From assembly GCF_963576615.1 (NCBI RefSeq), contig NC_088708.1, positions 64,458,672 to 64,522,671 of the forward strand: a stretch of DNA of 64,000 nt. The letters are read 5' to 3'. The translations under genes were made by a program, and so were the position numbers. This document shows positions 1 through 64,000 of this stretch, in pieces. Position 1 is the stretch's first letter, and each line of letters begins with the position of its first letter. Origin of the DNA: Watersipora subatra (Eukaryota > Bryozoa > Gymnolaemata > Cheilostomatida > Watersiporidae). Below the pieces are notes generated by a model. It was not told the origin of the DNA and made no database searches. It worked only from the letters and a program-made list of their open reading frames with translations.

Positions 1-3000
1 TCTTCTTCAAACAAGAGCTATCTCATTACTTGTACAGAGCTGTAACAAGCATTAGAAAGAATTATGAATGTTCAAGTTCCAAACACATTTTTGCTATAGT
101 CATCAGCAGTGAAGTCAACACCAAGATTGGCAAAATGATAACAATATAAAAAGACAAAGTTGAAGGCTTTTATGTAGAGCTCTTTTTCTCCATCTTTGTA
201 AGCTTAGAAGTTCAATTGACAGTAACGGGTCACATGCTTAAAACTGTCTTGTTTGCTAAAAACAGTTTATGCTAGAGCACTTTTAGCGCTTGGCAACATA
301 TTATTGCAAATATACAAAGAATTCTGACAAGCAAGTGCTCGGTGGTGTGTTCTGCCAGGCAAGTGCTCAGTGGTATGTCCTAGTTAGGAAATTTTTTTTA
401 TACTTTTTGCAAGACAGAGTGAGACTGCCAAAAACTAGAGCACAACGGGATGCTGAGGCTGGCTAAATATCTATGGTAGGTGATCCATCAGTTGGGTGAG
501 GCTAAAAGGTTTTGAAATCAGCATGACAGAGTTAATTCCAGTGTTTTTGTGCCTATCACTAATAGAACAAGGTGATAATTGGTATAAACACAAAATATAA
601 TTTTTGGCCAAGAATAGGTTGTCTGTGTCTTTGATGACTTCTTCACTCTTGCTAAACTCCATCTTTCTGGAAGTTCTAAGATTTTCCAGTTAGGACAATG
701 TCAACGAATGCACGTGAAAACATGCTGATGCTTATATATGTGGTTCTAGAAGAAAAATGTGATTAACTTGCATCACAGACATAAAACTTAAAACTTAAAA
801 CCATGAATCTGAGAAATCTTACAAGAACTCTATGAGTGTACATAGATAAATATTAGATTATTATACAAAAAGGTTTTGAGGCTCTAATAATACAATGTCG
901 ATAATGATCACAATTTTCAAATATGATGAAGGTTATGGCAAAGATATCCTAAAAATGTAAACATTTGGTTCAAGATGGGTTATATTTCAAATAAGGTAGC
1001 CTTATCACAAATTTTTTCCAACAGCTCTCTTGCTTTTGTTTTGCCTGTGAAAGTCAAACACAGCTTATCTCTAAATCTACGTTGTCTTCACACTAAAATC
1101 CCTGTGTTACAAATATCTCAATTTATCTGTCTCAAAACATATTGTTGCCCAAAAGTTTTGCTTTAGTGTTGTTGCTTTTATTCACTATACAGTTTGGACT
1201 AGCGTAAGTTAGACATTGTGCGCAAATCGAGTGCAATTTCAATATATTTAACAGAAATTAATGTATCCAGAGATTTTTGTTATTTGGATAACTTTATAAA
1301 TGAGTATGTATTGGCCCTATGGACAAAATTAGGTGGATTTTATCTCTGTGGGTTGTTTCGGATGACTACCCGTGTCATATTGAGACTACAACAAGATAAT
1401 TTAGAGCTACCCTTTAGGTTGCGACGAGATGTGAAAGAAACAAGTGTTATTAATGATAAAGATGATAAAGAAGTTTTTTCTGTTACTTATAAATTGCCTA
1501 ACCAAAGTTAAAACTGGCAAAATTGGCTCGAAGGGCTAGTCTTAGCTAGCCTAAAATGTTAACCAATGAATACTCTTTCATTATTTATCACTATTCTTTT
1601 GCTACTTGCTAATGATATTTATAAGGCAAAATTCATCAAACAACATTTTCATTTATGTAAAATAGTTTGTCTTTTAAACCAGAATAAGTTATGGCACATT
1701 AGAAACCAGACTTTTCAAAGTTTTTCTCAAATTTAATTTGGGTGTGCCGTTTAGCAACATTTATAAATCTATAAAAATGGTTGTAGCATTATTGTTCATA
1801 AATTGGTCTATAAAAAGAGACATCTCCTTTAAAAGGCACTCTTTGCCTAGGATCAACCTTAAACTAAACTAGGATACCACCACCCAAATAGATCGGTTTA
1901 CAAAACCATATCAGATATTTAAAGCTGTTCTAATGATACGTTCACAGTCCTAAAAAGATCAGAAGCATACTCAACAAATGGAAACATGAGACTTTCAAAA
2001 CAGTAAATAATACATCTGTTTCTTCAGAAACTGAAGAGAGGAAAATTCATGTATAATGACAAACTAGTGAAAAATCTGTTTGTTTGCTTTCTAAAATAGG
2101 GACAGCTTCTCAACTGCCAGCAGGGAAGTCCCCTAATAGTTAATCCTTAATCTCTTGATACATGTGTGGCCCAAGACTAAGAGCGTTTACCACTATTCTG
2201 CCCTCTCCTTACTACTAGCTTGTGAAGTAGATTTTGCAAGGCACCTGCAGCTTTTTTTAGGTAATATGTGCATTTTACTTAGTATTTCGTTCTAGCATTA
2301 GAGTTTTGGTTATTGGTTATTGGTTTCATAGAGAGAAAGCAAAGTGGAATCTATCAGCCTTGCATTTTTTTGTTGCAAGAGTTTCTAGACATGATAGCCT
2401 AATGTTCCTTATACAGTTCAAAAAGTAAGAGAGGTATGTACAGTTATGTGGCAGTCTAAGAAGTGACCTTTTAACCCTGCTTGTGATTTAAAACACTTTC
2501 AAAGAATTTTTCTATTCTACTAGCAAAACTATGTGATCTCTAAACCAGCATGCTATTAAAAGCATGAATTATACTAAAACCTTTTGTCTTAAAACAAAAG
2601 CATAGATAACTTGGAGTTTGATTACATCATCAAAAACATTTGTCTAGTAAGGGTTGAATTATGACCTTTAAAAAAGGGGTTTATTCCAATAGTTTTAGAT
2701 TTTGACATAACCATAAACTCTAAGAAAAAATCTCATTATATTTAGCAAACATATTTTCATGCTTGACCTTATTGTGTTACACTTCAGTAGCAACATCTTC
2801 ACTATTTCTTGGCTTCACATTAATGTTCAACACCCTATTTATTTGCTCGCGATATTGTCTTATCACACATTGGCTGATACGAGGTCAGCTAGCCCGCTTA
2901 TCTTTTGAAAGTTCCTGTTCACTATTTTATTTGGGGACACACTATTCAGTGCTGTTCAAATTGAGGCTCACCGCTGCATTTTTGTTTCATCATTGCTAAG

Positions 3001-3198
3001 AATTGATTTGTAGTTTCTGCAAATGACCAAACCAATTTTAACGATTTATGACTTAAAGGCTGCACTTGGTGAACAATTATTGGTTGTTTTCACTTCATGC
3101 ATTGAACTCTCTCAGTAGTTTTAGCAATGTTTCAAAACTGAAAGCATCCAGTATTTTATGACAATCTTAATCTATAATCTTCCCCTTGAACTCTGCAG
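1..3198. other. Region upstream of copy 1, no assignable gene
   Basis: AT-rich DNA. The longest open frame (1218-1511, plus) has no recognisable domain. The first exon of copy 1 should lie here or to the left, but no ATG-containing exon ending with a two-base phase could be defended. A short direct repeat around CAAGTGCTC(G/A)GTGGT occurs near 332 and 361. Confidence 0.4.
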
Positions 3199-3277
3199 AC
3201 CAACTAATGGAGATTTTGACAATGCGGGATTTTCAAGCTCCCAGAGTTCACATCATCGGTCTAACAATTCTTTAGAG
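3199..3277 (+). CDS. Copy 1 cytoplasmic exon
   Basis: Acceptor ctctgcag and donor GAG/gtaatt bound a 79-base exon. Its frame (one leading base, then 26 codons) reads GDFDNAGFSSSQSSHHRS and ends in SLE. The paralogous exon at 21668-21746 has exactly the same length and phase and shares the pattern N-x-GF-x-S-x-QS-x-x-H-x-S-x-x-SLE, which is the main support for both. Confidence 0.75.
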
Positions 3278-6200
3278 GTAATTTTTCAAGTTATTCTTTG
3301 TGACAGATAATTAGCTTGACAAGAAACAGCTCACGTGTAACTCGACTAAAAATTATATAATGTGATATAAGGTAAACAAATCTTATAACAAGCAACTGTT
3401 TTTAGACTGCTGGCCGCAAAACTAATGTAATTTAGTTATAGAATTATTAAAAACCTCTCTGAGTGTAACATGTATAGTTGCTGTGTAAACCTTGTCAAGG
3501 CATCTACTCATGTTTTTGCATTTAACTTTGATAATTTAGAAATAATTATAATGAAGATTTGAAAGGGTTTGTTAAATAAGGTTGACTTTATTAGTCTCAA
3601 TACAGTGAATCAGAAGGTGAGAAGTGTAGAGAAGACCATAAAAGTTGCTATTCCACATACAAGCCCTGGTGACACGCTCACAACGTATCTCTACGAAATG
3701 AACACCTTGACCCCCGAGTACCTGTATTGCTCACAAGCATTGCATCCTATTCAACTTTATCAAGAAACCACAGGAAAAAAACAGTTTCAGGAAGTATTGA
3801 AGAAGTGAATGTTAGAAAAAAATTGCTAGCCTCAGATATTTCAAGGCTAATATGTATAAAGATTTATATCTAACAACTTTCATCTTCTGTTTAGAACAGC
3901 CATTTTCTAAGTCTTTGTCCCATTATAGCGGCTTTATGATGTGATTGCCGATGATACAGGCTTATGGGAAAACATCTGAGTAGTGCATAAAAAGTAACTG
4001 ATAGTATAATAGTAGCTGAATCTTTTACCCTTTTGTCTTACTGTGAGAGGTTGCTACTGGGGTCTCACAACCAATATGGGGACCATACTCTATATCACTC
4101 TAAAGACTAAAAAGTTCATGAGCTGGCTAAAAAACTACTGTTCAAGTTTCTAGCTATCAAAGGCTAGCACTGCACTGAAAGTAAGATATTTGTGTCATCT
4201 AAAACCTTTGTTAACCCTACAGTACCCTATCTGACATAGATGTAACATAAGTTTTGTAGAATTGCCTTACCATAAATAAAATTGCAAATCTTTTATTTGT
4301 TCCAGAAAGAGTAATCTTGTTTCTACACAATGATATTAAAGTAAGTCAATTCACATAAAGTCATGTGACCTGGAAGTCATTTTTATTTAGCGCACTTCAA
4401 CTTTGAGCAAATTTGTTAAGCACACCAAACTATCAAGCTGGAAATATTCTAACATTTCAATACACCACGTAATGAAAAGACTTCATTAATAAAAAATCAC
4501 AATTTTTGTTTTCATGTTATAAAATCAAGGTGAAAATTGGTATGAATTGAAGTAAAACATTAAAGATCCTGTTTGGAGTTTATGTCAGTCTGGGTATTGT
4601 GTGGTTAGTTTTGTTCTTTCACTATTTCTTTATTACCTGTTTCCAACATTCAACTTTAAAAAAAGCTAAGTTTTCATTAAGAAATACTGTTTAGTATATA
4701 CCTAATATCTCCTGGTGTATGAGAAGTTCATTGTTGCTTGCTAATTGAATCTTGTCTCCACCTGGCAACCACTAAAAACTCTAATGTCATGATGCATGTT
4801 ATAGTTGACAGGCCCAGTTGACCCTCAGTATGAGCACACAAGTATACCTGGACAGGCGTCTATTCAACCTACATCAAGGTCACATTTACCGCCAGCCCAG
4901 CAAGGGCTCTTGCTAGGCTCCTACCAAAGGCCCCGCCAAGGGCCTCACAACAATCTGCATCACAAATTATGCTCATTGTTGGTTTCTACCCACAACTCTT
5001 GGCAGCAGTGGTGTCAATCACACTAGTGAAGTGAAGGATTACACAATCTGAAAGCCTGAACTTTAAAACACGTTGAAAAAGTTTATAAAATTGTTTTAGC
5101 TAGACTGCAGATCGATACATTAACATGGTACTTAAAAGTTACCAGCCATTCATTGTGCTGTTCATTGTGCCATTTATTGATCATTTGAAAGATGATTATT
5201 TGTGCAAGGACTCAAATATGAAATATCATTGTTGCACTCTGCATATTGTTGTATATTATGTTTATGTGATCGCTAAAGCTTACTCATAACTTAATTTACA
5301 GCAAAAACATAAAACATTTTCAATTCATTGTTTTTCATTACTTATGACCAAATAGTTAGTTCTTCTAATTAATATGTAATGACAAATGTTTCACAAGAGA
5401 ACAGAGCGGTGAAATGTTTTGAAGCAAATTACATGCTATAAGAATTCACAGGATGATGTATTTTGCGTACAATTGCAACCTTAAATACCTTGAGAATCTT
5501 GATGGGTTTTCAGAATCCTCCAGGATTCAGAAGTCATATTTTACACTAAAATAGAGATATTAAAATAAAAAAATTGCATCTGTAAATAAAATAGCAGGTA
5601 GATGAAATGAAACAAAAATTATCAAACACGAATATTTGGTTTAACCATGCTATTTGATTCATACTTTGAGCTCTACTATTAAATATCTTGGTTATCTTAA
5701 CAGCATTCTAGCGAACCGAGGATTAAACAACTGCTGCAAACGCTAAATGCATACGCAAATAACATTATCTTTATTTTTAAAACTCTCCTCAATCCCAACA
5801 AAGTTTTGAAAAATATTTTCCAAGTTTTACAAGATGTTTAGAAATATTGATGATTTAGTCACCTTAAACATGCTACTTCAACAGAACGGTACAAGGAAGT
5901 TCTTTATTAAACTTATATATTTATTATATGAATAATTATGATAGCATGTCTGAAAAGGACAAAAACCAAATACTAGCATCGCTTCACAAACACGCCAACT
6001 AAATATATTATCTGATTCTCCCTATTCAATGTTTGTTTGCTTCCTTTGAATGTGCAAAGCAAAGTGAGTCTCATCAGTTTATGATTCCCTCAAGTTTGTC
6101 GAGGGTATTTTCTCTACTGAAAGAAATAACTCTGTTAGTTTGCTTTGGTTCTTTGATAAAATTGATAGTGGCGTAAGTACTCAGTAGTTGATAGTTAAAT

Positions 6201-8886
6201 ATAAGTGTGGTTGACAACAAAATCCATTTTTACCAAAACACAAATATAGTAAAAAATGATGTCCAATTATTTCATCTTATTTTTTCTATTTTAATAGTTA
6301 TATGTTGTTGGTTTATTAACTCTACAAGCTGTTTTTTAGAACTATTGCATGCAACTCAAAATAGTTTGTTTTACTAAAAGTGCTTCAAGTTACACATTAT
6401 ATTGGAATTACAGATGTTGTTATAGAGAAGAAGTGCATCGTGGTTATCATAATTATTGTCTGTCTGTTTGTTATATTCATTATTGGAAGATTTACCTTCA
6501 TGGGAAAGTATTTATCAGGTTAGTCTAAATGCAAACTACATGTGCACATCTACCGAAGTCAGTCAAAGATGTAATGTTATTGGTCTTGCTTATGCTGTAT
6601 GTATAGACCTCTCTATTAAATCATTCTCTATCAGGTATTACAAGTTGTTCAGTATTTTTGACTAAAGTCTGACTGTATAATTTAAATTGCAAATCTATAG
6701 TAATTTACTCATCTTAATTGTGTTCCAGATACAAGCAGCATAAAAAACCGTTTGGTCTTTTTAAAGAAAATCCAGTACAATTGTGAGAAACTAAACTTAA
6801 AACTGTAATGATATATGTGGGTATACTTGATGACAGCAACTACAAATATATGGCTATAGAGCCATTTATCATTATTGTACAGATTAAACGCATTGCTGGC
6901 AGTGCCAAGTGAGACAAATAAAATGAGTGGAACTCTTTCGAAACAATCTAGCTATCTCGCGTATGTTAGAATAGTCGAACCATTAGTGGGCTAATTCATG
7001 CCATTGCAGCTGTATTTATAAGGCAGTTGTATTAATACCAGCAAATCAGTTTAAGTTTTTATTTGCTTTCGAAGAACTAAATTCCTGATAGCTTAGAGCA
7101 AATAATAAAAATACATTATTACAATATAAAATAAGCTAAAGGATATCAACCCATAATTCAGTATCTGTAGAACAAGAGATACCGATTTACATCACTCTCA
7201 CTGCTAGCTTAAACTTTAATAGTGGCCAGTGCCTTATCCTATCTTACTAAATAGTGCAGCTGCCAGCAGTCCAACAGTTAGAATTTTCAAGCACTTTAAT
7301 AGTGAGTGTAATTGCTTGTGATGGTATGGGTATACTGTGTGAGGCTCATGTCATATTATCAGCTAATTTCTATTAACAATGCATAAAAATATTACCTATC
7401 AGACAGTTGCTGATTTATTGTAGGATTGAATGAAAATTTATAGAATCTACTTATTTCAACTTCATGAGGATGGTGAAAAACATTGTTTTTTTCAAAGTGA
7501 GAACAAAATCTGGGTTGCTTCAACCTGAAGTGTGTTTTGATTGCATTCATTTTTTTACTCGCAGAAAAAAGAGACTTTTCAGACAATCTAGAAACTTGTA
7601 CTACCACCAAATTTGTTTACACTGAGGACGATGATTGGACAAGTACAACCTCTGTTGTCACAACAGCTGAAAGCACTCACCATGACTCCATTGTATCCTC
7701 AACATCTTTTTCCAATGACAGTGCAGCAATTGGTGACCTTCAAGCTTGCCAGACCGCCACAAATCTGACTCGTAGCTGGAGGATGGATCACAATGGATCC
7801 GACATAAGACCGGGATTTGTGCCACATGCTAATGACGGATATGCCTGTGACTTCCATGAAAACTTGAAATGGTTCCGGTTTGCAGGAGAAGCAGGTAAAT
7901 CAATCAAGCTTGAAAATATACTCTATAGTGTTAGTTATTATAATTTATCATTATAAAGCCATTTCGTTAGTTTCCTTCATGTAGTTTCCCTTTTACAGCC
8001 TGTTGCCTGATTAGCTCTTCTCTATTCATATATGTAACTTTGAATAGACAGAAGTTTTTTAATTTCCATAACAAATAAGGTTTTTCCAGTGAAGGCAAAG
8101 TGGTTCATCAGAAGATATGCAAAGGAAAACTGTATATATGCTATTTGGCATAAGTCACATATTTAAATACTTCAGTTTGATATACGTCCTTGATATACGA
8201 TTAAGCATCATCAGCGCAGCTCAGAGCTCACACAAGGGACACAAACCATTACCAATGAGAGTTAACTTCCTGCCATAAAACAACTAAGTTACCTCATAGA
8301 TATATATAAATATATATTATTTGATATCAGTCACATATTTAAATGCTTCAGTGTGATATAAGTAATTGTCAAAAGCCTGCAGACATTGCAGAATTAAGTT
8401 GAGTTGATGCAGTGAAAACTTGTCAATGAATTTTTGTCTTTTAGTATTTTATAATTCAACGTAAAGTAAGTTCCTTTCTGTTACAAGTATAATAACATAT
8501 TTTATTGCGACAAGCAGCAATAAAATGAAGCAGCTATAAAATTTTCTGCTTGACGCAGAGTTGCATCAAGCAGCAAACAACAAATACATTATGAAATGTC
8601 CTTACTTTTTAAAGGCAGTCGTCTCCTAAACACCTGTCCGCCATTGAGAAGTTGCGGAGGATTCTACTTCTTTTGGACTGATTCAAAGATGCCTCAACAG
8701 GTTGGAGCTGTATCTCCTATATTTGTATATTCAAGACGCGCGGAGGAGCCTGAAGGGGACTGCAAAGAGATTGCTATAGATGCAGTTGAAGTAAGATGTT
8801 CATGGGACACTGATCATGATTATATATACAATATTATTGGTAAAAAATATGAACAATGCGTAGCAACACTTTGTGGCATGAGGTGA
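3199..8886 (+). CDS. Type II membrane protein with extracellular D8C-like domain, copy 1 (5' incomplete model)
   Basis: Gene assembled from exons at 3199-3277, 4805-4841 (tentative), 6414-6518, 7565-7894 and 8615-8886, all with AG/GT borders and matching phases. The order is a short hydrophilic N-terminal part, one hydrophobic helix in 6414-6518, a Ser/Thr-rich stalk, then a D8C-like domain. The domain shows WFRFAGEAG, NTCPPLRSCGG and CSWDTDHD, and eight cysteines lie between the QAC motif and the final LCG. D8C (eight conserved cysteines) is known from uromodulin, GP2 and OIT3. A basic pair before the helix and a Cys-rich domain after it suggest type II topology, with the D8C outside the cell. 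The start codon and first exon were not found: exon 3199 opens with one base completing a codon, so at least one exon lies upstream. A paralogue with the same architecture is at 21668-26782. The ligand is unknown. Confidence 0.75.
3612..3799 (+). CDS. Possible extra cytoplasmic exon of copy 1
   Basis: An open stretch with protein-like, Tyr-rich composition (TYLYEMNTLTPEYLYC). It would fit phase 0 to phase 0 if spliced from a CAG to GAA/gtattg, but the acceptor has a poor pyrimidine tract. It could correspond to the phase-0 exon at 22736-22849 in copy 2, with at most weak similarity around TIKVAIP. Borders are approximate. Confidence 0.25.
4805..4841 (+). CDS. Copy 1 short cytoplasmic exon
   Basis: A 37-base exon (12 codons plus one base) reading LTGPVDPQYEHT after acceptor gttatag. 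It uses donor A/gtatac, the same donor hexamer and the same phase as the copy 2 exon 23442-23541. The extra base is needed to keep the transmembrane exon open. The frame stays open past the donor to a TAG at about 5024, so an alternative longer exon is possible. Confidence 0.5.
6414..6518 (+). CDS. Copy 1 transmembrane exon
   Basis: 105 bases (2 + 34 codons + 1) encoding IEKK then a hydrophobic run of about 17 residues (CIVVIIIIVCLFVIFII) and GRFTFMGKYLS. Acceptor ttacag, donor CAG/gttagt. The paralogous exon 24309-24416 is one codon longer and keeps IEKK and FTFMGK. Lysines on the N-terminal side favour N-in topology. Confidence 0.85.
7565..7894 (+). CDS. Copy 1 stalk plus first half of D8C-like domain
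   Basis: 330 bases (2 + 109 codons + 1), acceptor ctcgcag, donor GCAG/gtaaat. The first ~60 residues are rich in Thr, Ser and Asp, as in an O-glycosylated stalk. The last ~50 residues begin the D8C-like domain: QACQTATNLTRSWRMDH, then YACDFHENLKWFRFAGEAG. Paralogous to 25340-25654. Confidence 0.85.
8615..8886 (+). CDS. Copy 1 terminal exon, second half of D8C-like domain
   Basis: 272 bases including a TGA stop, identical in length to the copy 2 terminal exon. It contains NTCPPLRSCGG, then the IFVYSRR and CSWDTDHDYIYNI regions, and ends LCGMR. The stop TGA lies inside AG/gtgagt, a consensus splice donor, so an alternative longer transcript cannot be excluded. The phase-1 acceptor at 8614 matches the upstream donor. 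Confidence 0.85.
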
Positions 8887-9035
8887 GTCAGAGGGCTAAA
8901 CAATCTCCAGAATCAAATTGTATAGTACATGTGATAGCCTCATTTTTGCACACAACAAGCTTTCTAGGTCTTCCAGAAACGGTTACTTTACTTTCTTGTA
9001 ACATCCATAACAGTGCAGTAGGTGTAACAGTTTCA

Positions 9036-9041
9036 AATAAA
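9036..9041 (+). terminator. Candidate polyadenylation signal, copy 1
   Basis: AATAAA about 150 bases past the copy 1 stop codon. Further A/T-rich AATAAA-like hexamers follow, for example near 9165, so the site used is unknown. Confidence 0.3.
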
Positions 9042-9334
9042 AACGGTAAAAACAACAAAAGTGAATATGAGATAATATGATCAAGCATATCTTTGTATTA
9101 ACACTGATTAATGGGTTTGTGTTCCTTTTTTATTTATAATGGTTGTACCAAAAAGTATTACAAAATAAATCTATTTCATCAATACACGAGGCTTCAAAAA
9201 TGCAGACACTCTAAGAAAAACTTCACTTAAACATCTGCATGAACAATTGTCGGTTAATCTTTGTTTATGCAATGTAAAAGCTTTAAAACAATGATTGCTA
9301 TTTATTTTTGCATATGCTCAAATGAATGCACACA

Positions 9335-11168
9335 TGTAACAGAAGGTATATGATCTTATGTACTTATAAGTTCAGTGTGAACATGAATACACACATGTAA
9401 CAGAGGGTGTAGGACCTTGTGTACTTATAAGTTCAGTGTGAACATGAATTCACACATGTAACAGAGGGTATAAGACCTGATGTACTTATAAGTTCAATGT
9501 GAACATAAATGCACATATGTAACAGAGGGTATAGGACCACATGTACTTATAAGTTCAGTGTGAACATAAATGCACATATCTAAGAGAGGGTATAGGACCT
9601 TATGTACTTATAAGTTCAGTGTGAACATGAATGCACACATGTAACAGAGAGTATATGACCTTATTTACTTATAAGTTCAGTGTGAACATGAATGCACACA
9701 TGTAACAGAGGGTATAGGACCTTATGTACTTATAAGTTCAGTGCAAACATGAATGCACACATGTAACATAGGGTATAGGACCTTATGTACTTATAAGTTC
9801 AGTGTGAACATGAATGCACACATGTAACAGAGGGTATATGACTTTATGTACTTATGAGTTCAGTGTGAACATAAATGCGCATATGTAACAGAGGGTATAG
9901 GACCTTATGTACTTATAAGTTCAGTGTGAACATGAATGCACACATGTAACAGAGAGTATATGACCTTATTTACTTATAAGTTTAGTGTGAACATGAATGC
10001 ACACATGTAACAGAGGGTATATGACTTTATGTACTTATAAGTTCAGTGTGAACATAAATGCACATATGTAAAAGAGGGTATAGGACCTTATGTACTTATA
10101 AGTTCAGTGTGAACATGAATGCACACATGTAACAGAGGGTATATGACCTTATGTACTTATAATGTAAGTTCAGTGTGAACATGAATGCACACATGTAACA
10201 TAGGGTATAGGACCTTATGTACTTATAAGTTCAGTGTGAACATGAATGCACACATGTAACAGAGGGTATATGACTTTATGTACTTATGAGTTCAGTGTGA
10301 ACATAAATGCGCATATGTAACAGAGGGTATAGGACCTTATGTACTTATAAGTTCAGTGTGAACATGAATGCACACATGTAACAGAGAGTATATGACCTTA
10401 TTTACTTATAAGTTTAGTGTGAACATGAATGCACACATGTAACAGAGGGTATATGACTTTATGTACTTATAAGTTCAGTGTGAACATAAATGCACATATG
10501 TAAAAGAGGGTATAGGACCTTATGTACTTATAAGTTCAGTGTGAACATGAATGCACACATGTAACAGAGGGTATATGACTTTATGTACTTATAATGTAAG
10601 TTCAGTGTGAACATGAATGCACACATGTAACAGAGAGTATATGACCTTATTTACTTATAAGTTCAGTGTGAACATGAATGCACATATGTAACAGAGGGTA
10701 TAGGACCTTATGTACTTATAAGTTCAGTGTGAACATGAATGCACACATGTAACAGAGAGTATATGACCTTATTTACTTATAAGTTCAGTGTGAACATGAA
10801 TGCACATATGTAACAGACGGTATAGGATCTTATGTACTAATAAGTTCAGTTTGAACATGAATACACTCATGTAACAGAGGGTATATGATCTTATGTACTT
10901 ATAAGTTCAATGTGAACATGAATACACTCATGTAACAGACGGTATAGGATCTTATGTACTAATAAGTTTAGTGTGAACATGAATACACTCATGTAACAGA
11001 GGGTATATGATCTTATGTACTAATAAGTTCAGTGTGAACATGAATGCACACATATGTAACAGACGGTATATGATCTTATGTACTTATAAGTTCAGTGTGA
11101 ACATGAATACACTCATGTAACAGAGGGTATATGATCTTATGTACTAATAAGTTCAGTGTGAACATGAA
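9335..11168. repeat. 61-bp minisatellite array, about 30 copies
   Basis: Tandem head-to-tail units of about 61 bp, each carrying TTATAAGTTCAGTGTGAACA, then AATGCACACATGTAACAGAG, then a GGTATA(G/T)GACCTTATGTAC segment. It starts about 300 bp past the copy 1 poly(A) candidate. Units differ by a few bases. A 5-base insertion (TTATAATGTAAGTT) recurs near 10160 and 10590, revealing a higher-order period. No open frame runs through it. Confidence 0.95.
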
Positions 11169-12150
11169 TGAGCAAGTTCAACATTATGTTAGTAGCAAAA
11201 CTAATCTTGGGAAATATTAGCCTATAACAGCAATTGCTGGTAAAGTTATATGTTGATAGCTTTAACAGCATCTTGAATTGTTCTATGTTAGTGTTATGAC
11301 CTAAGGTTAGACATGCCACATAGATTGTGAACACTCATACAGTAGCTAGAGTCATATTAGACTTTCCTATTTTAAGCTAATAGCTTTATAAAATTTATCA
11401 AATCAAAATTCGATAGGATTTCATCATAAATTTCAGCTTTTCTTGGACCTCTGTGTACTGAACCATGTAACGATATTGCAGTTAAGCCAAAGATGAAGGC
11501 TGATTCCATTACAACCAAGTTAATAAAATCGTAAGTTATTTGATAACTTTATTAAAAAAATTAACTAGAAAACTATCGCCTCATTTCATTTCAAACCAAT
11601 GATGCTATATACTCATTAGACTACAAGAAATATGCGACTGCATGTGAACAAAAAAGAGCAATGAAAAAGGTTTGCCATTGTTCATGGACATTAAAATTTC
11701 ACTCACATACGGTCGAAAAAGTCACATCTCTTTAGCTGCAAATCTGGAATTGGTAACATTTAGAAGAAGTATTAAGATCACAAGTTGTTTCATGTTATTT
11801 ACTTATCGGTTTCTATGGATCAACATTTTTCCTGCAACTCAATAATAGTGCATATTTTATATACAGTCTTACTAGCAATACATTTGAAGGTAAGAAAAAA
11901 GCAGTGAAGAGAATGTAAAGCAAACATGGTATGTGGTTGCTGATGTTACTTGTGGCAATATTAAATGTTATTTATGACCTCAATACAGAAAGTGTCAAAA
12001 TAGAAATATAGATATGCCCTGCAACGATCAACATCAAACAATTTACACTGCTTATAAGGAGAGACAATCCGACAATCCGACAATCTGATTCCTGAATAAT
12101 GAATGATAATTTTGACAGAGTTGATTACTTGGAAACTTTACTTTCTTTTG

Positions 12151-12202
12151 AATTGCTAGAGCAAATAGTACGACTATAGTTGTACTATTTGCTCTAGCAA
12201 TT
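12151..12202. repeat. 52-bp near-perfect palindrome
   Basis: The 26-base left arm (from AATTGCTAGAGCAAATAGTA) pairs with the right arm (to GCTCTAGCAATT) with a single mismatch and no loop. It lies about 80 bp before the 42-bp repeat array and next to a second hairpin. Confidence 0.9.
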
Positions 12203-12213
12203 TAGAACTATGC

Positions 12214-12245
12214 AAGAACAAGAATGCGATAGCATTCTTGTTCTT
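12214..12245. repeat. 14-bp-arm hairpin with GATA loop
   Basis: AAGAACAAGAATGC, loop GATA, GCATTCTTGTTCTT: perfect arms. It immediately precedes the first unit of the 42-bp array. Confidence 0.9.
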
Positions 12246-12284
12246 TTTCTTGGAACAGGCACTATGCCTAGTAATTTCGTTTCT

Positions 12285-14247
12285 CCATTTTGATATGACA
12301 GGTAATACAGCATATTCTTTTCTCTCTTCCTTTTGTATGACAGGTAAAACTGATACTTTTCTCTCCTTTTCTGATATGACAGCTAATACAGCTAATACAG
12401 CTAACACAGCAAGTAATTTTCTCTCCTCCTCTGATATGACAGTTAATATATACAGCTAGTACTTTTCTCTCTTTCTTTGATATGACGGGTAATACACCAA
12501 GTACAGTTCTCTCTTCCTTTGATATGACAGGTAAAACTGGTACTTTTCTCTTCATTTTTGATATGACAGGTAATACAGCAAGCTCTTTTCTCTTTTCCTT
12601 TAATATGACAGGTAGTACAGCAAGTACTGTTTTCTCTTCCTTTGATATGACAAGTAATACATCAAGTACTCTTTTCTCCTCCTCTGATATGACAGGTAAT
12701 ACAGCTAGTGCTCTTTTATCCTCCTCTGATATGACAGGTAATACATCAAGTACTGTTCTCTCTTATTTTGATATGACAGTTAATACCGCTAGTACTTTTC
12801 TCTCCTCCTTTAATATGACAGGTAATACAGCAAGTTCTTTTCTCTCTTTCTATGATATGACAAGTAAAACTGGTACTTTTCTCTCCATTTTTGATATGAC
12901 AGCTAATACAGCTAACACAACAAGTATTTTTCTCTCCTCCTCTGATATGACAGTTAATACCGCTAGTACTTTTCTCTCCTCCTTTGATATGATGGGTAAT
13001 ACAGCTAGTACTCTTTTCTCCTCCTTTGATATGGCAAGTAACACAGCAAGTACAGTTCTCTCTTCCTTTGATACGGCAGGTAATACAGCAAGTACTCTTC
13101 TCTCCTCCTTTGATATGACAGGTAATATAGCTATAGTGCTCTTCTCTCCTCCTCTGATATGACTGGTAATATAGCTCGTGCTCTTTTTTCTTTCTTTGAT
13201 ATGACAGGTAATACATCAAGTACCGTTCTCTCTTCCTTTGATATGAAAGGTAATACATCTAGTACTCTTTGCTCTTTCTTTGATATAACAGGTAATACAG
13301 CTAGTACTCTTCTCTCTTCCTTTTGTATGACAGGTAATACAGCTAGTGTTCTTTTTCCTCCTTTGATATGACAGATAATACAGCAAGTACTCTTCTCTCC
13401 TCCTCTGATAAGACAGGTAATACAGCTAGTGCTCTTTTCTTTTCTTTTGATATGACGAGTAATACAGTAAGTACTTTTCTCTCCTTCTTTTATATGACAG
13501 GTAATACAGCTAGTACTCTTCTCTCCTCCTCTGATATGACAGGTAATACAGCTCGTGCTCTTTTTTCTTTCTTTGATATGAAAGGTAATACATCAAGTAC
13601 CGTTCTCTCTTCCTTTGATATGAAAGGTAATACATCTAGTACTCTTTGCTCTTTCTTTGATATAACAGGTAATACAGCTAGTACTCTTCTCTCTTCCTTT
13701 TGTATGACAGGTAATACAGCTAGTGTTCTTTTTCCTCCTTTGATATGACAGATAATACAGCAAGTACTCTTCTCTCCTCCTCTGATAAGACAGGTAATAC
13801 AGCTAGTGCTCTTTTCTTTTCTTTTGATATGACGAGTAATACAGTAAGTACTTTTCTCTCCTTCTTTTATATGACAGGTAATACAGCTAGTACTCTTCTC
13901 TCCTCCTCTGATATGACAGGTAATACAGCTCGTGCTCTTTTTTCTTTCTTTGATATGAAAGGTAATACATCAAGTACCGTTCTCTCTTCCTTTGATATGA
14001 AAGGTAATACATCTAGTACTCTTTTCTCTTTCTTTGATATAACAGGTAATACAGCTAGTATTCTTCTCTCTTCCTTTTGTATGACAGGTAATACAGCTAG
14101 TGCTCTTTTCTTCTCTTTTGATATGACAAGTAATACAGCAAGTACTTTTCTCTCTTTCTTTTGTATGACAGGTAATACAACAAGTAATTTTTTTTCTTCC
14201 TTTTGTATGACAGGTAACACACTAGTTCTCTTTTCTGCTTCAACAGG
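12285..14247. repeat. 42-bp minisatellite array, about 46 copies
   Basis: Units of about 42 bp with the core GATATGACAGGTAATACAGC followed by TAGTACTCTTCTCTCC and a pyrimidine run. Because 42 is a multiple of three, long frames stay open on both strands; on the plus strand the frame encodes a 14-residue repeat of the type MTGNTASTLLSSFD. The frame is broken near 13160, 13370 and 13747 by units with indels. The block beginning at 13368 recurs at 13745 (377 bp, nine units minus one base). I treat it as a satellite rather than a gene because no flanking exon, start context or domain supports translation. Confidence 0.95.
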
Positions 14248-15769
14248 CTAAAATCCATTTCAAATATTTATGCTCTATTGGCGTGTTTCATTGTCAATCA
14301 TTGGCCAGTTGGTCAAGTAACTGTTGTTATTTTGTTGGATCAATTTTAGTTCATCTTGAATGCTTTTAGTGTTGCATATGCACCATACCTAAGAAACATT
14401 ATTTTATTTGAAAACCCACTTGTTTAACACTGTAAAGTGTTACTTTAGACTAATCGTAGCAGAAATAATCACATTATAATAGTATTAATACTGTAGCTTT
14501 TTAGAGTTATTTTAAAGTCAGGAAAGTGTTTAAAGCTCTTTCAATTTTCTTTCAAAAACAAATAGAAAAAATAGTTGAAAATGAATTACATGCATAACCC
14601 TCACTGATCACTCATTGGACAATAACTTTACAAGCTGAATTCACCATTAATCATTACACTTCAGTGGCTCCACATCGTTGCCACAACGTAATAGATTTCA
14701 AGAACCATCACCTCTTTTCTGCATTAGATATTCAATGTTATTGTTAATACAAGCCATAGACTACGAATGAAAAGACGAAAAAGTGTTCAATAATAACAGA
14801 GGAGTACCAGGTGGCTGCTAACAGATTGGTATGATGTCACAAAAACTTTCTAAATACACTTTGCTATAGTTTAGTAGTAAGAGATCACAGGTTATCGCTC
14901 TCTTTAGCCATAATTTAGGTGTTTGATTTATGCATAATAAAAAACTTCATGATATAATAGTTTTTGTTTTAACAACTGGTTTCTAAGCTACATTTGCTGA
15001 CTTCCCAGTTAAAGAGACACTGCAGATGCATGTCTATGAGATCATTGTAGAATGTCAGTGCATAAAGGAATACAATAAATTTAATACAGGGATTTTATAT
15101 GTAGATCTAGATTTTTTGTGTGAATCTAGAGCTCACATTTGTTATAAAATACAAATATTCAGATAATAGATACTGGAGAGGGCAAGTTGGTCGTATTGAA
15201 TGCAACATAGAGCTTTTAGTTGGTGCTTGTAGATCTACGGTGAGTGTGATAAATGTATTATAATAGCCCTGACAAACACAGATTGAATACATGCTACATG
15301 CAGCTAGACAGAGCTTATGTGTTACAGTTATATTACATAAAAATCCATTATTTGTAGTTCATACAATTAGCACTATTAATTAGTAACTGGCAGCTGAGAA
15401 ATTGTCAATTATAATTGCTGAAAAAATAGATCCAACCATTGAGCCACCCGCTATAGACACTTATTTATCTTTTGTACATAAAGTTTTACCCTTTCTCTGT
15501 TTTTGCCTTTTACTTGGATATCTTTCAGCAATCTCTTCTCTGTGCTTCTCATAGAAGTTTTCTTACTATGTCTTAATTAAGGTATTCATAGGTTCCTATT
15601 AGTTGATATTTGTTTATCATAAACCTGGTCCTAAACAGCAGCATAATTTTTAACTGGCATAATTTCTAGGCTTAAAGTTAACTTTTTCATAAAATAGTAT
15701 TGACTTTGTAGTTGATAAGATGAAATTTGAGTGATATCTTTACACTCTTTACTGTAATAAGAGCAGAAT

Positions 15770-15905
15770 CCGACTGCTTGTCAATCTGAAGCCTAGCTAA
15801 AAGCGGTAAGAAAAAGAATGAACTCTCACCGGACTCAAACACAAGGTCTGAGATTCAAAGGCACATGCAGTACCACTACACCACTCAATCACCTTGCTGC
15901 CCCAT
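15770..15905 (-). mobile_element. tRNA-derived SINE (minus strand)
   Basis: Read on the minus strand, TGGTGTAGTGG (15873-15883) resembles an RNA polymerase III A box, and GTTTGAGTCC (15831-15840) resembles a B box, about 33 bases apart as in a tRNA. No cloverleaf or CCA end is evident, so a SINE head is likelier than a functional tRNA. Confidence 0.6.
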
Positions 15906-17564
15906 AAAATAATCATGGCTTTAGTGATTTACACATGACAATCTCACACCTTACAAATGAGAAATATAGCATAACTTTTATATATACTAGTAGGCAGCTA
16001 GTGTTCTAGTATATATTAAAAAATCATGCTTGTCATCTTGCTTAACCAACATCATCAAAAATCTCTGCTGAAATGCTAGCTGTTTGATGTTTATCTATGA
16101 AGGACCCTGCACCAAACTATTTATTTTAAAAGGTATATTCCTTGATATAATTTATTTTATAAATATCAGACATCAATTTGTAACCAGTGTAAGCTAGGGC
16201 TATATTTTTGAAAGTCTGAGCTGACTTGATTAAAAATGTAAGAACAATTTTTGTCAGTGCAGGTAATATAAATTTAAAAAATGTCATTGACTGAAAACCT
16301 GCATTAAACAAAGTTTTTGTATCTGTGTGACAGTCAAAAATTAGCCAATGGAATTGTTTAGCTTACTTTTTACAATAGCATTTGTGTTTTTGCTTTCTGT
16401 ATGACTCTAAAAGAGTGCTTAAACTTCATACAAAAAGCTATTAATTAGCCTGAAAACTTTAGCTCGGTTAAATATGGATGAATTTTTTCCATTATCAAAT
16501 ATATTATTTAATAATGAATAATATTCAGTTAAATATGGATAAAATTTATTCAGCCAACTGTGGTGCATTAATCATGAGATAAATTTATAGCCACTGAGCA
16601 ATATCTCATCTGTAAAAAAATTGTTGTAGTCGGTTTAACAGAGTTCTGAAAAAAAAATCAAATCATCGACTCAAAAAAAACTAAAAATTGAACAGCTATA
16701 GCAGTTATATTTATGATAGCAGCAGGCTAAAAAATGTTATGTTGTAAACAACTTAATACTTTATATGAAATGTTTTTCTGTCAACATAAAACAGGATAAT
16801 CCTTGGTGATAAGCTTCCTACCGTAGGGTAATTAAAACAGAAAGCCTAGAGTTATTCACATTTATCATTATAAAACATTCCTCGCCAATCTTGTTTTGGC
16901 ATGAACCAATGAGCCACATTCTACTTAACTGGGACAAGATTCGTAGATGGCTCTAAATGAGGAAGCAGGGAACCTTAACTGGGCCACTGGGTAAACACGT
17001 GCACAGCTCACTCACCACTCAGCCTGTTTCTAGAATGTAACAATATAGAACAGACAGATGTAGCTCCATCCTTCTATAATGATTAAAATAACCATCCTAC
17101 ACTGTAGCTGCTCTCAATGTAAAAATCAATTACCAGTCTAAGCATTTAAAGTAACACTAGGTCTTTCATAGATTAGCTGGATCAGAACAACTATAGTCAC
17201 AGGTCATGCATGCTTGATGGTAACTTTTTTATAATTGATAAATTACAAAAAAATCTCTAGTCAGTGTTATTGTTTTTATATGATATTTCAGCTATTGACA
17301 GAAAGCAAAGATAAAAGTCAATAAATCAAAAGATAAAGGCAGATACAGAAAAGGTACTGGCTGTGTTACGATGGAAGACAGGTGAGACAGAGTGCTGTTC
17401 AAAATAATATGCTTATGTTTGCATACTAATCTTTGTTGATTAATATTACTTAGTGTTATAAGACTGTTAGAAGATGAAGTTTGGTGATAAGATAATTAGA
17501 AAATCTTGTAAGCTGTGACACGCTGAACCTCCTTTTCTACAGTATAAATGTGAAAGCAAGGAAG

Positions 17565-17650
17565 CAGCTGTAATGTAGTGATCTAGAACACCTGACCAGC
17601 AAACAAGAAGACGGGGTTCTGGTTTTTGAAAAGGCTATCAATGCTAGTAC
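17565..17650 (+). mobile_element. Degenerate SINE head
   Basis: TAATGTAGTGATCTAGAACA followed by CTGACCAGC and ACGGGGTTC. It follows the same layout as the clearer SINE at 37738 (TTAGTAGTCTGAAA ... TCGGGGTTC), but the B box is eroded. Confidence 0.4.
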
Positions 17651-20600
17651 TAACATCATTTAATCTTTATTTGCTGAGATTGTTGGCAGATACAGGTCTG
17701 GTACATTTTAGGCACCTGAACTGATTTTTAACTTGGCCTAGTTCATGCCCTGTGACTTTTGCTCAGATGTATTGGCAGTGCCTTTCATTTGATGCAGATA
17801 AATCACCAGTGAAAGAAGAACTCAGCCTAGCCATGCTTTCATGTTTTGGCAGAGTTGTAAATCTTTGGCAATATCCTTTACATGCAGTTCCTCATACCTA
17901 AATATAATGAAATTGTGTATGCCTACTGTAGGCTCTCTAGCATGATCTGGGCAGCAGACTGAAGGCTATATAGTAAGTTATATAAAGTGGTTTGGCAAGT
18001 AGTTTGAAGGTTATGTAGCAACAGCTTACAATTTGTATAACTAGTTGGCAAGGCAACAACATGTTTTTGAATGGAGAATATAAAAATTAAAATTTTTAAT
18101 CTTTTACAATGCTATTAGATTACCAACTTTTAAAACACATTGGTTCAACATTGGTTCAATAATTCCTGATTTTTGTTTATTATTTTTCTTTTTTTGGCAT
18201 GTAATTAAGAACATCCTTTTGCTGTTGATTACCAATGTTGATTAAAAGTTTTACATACATAAGAACTTGAAGTAAAACTGACGAACAAGTTTGAGGCGGT
18301 TTTGAAAACTAGTGAAGCCATCTAAAGAGAGCTTCCAGCACTAATAAAATTGATGGAGGTCTATGAATTAAAAATAAATCTTTTCAATAAAAGTCTAAAA
18401 GAGTATATTAACACAATTGCTGCATTCCATCAATTTCCCCATCATTTCTGTCCCTTCCATCATTAATGCCGCAAAATCTAGTTTGTGTTCAGCGGTTTTG
18501 AGTGCCAAGCATATGAATTACTCCTTAGGAGGGTGTAAAGAAATACACACATAATGAACCAAAGAATAGGCGGTGAATCGATAGACAATTGTTCATTATA
18601 GTTAAATTCTTTCAACAAACCCTTCAAAAACATTACTCTCTGCACCATGTAGGTCAACCAAAATTTTTAATGGCTTTCCTGTAGTTATGCATAATTTAAA
18701 ATTATTTTCATAAATTGATTTTTACTATCACTTACAAAAAAGTAGTTTTTTTAGAGCTGTTCTTCACTAATTTATAAAGATACAAAGTCATAAATTTAGT
18801 AAATGCCAAAAAAACTCATAAAAAATCAAAGTTCCAATAAATATAACTAATTAACATTAACCAATTAACATAATCAATATGCCTAATGCTATGGAAAGAT
18901 AATGAACAGAACACAAAAGACATAAAATTAACATATGCAATCAAACCTCTACTTACCTGTATTAGAATTTCTAACATACAATGAGAACTACTTTAAGCAA
19001 CATAATTTAATATAGTGATAAAATTTGGGGTGCTAGAACCACTTTATTCTTTTTGTAAACTACCTTGTATTAAGTTGTTCATTTGCCTAATTTCCTTTTG
19101 TTGTGTTTCAGGTACTTTTGGCATGTTACATCATGTTTTTATACCAGTTGTTTGAATTCAAAACTTATTGATTTTTTGTTTTTACTTCTTCACATGTAAT
19201 TTAGCAGACGGTTTGTTTGAACTGAAGTACTTAACAAAGAGATGTATAGCTTAATATCATGCACTTAAATAATTAAATTTGAGTGCTTTTACTTTAATAA
19301 TGCCGCCAAAAGCTAAAGAATGAAATAATTATTACTTAAAAAAATTTCAAAAACTGACTGACAGCTGTATAAAAAAGTATCCGCTTGTTTTATTAGTACA
19401 TTGACTAACTGTTTTCACAATAGTACAAATAAAGAAAAGAAAAATATAATTTTATTTGAGCAACATTCATTAGAAAAACTAATATTTCATTTGTAATTTG
19501 TCTGAGTATTTAAAAAAAATCAACTTTCCAAAATTTGCTGATAGGAGACCGTCTTAAAATAGTTTAAAAAGATTTTATATACATATTTTTTAATATGTCA
19601 ACGAAATAGTATGTTTTATATACAATAAACTAGGCATTTTTAAAGTTGCTAAGATAGTCTTGTTAGTGACTCCTCTTCTCTTTTAAAAGTTAATGTTGTC
19701 TTAAAACCTCTGTCATTGGTGGCTTCATTAGGTTTAATTTTAATTTGTAGCAATGGTGCTACTACACAATCATGATTACATAATTAGACAATTCCTTAAC
19801 TAAACCATTCTCATTAAGCTAAACCAGGTCTTGATAAAATAATCAAACATAATGCTTCTGGTGTTATCTATGCAAAACCAAACTTTTGATCAGATTTGTA
19901 GAGTACTGCTTGCTTATAAAAAATACCTGATAGTCTTATTTCTAAACTTAAAGGCAAATGTTATCTTGAGTGCGGCTGATATAAGTCAACTAAGCACTCA
20001 TATTTTATTAGTGAGAAATTAACTTTCTACAAACATATTTTTACAGAAAAAACTGGTCATTTGTCATGTTCTGATGGCAACAGTTCAGTTTCTGCTTAGT
20101 TCAGTAAAATCTGTCTGGTATATCTTTTTGATAGCACAGGCAAAATAACGGGCGCTTATAAACATATACAGTTATAGGAATATATCTGTATATATGGCTA
20201 AATATATAAATTTTTGGAATTTTTAACAAAATATTTTCAAAATTGTTTTAGAATCTGTTTTTTTATATCTAGAGTAAAAACAATATGTGAACCTTTAAAA
20301 GCCCTCTTACCTAGCTTGATTATCAGACTCGTATGCAAAATGATACAATCATATACACATACATACTTATAGCCAAAAAGTAAAAAGCTAAGCTTCGATG
20401 AAATTATATGTAACTAAAAGCTCAAGAAGTCATTGACAAGAAAAAACGAAGAAACCGTATGTTTTTTGGTAAAATCTTGACTGTTTTTCGTTCAATAAAT
20501 TTTGTGAAATATTACCTAGTGTCACACTATTTGTGGTTTACAGCAATCCGTTATGTTATGTTTGTTACTCCTCAGCCCATGCCTCCATTGTTACAGACCC

Positions 20601-21667
20601 TTATTTTGTATTTTTCTAAGAGAGTTGAAAGATTTGCGGGTCTAGACAATAACATTGTAATATGTGATAATCTAAAGTTAGCTGTCAGATTAGCATGCTA
20701 AGCAGTTGCAGGAGATCTGATAAATTAGTCAACGGAAAAACACATTTCTAGTCAGAAGAGGTTAGAATGTGAGATTTAATATATTTGCTAGTACACTCAA
20801 CAATTTATTGTTCTTTGTAATATTTTTAAAGACGGTCATCATTAAAATGGCTCAAATAGTGTTGAAAAGTAAAACAGGTTTTATTACTTTATAATTGATC
20901 CTAAACCCAATAATGCATTTTTATACAATAAATATTCATCAGGCTCTACTTTCTTACATTTGTGTTCATCCCTTTCTATATTTTGCCTGCAGCAGAGGTA
21001 AAATATAGACTTGTCACTATGGCCATTTTTATATTAAAAATGAGTTTGACTCTATTACCACTTCTAAAACAAGACATAGCTTGACATTTACACTCTTGCT
21101 ATAAGAGAAAAAAATTTGATGTTTTTACCTCAAATCTATGGTTTGAAAAGTCAATAGTCTTACATCACAGCCACTTCTCATCATATATAAGTCATCATCA
21201 TATCAAAATAATAATCTTCTATTATATGTGTCAAGCCTAACTCTCTTTCCAAAGCCATATATGTCATTGTAGTATATGACAAAGTCATATATATATACAT
21301 TACAGCACAGATGTTTAGTATTATTAATTAAAGCTACATTTTGCAGTTTTAAATTTCATGTAAGATTGAATCTTTCATTACTCATGCAGACACCAAAAGG
21401 GACAGTTTTGCAGGATCTCATATCAACTTGTGTGTGACATCATCATCTTGGAATACTGCTCGACAATAACCCAATATTACAATTAACGTGCATGCATGAC
21501 ATTTCTCCCTGTTGTAGATGTTGCATTGGTTAGATTATCAGATACTTGTTGAGTAGATCTATGTAGATCGACTGATAGAAATCTGTAGACAGTAGATCTG
21601 TGTAGCAAGGCTAAACAACTTTTTAAAACTGATTTAAATTTCTAATATTATTTTGTTGTTTCTGCAG

Positions 21668-21746
21668 ACAGGCAAACAACAGTTTTCCCAATGAGGGATT
21701 CGCAAGTTGCCAGAGCCAGCTTCATTGGTCCCACAGTTCTCTAGAG
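21668..21746 (+). CDS. Copy 2 cytoplasmic exon
   Basis: 79 bases, acceptor tctgcag, donor GAG/gtaaat. It reads NSFPNEGFASCQSQLHWS and ends in SLE. Same length, phase and motif spacing as 3199-3277. Confidence 0.75.
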
Positions 21747-24700
21747 GTAAATATGTTACAACCATCAAAAGCTTAAGAATTCTGAGGTCATGCTAATACG
21801 TAGTTATAAGACAGACTTAAAAAACAGCATAAGCTATCATCGCATAGGCTTACTTAGTAAAGCTCATAAATCTACTTTGTCAGAATCAATAAAATGCATT
21901 TGCTACTCTGGCTCGCCAGTGCCTTCTATTATCAGTATATAGTACAAGTACTGTAGGCCAATGGTTTGGCTGCCTTCATCACTGTGTCGTTTTTAGCAGT
22001 AGTATTATGTATCTTATAGTGAGGTGAATGTGTTATGTGATCTTATAGTGAACTTTTTTTTACTTGTCTGTTGATTTAAGATAATTTCTGAGATATTTGT
22101 TAGGAGTTATTCTTTAAAGCATTGTTAATTTAAAATTGCATAATGTTGGGTGTAAAATGCTAAAATAAGGATGCAGTGGTGTGGAAATTTCTCGCTCAAC
22201 GAAAGAATAACACATTGCTACAATTATTTGGTTCAGAAAATGCTAACAGTTTTTCTTACAGTACGTGTCAAGAGGGTTTTGCTCCTAAGAAGCATTTGAA
22301 ATGCAAACATCCATTGAACCAACTTGAATCATTTTCTGTTTGCCAGTCTATTTAGTTACCATGAAAGTTAAATGAAGCACATTTAACAGAAAGTCAAAAG
22401 GGTGGCAAATTTAACACCTTGTGTTCTGTACTCTGACATACGTGGATCTTTGCAAACCATTATAGATTTCCAGCTATTTAGTAAAATCTTATGGTTATGT
22501 TAAAATCAGATGATCACAAAGTTGTGAATTTGAGATGAAACTAAGGGCAACGTTGTAGTAAATTTAGGCACAATGAAACTCAGTAAAAATAATGATATTA
22601 ATGAAAGTAGTCATATTGTGAACATTTGTCTGCAACAAATGATGTTTCCAAATTAATGATTGTAGATAAAATACTTTTATGCTATAAGCTCGCGATTGTT
22701 GAAAAGTTCAATACATTTTCCCCGAATTTTTATAGGCTCAAACAAAAACTTCAATTGCTTCCTCCACTAACACTGAGTTGACAACTCTAATCATACCTGC
22801 TAAGACTTTAGAACTCAATATTGTTATACCTAAAGCTTCTCTAACTTCTGTATGTAATAATACACATATTCCTTTTGTAGCTGTGATAGTAGTGGTCAGC
22901 ACTCAACAATAGTTAGTTGACTATTGTATAGAGTTGAGGTGTGCCATAAAGCTTGCATCTCAAATATCATTACTACTTAGCAATACGTGAAATAATAATG
23001 TAAGCCATGCTATTTGTTTTTCTTTATTTATATATTTGAACTTAATATATTCTATATTGTGCAACCTGCTTTCAAAAACATATTTAATGTAATACCTTAT
23101 TAATATAAAATATGTATTTATTTTTTGCACATATATTAGTCGATTCAGGTTATTCATGCTTGTTTCTGGATTTGAATATGCTAATTTCATACTGCAATAA
23201 TATTTTAAACTGCATAATAAGTTAGCTTACTCTTTTAAGGTAGATTGAATTTAGTCCCATGCGTGTAGCAGCTCTGTTTATACCCTCTTGCAACAAATAT
23301 GGAACGCACACCTGTTATAGTTGTTAGTAAAATCAAAATATAAAAACTAGCAACACTTTCATAGAGACTGATTGCTAATCAATTCAACATCCTCAATGTA
23401 AGTTATATGCATTGTAGAATTTCTCATCGGCTTTTGCCCAGCAAAGCTGTAATGACTATTTGAAACCCAAGAATACACCAAACTCAGACCCAAGCTATTC
23501 AAAAGCTTCAGGAAGTGCTCAACAGAAACCTTATTCACAAAGTATACAACTTACTTCATTGATAATTCACATTTATAGACCTTTTGACACAAATATTGAA
23601 ATGAGGAATATTGGCTATGTAATAAGTTTAAATCAATATGGCATTATATTTATTTAGTAGCAGTTTGACATTACTGACTTTTAAACTACCCAAAAATATA
23701 CTGCCCAGCAAGACAAAATGGTGGTTAAATGAACAGTTCGTAAAAAAATGAATGTTGGTTCTCACTAATGTTCATAAATGACATGGATATGTCATTGGCT
23801 GATAACTCACTAAAACTGGTGTGTACACCTTTTACTTTTTATTTTTGGTTAGCATTGTGAATAGATATACATCTCACAAATTTGTTTTTCAATGCCTAGT
23901 ACTGAACCGTTAACCAAATAACTTAAAGCAGTTTTGGTATATCTATTTCATCAGAACTGAAGTCTAAAAAAATTGACTTACAACAAATAACTTGCTTAGT
24001 TAACTTGTATCAAATATCTTGTAGTAAGTTGACATAGCTGTTGGCTCTTTTGATTTGTAGTGAGCAAATCATCCAAGTATTGCCTTACTAAAAGGCATAT
24101 TCACAGAGTTTGTGTTCAGAAAACAGTATTCAATGACAGGTTTCTTCTCCAGAAAAATATATCACAATCATTAAAAGTGCTGATTTGTTTCTAGGACCTT
24201 AATTTCTAAAAATAATTGAATCCGTAATTAAATTGGGGAAAATATTTTGACCAGTCTCTGTCATTCCGATAAAATTGTCTCAAGTTATAAACCATGTTGG
24301 TTTTGTAGATATTGTAATAGAAAAGAAGAAATGCATAGCAGTTACTATCATCCTTGTCTGTGTGTTTACCACAATCATTGTGGGCGGTTTTACCTTCATG
24401 GGAAAACATTTATCAGGTTGGTCAAGATATAAACACATATTTATCATATTCAATCGGAAACACCATTGTATAAATCTTGATAACGTCGTTTGTTCGAATA
24501 TCTTTATTTAGCAATTTTGTTTCTCAAGTATAAAACATATATTTGACATTGCTTGACTGAATGCATTTTTTACACAAGAAAGCAGTACAAATGCTTTGTT
24601 TTGGATAAAAAGTGATACTAATAAAGTTACGCCTTAAAGATTGCAATGAACTTAGCTTGACCTCGGTAGATCTACTGTAAGTGTTACTCTCAAGGGCACC

Positions 24701-26782
24701 ACTTTGTGCACTGTGCTACATTTATACATTGATGAGACAATAAAAATACTGCGAATTCTCAAAAAATGGATGATTTCAAAAACTACTGTTTTTAAAATCA
24801 TCAATTGATTCCCGGTGATTTTAAAAACTACTGCTTTTAAAATCACCGGAAAGAGAAAATGTTCTAATGACAAAGATATAAAAGAAAAAAAGTCGCAGAA
24901 AACGCTCGTCAAAAATCAACAAGATAAAATATGCTCTGTGTATTAGGACAATCAAACTATCACCAATATTTTAGAGTTAGCTGTCAAATAAGAAAGCACT
25001 CCAGCAGTCAGAGTAAGCAAAATACCGTAGCAAAAATACCGAGTGAAAGTTATCTCTACAGAAGAAAAGTCTCAGAAAAAACTGCCGTTGATGGCTGTGA
25101 AAAAATAAAAGGATTAGAATGGGTAAAAACTCACAAGAATTGAGCTGCTGAAGAGTTCTCTGCAGCTTATCAGATGCATGCTAAATAATATTTTATGTTT
25201 TACTAACCAAGTGTGCTTGTTACTTCTTTTCTTGTAAAGGTAGCCTATGAAGGGTGACACACAAAAATATTCAAAACATGTGTACCTATGTTTCTTATTA
25301 AACTTAAAATATGTAGTGACTCTCAAATTTTGGTTGCAGAAAATGCTGGCACTGATAGCAATATTGATGCAATTCTTAAACCTTCCACCACCACATCAGA
25401 TTTTGGTGAAGACGCTAGCTGGCCAACTACTACAGAAACTCTCTCAGCAATGAGCGTTTCTGGTGAACCTGACACTACTCCATTCACAGCTACCAGTCCT
25501 GTAGAGTGCTGCACTGCTCAAAATCTATCTGAATACTGGAGGATGGAGCACCATGGAGGTGATATAAGGCCACGACTTGATCCAGAGTCTGAGATTGGAT
25601 ACGCGTGTGATTTCCATGAGAGCTTAGAATGGTTTCGCTTTGTAGGAGCAGCAGGTATGTCATTTAGACATTTGAAACTTAGTAAAGACTGAATATCTTG
25701 GAATATACAAAGAATAGTCCACATATAATATTTTTAGAATACAGCATAATCAAAACATAATATTAATCAACATAAATCTAATTGAGTTACAGAATTCATG
25801 CAAATGTAAAAGCTTATCATTATTCTATAATAGCTGACGTTTCCTAACCTTGTTTTGGTTTCACATGATTTCATGAAGCACTGTACTGATAGAAGATAGG
25901 AGCTGCTGCTTCATTTAACACTCCATATAATAAAGAGTTTTTAGTGTGCTCAAGTCACTTATTGCATAAAATAAAATTGATTGTTTTTTGTTATTATTGC
26001 TGCAAACCAGTAGATGGTCAAGCAAGATGATGAGTACACATGAGATGTTTTTTAACAATTTTACATAGAAAAGGCTGAAGTAGGCAATTAAATTTATCTT
26101 TCAAAACACTTTTTGCAGTTAGATGTGAAAATGTGTTGTGCCTTTATTTATTTTTGATTTTATGAAAACCAAGTTAACATATTACATAGGTGCCCTTTTC
26201 TTCGTCGCACAAAGCTTCTGGCCATTCTCTAGAATTTACACACCCTCTATGTAACCGGACTACATAGTTAATTACAGTTGCACTGTCTTAATAGCTACAA
26301 GTCATCTGCCATTTCCATATTATGTGTGTTCATAAGCTGGCTTAGGAGCTTTTATTAAACACTGTCTAACCACCATTTTTATTGCTTCTTCACCATTTGA
26401 AAATTGAAAAATATATCATAGGCTGAAAATGGTCTTTCTTCCAGTTGCAGTTGGCTGTAAAAAACATTATAAAATTTATTGACAACAATAAATGCAACTC
26501 ATACTTGCAGGAAACCGTTTTTTAAACACATGCCCACCCTTCAGAAGTTGTGGAGGGCAATTCTCTTTCTGGACAGATTCGGAAATGCTTCAAAAGATTG
26601 GAGTCGTCTCTCGTATATTTGTATATTCGAGATATTCTGAGGAAACTAACTGGAGCTGCAGAGGGGCTATCGAGGATGCATATGTAATAAGATGCTCATG
26701 GGACACTGATTATGATTTTGTGTACAGAGTTGATGGCCCAAACGAGAACGAATGTTTTGCCGCATTCTGTGGCATGAGCTAA
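21668..26782 (+). CDS. Type II membrane protein with extracellular D8C-like domain, copy 2 (5' incomplete model)
   Basis: Paralogue of the gene at 3199-8886 in tandem orientation. Exons 21668-21746, 22736-22849, 23442-23541, 24309-24416, 25340-25654 and 26511-26782 keep phase from end to end. The parts are a cytoplasmic region with several tyrosines (NDYLKP, DPSYSK, KPYSQ), one helix, a Thr/Ser-rich stalk, and a D8C-like domain with YACDFHESLEWFRFVGAAG, NTCPPFRSCGG and CSWDTDYDFVYRV, ending FCGMS. Eight cysteines match copy 1, with one extra in ECC. D8C-bearing proteins such as uromodulin, GP2 and OIT3 are extracellular; function here is unknown. The first exon is not identified. Compared with copy 1, the extracellular half is conserved and the cytoplasmic half diverges strongly. 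Confidence 0.8.
22736..22849 (+). CDS. Copy 2 phase-0 cytoplasmic exon
   Basis: Exactly 38 codons between acceptor tttttatag and donor TCT/gtatgt, rich in Thr, Ser and Leu (TKTSIASSTNTELTTLIIP). It fits phase 0 on both sides. There is no clear counterpart in copy 1. Confidence 0.5.
23442..23541 (+). CDS. Copy 2 Tyr-containing cytoplasmic exon
   Basis: 100 bases (33 codons plus one) starting QSCNDYLKPKNTPNSDPSYS after acceptor ttttgcccag, with donor A/gtatac. The donor and phase match copy 1 exon 4805-4841. It supplies the base needed by the transmembrane exon. Confidence 0.65.
24309..24416 (+). CDS. Copy 2 transmembrane exon
   Basis: 108 bases (2 + 35 codons + 1): IEKKK, then CIAVTIILVCVFTTIIVGG, then FTFMGKHLS. 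Acceptor tttgtag, donor CAG/gttggt. Paralogous to 6414-6518. Confidence 0.85.
24768..24849. repeat. Two adjacent related imperfect palindromes
   Basis: TGATTTCAAAAACTACTG with TTTTTAAAATCATC, then GGTGATTTTAAAAACTACTG with CTTTTAAAATCACC. Each folds on itself, and the two are diverged copies of each other. They lie in the intron between the transmembrane and stalk exons of copy 2. Confidence 0.7.
25340..25654 (+). CDS. Copy 2 stalk plus first half of D8C-like domain
   Basis: 315 bases (2 + 104 codons + 1), acceptor ggttgcag, donor GCAG/gtatgt. A Thr/Ser-rich stalk is followed by NLSEYWRMEHHGGDIRPRL and CDFHESLEWFRFVGAAG. Confidence 0.88.
26511..26782 (+). CDS. Copy 2 terminal exon, second half of D8C-like domain
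   Basis: 272 bases ending in TAA, acceptor acttgcag. It contains FLNTCPPFRSCGG, SFWTDSEM, CSWDTDYDFVYRVDG and the closing CFAAFCGMS. Confidence 0.88.
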
Positions 26783-28580
26783 GTATACTGGCTGGTGCAG
26801 TTTCTTACAGTTAGTCTCTGCAAGTCAGTATTCTGTCCATAGATACCTTGTTGCTTGATATTCTATTAGCTCGCTGAATGTATTTATAATCTTTCATTTT
26901 TTCGTGACGTCATTTTATCGTTGTCGGCCATCTTTCTAGACAATTTTATCATTAGAAACACGAAGCTTTTGCAATGATAATTTGAAAACAATGTTTTTTG
27001 TTGGCAATTTTTTTTTATTATAGTATCAAAACAACACTTAAAATTACTAACAAATCAAAGAAAAACAATCATTTTCTACAAATATGGCGGCTTTTTCTTG
27101 AATGAGCGCATGTGCAAACGACTTGATGACGTCAAAAAATTGATGGATAGGTTTGCATCACCAACAAACAATAACGAAATACTAAAAGCATACATATTCA
27201 AGAGTCACACACCCAAACATTGTTTTGATATGTCATGCATCAAAAAAGTTTTCCAGCATGTACCAGACACCATAAACTAAAAAATGCATGCAAAGCAACA
27301 ACAATATGTTGAAAATTTTTTGTATTTTTATGACTTCTTGTAATGTTCACAATACTTGTAATAAAATATATGGTATCTTTTATACCATAGGAGTGTTTTG
27401 AGTTGTTGTTGCAAAAAACTACTAGTTCGTTACAAAAATTATTAGCATATAAAATTTTATGTTGAAATATTCACATATTTAGTTACCTGTTTTCTAACTC
27501 TATGTCATTGCTCAAAGTAACAATATATTATTTGAACAACTTTTAAAATGTGGACATCAATAAAAAATGGTTGCTTAGACAATGTGGTTAGTTTGAGAAT
27601 CCATACTAGATTTTATGACTCAAACATTAAAATCCTCTCACTCAAGACTTTCATTCATTGTTAATGAAGGCTTCATGATGGTTAAACATTATAGAACCTT
27701 GTTAGCCTTGTCAATTCAACTACTGGAGTTACAAATTATATATAGGAAACAAACAGCATTCTATTGTGCGTAACAAATTTCTTTCTGAAATAATGCTTTT
27801 TCTCATAAACTAGTTCTTGACACATTGTACATTGTACTGTTTAGATTAGCTCCTTTGTACAATTACAAACTTGCTGTCTTAGTATATGTTTATTAAAACA
27901 TACATATACTAACTTAGTTACTAAACATAGAGGTTATCCCACCAATGAAACTGAAAATTTTTGAAATACATGAAAGTTACAAAATGAGATAAAAATTATA
28001 TTATTTTAGATATGCCATGGAATTTAGTATTTTAGAAGCAGGAGTCAGTCATTATTCTTCAATGTGTAACTATCAAAATTTTAGTGTTGATGAAAGAGCA
28101 ACGATTATATTACTTATGTAGTTGTAACATAAAAGCACACCAATTTTTCAAACTTTTGAAAAACGCAAACTTTGAATTTTTCCGCATTAAAGCCATCAAA
28201 CAAGCTTGAAATCAAAGGAAGTATTATTTTTGCTTTTTGTAATAATGATCTACGTCTCTATCACTTCCCTTTTCAGCCAAAATGTGGCCTGTCAGAAAAT
28301 GTCAACAGTCTTGAACTGGGTGGTTTCTGTATTAAACCTTTTGCTTCTCAGTTGGTACCTTCTCCCAAAATATCTCACAATTCATTGTGCACACAAAATA
28401 AAGGTGTGAGCTATGCACCCCTTATGCATCCCTTGCTGTTTTTATAGAAAATTGAATGCATCTAGCATCAATACATGCACTAGGTAATACTGTAACAGTC
28501 TGTTTTATGCACACTAGTACCCTGGCAGCTCATTGCACCGTGAGCGACCATCATGTATAATCATTATTTGAACAGTTATT
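26783..28580. other. 3' flank of copy 2
   Basis: No further coding exon was recognised. An AATAAA at 27360-27365 could end the copy 2 transcript. Between about 26895 and 27145 the outer segments carry TGACGTCA and GGCCAT motifs in opposite orientation (CGTGACGTCATTTT; ATGGCGG ... GATGACGTCAAAAAAT), possibly an old inverted-repeat element. Confidence 0.35.
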
Positions 28581-28589
28581 CCTAAATAC

Positions 28590-28685
28590 ACCAGAGCAGT
28601 CACATGATGCAGTTGGTAGTGTGCCTCTCCAATAAGTTAAATATCTGAGTCCAGATCCTATGCAATGTAACCTTGGTTTCCAATA
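28590..28685 (+). mobile_element. Possible tRNA-like SINE remnant
   Basis: ATGCAGTTGGTAGTGTGCC resembles an A box and TGAGTCCAGATCC an eroded B box, spaced as in a tRNA-derived SINE. Weak evidence. Confidence 0.3.
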
Positions 28686-28710
28686 TCCTCTATCGCTGGT
28701 GTCTGGTGCC

Positions 28711-28807
28711 TACGGCTCTCGAGCCATATGTGGCTCTTTTGGTGATTGCATTTGGCTCTTTGACAAATCAGTAAAAATTAATCTATAATTTTGCTGTTAA
28801 TTTAATC
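28711..28807 (+). mobile_element. Terminal fragment of hAT-like element
   Basis: GGCTCTCGAGCCATATGTGG followed by repeated TGGCTCTTT motifs resembles the ends of ZBED/GTF2I-repeat type hAT elements (recognition from memory). It stops where an inverted-repeat element begins at 28808; the matching transposase debris resumes after that insertion. Confidence 0.45.
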
Positions 28808-30045
28808 CCACGACCAAAAACGAGCGAAGCGAATGTTTGGGAGCATTATGATAAATGCATATGCGCACACAACTCCTAAAAAAATTATTTGTCAACAGCT
28901 GTTACCAAACCCTTGTACAATAATCCCATCAAAAAATTTACCATTTTTGTGTAGAGTCATTTAAGTATAATAATAATACAAAACACATATAAACATAATT
29001 AAATATATTACCAAGTCTTTGAAAGGTTATCGCAAAAACCCTAAAACTAACCTATCTGATCGGATTATACGTAAATAGGCAGATTAATTTGGCCGAAAAT
29101 CGCGATAAAAACTTGAAAAAATCTTTTTAATCAAAATTAAGACCGGCCAATGACGCGCCGATAAGGCCGTGCAACAACGAGTAGAACCATTAAGTTGTGC
29201 GCATTTCACGATAAAAACGTGCACATTTCACCAGTCTATGGCATCGTCCAATTGCCAAAGGTTTCTGTAATTAACGTAGAAGTACTGAAAAGTAATCGTG
29301 TTTTTTTTGCTGATTTTACCGAACTCTGACATTTTGGACACTTATAATGGGTACTTTGGTATTCCAACTGATGTCCAAAGCAGTAAAAATAAAGGAAATG
29401 ACGATGAAATTTTTTTAACGATTCGAACAATATTTAATTATAAGAATAGTTATTCTGTTTTATAGGATTATTATAAGATTTAATTATAAGAATATTCATT
29501 CGAATTTATAAGATCAAAGTATATAGTGACCGATGGTGTGAATATGTTACTGTTATTACTTTTCTAAAGATTATATTGATGATACTGCGGCTGTGCCCAA
29601 TATCGCGGTACTGCCAAGCCGTTTTTAATATCTGCAAAATTAAGTAATAGGCCGACATTTTCTTATAGATATACAACTAGTTCTATAACGACTAGCTAAA
29701 TTCTGTTTAGATTTTTAAACTTCTTGATATTGGTTTCTATGACCAATGATATACAGCTTCCCCCAGTCGTGTTTATTACACAGTAGCTTGCTATTTCACT
29801 TCTAATATTGCATTTCTCCTATTGCAGGGGAGAGATATAAACATATAACCTTTTCATTTCATAATTGCTGTTCGTTGTACATAATAAAACCCAGTACATT
29901 ACAGCTACCATTGCAGCTACCATTGCAGTTCTCCTATTGCACTGCAGTGCCATTTGACTGCTAATATTGCATTTTTTAACCGGCAGTACCCTTTCTTTTT
30001 CTATTATCACTTTGGTCGTGGCCTGTATGACAGGAAAATTTCTAG
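28808..30045. mobile_element. ~1.2 kb inverted-repeat element, copy A
   Basis: Bounded by CCACGACCAAA (28808-28818) and its exact complement TTTGGTCGTGG (30011-30021). Similarity to copy B continues about 24 bases past the right repeat. Copy B is at 45408-46462 in reverse orientation; matching blocks include 29021-29070 against about 46190-46260 and 29770-30040 against 45408-45650. No transposase frame is visible, so it is probably non-autonomous. Confidence 0.8.
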
Positions 30046-30111
30046 TTATATTAATAATACAAAAAATGCTGAAATTACAGTAATAATAGACCAAATAAAA
30101 ATAATGTTCAT

Positions 30112-30540
30112 TTGATAAAAATAAATCTTTATTTACAACCTTTTGATGCGATGTGCAACAAAAAGTTTTTAATGATTTCTGTACTCCGCTCTACTCAGGC
30201 CGCACAGAGACCACACAAGTCATTGTTAGATCAAAAGGTAAACCCTTCAAATCTAAAGATGGCTAAAAGAACAAAAACGAGTATATCACACATTTCAGCA
30301 AGATTGAACGGAAAAATTTGCCTTTGTAAAGAGAGCTGGTTCTGCAGTGTGTCTAATATGCAATGATAAAATTTTGTTGATGAGACGGTCGAATATAAAG
30401 ATAAGCTTTGACTCCTGCCATGCTACATCTGTCATGAAATATTTGATGGGAGACAGTCAAAAGAAGGCTGGCCAAGAACCTCTGTCTAGATTACAAGCTA
30501 GCCTGCAGCGGCAGCTCTGTGTATGGGCCCGATGATGTGA
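30112..30540 (+). pseudogene. Degenerate hAT/ZBED-type transposase fragment
   Basis: Conceptual reading shifts frames: SNLKMAKRTK in one frame, then KFAFVKRAGSAVCLICNDKI in another, then SFDSCHATSVMKYLMGDSQK and RLQASLQRQL. The C-x2-C plus later His layout and the RLQASLQ tail resemble the BED-like zinc finger start of ZBED5/GTF2I-repeat hAT transposases. Frame changes and stops show it is dead. It lies just right of copy A, which interrupts the same element. Confidence 0.6.
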
Positions 30541-31290
30541 TTTTGATTCCGCTAGCCTTGCTGGTTACAAACATACTAAATTTGTTGCTCTTCCTTTTTA
30601 TGTTTTCATGATTTAAAATATACATATAGCCTTTCTAGACTTGGATTCGAATCTTGGATTCAAAACAAATCTGTCATACTTAGGATGCAATAATGATATT
30701 TAAAATAGTTTAGAAATTTAATAACTTCAATTGTTTTTGCGCTTGAAGCTGCAGTTGAATAATGTGTTTTATACTTAAATACAATTTCTTGGCAATACCT
30801 TGGTTATTTCTGAGCTCATAATTTTGTAGAATTGCAAAACGTTAATCATTGCATTCATAAATAGTCGTGATTCGCATGTATGTAACAAATTACTCACTCA
30901 GTTTTTGTAAGGTATACTTTTATTAGTAGTAAGTGACAGCAGCGTTAATATAAAAGTAAGCCAGACAGAAAATGAAAAAGAGGTATGAAATACAGCAAAG
31001 GTTTAATATGTATTGGCTCACTAGAAACATCAAACTATTATTATACACAATCAAAGCCTGTATTATGATCACCCGCTCTGTAGTAGATCTGGTAATGAAA
31101 TCAATAAATGGTTATTGTATACTACGTATTATAAAGCAGACAAACCTTGGGGTAATAAAGAACAATAAAGGTCAGACATGAGGGACAACAGTGAATGTTA
31201 ATATCATATAAAACCTGTTGGCTATAGATGATAAGGTAGACAACAGGTATGGTAGTTTATGGCACGAAACTGCCAGTGAGCTCTCACTTA
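30541..31290 (-). other. Probable 3' UTR and flank of the receptor phosphatase gene
   Basis: The stop codon of the minus-strand gene is at 31291-31293. A minus-strand AATAAA (TTTATT at about 30918-30923) is a candidate poly(A) signal about 370 bases downstream. No coding frame is recognised. Confidence 0.35.
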
Positions 31291-31365
31291 TTACTTGAAG
31301 TTGGCATAGTCTGAGAAAGACTCTGTAAAGTACTTGAGGAAGTCATACAGGAAAGTATACTCTTC
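31291..31365 (-). CDS. RPTP terminal exon 26
   Basis: 75 bases including TAA: EEYTFLYDFLKYFTESFSDY then ANFK, the canonical D2 C-terminus ending (S/T)YANFK. Confidence 0.95.
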   Translation of the reverse strand, partial: EEYTFLYDFLKYFTESFSDYANFK

Positions 31366-34300
31366 CTGAAAAAAATAATTATCTGGTTTGAAAATGAAAT
31401 TAAAATTACTAGCACACGTTTAGGCTGTTTTAATGCTGCCTTGTTCTTAGCACTAACGATTAGCTGTACTTTCCATAACTTCAATAATACACAATTATTG
31501 CTTTGCATGAACACAAAATATTATGAATAATATACATGTATTATACAATTTACAATGTACTATTAATAGTAAAAATGTGAATGTCAACCAGACGTTTAAG
31601 TGCGTTCATAATTTCATAGAAATAGGAGAAAAATATTATTTGCAAGGTGTTGTCTATGTCACGCCTTGTATTGATAGTATTCAATAAAAATTACAGTTCT
31701 TGTTTGGAGTCTCTATTGTTACTGCTATTCCAAATGTTGATATTTAAAGATATAAAACTGCTGAGTCATCATGGGATTAGCTACATTTTAAGAGTTTAAT
31801 TATTTAAAATGTAACAAATAAATTTCACATAAGCATTTCATCAGCAGTGACCAATTCTCTCTACTCAAAGCTTTTGTACTTCAAACATGTGGTGGTATTT
31901 ACAATTTAACTCCATGTTATCAAATTTATTTTCCATTCAAAGTATAAAATACAAGTGATGACAAATGTTAACTAATCAAGATAATTTATGTATTGAGTAA
32001 GTTATTTAGCTGAAATGAAAGCATTACCAAATGCAGCAGGTAACTTATGAAAATAACTAAATATGAGCTTACGATAGTAGAGATGAATTGTCTTCTCCTG
32101 CACCTAGCCATGAGCACTGTATTGTAGAGGTCCACTTCCTGTTCAGTTTTGAGCTTATCCAGGGCGTTGCATGCAGTTACAAAAAGGCCACACCTTGTTG
32201 TTCCAAGCCTGAAACAATTGGTTGTTCAGGCATATATGCAAGTAGAAGTACAGTAGCAGTGAGCTGTAGCTGTTTTATGGATTATCTACTCTACCAAATA
32301 ATATGAGCTAACACAAACAGGAATCAGTAAGGTATGAAACTGTTGGCTTGATAATTCCAGGATACTACATTTAAAAGGTAGAAATATTTAATGCTCAAAA
32401 TCTTTGTCTGCCATGAAGCTTAGAATTTAGAAGACAAAAATAACAGAACTGCTCCTTTGACCACATTGGCAAGATGAAAGAAAAAACACACAAAATCCTC
32501 ATACAGTAATTGGTATCTGTTTAAAACAAGTCCAATATCTGCCTTAACAAGGAAACCTTTGCTAGCTGAAAAAAACAATGATTTAAAAAACCTCTTTTGA
32601 TGTAAGTTCCTTCAGAACCATTCAGTTCACTGTTTCTTTTTTATTTTTGATGGAAAGTACATATAAATGTAAGTATACATACATGTCCATCACACAAAAC
32701 TTCCCATCTCTATTTTGCCTTCGCAGCCTTTCCACTGCCTCCAAGTGGTGAAATAGAGCAGCATGATTAGGAAACTCATTAATGTCTCCATACTTGTTCC
32801 ATTTTCTCGTCAGCAATAAGGAAACGGTCTTTGTCTGAATATACCATGAAAATGATGATACAATTCGAACCATACAACACATCGACTTAAGGCAAGTAAA
32901 AAGTACAAAAGAAAACAACGTTCAGTCGTCTATAAACCAAAATAAAAAAGGGTTTAAAGAAAACCCGTTGACTATATTGTTTTAAAATTTTTAAAGAAAT
33001 AGTTTCAAACGATATAGTCAACGGGTATCTGACTACTTGGCAGCTCCTGAATATTTAGTTGGTAATTTATGACTACAAATGATACTAGCTCATATAGCAA
33101 CATTTTATATTTGATTCTACCAACTCAAACATAACAAATGAATCAGCCACATGATGGATAAATACGCTACTTTCAGCTTATTAAAACTACCTGATTACTG
33201 GATGTACAAGTGACGGCCAATGAAATGAAACTCAAATATTCATTTGTCTCTGTGGTCAGTCGAGATATCTTGTAGTTAGCGAAGATCATGGGCTCATCAT
33301 CAACACCAGGATAAAAGTCTGTGTCCTAGCATAAAATTGAACTTATTAGAGAAAAGTTATCTCTGCTCTTCAACTTATTTTATGAGAATAAATAGCATAG
33401 ATCGATGTGAAATATAAAGAGGTAAACTTTATGACCTACCTGTTTCTCAAGTTGAACCACTATCTTGATTTCCTGTTCTTCCACCATTCTCCAGAAATCA
33501 GCAACTGTGTTTGCTAGCGGCAACTGAGTGCAAACAATTTGTCTTGCAAGCTGGTAGCCCTGAATGCAAAAGTAAGTTTTAATGATGGTTATGCTACTTT
33601 TAAAAATGCTAGCATAACCAAGCAAACATTTTATACTATAAATACAATGATGATACTCACATCAAGAAGTACAGCATTTATGTACTCCCCCTTGTTTATG
33701 TAAACGCAGTGACTTTTATCTACAACACAACAAGGCAGCTAATGAGCTTGTATAAACCAGTGATATGAGTATTTGACTGGAGTGACATTGGTTTATGACA
33801 CAAAACTTTTTATTTTGCTATGTTAAGGGGTAACTTTGGGCTGATAACAATCTAGCACAAGTTCTGACCTAGTCAAAGAATTTATGCCTTCAACAAAAAG
33901 TTAAAACATAGCACCACCGCTAACCCTGAAGTGTCTGTATGTTGCTGTTGAGAATATGTTATATCATAATATACTGGATTAATAGCTTTAAACTAACACT
34001 TTCTGATAAAAAAGTAGTTTTAAAGTGACATATGTCTCCACCAACCAAAAACAAAACTTCACAATTATTTAACTAATTCAGTTGAGTCTTGTATAAAAAT
34101 ATTTATTATATTGAGCATACAGAATATAAGCTGTCAATAATCTCTATCCGCCTGTCAAATAATAATTCCCAAACTGCAAGAAGCGTGTAAATATTAGTAA
34201 AAGACAATTGCTAAAGCATATGAAGCGAGTTTGCATGCCAGCATAACCCTCCCCGCACAACACGCAAGTTCAGCACTACACCAGGTTCAAGTAAACTAAA

Positions 34301-37300
34301 AGCAAAATCATTTATTTTGTCTGTAAATGCAACTTCAATTTGTACATTCTGGCAAATACGCTATATTGTCAAAATTTTTGAACCCAGTGAACCCTAGCTT
34401 GCCTAGCTTTTTCAAAGTGAAAGCTGGCTGTAAACTAGAGTGAGATTCTCTTAAGGTAGGGTCACACGAGACAAAATTCTCACGAAATTGGCGAAATTTG
34501 GACGAAACGATTCGTACGAATTGACATTTGGACGAATTTGTTCATCGTTGGTTGCGCACGATGAACGAATCTTGAATTGGACGAAACGTCAGAAATTCCT
34601 ACGAATCGTTGTTTGATTGGTCGGTTGAAAAGGTTAGTTGAATGTTGAAGGTCGTTTTCTTTGGCGCATATCCAGAAAGATTGAAACGGAATCGGCTTCA
34701 ATTTATCACCGCGTTCTGATTGGCTAGTTGAAAATTAGTTTCGTACAAATCCGTGGTGGGGAAACTCCGTGTGGCAGGTCAGAAATTTTGTACGAATGGA
34801 ATTTCCCAGATTAGTTGAAATTACACGATACGTGTGGCCCTACCTTAACTCAACTTTAACTTAGTTAATGCAGTTTCTGTTTGACAGGATGTTTCATGAT
34901 GGCTATGTTGTAGCTAGGATTAAAGTAACCACAAAACAGTTGTAAATAGCTTTTCTCCATTACTATAACTAGTAACTCAAAAATCTAGATATTATTTATA
35001 TAAAATCCAATTTACCTAGTTGGTCTTATATTTGGCTTTTGATCAAATTTTGATGTAAATAAAATCAATGTATTGTGAACTAAACTCACTTTGGTATTAG
35101 AGACGAAAGAAAATAATGACAAAGACAAGGCTACCTCATGAGTAAATATTACAAAACCGCAAATATGAATCTGTGGAGACATTTATACCATGCCATAATA
35201 CTTACAAATTAAACCAGTTGAGTCACTTCAAATGCTTACACCTTTACTCTGTGGGCATTTAGCAATTTAATATTTAACATTTCGATGCACTCCTTTTGCA
35301 ACTGACCTGGTAGAACTTCCATAGAACGGTTCTTGTCTCTATTCTCAGCCTCCGAGCCAGACAGGCTTCTCTCACCCAAATCTGTTAACCTCATATCTAT
35401 TCTCTATAAAAAGTGACTATAACTTACAATAAATAAACTGCAACAGTAAACAATAGTCAGACTAGAGAGTCATAAAAACTACAAAAAAACATATTCAAAA
35501 TGTTGCCAGTTTTGAAAGAAATTGTCTCGTCAATTGTGATATTTACGCATAATTAAAGAAATCAAAACGTTGTACCTTTTATTTTGAGTTACATCTAAAA
35601 TCAGAGACCTACATGTAATTTAATAATTTCTAAGAACAAAAACGGACAAAATCCACAAAAAAATGTTCAGTAAATAAAGGATAACCACATTGAGAGTCTA
35701 AGCAATGAACAGACAATAGGCTTTATGTGAGTCAATGTATTGGCTAGGCTACCTACAAAAAATCTTTGGACCTTATCAATTGACATCCTCTCATAAACAA
35801 AAGTAGGTATATGAAGAGTTGTAAACTTTCTTTTTTGATGAATGTGTGAGAGAGTTGTCGGTTTAGCAAGAGTTTCAGCAAACCCTAGCTGACCCGGCTT
35901 TGATTTTGGTGCCAATATTTAAAAAAACAAAAAAATTTAGTGGATGTCAAAGCCAATAGCATTTTGGGCAAAATAAAATTGATGAAAATATTGACACTAT
36001 TTTGAGCGGCTCTTGCATTATTTCAACGTTGCAATGAAAGATTATCTCTAAAATAAATGGTATGTTTGCATTGCTAGTTATTGAGAGAACCAAGTTTTAT
36101 AAGCAAACATTCAGATAACATGATTGTGACAGACCAAATATAATTTTTGCATTTCAGCCCATAAATAAGCAAAGACCATGTTTTGCACTAGTTCTAGTTT
36201 TTATATCGTAGCATGTGAGCTCATTGGTCAGTTGACACATGATCTGCATACATAGATTTTTAAACTTAACGGTGTACTAACAATTTAAAAAAAGCACATA
36301 ATACACATTCTTTTAATATGGAACTTTAATTTATGTTAGTGTGTCTTAGAAAGTATGCTCTTCGTTAATCGCTGTATCAAAATATTTTATTCAGTTATGT
36401 TGAACACTTAGCTGCATATATGAAGACATTGAAGAGATTTGGCACGTCAGATTTTTGATTAGCTTTGCTAGTTTGGGAGTATTCTAGATATACAGACATT
36501 TGATGTTCATGCAAAGCCGTATAATCAGTAGATAAACAAATTAAAGTAGTTTGCTCCTGGTTACTGGCTGATTAAATTTTAATAATTTCTAAACAAAACC
36601 AACAACAATTTTTTTGTCTTTCCCGTTTTTACATTTAGCATAATCTTACTGTCTGTAAGACACCAAAGTGTGATAAAGCCTTCTTTAAAGGATACTACCT
36701 CTTTTAGAGAACGTTAATATAAAAACTACTATATTTTTGATTACTGATTTTTCCAACTTTAATAACTTAAAAAAATGATAAACAACTTTGCTTGTTTTTT
36801 TATTTATTTTTGCATCCAACAATATTGTACTGTTTGTAACACACCACAATGTAATGGTAAAGAAACCTTCTTCAAGCAAAGCCGCTTCTTTCAAAGAGCA
36901 CGTATAAAAAACTTGGAGATTTAGCGCAGGTAGACCAGTAAAATTCAGTCAATGATGTTACTTAAAACCCAACCTCTATTCTTACAGAGTTTATCGTGTG
37001 ATTTGCTGGACATATAGTATGTCATGTAATGGCACGTTCTTATAAACTAAAACAAGCCCAAAGATTTTTGTACAAACTACCAGGATGGTCTGTAATAAAA
37101 AGAAAATTTGAACAGTTGGTTTTAAATTAGTAATTTCTGTACAAACTTTTATCATGAGTGCTTAATCGATGGAATTTAAAAAGAATTAACTAGCAAAAGA
37201 TTTGCATTAAAATCTGGTATGGGAACTTGATTTTTGTAAAAGCTAAAAAAACCTGAATATATTGAACTACCTATCCATTTGTATGCATTTAATGCACAGG

Positions 37301-40300
37301 TGTGACAACCAAAAAGATATAAAGTAGACAATTATTATCAGTTATCATAATAGGCAGTGAAAAAGTATCGCGCACCTGTTCACTTTGTCAGAATTGTTCA
37401 TGCTGAGATAGATGAATGTGAAAGTTTATACACATAAAATAACCTTAAACTCAGCAGTGATGGTGTCATTAGCCCCTCCATTCTGTTCGTAATAGAAATT
37501 GATTTTAGCCGCTGTACCCAGTGGAGCGCATGGGAACCTCTCAGTTTTAAGAATCTCATCAACCACGCAGTGAAGGAAGTAGTATTGCTCCTGTAAATAC
37601 AATTGAATAAGCGTAAATGTAAACTTGGCCAGAAAACTAGACAAAGCACCAAATACAGTATTTAAAGGTCTCTCAAAACAATTCTATTTTTAATCATCCA
37701 TGATTGTGAACAACTGAACATCTTCAGTAGAATGTTACAGCGGTGGATTAGTAGTCTGAAATGCATGACTTGTGAACAGCAAGTCGGGGTTCAATTCCTA
37801 AGAAGGTCACCAGTGATGACAATTATGGTGTACAACCTTAAGTTGCTTTATGCAACTTGGATGGCTAAAACTGTTGCAGTCCCCTTGCCACTGGGTTGAG
37901 AAGTAAGTACTGATATCGTAGGGATAATGTTTATGCAAAAAATCCTTTTAAAAATTAACAAACTCAGCTTGCAGTGAACAAAGCAAAAATAATTGATCTC
38001 TAAGAGACACACATCTCTACTCACACACTAATGAGTAAATAATGTTTGCTGCTCAAAACTGAAACTCTGAAATACTTCTACAACAATTTTAGTAAGTATA
38101 GTTATTTGAAAACATATATAAGATTCTGATCGTAAATATTGAAATAGATCTACAATGTGAATGATTAAAATTTGGTATGTAAAAAATTGCTTTTTGTATA
38201 ATTAAATTATTAGCTTGTCCTAAAAATTATTCCTCAATCCTTTAAAAGAGCATGTTTCAGGGCTTGTAAACACATAAAGAGGAAGCCTGTTTAATAGACA
38301 TGGATAAAAGCTACAGTATAGATATGCTTTCTCGCGGCCACGAATATTTACCATTTATGGACAATCAGACCAAAAACTGGCTAGCATGACAACATGGAGT
38401 AAGTTTTATCTCCATCAAACATATAACAATATTACTAACCCTCCTACAGCAAAACCTTTTTTCCAAATTGGAGAGACAATGTACAAAAAAACATAACAAA
38501 AAAGCAACCATATACATACATGTAGTAATAAATGTTGACTATGTGTTTCAATTTAGAAGGCTGTCTGAAAGCAGGACAGAGCTGGACAAAGGTAGACTAT
38601 CAAATTTTAAATTTTCATAAGAGAGCTTAAACCATAACTGTCACATACAACTTTTATTGTATTTACCAGGTAAGTCAGACACGCTGATTCTGATTATTTA
38701 CTAAAAATAAAGATTGGTCTATTAACTTTCAGAGTAAAGAAGGCTTTTTTACAGCGTTTTAATATTGGTCTCTAAAACAACACGATCGGCACAACAAGCT
38801 CCGCCCATAAATACGGCACGTAACCTAGTTTTTTATGAACGGAAGTTAGTGATGTTTAGTCCAATTTAAAATGATAGATATGGGTGTCTTCAAACCCATT
38901 ATAATCTAAATTCAGCCTTCAAAATAATCTCAGTATTTTCTAAAAAGTAGATAAGCTATTTAACATTGCATATTTGAAAATAAGCTCAAAAAAGCGTGAT
39001 AACAACGCTAACTTGTGATAAAATCGCACTTTTCTAGCTCATTAATTTTGGCATTCAGCCTATTAAACATCATGTAACAAGCTACAAGCGATTGTAAACA
39101 GTTTATCTACCTTCCACAAAATACTGAGTATATTTTAAAGGCCGAGTTTAGATAATGATGGGATTTAAGACACCCATCTCTATTGTTCTAAATTGAGCTA
39201 AACATCCTGAACTTCCGTTCCTAAAAAGCTAGGCTATGTCACATATTTATGGGCGGAGCTTGTTATGCCGATTGTGTTGTTTTCGAGATAAATATTGAAA
39301 CACTTTAAAAAGCTTTCATGACTTTGAAGGTTAGTGGACCAGTCTTTATTTTGAGTACCAAATCGGAATCAGCCAGTCTAATTTACCTAGAATATATGAT
39401 AAAAGTTGTATGTGACAGTTATGGTTTAGGTTACCTCTAAGAGTTATTAAATGTAACCAGAAGCATTAAACGCTGAGGCATTCAGTGTAAGGCTTTTAGC
39501 TCTATCAATTAGGCTCAAAGGTTTGCTGATGCTATAGCTTTGCTATATCTGATAGCAATTGCAGAGTGTTTGCCCTATCCTTTGGGTTAGCCATGTAGTT
39601 ATACTGACTCAATACAAGTAACCAAAATAAGTCATGTCTAATTGAGGACTGAATTTCCAAATATTTTCTTTACCAAATTTTGTTGCTTAAGCCATCAGTT
39701 TTAACAAAAAAAAAAATTAAAGATAGTAAAATATTCTGCAATTGGTAGTTACCACAACTTAAACAAGGTCTGCTGTAAAAGAAAAACCGATTTCATAAGC
39801 GGAGCACCAGAGTATCAAATTTTTAATAATGTTTGACTTTGACGCAGCTATGTTAAAACTAAAATTTTCAAGCATTCCTAATTGACATAATCATAGAATA
39901 CAACCAACATACATCCACATCCATAATTAAAAAGCTATTCAATACTCAAAGAGCTAGCGTCTTGCCAAATGAACAGTAATTGTGAACAGCGCACTAACAA
40001 ATTCTACAGAAATATATCTACTACAATCTGCAAAAGATCATTAAAATAATGATGAAGTGCACTCAACTATTGAGTTGAAGTTCTTTTTACTGACCTTGAC
40101 CTGCACCATGCATGGTCGCCTCAGTCTCATAGCTGCCACACATCCTAGTACATTAACTTCTTGTGTCTTCTTTGCCTCCTTCAGTAAATTCCAGCAGGAT
40201 ATAAAAGTACCTGTTCGTCCAACTCCAGCGCTAAAACAAAAATTACATGTTAGGTTTCTCTCACTGAAAAACTGTTGAGAACATTGCATGTCTACATAAA

Positions 40301-43300
40301 GCTTCCGCATGGTCAGCCATGAACAATTAAATTGAGTCATTTGAAATTTGACGGTCCAAAATAGACAGAAAATGGCCAAAAACAAAATATTGCTTAACAA
40401 GTTTAGTCAAATTGCATACATCTTTTGATATTCGAAAGGAAAAAAGTTGAAGCAAATGATTACAAATTTTTAAAGTGCTGCTCTAAAAAAACATGCTCAA
40501 GCAATACAGAACTATCCACGATTTAAAATTTTTTAATTGCACTAAATAATTTTACGATCAAGTTAAATGTATTTAAAACTAGATAATCTGACGTTACAAT
40601 TCGAAGAATTCTTTTAAAATTTTTGTTGTCAAAGCGTACTAAAATAATTGTGTGCTTGAGAGCATTATCAGCACAAGTTTGTAGCACAACAGACAATGGC
40701 AGTCTCACAAAACAGTTAACTGGTGGTTGACAAACCCTTAAAAGCAATATTACCTGCAGTGAACAAGCATGGGTCCTGTGAGATGCTGAGTACCTTCTTT
40801 GACCTTCTTGTAGAAAGCCACATATGGACTCATCTCTGCTGGCACACCATGATCTGGCCAGGAAGTGAAATGAAACTGTTTGGTTTTAAACGTTTCACCT
40901 CCCTATAAAAAATAAAAAATTGTTCAAAACCCCGATCAGTTGCACTGAAGCTCGGAACTCTATTGATATATAAGGTCACTCATTGATAATTAGGTTATAA
41001 ATTTTTTAGTCTATAGGAACTATACAACATTTCATTAAAATATTGACAGTATCATATGTTTAAGTCTGGACAGCTAGTTTTTATGTTGCAATAATTCTAG
41101 CTAAATATTGGTATGTCACAATTACTGTGGTAACAGATTTATGCTGCAATAATTTTAACTATACAATGTTTATTAGTATCTCACAATTACCTTTGTAACA
41201 GAGAGAGACCTGACAACAAAATCAGCCCAAATATCACGGGTAGTGAGTGTCACCTTGATGTTTCTAAACTTCATCACTCCACCTATATCATCTGGCCAGT
41301 ACTGTTCACATTTGTGCTGAAAACAGTAGCGAGACACAAGAATATACTCTATGTTTCTTAGCTTTTTGCAACCAAATGCAGAAATGGTAGCTAGTCACTC
41401 TGGCACACAATACTAAATGTAGCCTAATAGCATATTACTTTGGAAGTATTACGTATGTGTGACAGAAGAGTAATATGATTTTGCTCAAAACAGTTTAAAG
41501 GAGTTATCCCCCTGATTCAAGTTGACCATAGTTTAGAAAACACAACTAGAAGCAGGAAGTCTATGTTTTTTTGACATGACAGCAAACATAAATGTAAAAT
41601 TCTTGCAACGTGGAATATGAAACAGTTTCTCAAGCTATTAACAATAAATTTAAATAAATGGTAAAATCGTCTGAGCCAAACACTTACTGCTTGAACAATG
41701 TTAAAAGGTGATGTGTGTCGAAATGCAACCAATTAGTCCAGCTACCAACTTTATAAGCTGCACACATCTGATATACGTGTATTTTCTACAAGTTAACAGT
41801 TTTAGCCATGAAACTAAAAATTATGCTGCTACAAGTTATCACTTGAGTGAGAGGGTGCTATACCCTACTTACCCTGCCCATCTCAATAATGTTTGTAACC
41901 ATCACTATAGCCTTTGGTCTTTGCTGGAAGATCATCAACCAGAAGTCATTGATTGTAGTTTTCAGAGGCCCTGAAAAAGGAAAGGTAAATGTTTTTAGCC
42001 AATTTTATAGCATTGTGTGTGCAAATTAATAAATCAGTTTTACACCTGATGTATCTAATGTGTTGCTCATATGTTAAACTACTTCAAACACTGGTATACA
42101 AGCAATCTTCTGTTAGGTCATTTATAAAGTATTCACTGTAAGGCATTAACTTATGATTTCTAGTATTTGTTTTACTGCATGTAGTTTCTTTAAAATTATG
42201 TCATGTAGTTGAGTAAAGAAGAATAAAAATTGCTTTATTGATACCATGTTTATGTACTATTAAAAGTGTATTTTGTAGTAACTTGCACGGTTTTGTAAAC
42301 CTTCGAAAAATAGTTGTCGTACCGCCAAGACAATGTGGGACACTGTACTTAAACACAAAACCTTAACATGTGCTTCAGATAACAACGGGTGCAGCTGCAT
42401 CCTACTTCTAAATAACACAGTTTATAATAATTTGCATAGCTACCAACCTTGTGCAGCAATGAACAACTCCCCCTCATCGTAACCCTACAAGGGAAAATGT
42501 TTATTTTAGCAATAGACTACTCCACAACATGGACTGGTCAGTTAGGCATCCATTGTCTCTTGTTTAGCAGTGGCAAGGGTCAAGCTGCATGTTTCTAAAT
42601 AATATAGAGCTGAATTGTTATGGGCATGTGAAAGGGCTAGGCACTGTAATGAAACCCTATCTACAACCAGTGTCAGAGACACTAAAAAACGAATGACTTA
42701 CTTCAAGGAAGGAAGCATTGATAAAGTCTGTTCCATTACTTTCTGGCTTATCTAAGATTACCCTGTGTCCATCTTCTAAAATTGATAAAAGATTACATAA
42801 ATTAAACATTTTAACTTACAAGCGCAACAACAAAGAAATGTGGACAAAATATCTGCTATGCGTTGAATGAGTAGGCCTACCGGAAAGGAAACTAACACAG
42901 ATTATCACAAGCTTATTAAAAAGAATATTCATTGGAATTATTTTTCAGATTTCTATCACAGAGTTAGTGAAAGAAACTTTCAGTAATGTAACATTAGTTA
43001 TTAGTGATCTCGCAATTCTTTTAAATAAATTCAATAAATCAGTTCTAACTTTATAAGTTAGTCTTAAAACAAATAAATACAGTCAAATTTTGGAACATAA
43101 AATAAAATTTGTTTCGGTGCTGGTATAGCATACATTGACCAGTTCTGTTGAATTACAAACCGTCAAAAGAATGCATTGCACTTTATGTAATTTGTTCCAC
43201 AGTTTAAATAACCTAATAAAAATATTTCATGCAATCGTATATAGCATTCAATTGCATGCATCTTGTGTAAATACTCTATGTTAAATACTACATGTAAATG

Positions 43301-46300
43301 GGAAAAAATAAATATATACTAGAGCAAATCAAACTAGCGATTATAAAGAACAGGCGTTTTTGTTGTCATACAAATATTACATCAAAGAGAAATGAACGCT
43401 GTATAATCGGTGGTAGTGACAGATCTATGAAACTACTCTAATTTGAATTACATAAATTGCATAAGAAACTATTTATATGTAAGTTTGATTCTTACATTTC
43501 ATATGAATTTAAAGTTATATATACATGTAATTGCCACTATCAGCTAGTCCATTTTTACATCAAATTTACTGTCTGCTGGTGATAACTATCAATAAGCTTT
43601 AGTGAAATTTTATATAATTAACAAAAGTATTTTTTTCATGGTTTATGGTGCTGGTGGTTCAAAGTATAAGAAGTGCATAACATTTTCTACCATTACTGTC
43701 ACTCAAAATTGTGCTTAGAAATTTTGAACTTGGAGTTAAAATTTAAAGCTATGAACTACTGGCTAGTTGAATATTTATTTACTATCTACTATCTAACAGA
43801 GCTGTTATTAATTTAAAAATTTAATATTTTGTGTGTTAAACTTACTTCACCTGTGGTAACAAATATCTGGATACATTTGGGTCTGCTTTAAAAAAAGCTT
43901 GAAATAGTTGAGAACTGGTATGAAAACAGGCGAGTCATTTTTGGCTACAAAATTATTTTGTGTATATTGATACATGAAAATCCAAAACGAAGCGCAACAA
44001 AACAAAATGCACTAACCTGGATAGAGATTTATATATTTACACTTTCCCCGGTTTTCTGGCAGCTGTGCTACATCCATTGTTGGTTTAGGCATCTTTTGGA
44101 GAACGTCCTAAATTTAATAAAATAAAACTCAAGCATGTTGTTGTTAATTGTTGTTCTTAGTTAGTACTTAACAAGAGTTCGGTTTATTAACATTGCCACT
44201 ATTCACACATGTCACACTGCTCAAGTGCTTTGATGTTGCTAATATTTACATCTAGGCTAGTGAGTGAGCTTAAAAATATCATTTCATTTAATCGCCCCAA
44301 TAAAAAATACTCAACCATATCAATCTTACATTGTATTCAGAGAAAATAGCTTCCTTATCTGAGATGTATTCCGTGAGGTGAGACAGCGGTATTGCTTGTT
44401 TTGTAGGATGAAGAGTAGGGTTTGCTGGAACTGGTCTAGGATTTGACTTCAAGTTTGCAGGTTTCTCTAAAATAAATACAGACCAATAGTGAGAGAATAC
44501 AGTTAAACAGAATTATAAATAGTTATTCATAAGATGCAAATGCTTAAAATTTCAGTTAAGTTTTTTAAGGCAATGCCAACTATTTAGAATATTTATTTGT
44601 GGTGTATGCTAATTACAAATTATATAAATAATAGTTTTATATCCAACACTTTGTGACTACTCCAAATAGTGATGGGCAAACAATAAATTCTTATTCAGGC
44701 ATGTAATGTCAGAAGAAACTTTTAGACTCCAACTAAATATTAATAATAAAACTAATAATAAACTATAATATCGAAAGCAAAAGAAAGTGAGAACAATGAG
44801 CAAAAGCATCATTTATATTAAATAATATAAAAACATTTGATCAAAAACCTGTTAACATGAACATTGGGTTATATAAACCTTGTGTTTATAGAAAAATTAT
44901 TGCTAGCTGTTTTTGCACAGCTATAAATACAACTAGCGTATAATGTTGGATACTAACTAGTATAAGTGGTAAATAAATTGAAAATAACTGGGACCTACTA
45001 TGAGTCTAAACATCAGCTTGGTAATTAGTTTAATCTCTCCAATAAACCGTACATGTATTCAAATATAGTATATAATAATGTTTCGCGCTATCACAGGCTA
45101 TTGCGAAGCAAACTATTGTTATTAAAAGCACTAAATAGTTTGCAAATTTGCTGGAAATCTGAATGTTTGCATTGAGTAGTAGCTGGATATAAAATAAACA
45201 ATGCAAAAAATAATTTAAAGAAAAGGTCAAAACGCCAAATAAAAACAATTACTCACCTCTTCACACTCAAATATGCTGCAAATTAGCCAACTTTGTTCAG
45301 GTCACTTTTTCAATAAAAATAATTGTCTTGCATGAATAATATTTGATGATATCAAAACCAATTGTTAATAGCAAGATTATACATAATTTTAGAAAAATAT
45401 AACTAACTAGAAATTCCACTGTCATACAGCCCACGACCAAAGTGATATTGGAAAAAATAAAGGGTACTGATGGTGGAGAAATGCAATATTAGCAGTCAAA
45501 TAGGATAACTGCAATGGTAGCTGTAATGTACTGGGTGTGAGTGTTATTATATAGACCAAATAGCAATAATGAAAGGAAAAGATTTTATGTTTATATCTCT
45601 CCTCCTGCAAAAAGAAAAATGCAATATTGGCCAATATTAGAAGTAAAATGCACTGATATTATTAGAATAACCAATATTATTAATATAGTAATAATATAAA
45701 ACCAATGCAAAATTTTGTTTACATTTCAAAACGTCATAGCTAACAATATCACAAAGTTGTGATAGTTATATAGATTTTTAGAAAATCTGTACTACGTAGT
45801 CATTGTTCTGTAATCATTCAAACTTATAATTAATTATTGTAATAACCTCATAAGAACCGTTAAAAGTATCATTGTCATTTCATTTACTTATACTGCGTTG
45901 GACATCAGTTGGAATACAAAAGTACTCAAATGTGTCGGCAAATGAAATTGAAAATGAAAAAATTGTAATCGGCAAGAATGAAACGATTTCTGTACTCCTA
46001 TGTTAATTGCCGAAACCTTCGGCAGTTTGACAATGCTATAGACTGGTGAGAAGTGCACGCTTTTTTTTCGTGAAATGCGCAAGACTTTATCGTTCTATTC
46101 TCTGTCACTCGGCGTTTCAATTTCCGGTCTTAAATTTTATTAAACCAAGCTTTTCAAGCGTTTTGTGGCAATTTTTGTCCAAATTAATTTGTCTATTTGT
46201 GCATCATCCAATCAGATGGGTTAGTTTTAGGAATTTTCGGTAACCTTTCAAAGGCTTGGTAACATATTTAAATAGGTTTATATGCGTTTTGTATCATTAT

Positions 46301-49300
46301 TATACTTAAACGACTTTACTGAAAAATAGTTGAATTTGTTGATTTGATTTCGTTGCAAGGGTTTGGTGACGGCCGTTAACAAATAACTTTTCGGTAGTTG
46401 TGTGCACATGTGCATTTATCATAAATCCCCAATCAATCGTTTCACTCTTGTTTAGTCGTGGCAAAATATTGTTGTTGTTTGAATATTAAAAGTGTTATAG
46501 TTATATTAAGCACCAGCAAGTCAATGAGGTAACAAATAGGCATCTAAATAACGTATGAGAAATTGGTGGTTTACCTGTTGGTTCTTAGTGTTTCTGTGAA
46601 TATGAATCGAATCAATCCAAATGAATCTATTTGCAAAGAAAGTTCAATGTTGGTATTCACCATTACAAAAAATTTGGTAAGTAATGTGATTTCTAATTAT
46701 TAGGAATAAGGCTTCTGTCACCACTATATTGGAAGAATAAGAAATGCAGTTGATGAATCAGGAAATTCCGTGTTTGTTGCCACTGAGTCGCATTCAATGA
46801 CAAAGAAAAGCAATGAACTGTGGTATTATACACACCCAATTTCTGTCATTTAAAATTGACGTGGCACAGTCATGTTGTCAGCTATGGCTAAAGACTAATT
46901 TACTTGCATGAAAAAATGTTATCAATAAAAAAATCTTTTAACAAAGCAGCAAAGCACCTTTACATGTACCACTATTATCCTTGAATTTTCCTGTTCCACA
47001 AATGAATAATGGATAAACACTTTACCATGAGCAAGCTCATAAAGAAACAGTCTGGTAGAATCCTCACCATCACTCTCTATTTTGAACATATACATAAGGA
47101 ACTACATGTACTATTGATCTATTATGATTAAAGATTATAGCACTCCAGCCATAATAACGTTACTAGGATAAATGAAGTTTCCTGTCGGTACAAGTAATTA
47201 AACAAAATGTAATTAATTTACTTCTTGGTTTAGATGTACACAGTACAGTGCATTATGCGGAATAACAATATGAAGCAGTTATCAATGGTGTTGTGGTATT
47301 TTAATTTTTGTTTGAGAGACATCCAAACAAAAGAATTGACCAAATAAAATACAGTGAAATAGAGAATGGCTAGTCTATTTTCTATGTTACAGTGACATCC
47401 AAATTTGCTATTAACCAATAGTTTAGTAACATAAGCAAACAATGAGCAGCTAGTAAATAACTCTTACCTGGCACAGGAGGCCCCACACTTGGAGTGAGGG
47501 AATCCATTCTCTCTAAGGGTAAATCACCCGTTTCGGAATTCTCCTTTAAAAGTGACCTAATCAAGCAAATACAAGCAAAGTAGCAAACTATATGAAGTTT
47601 TACTTTCCAGTCGCTGTGAAATCAATACCTCTGTTACACTAATTGTCATGAAAAGCTCATCAAAACACTTTATCAACATTTCCCACAAAATTGTCTCAGA
47701 TAGTGAAATGTCTATAAGCTAATGTATGTGGTTCTGGGAGAGTTATTGAGTTTGAGAGTACATACAATTATTTTTGTGTAGAACTGAACATAACTTGAAC
47801 TCAAGCTGCATTGAAAGGTATACATTTTTTGCATTCTATATGTAATCATAAGTAGAGTTTATCATAAAATAATAGGTGAAAGCAATGTGTATAAAATCGT
47901 TATAATTTCTAATCACGAGAAGTTACAGTAAAAAATAGTAAATCAGCTTGCTGCCTACACGCATGTACATGCATGATGCAGATACAGAGGCATATACACT
48001 ACTTCCAATTTGTTAGTTTTGGCTGGGAGAAATCAGCTCAAAAGCAATATGAAGATTTTAAGTAGAGAGTTATTAAACTTCATATTAAAACCAAAATGCT
48101 ATGTTACAACAATTATTAAAAAAATTTCTTGAAACAAAAAGTATTAATCTAACTTCTAGGGTATTTTGTTGTTTTAACAATTTTCAGCTATGTTATAGAA
48201 CAGCTGAATAAAATAAATATTTAAAAAAATCTCAGTCTAAAATGGAAAAATTGAATTTGTTGGCAACAGAAAATTTAAGATTTGTTTCTTGGAAATTACG
48301 TGTAATTTTGTCTAACAAGCAAGGCTATATTAAACTACAAAAGAGCCTAGCTGTAATATGTTAAACAAACATTTCACCTTCTTTTATATAGAAAGATTAA
48401 AACGGCTCCAGTGATGATGATCACCCCAACAGATAGTCCAACACCAATACCAATGTTACGCGTAGAAGGAGATAGATCTTTCTCGGTAACCTCAATATTA
48501 GGATAGCCTACAAAACCAACATTAAATAAATAGAGATACTTGATAAATAAACTGATATAGGTTGCACTCCGACTAAACTATCCAACAACAATTCTGACAA
48601 TTTTTAGCGAAACAGAGCAAGTAGTGCTAATGAATTAGCCAATTTTTGGAACCCCTAGTGCAGTCTACCTATTCGAATTGTAAAACGTTTCTCTATGTAA
48701 ATGATCATTTTCAAATTGCCTTATGAGAGTAAAATAGTAATGACGAGAACAGATGATTTATTTAAGGAAAACATAACGGCTCATTTTAATTACACTGAGT
48801 ACTGATCTGGGATGTAAGCTTCACGGAGGAGTGCATGCTAAAAGAGCAAGCAGTTTTTCTACCATATTTTCATGAGTGACAGTGTTTCATCTTCCATGTG
48901 CAGGTACATACATCATTATAACAATACTGCAAAATTTTTTGGTTCTGAAAACCGCTTGTTTGCAAATTGAATAATTTTGCACCATGCCATGAGCTCACTG
49001 CCCAAAAGTAAAACTTTTCTCTTTTTATAGTTTATGCAGTTGCTTATAACTGTTTATACCACATCAAACAAATTACTATATGTGACCCCGGCCGTCAGAA
49101 TGTACAATCGTGCGGTAATTGGATTGTTCACAATAGCACGATAAGCGTGCTTTACCTATTGTATGATTCACCGTCACTATTTCAGTAAACAGTGGTTTAT
49201 AGTGCATTAAACCCTGCTCTTTCTATCTATCTATCTATCTCGATAAAATATCTCTTGTGGCCCGATAAGCCTTTAGAGATAAGATGCGACTATAACGATA

Positions 49301-52300
49301 AAAGAGATCAGATATTCTTGTAAAATCGAGAGTTAAATAAAATCTGCTATTGAGCTTGTTCCATATATATATCAAAACTTCATGACTCGGTTAAAAAATG
49401 AGAACTTCATGGCATCTGTATTAATAGTGTGCCTAATATTAGACCCACGAGTAAAATAAGCGGAGTTGCACAGTGTAAACTTTTTAAAATCGACCATAAG
49501 GTCTTGATTTAAAATTTTCAGTAAGGTGTTTTTATCCTTAGTGCATCTTCTCTCTTCAAGAGTGTGCCAAGACATGTTTTCCATTGAAGATGTAATACTG
49601 TCATACTTTCTAAAACCGTTTGCCCATCTGAACGCTCTTCTGTTTATGGCTTCTAAATCCCTAATGATGTACATAAAATGTGGATTCCACACCTCTGAAG
49701 CATACTCCAGTAAAGGACGACATACACTAAAATAAGCCGTTCTCTTAACAGCATGGGAAGTTCCTTTGAGAGTTCGCATAAGCATGTAAAGGGTGGCATT
49801 AGCCTTACGCATAATAAAATTTATATGATCACTAAAATTGAGCGATTTAGAAACCTGTATGCCCAGGTATACAAAGGAATGGGATGAAATAAGCGGAGTG
49901 CCTCCATAACTGTATGTATGCAAAAATTTAACCGGCTCCATTGACGTGGATGTGCATTTAGCTACATTAAATTTTAGCTGCCAAGATCCGGCCCACGCAG
50001 CAACTCTGCTCAACTGGTCCTGCAATGCTTGGCTGTCGGACACGCAACTAACAGGCCTGTAAAAGATGGCATCATCGGCAAATAAGCGTATAGATGTTGA
50101 TGGACAGTTTAAAGCATCTGGCAGGTCATTGATGTAAATGAGAAAAAGTAGTGGTCCGAGCACTGAACCCTGAGGCACACCCGAGGTCACCTGGGTCGGC
50201 TGAGAAAGACAACCATTAACGATGATCACGAGGTCTTGTTTATTTTTGTGTCTGACCAATCATAAAGCCATAATTGCCATTTAACTATGCCTATCTCAAT
50301 GGTTGCTATGGAATTTTTCATAACCCAAGATCAAAAATATAAGCTCTAACTACGGGTGCGCGCATGTATGTGGCTATTTCCTGTTTTGATGCTTCAGGCT
50401 AGAACAAAATAAAACCATCGCAAAAATTACGGCTCGTTGCTGCTATTCATTTAGATGAGTATTTCTACTTAGAATCTGAGTCAGCTGCCTCAGATCATAG
50501 TGAAAGCGATGATGAGGGAGGGTTGTAATAATAGGGCAACCTTAGAAATACAGCTTCTTACGCAATATGAGGCTGCTAACGATAATGCGAGTAATAACGT
50601 CATCCTAATGAATTAAATCAAATTACCGCCTATCAAAGATCAGCCTATCACTGCTGATAACATTCTTATTTTAGCTGTTGACATAAAACTAATAAGTGGG
50701 TGCAAATGTAGGGAATTATGCGCTAGTTTTTTGTCGTCTGAACAATTAAGCCTCATTGGAACTGTGTATCAAGAATTACCGAGGGAAACATTGAATATGG
50801 TTGTGTTGGGACAAATTGCCACTAGCATAATAAACAAACCCCTCCAATGCACTACAATAAATCTCTGCAGTGTACTCGTGCTACACTGTGTGAGTGTTAA
50901 ACTACATAAAAAGAGCTCTAGATTGAATGGTCACTTGATGGGTTGATATTTCCGCATCCTTATGCCCCTGTTGTCACTTTTCCTTGACCTTACATGACCT
51001 TCTGTATAAGTGGACAAATCTGAATGCACTTCCAACACTTTTTTAAGTTGTTGGACTGTCATTATATGCAGTCATAGCAATATAGCTTGATGAGAAGTGC
51101 CCAGTTTGAAGCATACCCTTTAAATGAAAAACTCCAGGACGGTGAGCTTTTAGCCACATATATTGTTAACCTTACCATGACCTTTGGGAGGTCAACCATC
51201 AATCGAATTGAAATAAAAATGCAACCATCATCTTTTTCAGGGTTTTATTGTAGATAATGCCAGGTTTCATCAATATAGGTTGAGATTAAGTGGTCGGTTG
51301 CTATGGCATCTTGATTTGTAAACAAATACCATGATTTACAGTTCATGAATCATCAACTTTATCCTGCTTAAACTCAAAATAACAGTTTTAGTTCATCACG
51401 AGACCTTCTCTACTAAATCTTGCATAACCTGGGCATAAATAATCTGATTTAAAAAATTTAAAATGCATTAAAATCCTCAGAATTTGCTGATTTCAATTCT
51501 TTAAATAACTCAAAAATGTGGTTTTAGCATGATTGTACATTCTGACTGCCTGGGTCACATATAGCACATTTTGGTCACACTGTTTACTAACTAAAATAAC
51601 AAAGTGGCAAATCCAATTTCAAAATCTGCATAATTATTTTTTTTAGTGATTTTCACTCAGTGAACATGCACAGTCTTTTAGGCTGCACCTCCTCTCTTCT
51701 AAATGGTGCTTACAAAAGAGCAACAGTTTTATACTGCATTCTACTGGTTTATCTTTAGTTAGATAAGGGACAGTCAGACTGTGATTTTGAAATATTTAAA
51801 ACTGTCACCAGACTATGTATCTGCTATCTATTGATATAGCATTTGTTGAGCAGTTTACCAGGAGAAACCAAGATTTTTTTATTACAGCAGGCTATCGTTT
51901 TTGATACAGAAAGCAAACCTTTTTACAATTTTGACTAACCTATACTGCTATCAGGTTAAAAAGTATCACATTGATTATCATAGAGTCAATCGTTAAGTAA
52001 GAGGTTATTGATTCTCTAATTTTTAAAGTAATAGAAGCTTTTCATGTCATCATCTGCTTACACAAATACAATGCTTTTGCAATTGAAGCTTAGTCGGATA
52101 TCTATAGAAATTATAATTACTATTCGCTCAATTCACTTCCGTAGGGACCTAGAATGAACAGCTGTGCACTACAGAACAGTTAATTTTCCAAAGTAAAATT
52201 TATCACAGAGTTTCAAAAGTTTGATTTTATATGACTAAATGGCAGCGAGTCTAACCATTAATATATTAGTGCAGCTATCTAAACAAGTATATAACTATTG

Positions 52301-55300
52301 TTTCTATTGTCTGCACAAAAAAGGTCAACGATAAAATTTTAATTATGCCCTGCAGTCCAAGAAACAGATAAAAAAGAGATGTAATAAATAACTACGAATA
52401 TACAATCGAGTTCAACATAGATATGCTTCTTTTTATCAGAACATCGATGTTACAGTAGATGTTAGTGGAACTTTAAGCGGTGTTAAATGTTAATTTGTCT
52501 TGCACAGCGATTATTTCCTACTACTAAGCTTATTGGAACGCTCTGAGAGTCTAAATTTATTATCAGAGTCCGCTGTAAACAGTGACTACACAACAATTAA
52601 AGGTACAACACATTAGCAATGTTAAAGTATTTTAGAATATAATGCAGTTCCACTAAACGTGATTTAGCGCTACACCTTTACTCATTCTGTTATCACAGAT
52701 GTTGCCAACATTTCAGCACTGATTAGTTAATCTATAAAATATACTTGTAAAGTGCACAGTAGCCAAACAAATATAAATAACTGAGTCTGAGAAAATTGTG
52801 AGAAAGGAACCAAATGTACTTATTGAAAAATGAACAATAGGGAGGTTTTTGGACTACTCACGATATATAATGGCAAGTCACAAGATTTCCCAGATGCTAA
52901 GCCAAAGATTTACAAAACTAAAATCAATGGTAATGATTCTGATAATAATACTTATTCACAATAGTTTTCTGATTACGTGGAGTAAAAAGTTGTTTAATTC
53001 CGTATTTTGATCTGCACAAATATTTTCCGTTAGGAATTTTGTAGGGCAGTAAATAAAGAAAGTTGGGGTGTAAATCATTATGAGGCAGGCACATGGAGTG
53101 GGTAGATGACAAATAATTAGTTATTGATTGTTATAAGTCAAACTGGCTAGTCACAACATGCATCAAATACCTTACATTTGCTTCTTGCAAAAACTCACTA
53201 GAAGGAACTCTGTAGCATATGTATACCTTATGGCAAAACACCTAAAGTTTGCAGAACATGGAAACAAGTATTAAAGCTGAACCATTAAAGTTAGATTGGT
53301 TTTATCTATTATTAATTTTATTTGTCTGATTCTAAATCAGACTTCAAAAGTAATAAAATTAATGTTAAATATTTTATTAGTACACTGCTCTTTCAAATAC
53401 ATGCTTTAGATGTGCTTTGGCAAGCAAAAAAATAGTACAAACACCAAATTGTTATTTTACCAATGCATTGCTCAAATTTAAAAACAAAAAGATCATAAAA
53501 AGCAGTAAATATAAAATGTAGCGGAAGCTCAATAAAGGTAATTAAATGGTTTACTAATTGGCATGTTAGCAAATAATGTGATTAACCTTAATTGTTTTTT
53601 AAACCATCATAACACATATGTACTCAACCACTTTCAAAATCTATAGCTACAAACTATTATATTCTCATGATAGGTTAGATAATTGACAGCTATTAACTGA
53701 AACTGCTTCATCACTAAAGTTGACTTTTTCTGCTCAAAGGATGACCAGTTTTTTTATAGCTCGAAAAAATTCGTTTACACATAATTCTTATATTTACCCA
53801 TTTACTTACTATAAAATTGCACTGGCTCCAGGAACAGAGTGAGTGGATGATCTTCCTATAATATATATTCAACATAAATGTGTAGTAGGCTTATAAATAC
53901 TTTTTCAAATTAAAAATTTTCAAAGCAAAATGGTTTTGAGCCACACAGAACCTCTTTGAAATATTGAATAGTAATATGATCCTTGTTTGTCTGACCTTCT
54001 CTAGAAGACCAAAGATTCAGTCAACCCATTATGTTTAAGTAGTGAAAACTCTCAAAAGTTATGTTATTAGAAGAATCATTACAAATAATAAGATACATGT
54101 ACAAGATTATAATGCATTTCGAAGTGACAATAAAAGTTTCATAAGCTTTGTTTTACTAAACCAACATGTGATCATGCCAGAACGAAGTTAAACAGGTATT
54201 ATCTTATTTAACATCAAATGTAAGTTAAACTAGCAACATATAAAGTGCTACCTGCCTAAAAATGTTATCAACAATCAATCCAATGGTAAAATTTCATATG
54301 ACAACACAAGACAATTTTTTCAGAAAAAAGAAATACATTTGAGCTTGGAGTACTATTGTTTGTATGAAACACTCATCTTGCATATCAAAAGTGTCTAAAA
54401 GACTCTGTGGGTTCGTAAGCTAAAATTATAATAATGTTTTTATAAAATTATATAATTATCCTTCATAGAATATTAAATGAGGAATATTATAATCTCTTCA
54501 GCATAATATTACACAGTTAGCCCATAACTCATCAATACTTATTTTCTGGGTGTTTATGCTTAAAATGGATTTAGAGTTTCTTTCTCTCAGAAACATAGAA
54601 TCAGTAAAATCCAAATAGATTCTACGCCGTTTTGATTCGCAAAATTTGTGCGAAGCATTTTAAGTGTGACCGCTGTTTTACGTCACAGCAACACTCACTG
54701 CAAATGGTTTGGAGTTGTTAATGGTTAATAGCTGATTGAGCTCTCTCCAGTGGAGGTAAAAAATTCAGTGCGATTCACCACACTACCACGTGGGTTATAG
54801 TCTAAGTAATATAGCAAACATTAGGTGGCTCATTCGACAATGATGAGATGTTTACCGTTTTATTTATTTTAAAACTTTTTTTCAATAAACAACTGAACCT
54901 CTGATGGTACAACTACCACTGCACTGGTGTTGAAATTTTCTTATGATTAGCTCTTCTAGCATAGAAACTTTTTTACCAAAATTGATTGTCTTTTATGCAA
55001 CCTTTGAAGCAATAGCTGTATAGCACATAGGAAATTCTGAATTTTCAGAAATATTCTGAGTTTCAGAAATAGCTAAATTCTTAGCCTTATCCAAGTAATA
55101 AAAATGTTAACATAGAAAAACTATTTTTATGTAATATATAACAACAGTTACCATTCTAAATTCAAGTTTCATTTTAGGAGGAAATTGCTTTGCGCAGTTC
55201 AATTAAATTACGAAAAGGAATACAAAAATACTTGTGAAGATTATTAAAACTTTTCAAACAGCCGTAACTTTAATATTTTATAACATGAAAGAATTTTTTC

Positions 55301-58300
55301 TTGAAATACATTAGAAAAAAAATAGACAACTGCAAAGGTTCAGCCACTAACAACCAACAACTTTTAAAGTTAGAATGTAAATGTGAAATAACTAGCAGGT
55401 AATGGCTAAATAAAGTCTGTTGTGCTATGATTACAATAAAACATTATTTAGTAATGGTACCAATAAGACAAACGAAAAAACAAAAAATCATGAATTTGTT
55501 GAATAAAAAATAAAATTCATGCATATAAGTGTGTGTATAAAAAGTTTCTATACAGTAACTTTAGTGTGTTTAGTGGCTATGTTGTGCAATAAAATATAAC
55601 ATAGCAATGTACTGCAAGCAGTATGTACGTAGAGAGTTCATATCTTCAAGAAAGATTATAAGAAAAACTTTGAGTTTAACTTAAAAGAATTTCGCTTACA
55701 AAACACTTACTTCAAGCTAAGTTTGAGTCTGTATTTTCTAAGCTAAATTTTAATTTTGTCATCATTTAAATTTAAATCACCTATCTGTGTCCAGTTTTAT
55801 TTTCACTACAACTTATAAATAATGAATAAAACTGAATAAAAGGAGAGCAAGCATCATAAGAAGTTCAACAAATAGCATATCCAATTTCCATTATTTCAGC
55901 GGAATCAGTACACCGACAGCCAATTTTAATTTTGAGAGAAAGGTTAGGTGACGGCAGCAAAAAGCCAAAAAACTTATTTTTTGTGTGGGATGATGGAAAA
56001 ACATATTGTACCATGCAATAAGACAAAAAATATTTTAACAGGGGCATTGCGGCTCAAAGAGGCAGGGTGTTATTGTTGATTTTGCGTATGCAATGGCGAA
56101 GAGGATATACAGTAAAAGGTAGGAGCTATGGGATTGGTAGGAACCGCTTAGTCTTGTGGTTTAGTGTGCATGTTTACAAACTTGAGGTTGCAATCATCAT
56201 AAATTCAAATCTAACATGTAGCTCATTTATCCTTCCTACATCCTAATAGTTGGACCGGTGAACAATGAACTTTGAGTAATGTATCAATAAATAAAGAAAA
56301 TTTTGATCAGATATCCAGGCGGAGTTAGTGCAAACAACATGCAAAGCCTGAACTGAAGAGTGACTGCGACCCAAAAGTGAGTCTACTTTAACAAGTTATG
56401 TTTTGGCGAGTACAGCGCTAGTCGTGGAAAATCCATGAAGTGCAACTCCGAATTGTTAAAATGGTAGGATGCCACCTAATTCATAAGCAGAGGTCAACTC
56501 TTAATTCATTCGAAGCATGAAAATCCAGTGATTGAGTAAATAGCCAGCAAATGCGCGATTCTTACTATGCTCTTGCATTTGCTAGACTTTCATCACACGC
56601 TATGTTGAGAGTACTTAAAAATCTAGTTTCTAGCAGAGCTCTGGGCACTTTATTGTTAAGTTTCATCATTGGAATATTCTTGTTGAACTTTGTAGTGTGG
56701 CAAAATGTAAGACTGTAAACACAGTGCACTTCCTATCTAACAGACCTATCTAAGCAGCCACATTTGTTGCAGGGGACAGGGCACAATCTAGTTGCAGATT
56801 AAAATTAACTACCAGTAAAACAGACACTCTACGAAAGTTCTTTTGTCAATCATGTAACCAGCAGCTGTTTTTAAAGTTGCATCAGCAAGCATCTCACCAA
56901 CTTCCACAGAAATGTTGTATTCTGGTAGTAATGCTCACTCTAAATCATATTTCCTTATGCCTATCTATCCTATTATAGTTTCTGCTGCTTTGAAGGTTTA
57001 GTATAATGCTTCTAGTTCTGAACTCAGTAGGAGCTCCATTTCTGGTTTAACCAAAGGATTTCATCCTTTATAAGCTGAGGGTATTTCATCAATGTGAAAA
57101 GGACTGTTTCTATAGACAGCTAACTGTAGGGTCTTTAAAATGTTGCTGTTTTTATTAATTATAAAAAAAAAGCATTTCCAGTTTCATTGCTGCACATAAA
57201 GTCTTTCTCATTTTTAACAAAGTGGTTTTATTGAATGCATTAGGTGTCAAGTGTGCCTTCTAACTTTTAGAACAAGACAACAGCTTTTGTAGATATTTTT
57301 AACTAGAAATAGTTCATTGATTGGAAACATTTTGTAGTGATCAAAGTATCTCACTAATGTCAGCAGAAAAAAGCTAAAAAATTTCAAATAAATTGCCTCA
57401 AATTAACAAACACCATGGAATAAATTGAAAACAAGCTGTTTAAAATAAAGCTATTAACTTAGGGCACCTACCTCAAGGTACACAATGAGACGAACCACAA
57501 GAGAGTAGATAGTCTCAGGTTTAAGTGGAGCATTATAATAATTATTCAGTGTTTGTCCATCTCCAATATTCACTATCAGCCCATCATCAGTCACCAATGA
57601 ACCAGGAATCTCTGCAGTTATGTAGCAGGTCATACCAAGTTCAGCTGATGTCTCATAGCCATAGAGACTGTCAGAGTCACATGTGCTGTTCTCAAATACA
57701 GCATATCTCTGTTGTCTGCTTCTGGTTAGTTCCCTAATATTTCCGACGATCAGCTGGTAATTGCTGAAATATATGTTGTTACTTTTTGTTTGAAAGCAAG
57801 ATTTATTTTGGACAGATTAGAATTATGTTAAAAGTAAAACAAACACTTTGTTATTACAATTGTGAGATTGAAAATCTTTAGTGCTAATATTTCTAAATAG
57901 GTATCTGTAAAATAAGAAAACTTGCGAGGGACATACGTACCTTTGATTTCCGAGTACATTCATCAAATCAATAGGTTTCAGAATGATAGATGTGTGATAA
58001 AAGCCCTTCATAATTTTAGAGAACACTACCACATGATCTGTGCTGGTGATAGAAGTATTCTTTACTGAAATTATAATGAACCTGAAATACTGATCTTTGT
58101 TACAGTCAGCTGTTTTATTGCAATTATTGCTTCTAGAAAAAATATTTGTTGATATTAAAAGTTCAGTAGCTTATTAACCTTTCACCAATATGATTGACAC
58201 TCCGAGACTCGCTAGTTTGCAAACAAAACATAAAAATTGGTTTAAAGGATCTACATTAGGACGAAGTGCATTAAAAAACAGTGAATACCGGTAGTTGATA

Positions 58301-61300
58301 AATAAAACCTAATAAAGGTAATACACGTACTATCATTGGCAGTGTATAATCAACACCACAAAAAACTAGCTTTTAATGGTAATAAATTGAATAGTTCTTC
58401 AGACTACTGATCTGAAATTTTTCTAGCGTACTAGTAAAACACAATCAGGAGACAATAGTAAAGTAAAACCTGAGTTAGTTAAAAATATTTTTCTGCTTTT
58501 TTCAAGAAAATCATCTACAGAGTATAGTTACTCGTAGTCGAACAAATTTTAGTCATTTTAGTAAAACCACCAGGAATTTGGTTCACTTGAATAAATGATC
58601 ATGTACACTGCTTATTAATTTTTCCTCAAAAGTTCAGCATTTAGCATACATAATTACACTTTTACTTCAAGTAGCCTTTACGATTAACGCAAGACGCTAA
58701 AAATCCAGCAATTATTTGCGAAATATGTGCTGAAAATTTCCTCGCAGCTGCTGCAAGCCAACTTTAGTTGCTAAGACCATAACTACCCATTTAGTGACAC
58801 AATCAGTCTAGCAGTAATATTGTTTAATTAATGTGTAACATACTCAGAATGTGCTTATATAAGCTATTCTTACCAGTACAGCTTTACTTTTACAAAAATG
58901 GATTTTACCTTCTTTTGAGCTAGGTATGTACATTATGTGTCAATTACTCAAATCAATTATTTTGTATATAGTCAAATTATGTCCACAAATGTGTTATAAA
59001 CCATGGTTGTGCTAAAAGTTTTGTTGTCAGATGCTAGTCAAGCCAACAGATTAACATTGGACCACTCTTTGTGTGTTCTATTTTCAAAAATATCCTCGTT
59101 ATACGTATGAAAACATTTTATAAATGTTTGTAGTTATATTACCTTTTTAACACAAAGAAGTTATATAAAACCCGACTAAATCAAAATTAATAGAGAGCCA
59201 TCTATTAGTAACCCGTTCAAAATTACATACTGGTCTAGGACAGTTCATGCTATCTTTCATTGCTAAAATTATATTTTGAGCTACTAGTTTAACACTGAAA
59301 GTTTAACAACTTAGTTTAACTTTCCCTCAAAGTTAGAATGGATTCTAAACTTTGCAGTTTTAGCACTGGACCAGACTCTTGCTTAAATCATCTAAAATAT
59401 CACAAATCAAGCCATCATTTTTTAGCATTTTCAATAATGAATTCTGACAGACTCACAAATTTTGTGTTTGACACTGAAAGCCTCACATTTTGCAGTTACT
59501 AACATGTTTATTGCATAATTAATTGTATCCCTACATATATTTGTGAAATCTATATTATCATTGCTTTGTACTGAAGTTTTTTGATTGTTGAAAAACCAGT
59601 AAATGATCTTGGTCAATTGCTTTACAATTTCAGTGCCAAATTACTTGCTTTACGCAGACATAATTGCGTTTTGCATAAAACTTAATATTTGACAAAAGCA
59701 CATATGAACTGCCATGACTTTCAAGCTATACAGTTTATAAAAATCTTGATACCAGATTAGCGGCATAAAATTTTACATCAGTTGATGCTGTAAAAATGAT
59801 TTTGAACTCTTTTTTTGGACATTTTTGCTACTACCATGACCAAGTCTGTGTTGAAAGAGTTATTGATATTATTACTGCTAAAATAAAAAATAACCACTCT
59901 TTGTAGTACTATTGTTCAATAAAATTTATCCAGCCTAAGGATCTGTATTTTGTTACGACTTACGTATATCTATAATGTGCGTGGTCACGACTTTTCATAG
60001 CTAAGAAGAAATTGTGATAAGGAATATTTTTGACAAGTAAAGCTACACTCCCTAAGAGCTGTATACATATTTTTGCTTGGCCCAATGCATGCAGGTAATT
60101 GTTTGTCTTTTGTTTAAAATCAGATACAATGGGCTAATCCTTTAACTACTCATTATTCAGACTCTGTGGAACCTACTAAAGCTCCTGGTCCTAAGTAAAT
60201 GCTTACTATGCAGATCAAAGTACGCAGAGAGTCTATAATCCATTTGGCAAAAAGACTTATGGTTGCACAGAAAACCCGACTTTTTTTCTTGCTATTTGAA
60301 CCTAATTAACATATCTTAAAATCCTCTCAACTTCATGTCAAGGTGGCAACATTTGTTTTAGCATTTCAACTGTATGAACAAATATACTATGTTATGCTTA
60401 TTGGAAAAATCTTGGCCAATAAAACTGTTGTTTCAGTAAAGGTTGTAATATGATAGGTTTATTGTAAACTATCGGAAAACTTACATTGAAGCTGAGTATA
60501 TCCTGCGTCATTGGATGTTGGGCTATCTCCAGCCGTGTTGGATGCATAAACACTGCAGGTAACTTTTGCAGCAGATTCCAATTTGCAGAGTTTTGGAAAT
60601 GAACCTCTTGTGATGTTTGATACGTCTACTGTAAAGTTAGTAGAGCTCCATAGCGGCTGATGGCTGTATTGACAGCTGTACTGTTTAAAAAGATACCAAT
60701 GTAATTAGTAAATTCAGTTTTATTGTTGGTGAATAGAATAATCTTCCACTAATAAAAAAATCTATCTGCTGAATTAATGGCATTGTAGTACAAAATAAAA
60801 ACAATTAACTCAAATTTGTGTTATAGTTGTTTTGTAATGTATGATTAGCCATTATGCGTAGGTCAACTTAAAATTGTCCCTAATTGAGGGCTTCATGGTT
60901 TTTAACTACATGTAGATCTTAATAATAATATAAATCATTCTTAGAGTCCATCATGACATTACCAATAGCACTCAAATATTACAATTTCCATTAATAGATT
61001 AAACTGATTAAAGTTTTTCTCAACAGGCGCTGTATTTAATTAATTAGTATTCATCCTAATTATTTCTTACGAGTTCATGCAATCATAAAACACTCCGTAG
61101 CATTACTAATAATAACTAAATTAGACAGTATGGCCTAAACAATAATGGTTTTAAGTAGGGACAAAAAATTACTATGCAACTACATCAGCCCTGACAACTT
61201 TAAGAACTGCTAAAACAAAGAACAGCTGATTACCTTCATCTAGTCCCATATTGTTACATCATGAGATGTGCTTAGGTTAGACCTCATTTTAAAGTTAGTT

Positions 61301-63880
61301 GGAATTTAACTGAATGTCTTGTATTATGTATTACAATTTTTTGAGATGTCTGAAAAGTAAATTGGATTTTTAAGCTGATAATTGTGTCCTTCAAATATTA
61401 TAAACAGCCATCTGAAATACGATTAGTATTTGCGTTTACATTTTTATCGCTTCAGTATTTATAATAAACTAATTCAATTAAATTTCTCCCAAAATCAATT
61501 AATTTTAAAACATAGTCTTAAGGAACCTTTATTCGTTAACCAGCTTTGAACTGTTGCTAAATTTAATAACAAAGTAATCAATACATCTTTTCACAGATTA
61601 TTGGAGCAATAAATATTTTGTATAGATTTGAGGTATTTTTTTATGCTCGGTCTGGACGTTAAATTGGAGAAGATTTGCGATTTAGACATTAAATTGGCTT
61701 AGCAGTGTGTTGGTAACACAAAAAATGAACCCATTTATTAAATTATGTGTTTAATTATTTATATTAGAGAAAAATTCGGTAATGACTAATGATCTCACAA
61801 CCATTTGAATGTGACTTATAAAAAGTGCTGTAAAAACCTAATGATTCAAATTGCTTAGCAATTACTTAAAATCTGAGCATATAACATTACGCCTAGATTC
61901 GACGTCTTCCTGTGCATGGTGCACTGAAATAATTATTTCAAAAGCAGACAATACAAAAAGCCGCAACACTACATTAGTTTTATAGGCAGTACTTACAGTG
62001 TAATACAGAATAAGTCCATTTGGTAAGTTTGGGGATCCAATGATTAGTTCAACACAGGAAGAAGAAAAATCAAGGGCAAGAGAAGGAGAATCAGTTGGAA
62101 CTACAATTGCAGTTCAAATGAAACTAACATACATGAATCCTTTGAAACCAAATAACTTTGTGAATGAATCAAAAGAAAACATCACTAAATGTGTAAACAT
62201 GGTTAGGACATAATTTAACAAATGAAAGAACTGATAGCTTTAGAATTGATAGGAATTAAAAGGCTACAGGGCAGAAGAATTAGCCATGTTAGCCTATGAT
62301 CTTGTGCGAAAGAGGTTACTTTAAAAAATGAGAGTGTATTAGACCTTTGGTTGCTATGGCAAACTTTGTGGGCATTGGCTGAACTATCCAATACCATGTA
62401 AAGTGGATTTAATATTATGAGCTTGTAAGGACTTTTTTACCTTAATATTACTCTGAGTTGATTAATAATACATGTATCTTTGAATGTTTGTTGTTTATTT
62501 GTTGTTTTACACATTAAAATTAAGTTAATGTTAATATTAATATATTAATGTTTAATTAATTAATAATTGGATATAAGCAAAGCTTTGCCTATTTTCTTCA
62601 TTTACACTTTCAATGTCATTTTGTATTTATTTTTATTAAAGCTAATTTCTTATAACTATCTTCTCTAAATTTCATGTAATACATTTTTGTATGTATGCGT
62701 GTTGCTGCATGTTATATGGATATAATATATTACCATGCAGAAATTCCTTTTAACGACAGACAATTGTTGAGTGCCAGTGGTCCTAATGTTTGGTATCGTT
62801 ATTAAGATGCAAAATGTCAAGTCTACCAATATCATTGTTAATCCTTGTTGCATGTTTTATAAAGATTTTTCATCAGTTTTTTTAAAAGCACTTGAAAACT
62901 AAGTACATTATATATAAATAATCTACTGTTCAATTTTTGTTGAGTTGTTGAGTTGTTCCCAAATAAGTTAAAACTCAACACAATTAAAAAACTTACAAAG
63001 AAATGTATGTGTGCATCAAAAAGATCATCAAACAATTTACATTTTTTGGCACAAGTAGACTAGTTCGAAGAATGGTTCAATTTTAGCATAGTGACTACTT
63101 TCCAACTACTTTCTTCTTGATTTGCTAAACACACTCACCAGTTTCTTGTGTAATTAATGTGTAGAAGGAGTGACTCATCAATCCCTCATTATTAGTGGCT
63201 GTTATCTGAACTGTGTAGTTCGTAAATGGGTAGAGACCCTCTACGCTAAGTGCTCGTTCGTTTGCTTCAGTTGTTTTGTCTTTAAGAACTTCATCTTGAT
63301 ATGAGAGAGATACACTATAGTTGACTAAAATCTTGCAGTTTGCTGTGACAGCCTAAAACATAAGAGCTATCAAAAACTAGAAAATAGAATTAGTAAATAC
63401 CAATCCTAATGCTAGTTTTGAATTGAAAATGCAAAAAACAAACGAAACATCTTTTTATGCACTACCAATTTTCCATCATGCGTATTTGCAAGCTTCCACA
63501 TACCATCCAAGTGATGTTAACATTAACAAGTTCCCTTTGTAGTTCTTCACTGTAAACTACAGTCTCGTCCACAAATACAACAGCTTCTCCAGGGTCTACA
63601 GAAAAAAGTGGATAATACTGAGAGCCATTTCTGAGCTAAAAACTTTTGAAACCAACGACATTAATAAATCAATCTTGTCCAAAATTATAATCCATCCTGA
63701 GTTACCTCCGCAGGACACTGTAGTCGCATTCATAGATGCTGGTCCATAACCAATAACTGTAGAAGCTCTTACTTCACAAGTTACTAAATCTCCTGACTGA
63801 TAATTACATAGAACAAAATTTCTTCTTTCTCTAGTTGTTGTGTAGCTCGGATTAGGTGAATTAGGAGCTCTGCATCTGTA
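31291..63880 (-). CDS. Receptor-type protein tyrosine phosphatase, FN3 repeats and tandem PTP domains (5' end outside window)
   Basis: Twenty-six exons on the minus strand join in phase into 1,076 codons plus TAA; the N-terminus lies beyond 64000. Residue numbers count from the first codon seen. Residues 1-58 end an FN3 domain, 59-160 and about 161-260 are two more, and about 261-414 form a membrane-proximal domain (CYITAEIPG, NIGDG, YYNAPLKPETIYSL). The transmembrane helix is 433-455. D1 (about 490-770) has WPDHGVP (Trp690, Asp692) and HCSAGVGRTG (Cys724, Arg730), so it should be an active phosphatase of phosphotyrosine. D2 (771-1076) lacks the catalytic Cys and the WPD Asp. The family acts at the plasma membrane in adhesion-linked signalling. 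The layout recalls R2B (kappa/mu) receptors, while the D2 Cys-to-Asp change recalls PTPRG/PTPRZ (R5), so the subfamily is unresolved. Confidence 0.93.
32073..32208 (-). CDS. RPTP exon 25: PTP D2, degenerate P-loop
   Basis: 136 bases, phase 2 to 0: LGTTRCGLFVTACNALDKLK and MARCRRRQFISTI. The P-loop Gly and Arg survive without the Cys. Confidence 0.92.
32683..32834 (-). CDS. RPTP exon 24: PTP D2, degenerate WPD loop
   Basis: 152 bases, phase 0 to 2: LLLTRKWNKYGDINEFPNHA and RDGKFCVMD. Trp is kept but the Pro-Asp after it is Asn-Lys; the catalytic His-Cys pair is Met-Asp. Confidence 0.9.
32963..33026. repeat. Intronic hairpin with 20-bp arms
   Basis: ACCCGTTGACTATATTGTTT (32963-32982) and AAACGATATAGTCAACGGGT (33007-33026) are complementary except at one base, with a 24-base loop. 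Lies between RPTP exons 24 and 23. Confidence 0.85.
33191..33325 (-). CDS. RPTP exon 23: PTP D2, YWP-equivalent segment
   Basis: 135 bases, phase 0 to 0: DTDFYPGVDDEPMIFANYKI and the following strands. YWP is replaced by FYP. Confidence 0.9.
33440..33559 (-). CDS. RPTP exon 22: PTP D2, DFWRMV segment
   Basis: 120 bases, phase 0 to 0: GYQLARQIVCTQLPLANTVA then DFWRMVEEQEIKIVVQLEKQ. Confidence 0.94.
33661..33719 (-). CDS. RPTP exon 21: PTP D2, YINAV strand
   Basis: 59 bases, phase 1 to 0: KSHCVYINKGEYINAVLLD. Confidence 0.9.
34451..34848. mobile_element. 398-bp MITE flanked by TTAA
   Basis: Ends TTAAGGTAGGGTCACACG and CGTGTGGCCCTACCTTAA are inverted repeats with one mismatch in 18. The TTAA at both ends suggests a TTAA-targeting superfamily (piggyBac or Kolobok type). 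The interior is rich in GACGAA motifs and has no transposase. Lies in the intron between RPTP exons 21 and 20. Confidence 0.85.
35307..35403 (-). CDS. RPTP exon 20: start of PTP D2
   Basis: 97 bases, phase 0 to 1. It ends AENRDKNRSMEVLP, the D2 form of the NRxKNRxxxxLP loop. Confidence 0.92.
36600..36925. repeat. Diverged two-unit tandem duplication
   Basis: The segment around CTGTAAGACACCAAAGTGTG, then AAAGCCTTCTTTAAAGGATA, recurs about 190 bp later as TTTGTAACACACCACAATGT, then AAACCTTCTTCAAGCAAAGC. Both are followed by similar (T)CTTT-AGAG(A/C)ACGT(T)A(A)TA motifs. Intronic. Confidence 0.65.
37444..37590 (-). CDS. RPTP exon 19: end of D1 and D1-D2 linker
   Basis: 147 bases, phase 0 to 0: EQYYFLHCVVDEILKTERFP, the usual (E/D)QYxFxH continuation, then a linker. 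Confidence 0.93.
37738..37940 (+). mobile_element. tRNA-derived SINE (plus strand)
   Basis: TGGATTAGTAGTC (37744-37756) as A box and GGTTCAATTCC (37788-37798) as B box, followed by a tRNA-unrelated body (TGGCTAAAACTGTTGCAGTC ... CACTGGGTTGAGAAGTAAGT). Inserted in the intron between RPTP exons 20 and 19, antisense to the gene. Confidence 0.7.
38621..39441. repeat. ~820-bp imperfect palindrome (foldback element)
   Basis: The left arm starts TTAAACCATAACTGTCACAT and the right arm ends with its complement (ATGTGACAGTTATGGTTTAG). Further matching blocks run inward: CAACACGATCGGCACAACAAGC against GCTTGTTATGCCGATTGTGTTG, CTCCGCCCATAAATA against TATTTATGGGCGGAG (exact), and the GATGGGTGTCTT-type block. 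Arms are about 390 bp around a centre near 39030. Intron between RPTP exons 19 and 18. Confidence 0.85.
40095..40230 (-). CDS. RPTP exon 18: PTP D1, P-loop and Q loop
   Basis: 136 bases, phase 2 to 0: SAGVGRTGTFISCWNLLKEA ... RLRRPCMVQVK. It completes the HCxxGxxR signature. Confidence 0.96.
40754..40902 (-). CDS. RPTP exon 17: PTP D1, WPD loop to catalytic Cys
   Basis: 149 bases, phase 0 to 2: FHFTSWPDHGVPAEMSPYVA ... TGPMLVHC. It carries the general-acid Asp and the nucleophilic Cys. Confidence 0.96.
41079..41200. repeat. ~60-bp tandem duplication including a splice donor
   Basis: ATG(T/C)TGCAATAATT(C/T)TA followed by TCACAATTAC occurs twice. The right copy contains the real exon 16 donor (minus strand AAG/gtaattgtga); the left copy carries a decoy (ACA/gtaattgtga) about 65 bases into the intron. 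Confidence 0.75.
41191..41316 (-). CDS. RPTP exon 16: PTP D1, KCxxYWP segment
   Basis: 126 bases, phase 0 to 0: HKCEQYWPDD and the following beta strands; donor AAG/gtaatt. A duplicated decoy of this donor lies about 60-70 bp inside the intron. Confidence 0.93.
41873..41970 (-). CDS. RPTP exon 15: PTP D1, DFW segment
   Basis: 98 bases, phase 1 to 0: PLKTTINDFWLMIFQQRPKA then IVMVTNIIEMGR. Confidence 0.94.
42448..42484 (-). CDS. RPTP exon 14: PTP D1 micro-exon
   Basis: 37 bases: GYDEGELFIAAQ plus one base. It joins INAS to QGP in phase. Confidence 0.9.
42702..42775 (-). CDS. RPTP exon 13: PTP D1, YINAS strand
   Basis: 74 bases, phase 1 to 0: DGHRVILDKP ... TDFINASFLE, the DYINAS motif. Confidence 0.92.
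44017..44107 (-). CDS. RPTP exon 12: PTP D1, N-R-x-K-x-x-Y region
   Basis: 91 bases, phase 0 to 1: QLPENRGKCKYINLYP, matching the canonical NRxKNRYxNIxPYD loop with Asn-Arg replaced by Cys-Lys before Tyr. Confidence 0.92.
44330..44466 (-). CDS. RPTP exon 11: entry to PTP D1
   Basis: 137 bases, phase 1 to 0. It ends IPLSHLTEYISDKEAIFSEY, the usual L-x-x-Y/F-x-x-EY region before the first PTP domain. Confidence 0.9.
45408..46462. mobile_element. ~1.05 kb inverted-repeat element, copy B (reverse of copy A)
   Basis: Ends CCACGACCAAA (45431-45441) and TTTAGTCGTGG (46452-46462). Similarity to copy A continues left of 45431 through CTGTCATACAG and CTAGAAAT. Lies in the RPTP intron between exons 11 and 10, opposite in orientation to copy A. 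Confidence 0.8.
47468..47556 (-). CDS. RPTP exon 10: cytoplasmic juxtamembrane segment
   Basis: 89 bases, phase 2 to 1: SLLKENSETGDLPLERMDSL then TPSVGPPVP. Low-complexity linker. Confidence 0.85.
48378..48507 (-). CDS. RPTP exon 9: transmembrane segment
   Basis: 130 bases, phase 1 to 2. The external YPNIEVTEKDLSPSTRN is followed by the helix IGIGVGLSVGVIIITGAVLI-FLY and a stop-transfer KRR. Confidence 0.93.
49205..50275 (-). mobile_element. 5'-truncated CR1/Jockey-like LINE
   Basis: Minus-strand insertion containing the C-terminal part of a reverse transcriptase, a short 3' region and a (GATA)n tail (plus strand CTATCTAT at 49222-49240), as expected for 3' ends of several LINE clades. It lies inside the inverted-repeat element 49076-51564 and is therefore the younger insertion, unless the inverted repeats are coincidental. 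Confidence 0.8.
49372..50259 (-). CDS. LINE reverse transcriptase, C-terminal fragment
   Basis: 295 open codons on the minus strand. The RT finger/palm motif [20 protein letters not shown] is followed by the catalytic box LFADDAIFY (FADD in place of YADD), a [16 protein letters not shown] thumb region, and the C-terminal domain around [12 protein letters not shown] and [20 protein letters not shown]. This order is typical of CR1/Jockey-group LINEs. The endonuclease and N-terminal RT are missing, so it cannot move autonomously. The frame is uninterrupted, so insertion is probably recent. The initiator of the open stretch is not a true start. The element lies in the same orientation as the host RPTP gene, inside one of its introns. 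Confidence 0.92.
   Translation of the reverse strand: [295 protein letters not shown]
50452..50946 (+). pseudogene. Coding debris inside the inverted-repeat element
   Basis: Two plus-strand pieces: an acidic stretch (DEYFYLESESAASDHSESDD) that ends at stops, then SGCKCRELCASFLSSEQLSL and TVYQELPRETLNMVVLGQIA. The GCKC-x3-C cluster suggests a metal-binding N-terminus of a transposon protein, but I do not recognise the family with confidence. Frames are interrupted. Confidence 0.4.
51565..53809. other. Intron sequence between RPTP exons 9 and 8
   Basis: AT-rich, with no recognisable coding exon or element beyond short low-complexity runs. Confidence 0.4.
53810..53855 (-). CDS. RPTP exon 8: short linker
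   Basis: 46 bases encoding EDHPLTLFLEPVQFY plus one base. Acceptor atattatag, donor TATA/gtaagt. Its phase joins exons 7 and 9. Confidence 0.8.
53856..57471. other. Intron between RPTP exons 8 and 7
   Basis: No exon recognised. A possible SINE head lies at about 56140-56230 on the plus strand (TGGTTTAGTGTGC then GAGGTTGCAATC), with weak box matches. Confidence 0.4.
57472..57763 (-). CDS. RPTP exon 7: membrane-proximal domain, part 2
   Basis: 292 bases, phase 2 to 0. It starts NYQLIVGNIRE, then CYITAEIPGSL, IVNIGDGQ, YYNAPLKPETIYSLVVR: the juxtamembrane pattern shared by several receptor PTPs. Confidence 0.92.
57941..58064 (-). CDS. RPTP exon 6: membrane-proximal domain, part 1
   Basis: 124 bases, phase 1 to 2. 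It includes HVVVFSKIMKGFYHTSIIL and NVLGNQ, with acceptor aatttcag and donor AAAG/gtacgt. Confidence 0.8.
58065..60484. other. Intron between RPTP exons 6 and 5
   Basis: About 2.4 kb of AT-rich sequence. Phases 1/1 across it are consistent, so no exon is missing here. No element recognised. Confidence 0.45.
60485..60680 (-). CDS. RPTP exon 5: rest of Cys-rich FN3 domain
   Basis: 196 bases, phase 0 to 1. It begins YSCQYSHQPLWSSTNFTVDV and contains AAKVTCSVYASNTAGDSP. It resembles exon 1 in cysteine placement (Y-x-C, LC, V-T-C-x-V). Confidence 0.87.
61997..62100 (-). CDS. RPTP exon 4: start of FN3 domain
   Basis: 104 bases, phase 1 to 0. It begins PTDSPSLALDFSSSCVELII and ends GLILYYT, an FN3 A to C strand region. 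Donor ACT/gtaagt. Confidence 0.85.
63139..63352 (-). CDS. RPTP exon 3: rest of FN3 domain
   Basis: 214 bases, phase 0 to 1. It includes LVNYSVSLSYQDE and the FN3 hallmark GLYPFTNYTVQITATNNEG. Confidence 0.92.
63504..63595 (-). CDS. RPTP exon 2: start of FN3 domain
   Basis: 92 bases, phase 1 to 0, acceptor tctgtag, donor ATG/gtatgt. It ends VNVNITWM, the B-C strand tryptophan typical of FN3. Confidence 0.85.
63706..63880 (-). CDS. RPTP exon 1 of those visible: C-terminal half of an FN3 domain
   Basis: 175 bases, phase 0 to 1. It begins YRCRAPNSPNPSYTTT and contains LCNYQSGDLVTCEVRAS and the G strand GYGPASMNATTV. It carries four cysteines, unusual for FN3. The first half of this domain is outside the window. 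Confidence 0.85.
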
Positions 63881-64000
63881 CTGAAAACCACAAAAAAGCT
63901 CAAATGCCGTGAAATAAAAAATCTGAGTGAGAGCTTATCTCATAGCATTGTGAGAAAAGCAAGCTTAACAAAATGCAACTAAAATTTGTACTTAGCTGAA

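Follow-up and report, generated by a model that had tools for sequence, protein, structure and literature searches.

Predicted type II membrane proteins with a uromodulin-type D8C domain, copied together with a receptor tyrosine phosphatase in the Watersipora subatra genome

Results

Two adjoining genes share four exons

We analyzed a window of 64,000 nucleotides (the whole stretch, positions 64,458,672 to 64,522,671 of contig NC_088708.1) from the bryozoan Watersipora subatra. Gene A (3199-8886) and gene B (21668-26782) lie on its forward strand, and exons of a receptor-type tyrosine phosphatase lie on the opposite strand:

3199..3277, + strand: gene A exon 1, putative cytoplasmic-tail exon of 79 nt (PTNGDFDNAGFSSSQSSHHRSNNSLE); enters with 1 nt and ends in phase 0; AG/GT borders; sole open frame
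6414..6518, + strand: gene A exon 2, predicted transmembrane (signal-anchor) exon; phase 1 at both ends; Kyte-Doolittle mean of 3.31 over 19 residues
7565..7894, + strand: gene A exon 3, stalk (37% Ser+Thr) and start of the D8C domain (cysteines C1 and C2)
8615..8886, + strand: gene A exon 4 (last), 272 nt, remaining D8C domain (six cysteines), stop TGA
21668..21746, + strand: gene B exon 1, putative cytoplasmic-tail exon of 79 nt; open in all six B copies
23442..23541, + strand: gene B, tentative candidate for a linking cytoplasmic exon (QSCNDYLKPKNTPNSDPSYSKASGSAQQKPYSQ); phase 0 to 1; restores the frame
24309..24416, + strand: gene B, predicted transmembrane exon; phase 1 at both ends
25340..25654, + strand: gene B, stalk (36% Ser+Thr) and start of the D8C domain
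26511..26782, + strand: gene B last exon, 272 nt, remaining D8C domain, stop TAA
40041..57813, - strand: receptor-type tyrosine phosphatase exons; the limits are those of two ORFs rather than of the gene, and the exons presumably belong to a single gene

A sequence-only reading had proposed that A and B have a common layout of a 79-nt exon, a transmembrane exon, an exon for the stalk plus the start of the domain, and a 272-nt last exon. This layout was confirmed: AG/GT splice borders flank all four shared exons in both genes, and a blastn comparison of A with B gave, exon by exon, 7e-30, 3e-22, 8e-17 and 2e-6 (next match 0.035), indicating that exon sharing is far above chance. The 79-nt exons of A and B are 75% identical over 68 nt, and the joined proteins are 51% identical. 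The Ser/Thr-rich stalk is 55-60 residues long, the domain of A contains eight cysteines, and in both genes the stop follows directly after the domain.

At least one exon is missing from the 5' part

The transmembrane exon and those that follow it join in frame as far as the stop. Upstream of this point the layout needed one correction, since the 79-nt exon cannot be spliced directly to the transmembrane exon. The former has a single open frame, which ends in phase 0, and the latter begins in phase 1. Because the direct splice loses the frame and runs into a stop codon in A as well as in B, at least one exon must be absent between the two. In C1, a gene of a third subfamily (C) at 68.2 Mb, an 82-nt exon running from phase 0 to phase 1 is found at this place, and in two subfamily C genes e1, the 82-nt exon and the transmembrane exon form a continuous predicted frame with 53 residues before the helix exon.

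When compared with the 82-nt exon of subfamily C, the stretch at 23442-23541 of gene B scored 32 against a maximum of 26 in ten mononucleotide shuffles, the number used in each search and a weak control. It is open without indels in all six B copies, but shows no third-position bias. The fraction of variable columns among the B copies is 0.152 for the 79-nt exon, 0.130 for the candidate and 0.145-0.195 for introns; the 79-nt exon thus varies at about the intron level, likewise without third-position bias, and the candidate only slightly less than introns. We therefore regard it as a weakly supported, tentative linking exon. Neither window A nor the A copy at 63.85 Mb yielded a linking exon; in each of them the best candidate scored 20, with shuffles reaching 29. 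The 62.66 Mb copy of A had a candidate (34 against 24) that was not accepted, being Ala/Pro-rich and outside the best six of the other two A copies searched, and a stretch near 4811-4877 that looks open by eye was outside the best six candidates of any copy.

In the search for a first coding exon, which for A took in the 10 kb preceding the window, no candidate upstream of either gene scored above three shuffles, and a search for conserved upstream DNA likewise gave none for either gene. A possible subfamily C exon encoding a Tyr-rich peptide was left tentative, as its frame disagrees between two copies. A signal peptide read across the acceptor of the stalk exon was also rejected: by eye, the stretch is a polypyrimidine tract, and it differs between A and B.

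The extracellular domain belongs to the D8C/D10C type

A search with A by phmmer matched uromodulin (UMOD) at 2.7e-5, a profile of A and B gave 5e-5, and a profile of nine relatives matched uromodulin at 3e-10 and GP2 at 2.1e-8. The assignment proposed earlier is thus upheld, and the domain is, by sequence, D8C/D10C, akin to the one with which human uromodulin traps bacteria. The Pfam search suggested as a check matched some relatives but not the two genes themselves. The scan of joined A or B gave no match over cut-off, D8C_UMOD (PF23283) included, nor did the A domain alone match this model; six of the nine aligned relatives match it at E up to 1 (best 1.9e-7), and it exceeds the cut-off in one of six full frames and at four genome loci, one of them with an in-frame stop.

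The disulfides of GP2 are C1-C8, C2-C9, C3-C6, C4-C10 and C5-C7 (PMC8930769). On this numbering, A has C1, C2, C3, C4, C6, C8, C9 and C10, and two spacings are as in GP2 (12 for C6-C8 and 6 for C3-C4). Since the only absent cysteines, C5 and C7, pair with each other in GP2, the pattern is compatible with the GP2 disulfides. The eight cysteine columns are invariant in all nine aligned relatives, and a further relative, L027, is without C3 and C6, again a disulfide pair of GP2. A core motif, GY.CD...W[FY]RF.G..G....TC....C, is common to UMOD/GP2 and A/B. An AlphaFold model of the last exon (exon 4) alone had a mean pLDDT of 34; it is meaningless and was discarded.

UMOD and GP2 carry a GPI anchor. 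A and B resemble them in having a domain that is homologous by profile and in which eight of ten cysteine positions correspond, and differ from them by lacking C5 and C7 and by a predicted N-terminal membrane anchor in place of the GPI anchor.

A and B belong to a large family

Counting paralogues, as had been recommended, gave at least 85 loci in the genome with such D8C-type domains; in 29 of the 85 counted loci the domain is not split by an intron. No EGF domain or ZP module was found over the Pfam cut-off in joined A or B (known exons), in agreement with the proposal that D8C is their sole domain. This feature is not peculiar to the pair, however, as the full open frames of six relatives also contain no other Pfam domain. 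Secreted-looking relatives (e.g., L017, L020 and L021) have a D8C domain on a Thr-rich stalk like A and B, but start with a signal-peptide-like segment and a helical Cys segment instead of a tail and an anchor. The domains of eight aligned sequences, B included, are 40-56% identical to that of A. In a tree of 16 hand-chosen sequences, all five transmembrane sequences fall on one side of a branch with a support of 94/92, just under the program's mark of 95.

Membrane topology

A hydrophobic stretch was found in subfamilies A, B and C, and all six B copies and the three intact A copies keep its exon in one frame with the stalk and the domain. Matches of Pfam DUF4492 over the helix (5.8e-4, 20.2 bits, cut-off 27 bits) and of Betaherpes_U91 (0.51) were taken as hydrophobic-stretch noise. 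The type II topology proposed earlier agrees with the in-frame helix and with the 53 upstream residues in two C genes, but not with the flanking charges of window A. Charges before and after the helix are 1 and 4 in window A, 3 and 3 in the 62.66 Mb copy of A, 3 and 1 in B, and 4 and 2 in C; they disfavour type II in window A, are even in the 62.66 copy, and favour it in B and C.

The charges of window A, together with the fact that the A and B frames were read without their start codon, would also fit a cleaved signal peptide, with A and B secreted as most relatives with read frames seem to be: nine of eleven relatives with a readable open frame begin signal-peptide-like, as judged by eye rather than by SignalP. 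We consider this quite unlikely, as the hydrophobic run of about 20-24 residues has, by eye, no clear cleavage motif, the predicted frame of two C genes extends upstream of the helix, and the 79-nt exon stays open in every B copy. Type II topology is favoured as the prediction for A and B.

Six A-B blocks and selection between copies

The description of A and B as a tandem pair holds in that the two adjoin, but was an understatement: five further A-B pairs lie on the same chromosome, and together the six span about 1.8 Mb. All six B copies have intact exons from the transmembrane exon to the stop. Three of the six A copies are broken, two by stops or frameshifts and the third by an interrupted stalk exon. 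A homologue of the A transmembrane exon was found in all five other A copies (frameshifted in one), and the 79-nt exon in three of six (64.47, 62.66 and 63.85 Mb); it was not found in the fetched stretch beside the other three.

The spacing of the blocks repeats approximately (367, 252, 571, 371 and 248 kb), as it might if unmerged haplotypes had been placed in tandem during assembly. Even a partial artefact of this kind is very improbable, because B copies one repeat apart are not mutually closest by dS. The B copy at 63.04 Mb is an outlier to all five others (dS 0.115-0.131), its would-be partner at 64.24 included, and the nearest match of the window block's phosphatase exon (94%) lies in the 63.07 block.

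For the D8C domain, dN/dS was 0.10-0.33 when the six B copies were compared in every pairing (15 pairs). Four of the six A copies, of which one has a stop, gave 0.18-0.53 in their six pairings. The domain is thus under purifying, not diversifying, selection between copies. In the transmembrane and stalk exons, dN exceeded dS for 5 of the 15 B pairs, none of which has a dS above 0.032.

The broken A copies, the absence of a detectable 79-nt exon beside three of the six A copies and the missing linking exon of window A could mean that window A is itself decaying and that B alone is a working gene. This is unlikely, as the window copy has the four exons, each with its splice borders, and stays free of stops once the transmembrane exon is reached, and its domain-exon windows diverge by 0.02-0.09 between copies, compared to mostly 0.05-0.2 for introns.

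A receptor tyrosine phosphatase exon accompanies each pair

Pfam identified PF00102 at 40041-40403 and Fn3_PTPRU plus PTP_tm at 57454-57813. The latter exon recurs on the opposite strand downstream of all six B genes, at a distance of 24-31 kb, so the phosphatase is a convergent neighbour in all six units. The block might be a working unit of a multi-copy recognition locus: the co-copied phosphatases would partner type II D8C receptors whose tails bear tyrosines, and both would act jointly in self/non-self or microbe recognition. We give this idea little credence.

Discussion

We consider it fairly probable that A and B are paralogous type II D8C surface glycoproteins, copied in phosphatase-bearing blocks, that serve as recognition or adhesion heads. 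A cytoplasmic N-terminal tail, split over small exons, would be followed by a signal-anchor helix, the stalk and one C-terminal extracellular domain with four predicted disulfides. The stalk would display this domain on the cell surface, where it may recognize or adhere to ligands of microbes or neighbouring cells; the ligand and an immune role are our guess. The pair would belong to one branch of a mostly secreted-looking family, in which tail and anchor replace the signal peptide and the helical Cys segment.

OIT3/LZP and VWDE are multidomain proteins. The part of PMC8930769 available to us names VWDE and LZP/OIT3 with UMOD and GP2 as D10C proteins, cites VWDE for appendage regeneration, and treats the uromodulin-type domain as a vertebrate module within filament-forming multidomain proteins. 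OIT3/LZP and VWDE are set beside A and B here by this description rather than by sequence. A role in development, matrix or gamete contact instead of defence, as for VWDE and ZP-type D8C proteins, would fit the purifying selection on the domain. It is nevertheless rather unlikely, since, by analogy, recognition families likewise have many copies, blocks in tandem, stalks and losses of copies, and an oyster transcript named OIT3, a match in name only, is among those changed after bacterial challenge in the accessible text of PMC4133350. That of PMC4655091 merely lists a transcript named oncoprotein-induced transcript 3.

Among the matches listed for literature on D8C, uromodulin and OIT3, invertebrates included, titles and abstract beginnings mention no type II D8C protein. 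Nor is an A-B-phosphatase locus described in what these matches present; phosphatases were outside the scope of that search. In this one animal genome, the uromodulin-type domain forms, by itself, the head of stalked proteins across the counted loci, and in one branch it apparently has a membrane anchor and a cytoplasmic tail. If microbes or other cells are bound, this would be a large, testable recognition family. The absence of a whole disulfide pair (C5-C7, or C3-C6 in L027) is a natural experiment on the domain fold that bears on UMOD kidney-disease mutations.

A FimH decoy of the UMOD or GP2 kind carries a high-mannose N-glycan in the groove of the D10C domain. The N275-type sequon of UMOD is absent at the matching place (YNII in A, YRVD in B). 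Both A and B have a sequon at C1+5, close to but not at GP2 N65 (C1+2), and some sequon just after C1 is present in 14 of 16 sequences.

Exon structure of A and B

The window covers 64458672-64522671 of contig C1 (genome 784 Mb, G+C about 33%). Exon-split genes with relatives among animal families suggest that the genome is that of an animal. The neighbouring genes A and B are predicted to encode type II membrane proteins with a single uromodulin-type D8C domain. When the A region was compared with the B region by blastn, the same four exons were recovered (E 7e-30 to 2e-6; next match 0.035). All have AG/GT splice borders in both genes. They are predicted to encode, in order, the cytoplasmic tail, the transmembrane helix, the stalk with the first part of the domain, and the rest of the domain.

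Gene A, plus strand: exons 3199-3277, 6414-6518, 7565-7894, 8615-8886
Gene B, plus strand: exons 21668-21746, 24309-24416, 25340-25654, 26511-26782

The joined proteins are 51% identical. Two long tandem arrays lie between the genes, at 9322-11170 (61-bp unit, 30 copies) and 12397-14241 (42-bp unit, 44 copies).

Identity of the domain

A alone matched uromodulin with E = 2.7e-5, and a profile built from nine relatives in the genome matched uromodulin at 3e-10 and GP2 at 2.1e-8. The D8C assignment made in the sequence-only reading is supported. In Pfam, at E up to 1, D8C_UMOD matched six of the nine relatives and not A.

Ten cysteines in the GP2 domain form the pairs C1-C8, C2-C9, C3-C6, C4-C10 and C5-C7 (PMC8930769). 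Eight of these have counterparts in A (C1-C4, C6 and C8-C10), and these columns are invariant in all nine aligned sequences. The one cysteine in the middle of the A domain falls opposite C6 in the alignment with uromodulin and, as in GP2, precedes C8 by 12 residues. The two that A lacks, C5 and C7, are bonded partners in GP2, as are C3 and C6, exactly the two absent from another D8C relative, L027 (contig C6:60422437-60422835). The window's B carries one extra cysteine beside C1 (window 25510-25512), a position taken by Arg or His in the remaining five B copies.

Neither A nor B has the N275 sequon, so a uromodulin-style FimH decoy at that site is unsupported for them. A sequon does occur five residues after cysteine C1, near the GP2 N65 site, and a glycan-decoy role is possible on this basis.

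Reading frame and candidate linking exon

The 79-nt exon proposed earlier as part of both genes is present in each, but does not join the transmembrane exon directly. Its sole open frame ends in phase 0, the transmembrane exon starts in phase 1, and splicing one straight to the other is excluded since stops arise in A and in B. In the C subfamily, a third group at 68.2 Mb on contig C1 (loci L046 and L047), an 82-nt exon lies between the two (phase 0 in, phase 1 out), and with it the predicted frame is continuous through the helix at both loci. A candidate with the same phases was found in B:

23442-23541, plus strand, 100 nt: candidate linking exon of B

It scored 32 against the C exon (ten shuffles, at most 26) and is open and free of indels in all six B copies. 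It shows no third-position bias; its fraction of variable columns is 0.130, compared with 0.145-0.195 in introns and 0.152 in the 79-nt exon among B copies. By similarity to the C exon, no candidate in the window's A rose above shuffles. One in the A copy at 62.66 Mb did so; it is an Ala/Pro-rich stretch outside the six best candidates of the two further A copies searched, and was not accepted. A search for the first coding exon of A or B found none. A possible extra upstream C-subfamily exon (L046 4561-4652, L047 3645-3736) would encode YIDM/YTSM peptides, in frames that differ between the two copies.

Predicted membrane anchor and stalk

Averaged over 19 residues, hydropathy in the A, B and C helix exons is 2.6-3.6. 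The stalk comprises 60 residues with 37% Ser plus Thr in A, and 55 residues with 36% in B. In the reading with the most support, which we consider somewhat probable, A and B are surface-anchored type II D8C glycoproteins, in which the stalk would hold one compact domain with predicted disulfides away from the surface, and the displayed domain would serve recognition or adhesion. Alternatively, the hydrophobic exon could be a cleaved signal peptide and both proteins secreted. The balance of positive charges on either side of the helix favours type II in B and C, is neutral in one A copy and disfavours it in the window's A. These charges, together with poorly conserved tail exons, weigh slightly against a surface anchor and for secretion. 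Two C genes have 53 residues in a predicted frame upstream of the helix exon, evidence for a signal anchor rather than a cleaved signal peptide. We regard secretion as unlikely.

Among 11 other relatives with readable open frames, nine begin with a signal-peptide-like segment as judged by eye (L003, L004, L017, L018, L020, L021, L022, L027, L029), while L002 and L034 are unclear. In many of these relatives, a helical segment with cysteines and then a Thr-rich stalk follow. Six secreted-looking ones (L003, L004, L017, L018, L020, L021) share the N-terminal pattern IYK..V..I..LL...CP ... LYE.L...L..CR, in which the cysteines are conserved and the segment looks helical, and for which no Pfam family was found in the frames scanned (L003, L017, L020, L021). 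A Pfam scan of six full frames of relatives returned D8C_UMOD alone, over the cut-off in one. When 16 domain sequences that we had selected were placed in a tree, a branch with support 94/92 separated the five transmembrane ones from the other 11, which include L002 and L034. This is consistent with a single change of housing.

Copy number and state of copies

Genome searches returned 151 matches with A as query and 150 with the domain of L017. We typed 91 of these 150, spanning the second half of the domain, or all or nearly all of it, and 85 qualified. The genome thus holds at least 85 D8C loci on 10 contigs (29 of the 85 unsplit), a lower bound that includes damaged copies. The tandem pair described earlier is real, though it is one of six: contig C1 carries six A and six B genes at 62.6-64.5 Mb, ordered A-B.

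Starting at the transmembrane exon, all six B copies read through to their end without an internal stop, as do three of six A copies (62.66, 64.22 and the window's). The A copy at 63.02 contains a stop and has lost an acceptor, that at 63.85 has frameshifts and a stop, and at 63.28 the stalk exon is interrupted by about 5 kb holding a 673-residue open frame (L037 7981-10000), which looks retroelement-like by eye. The 79-nt exon was found beside three of six A and all six B copies. For the D8C domain, dN/dS was 0.10-0.33 in 15 B pairs and 0.18-0.53 in the six pairs that four A copies form. The transmembrane and stalk part was looser: dN exceeded dS in 5 of the 15 B pairs, each of them with very low dS.

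Neighbouring receptor-type tyrosine phosphatase

Exons of a receptor-type tyrosine phosphatase lie within window 40041-57813 on the minus strand. One fibronectin-type exon (57454-57813) has 19 matches in the genome: six lie 24-31 kb past the six B genes in opposite orientation, 12 elsewhere on contig C1 (62.3-64.9 Mb), and one on contig C3 at 6.05 Mb, where the distance to a D8C locus is about 116 kb. The phosphatase cluster on contig C1 thus holds 18 of the 19 within 2.5 Mb, six adjoining A-B pairs. Since the exon follows every B gene, the block contains A, B and at least that phosphatase exon.

It is improbable that the six blocks represent a simple haplotype artefact. The window's phosphatase exon has its nearest match (94%) in the 63.07 block, yet among the B genes the one at 63.04 is the furthest removed. 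As the two do not diverge in parallel, the comparison speaks for exchange between blocks and against such an artefact.

Tyrosines are present in the C exon and in the B candidate exon. A functional link between tyrosine-bearing tails and the co-copied phosphatase gene is conjecture; shared duplication alone suffices for the gene order. A reverse transcriptase ORF was also seen at window 49372-50259, minus strand (Pfam RVT_1, 2e-13).
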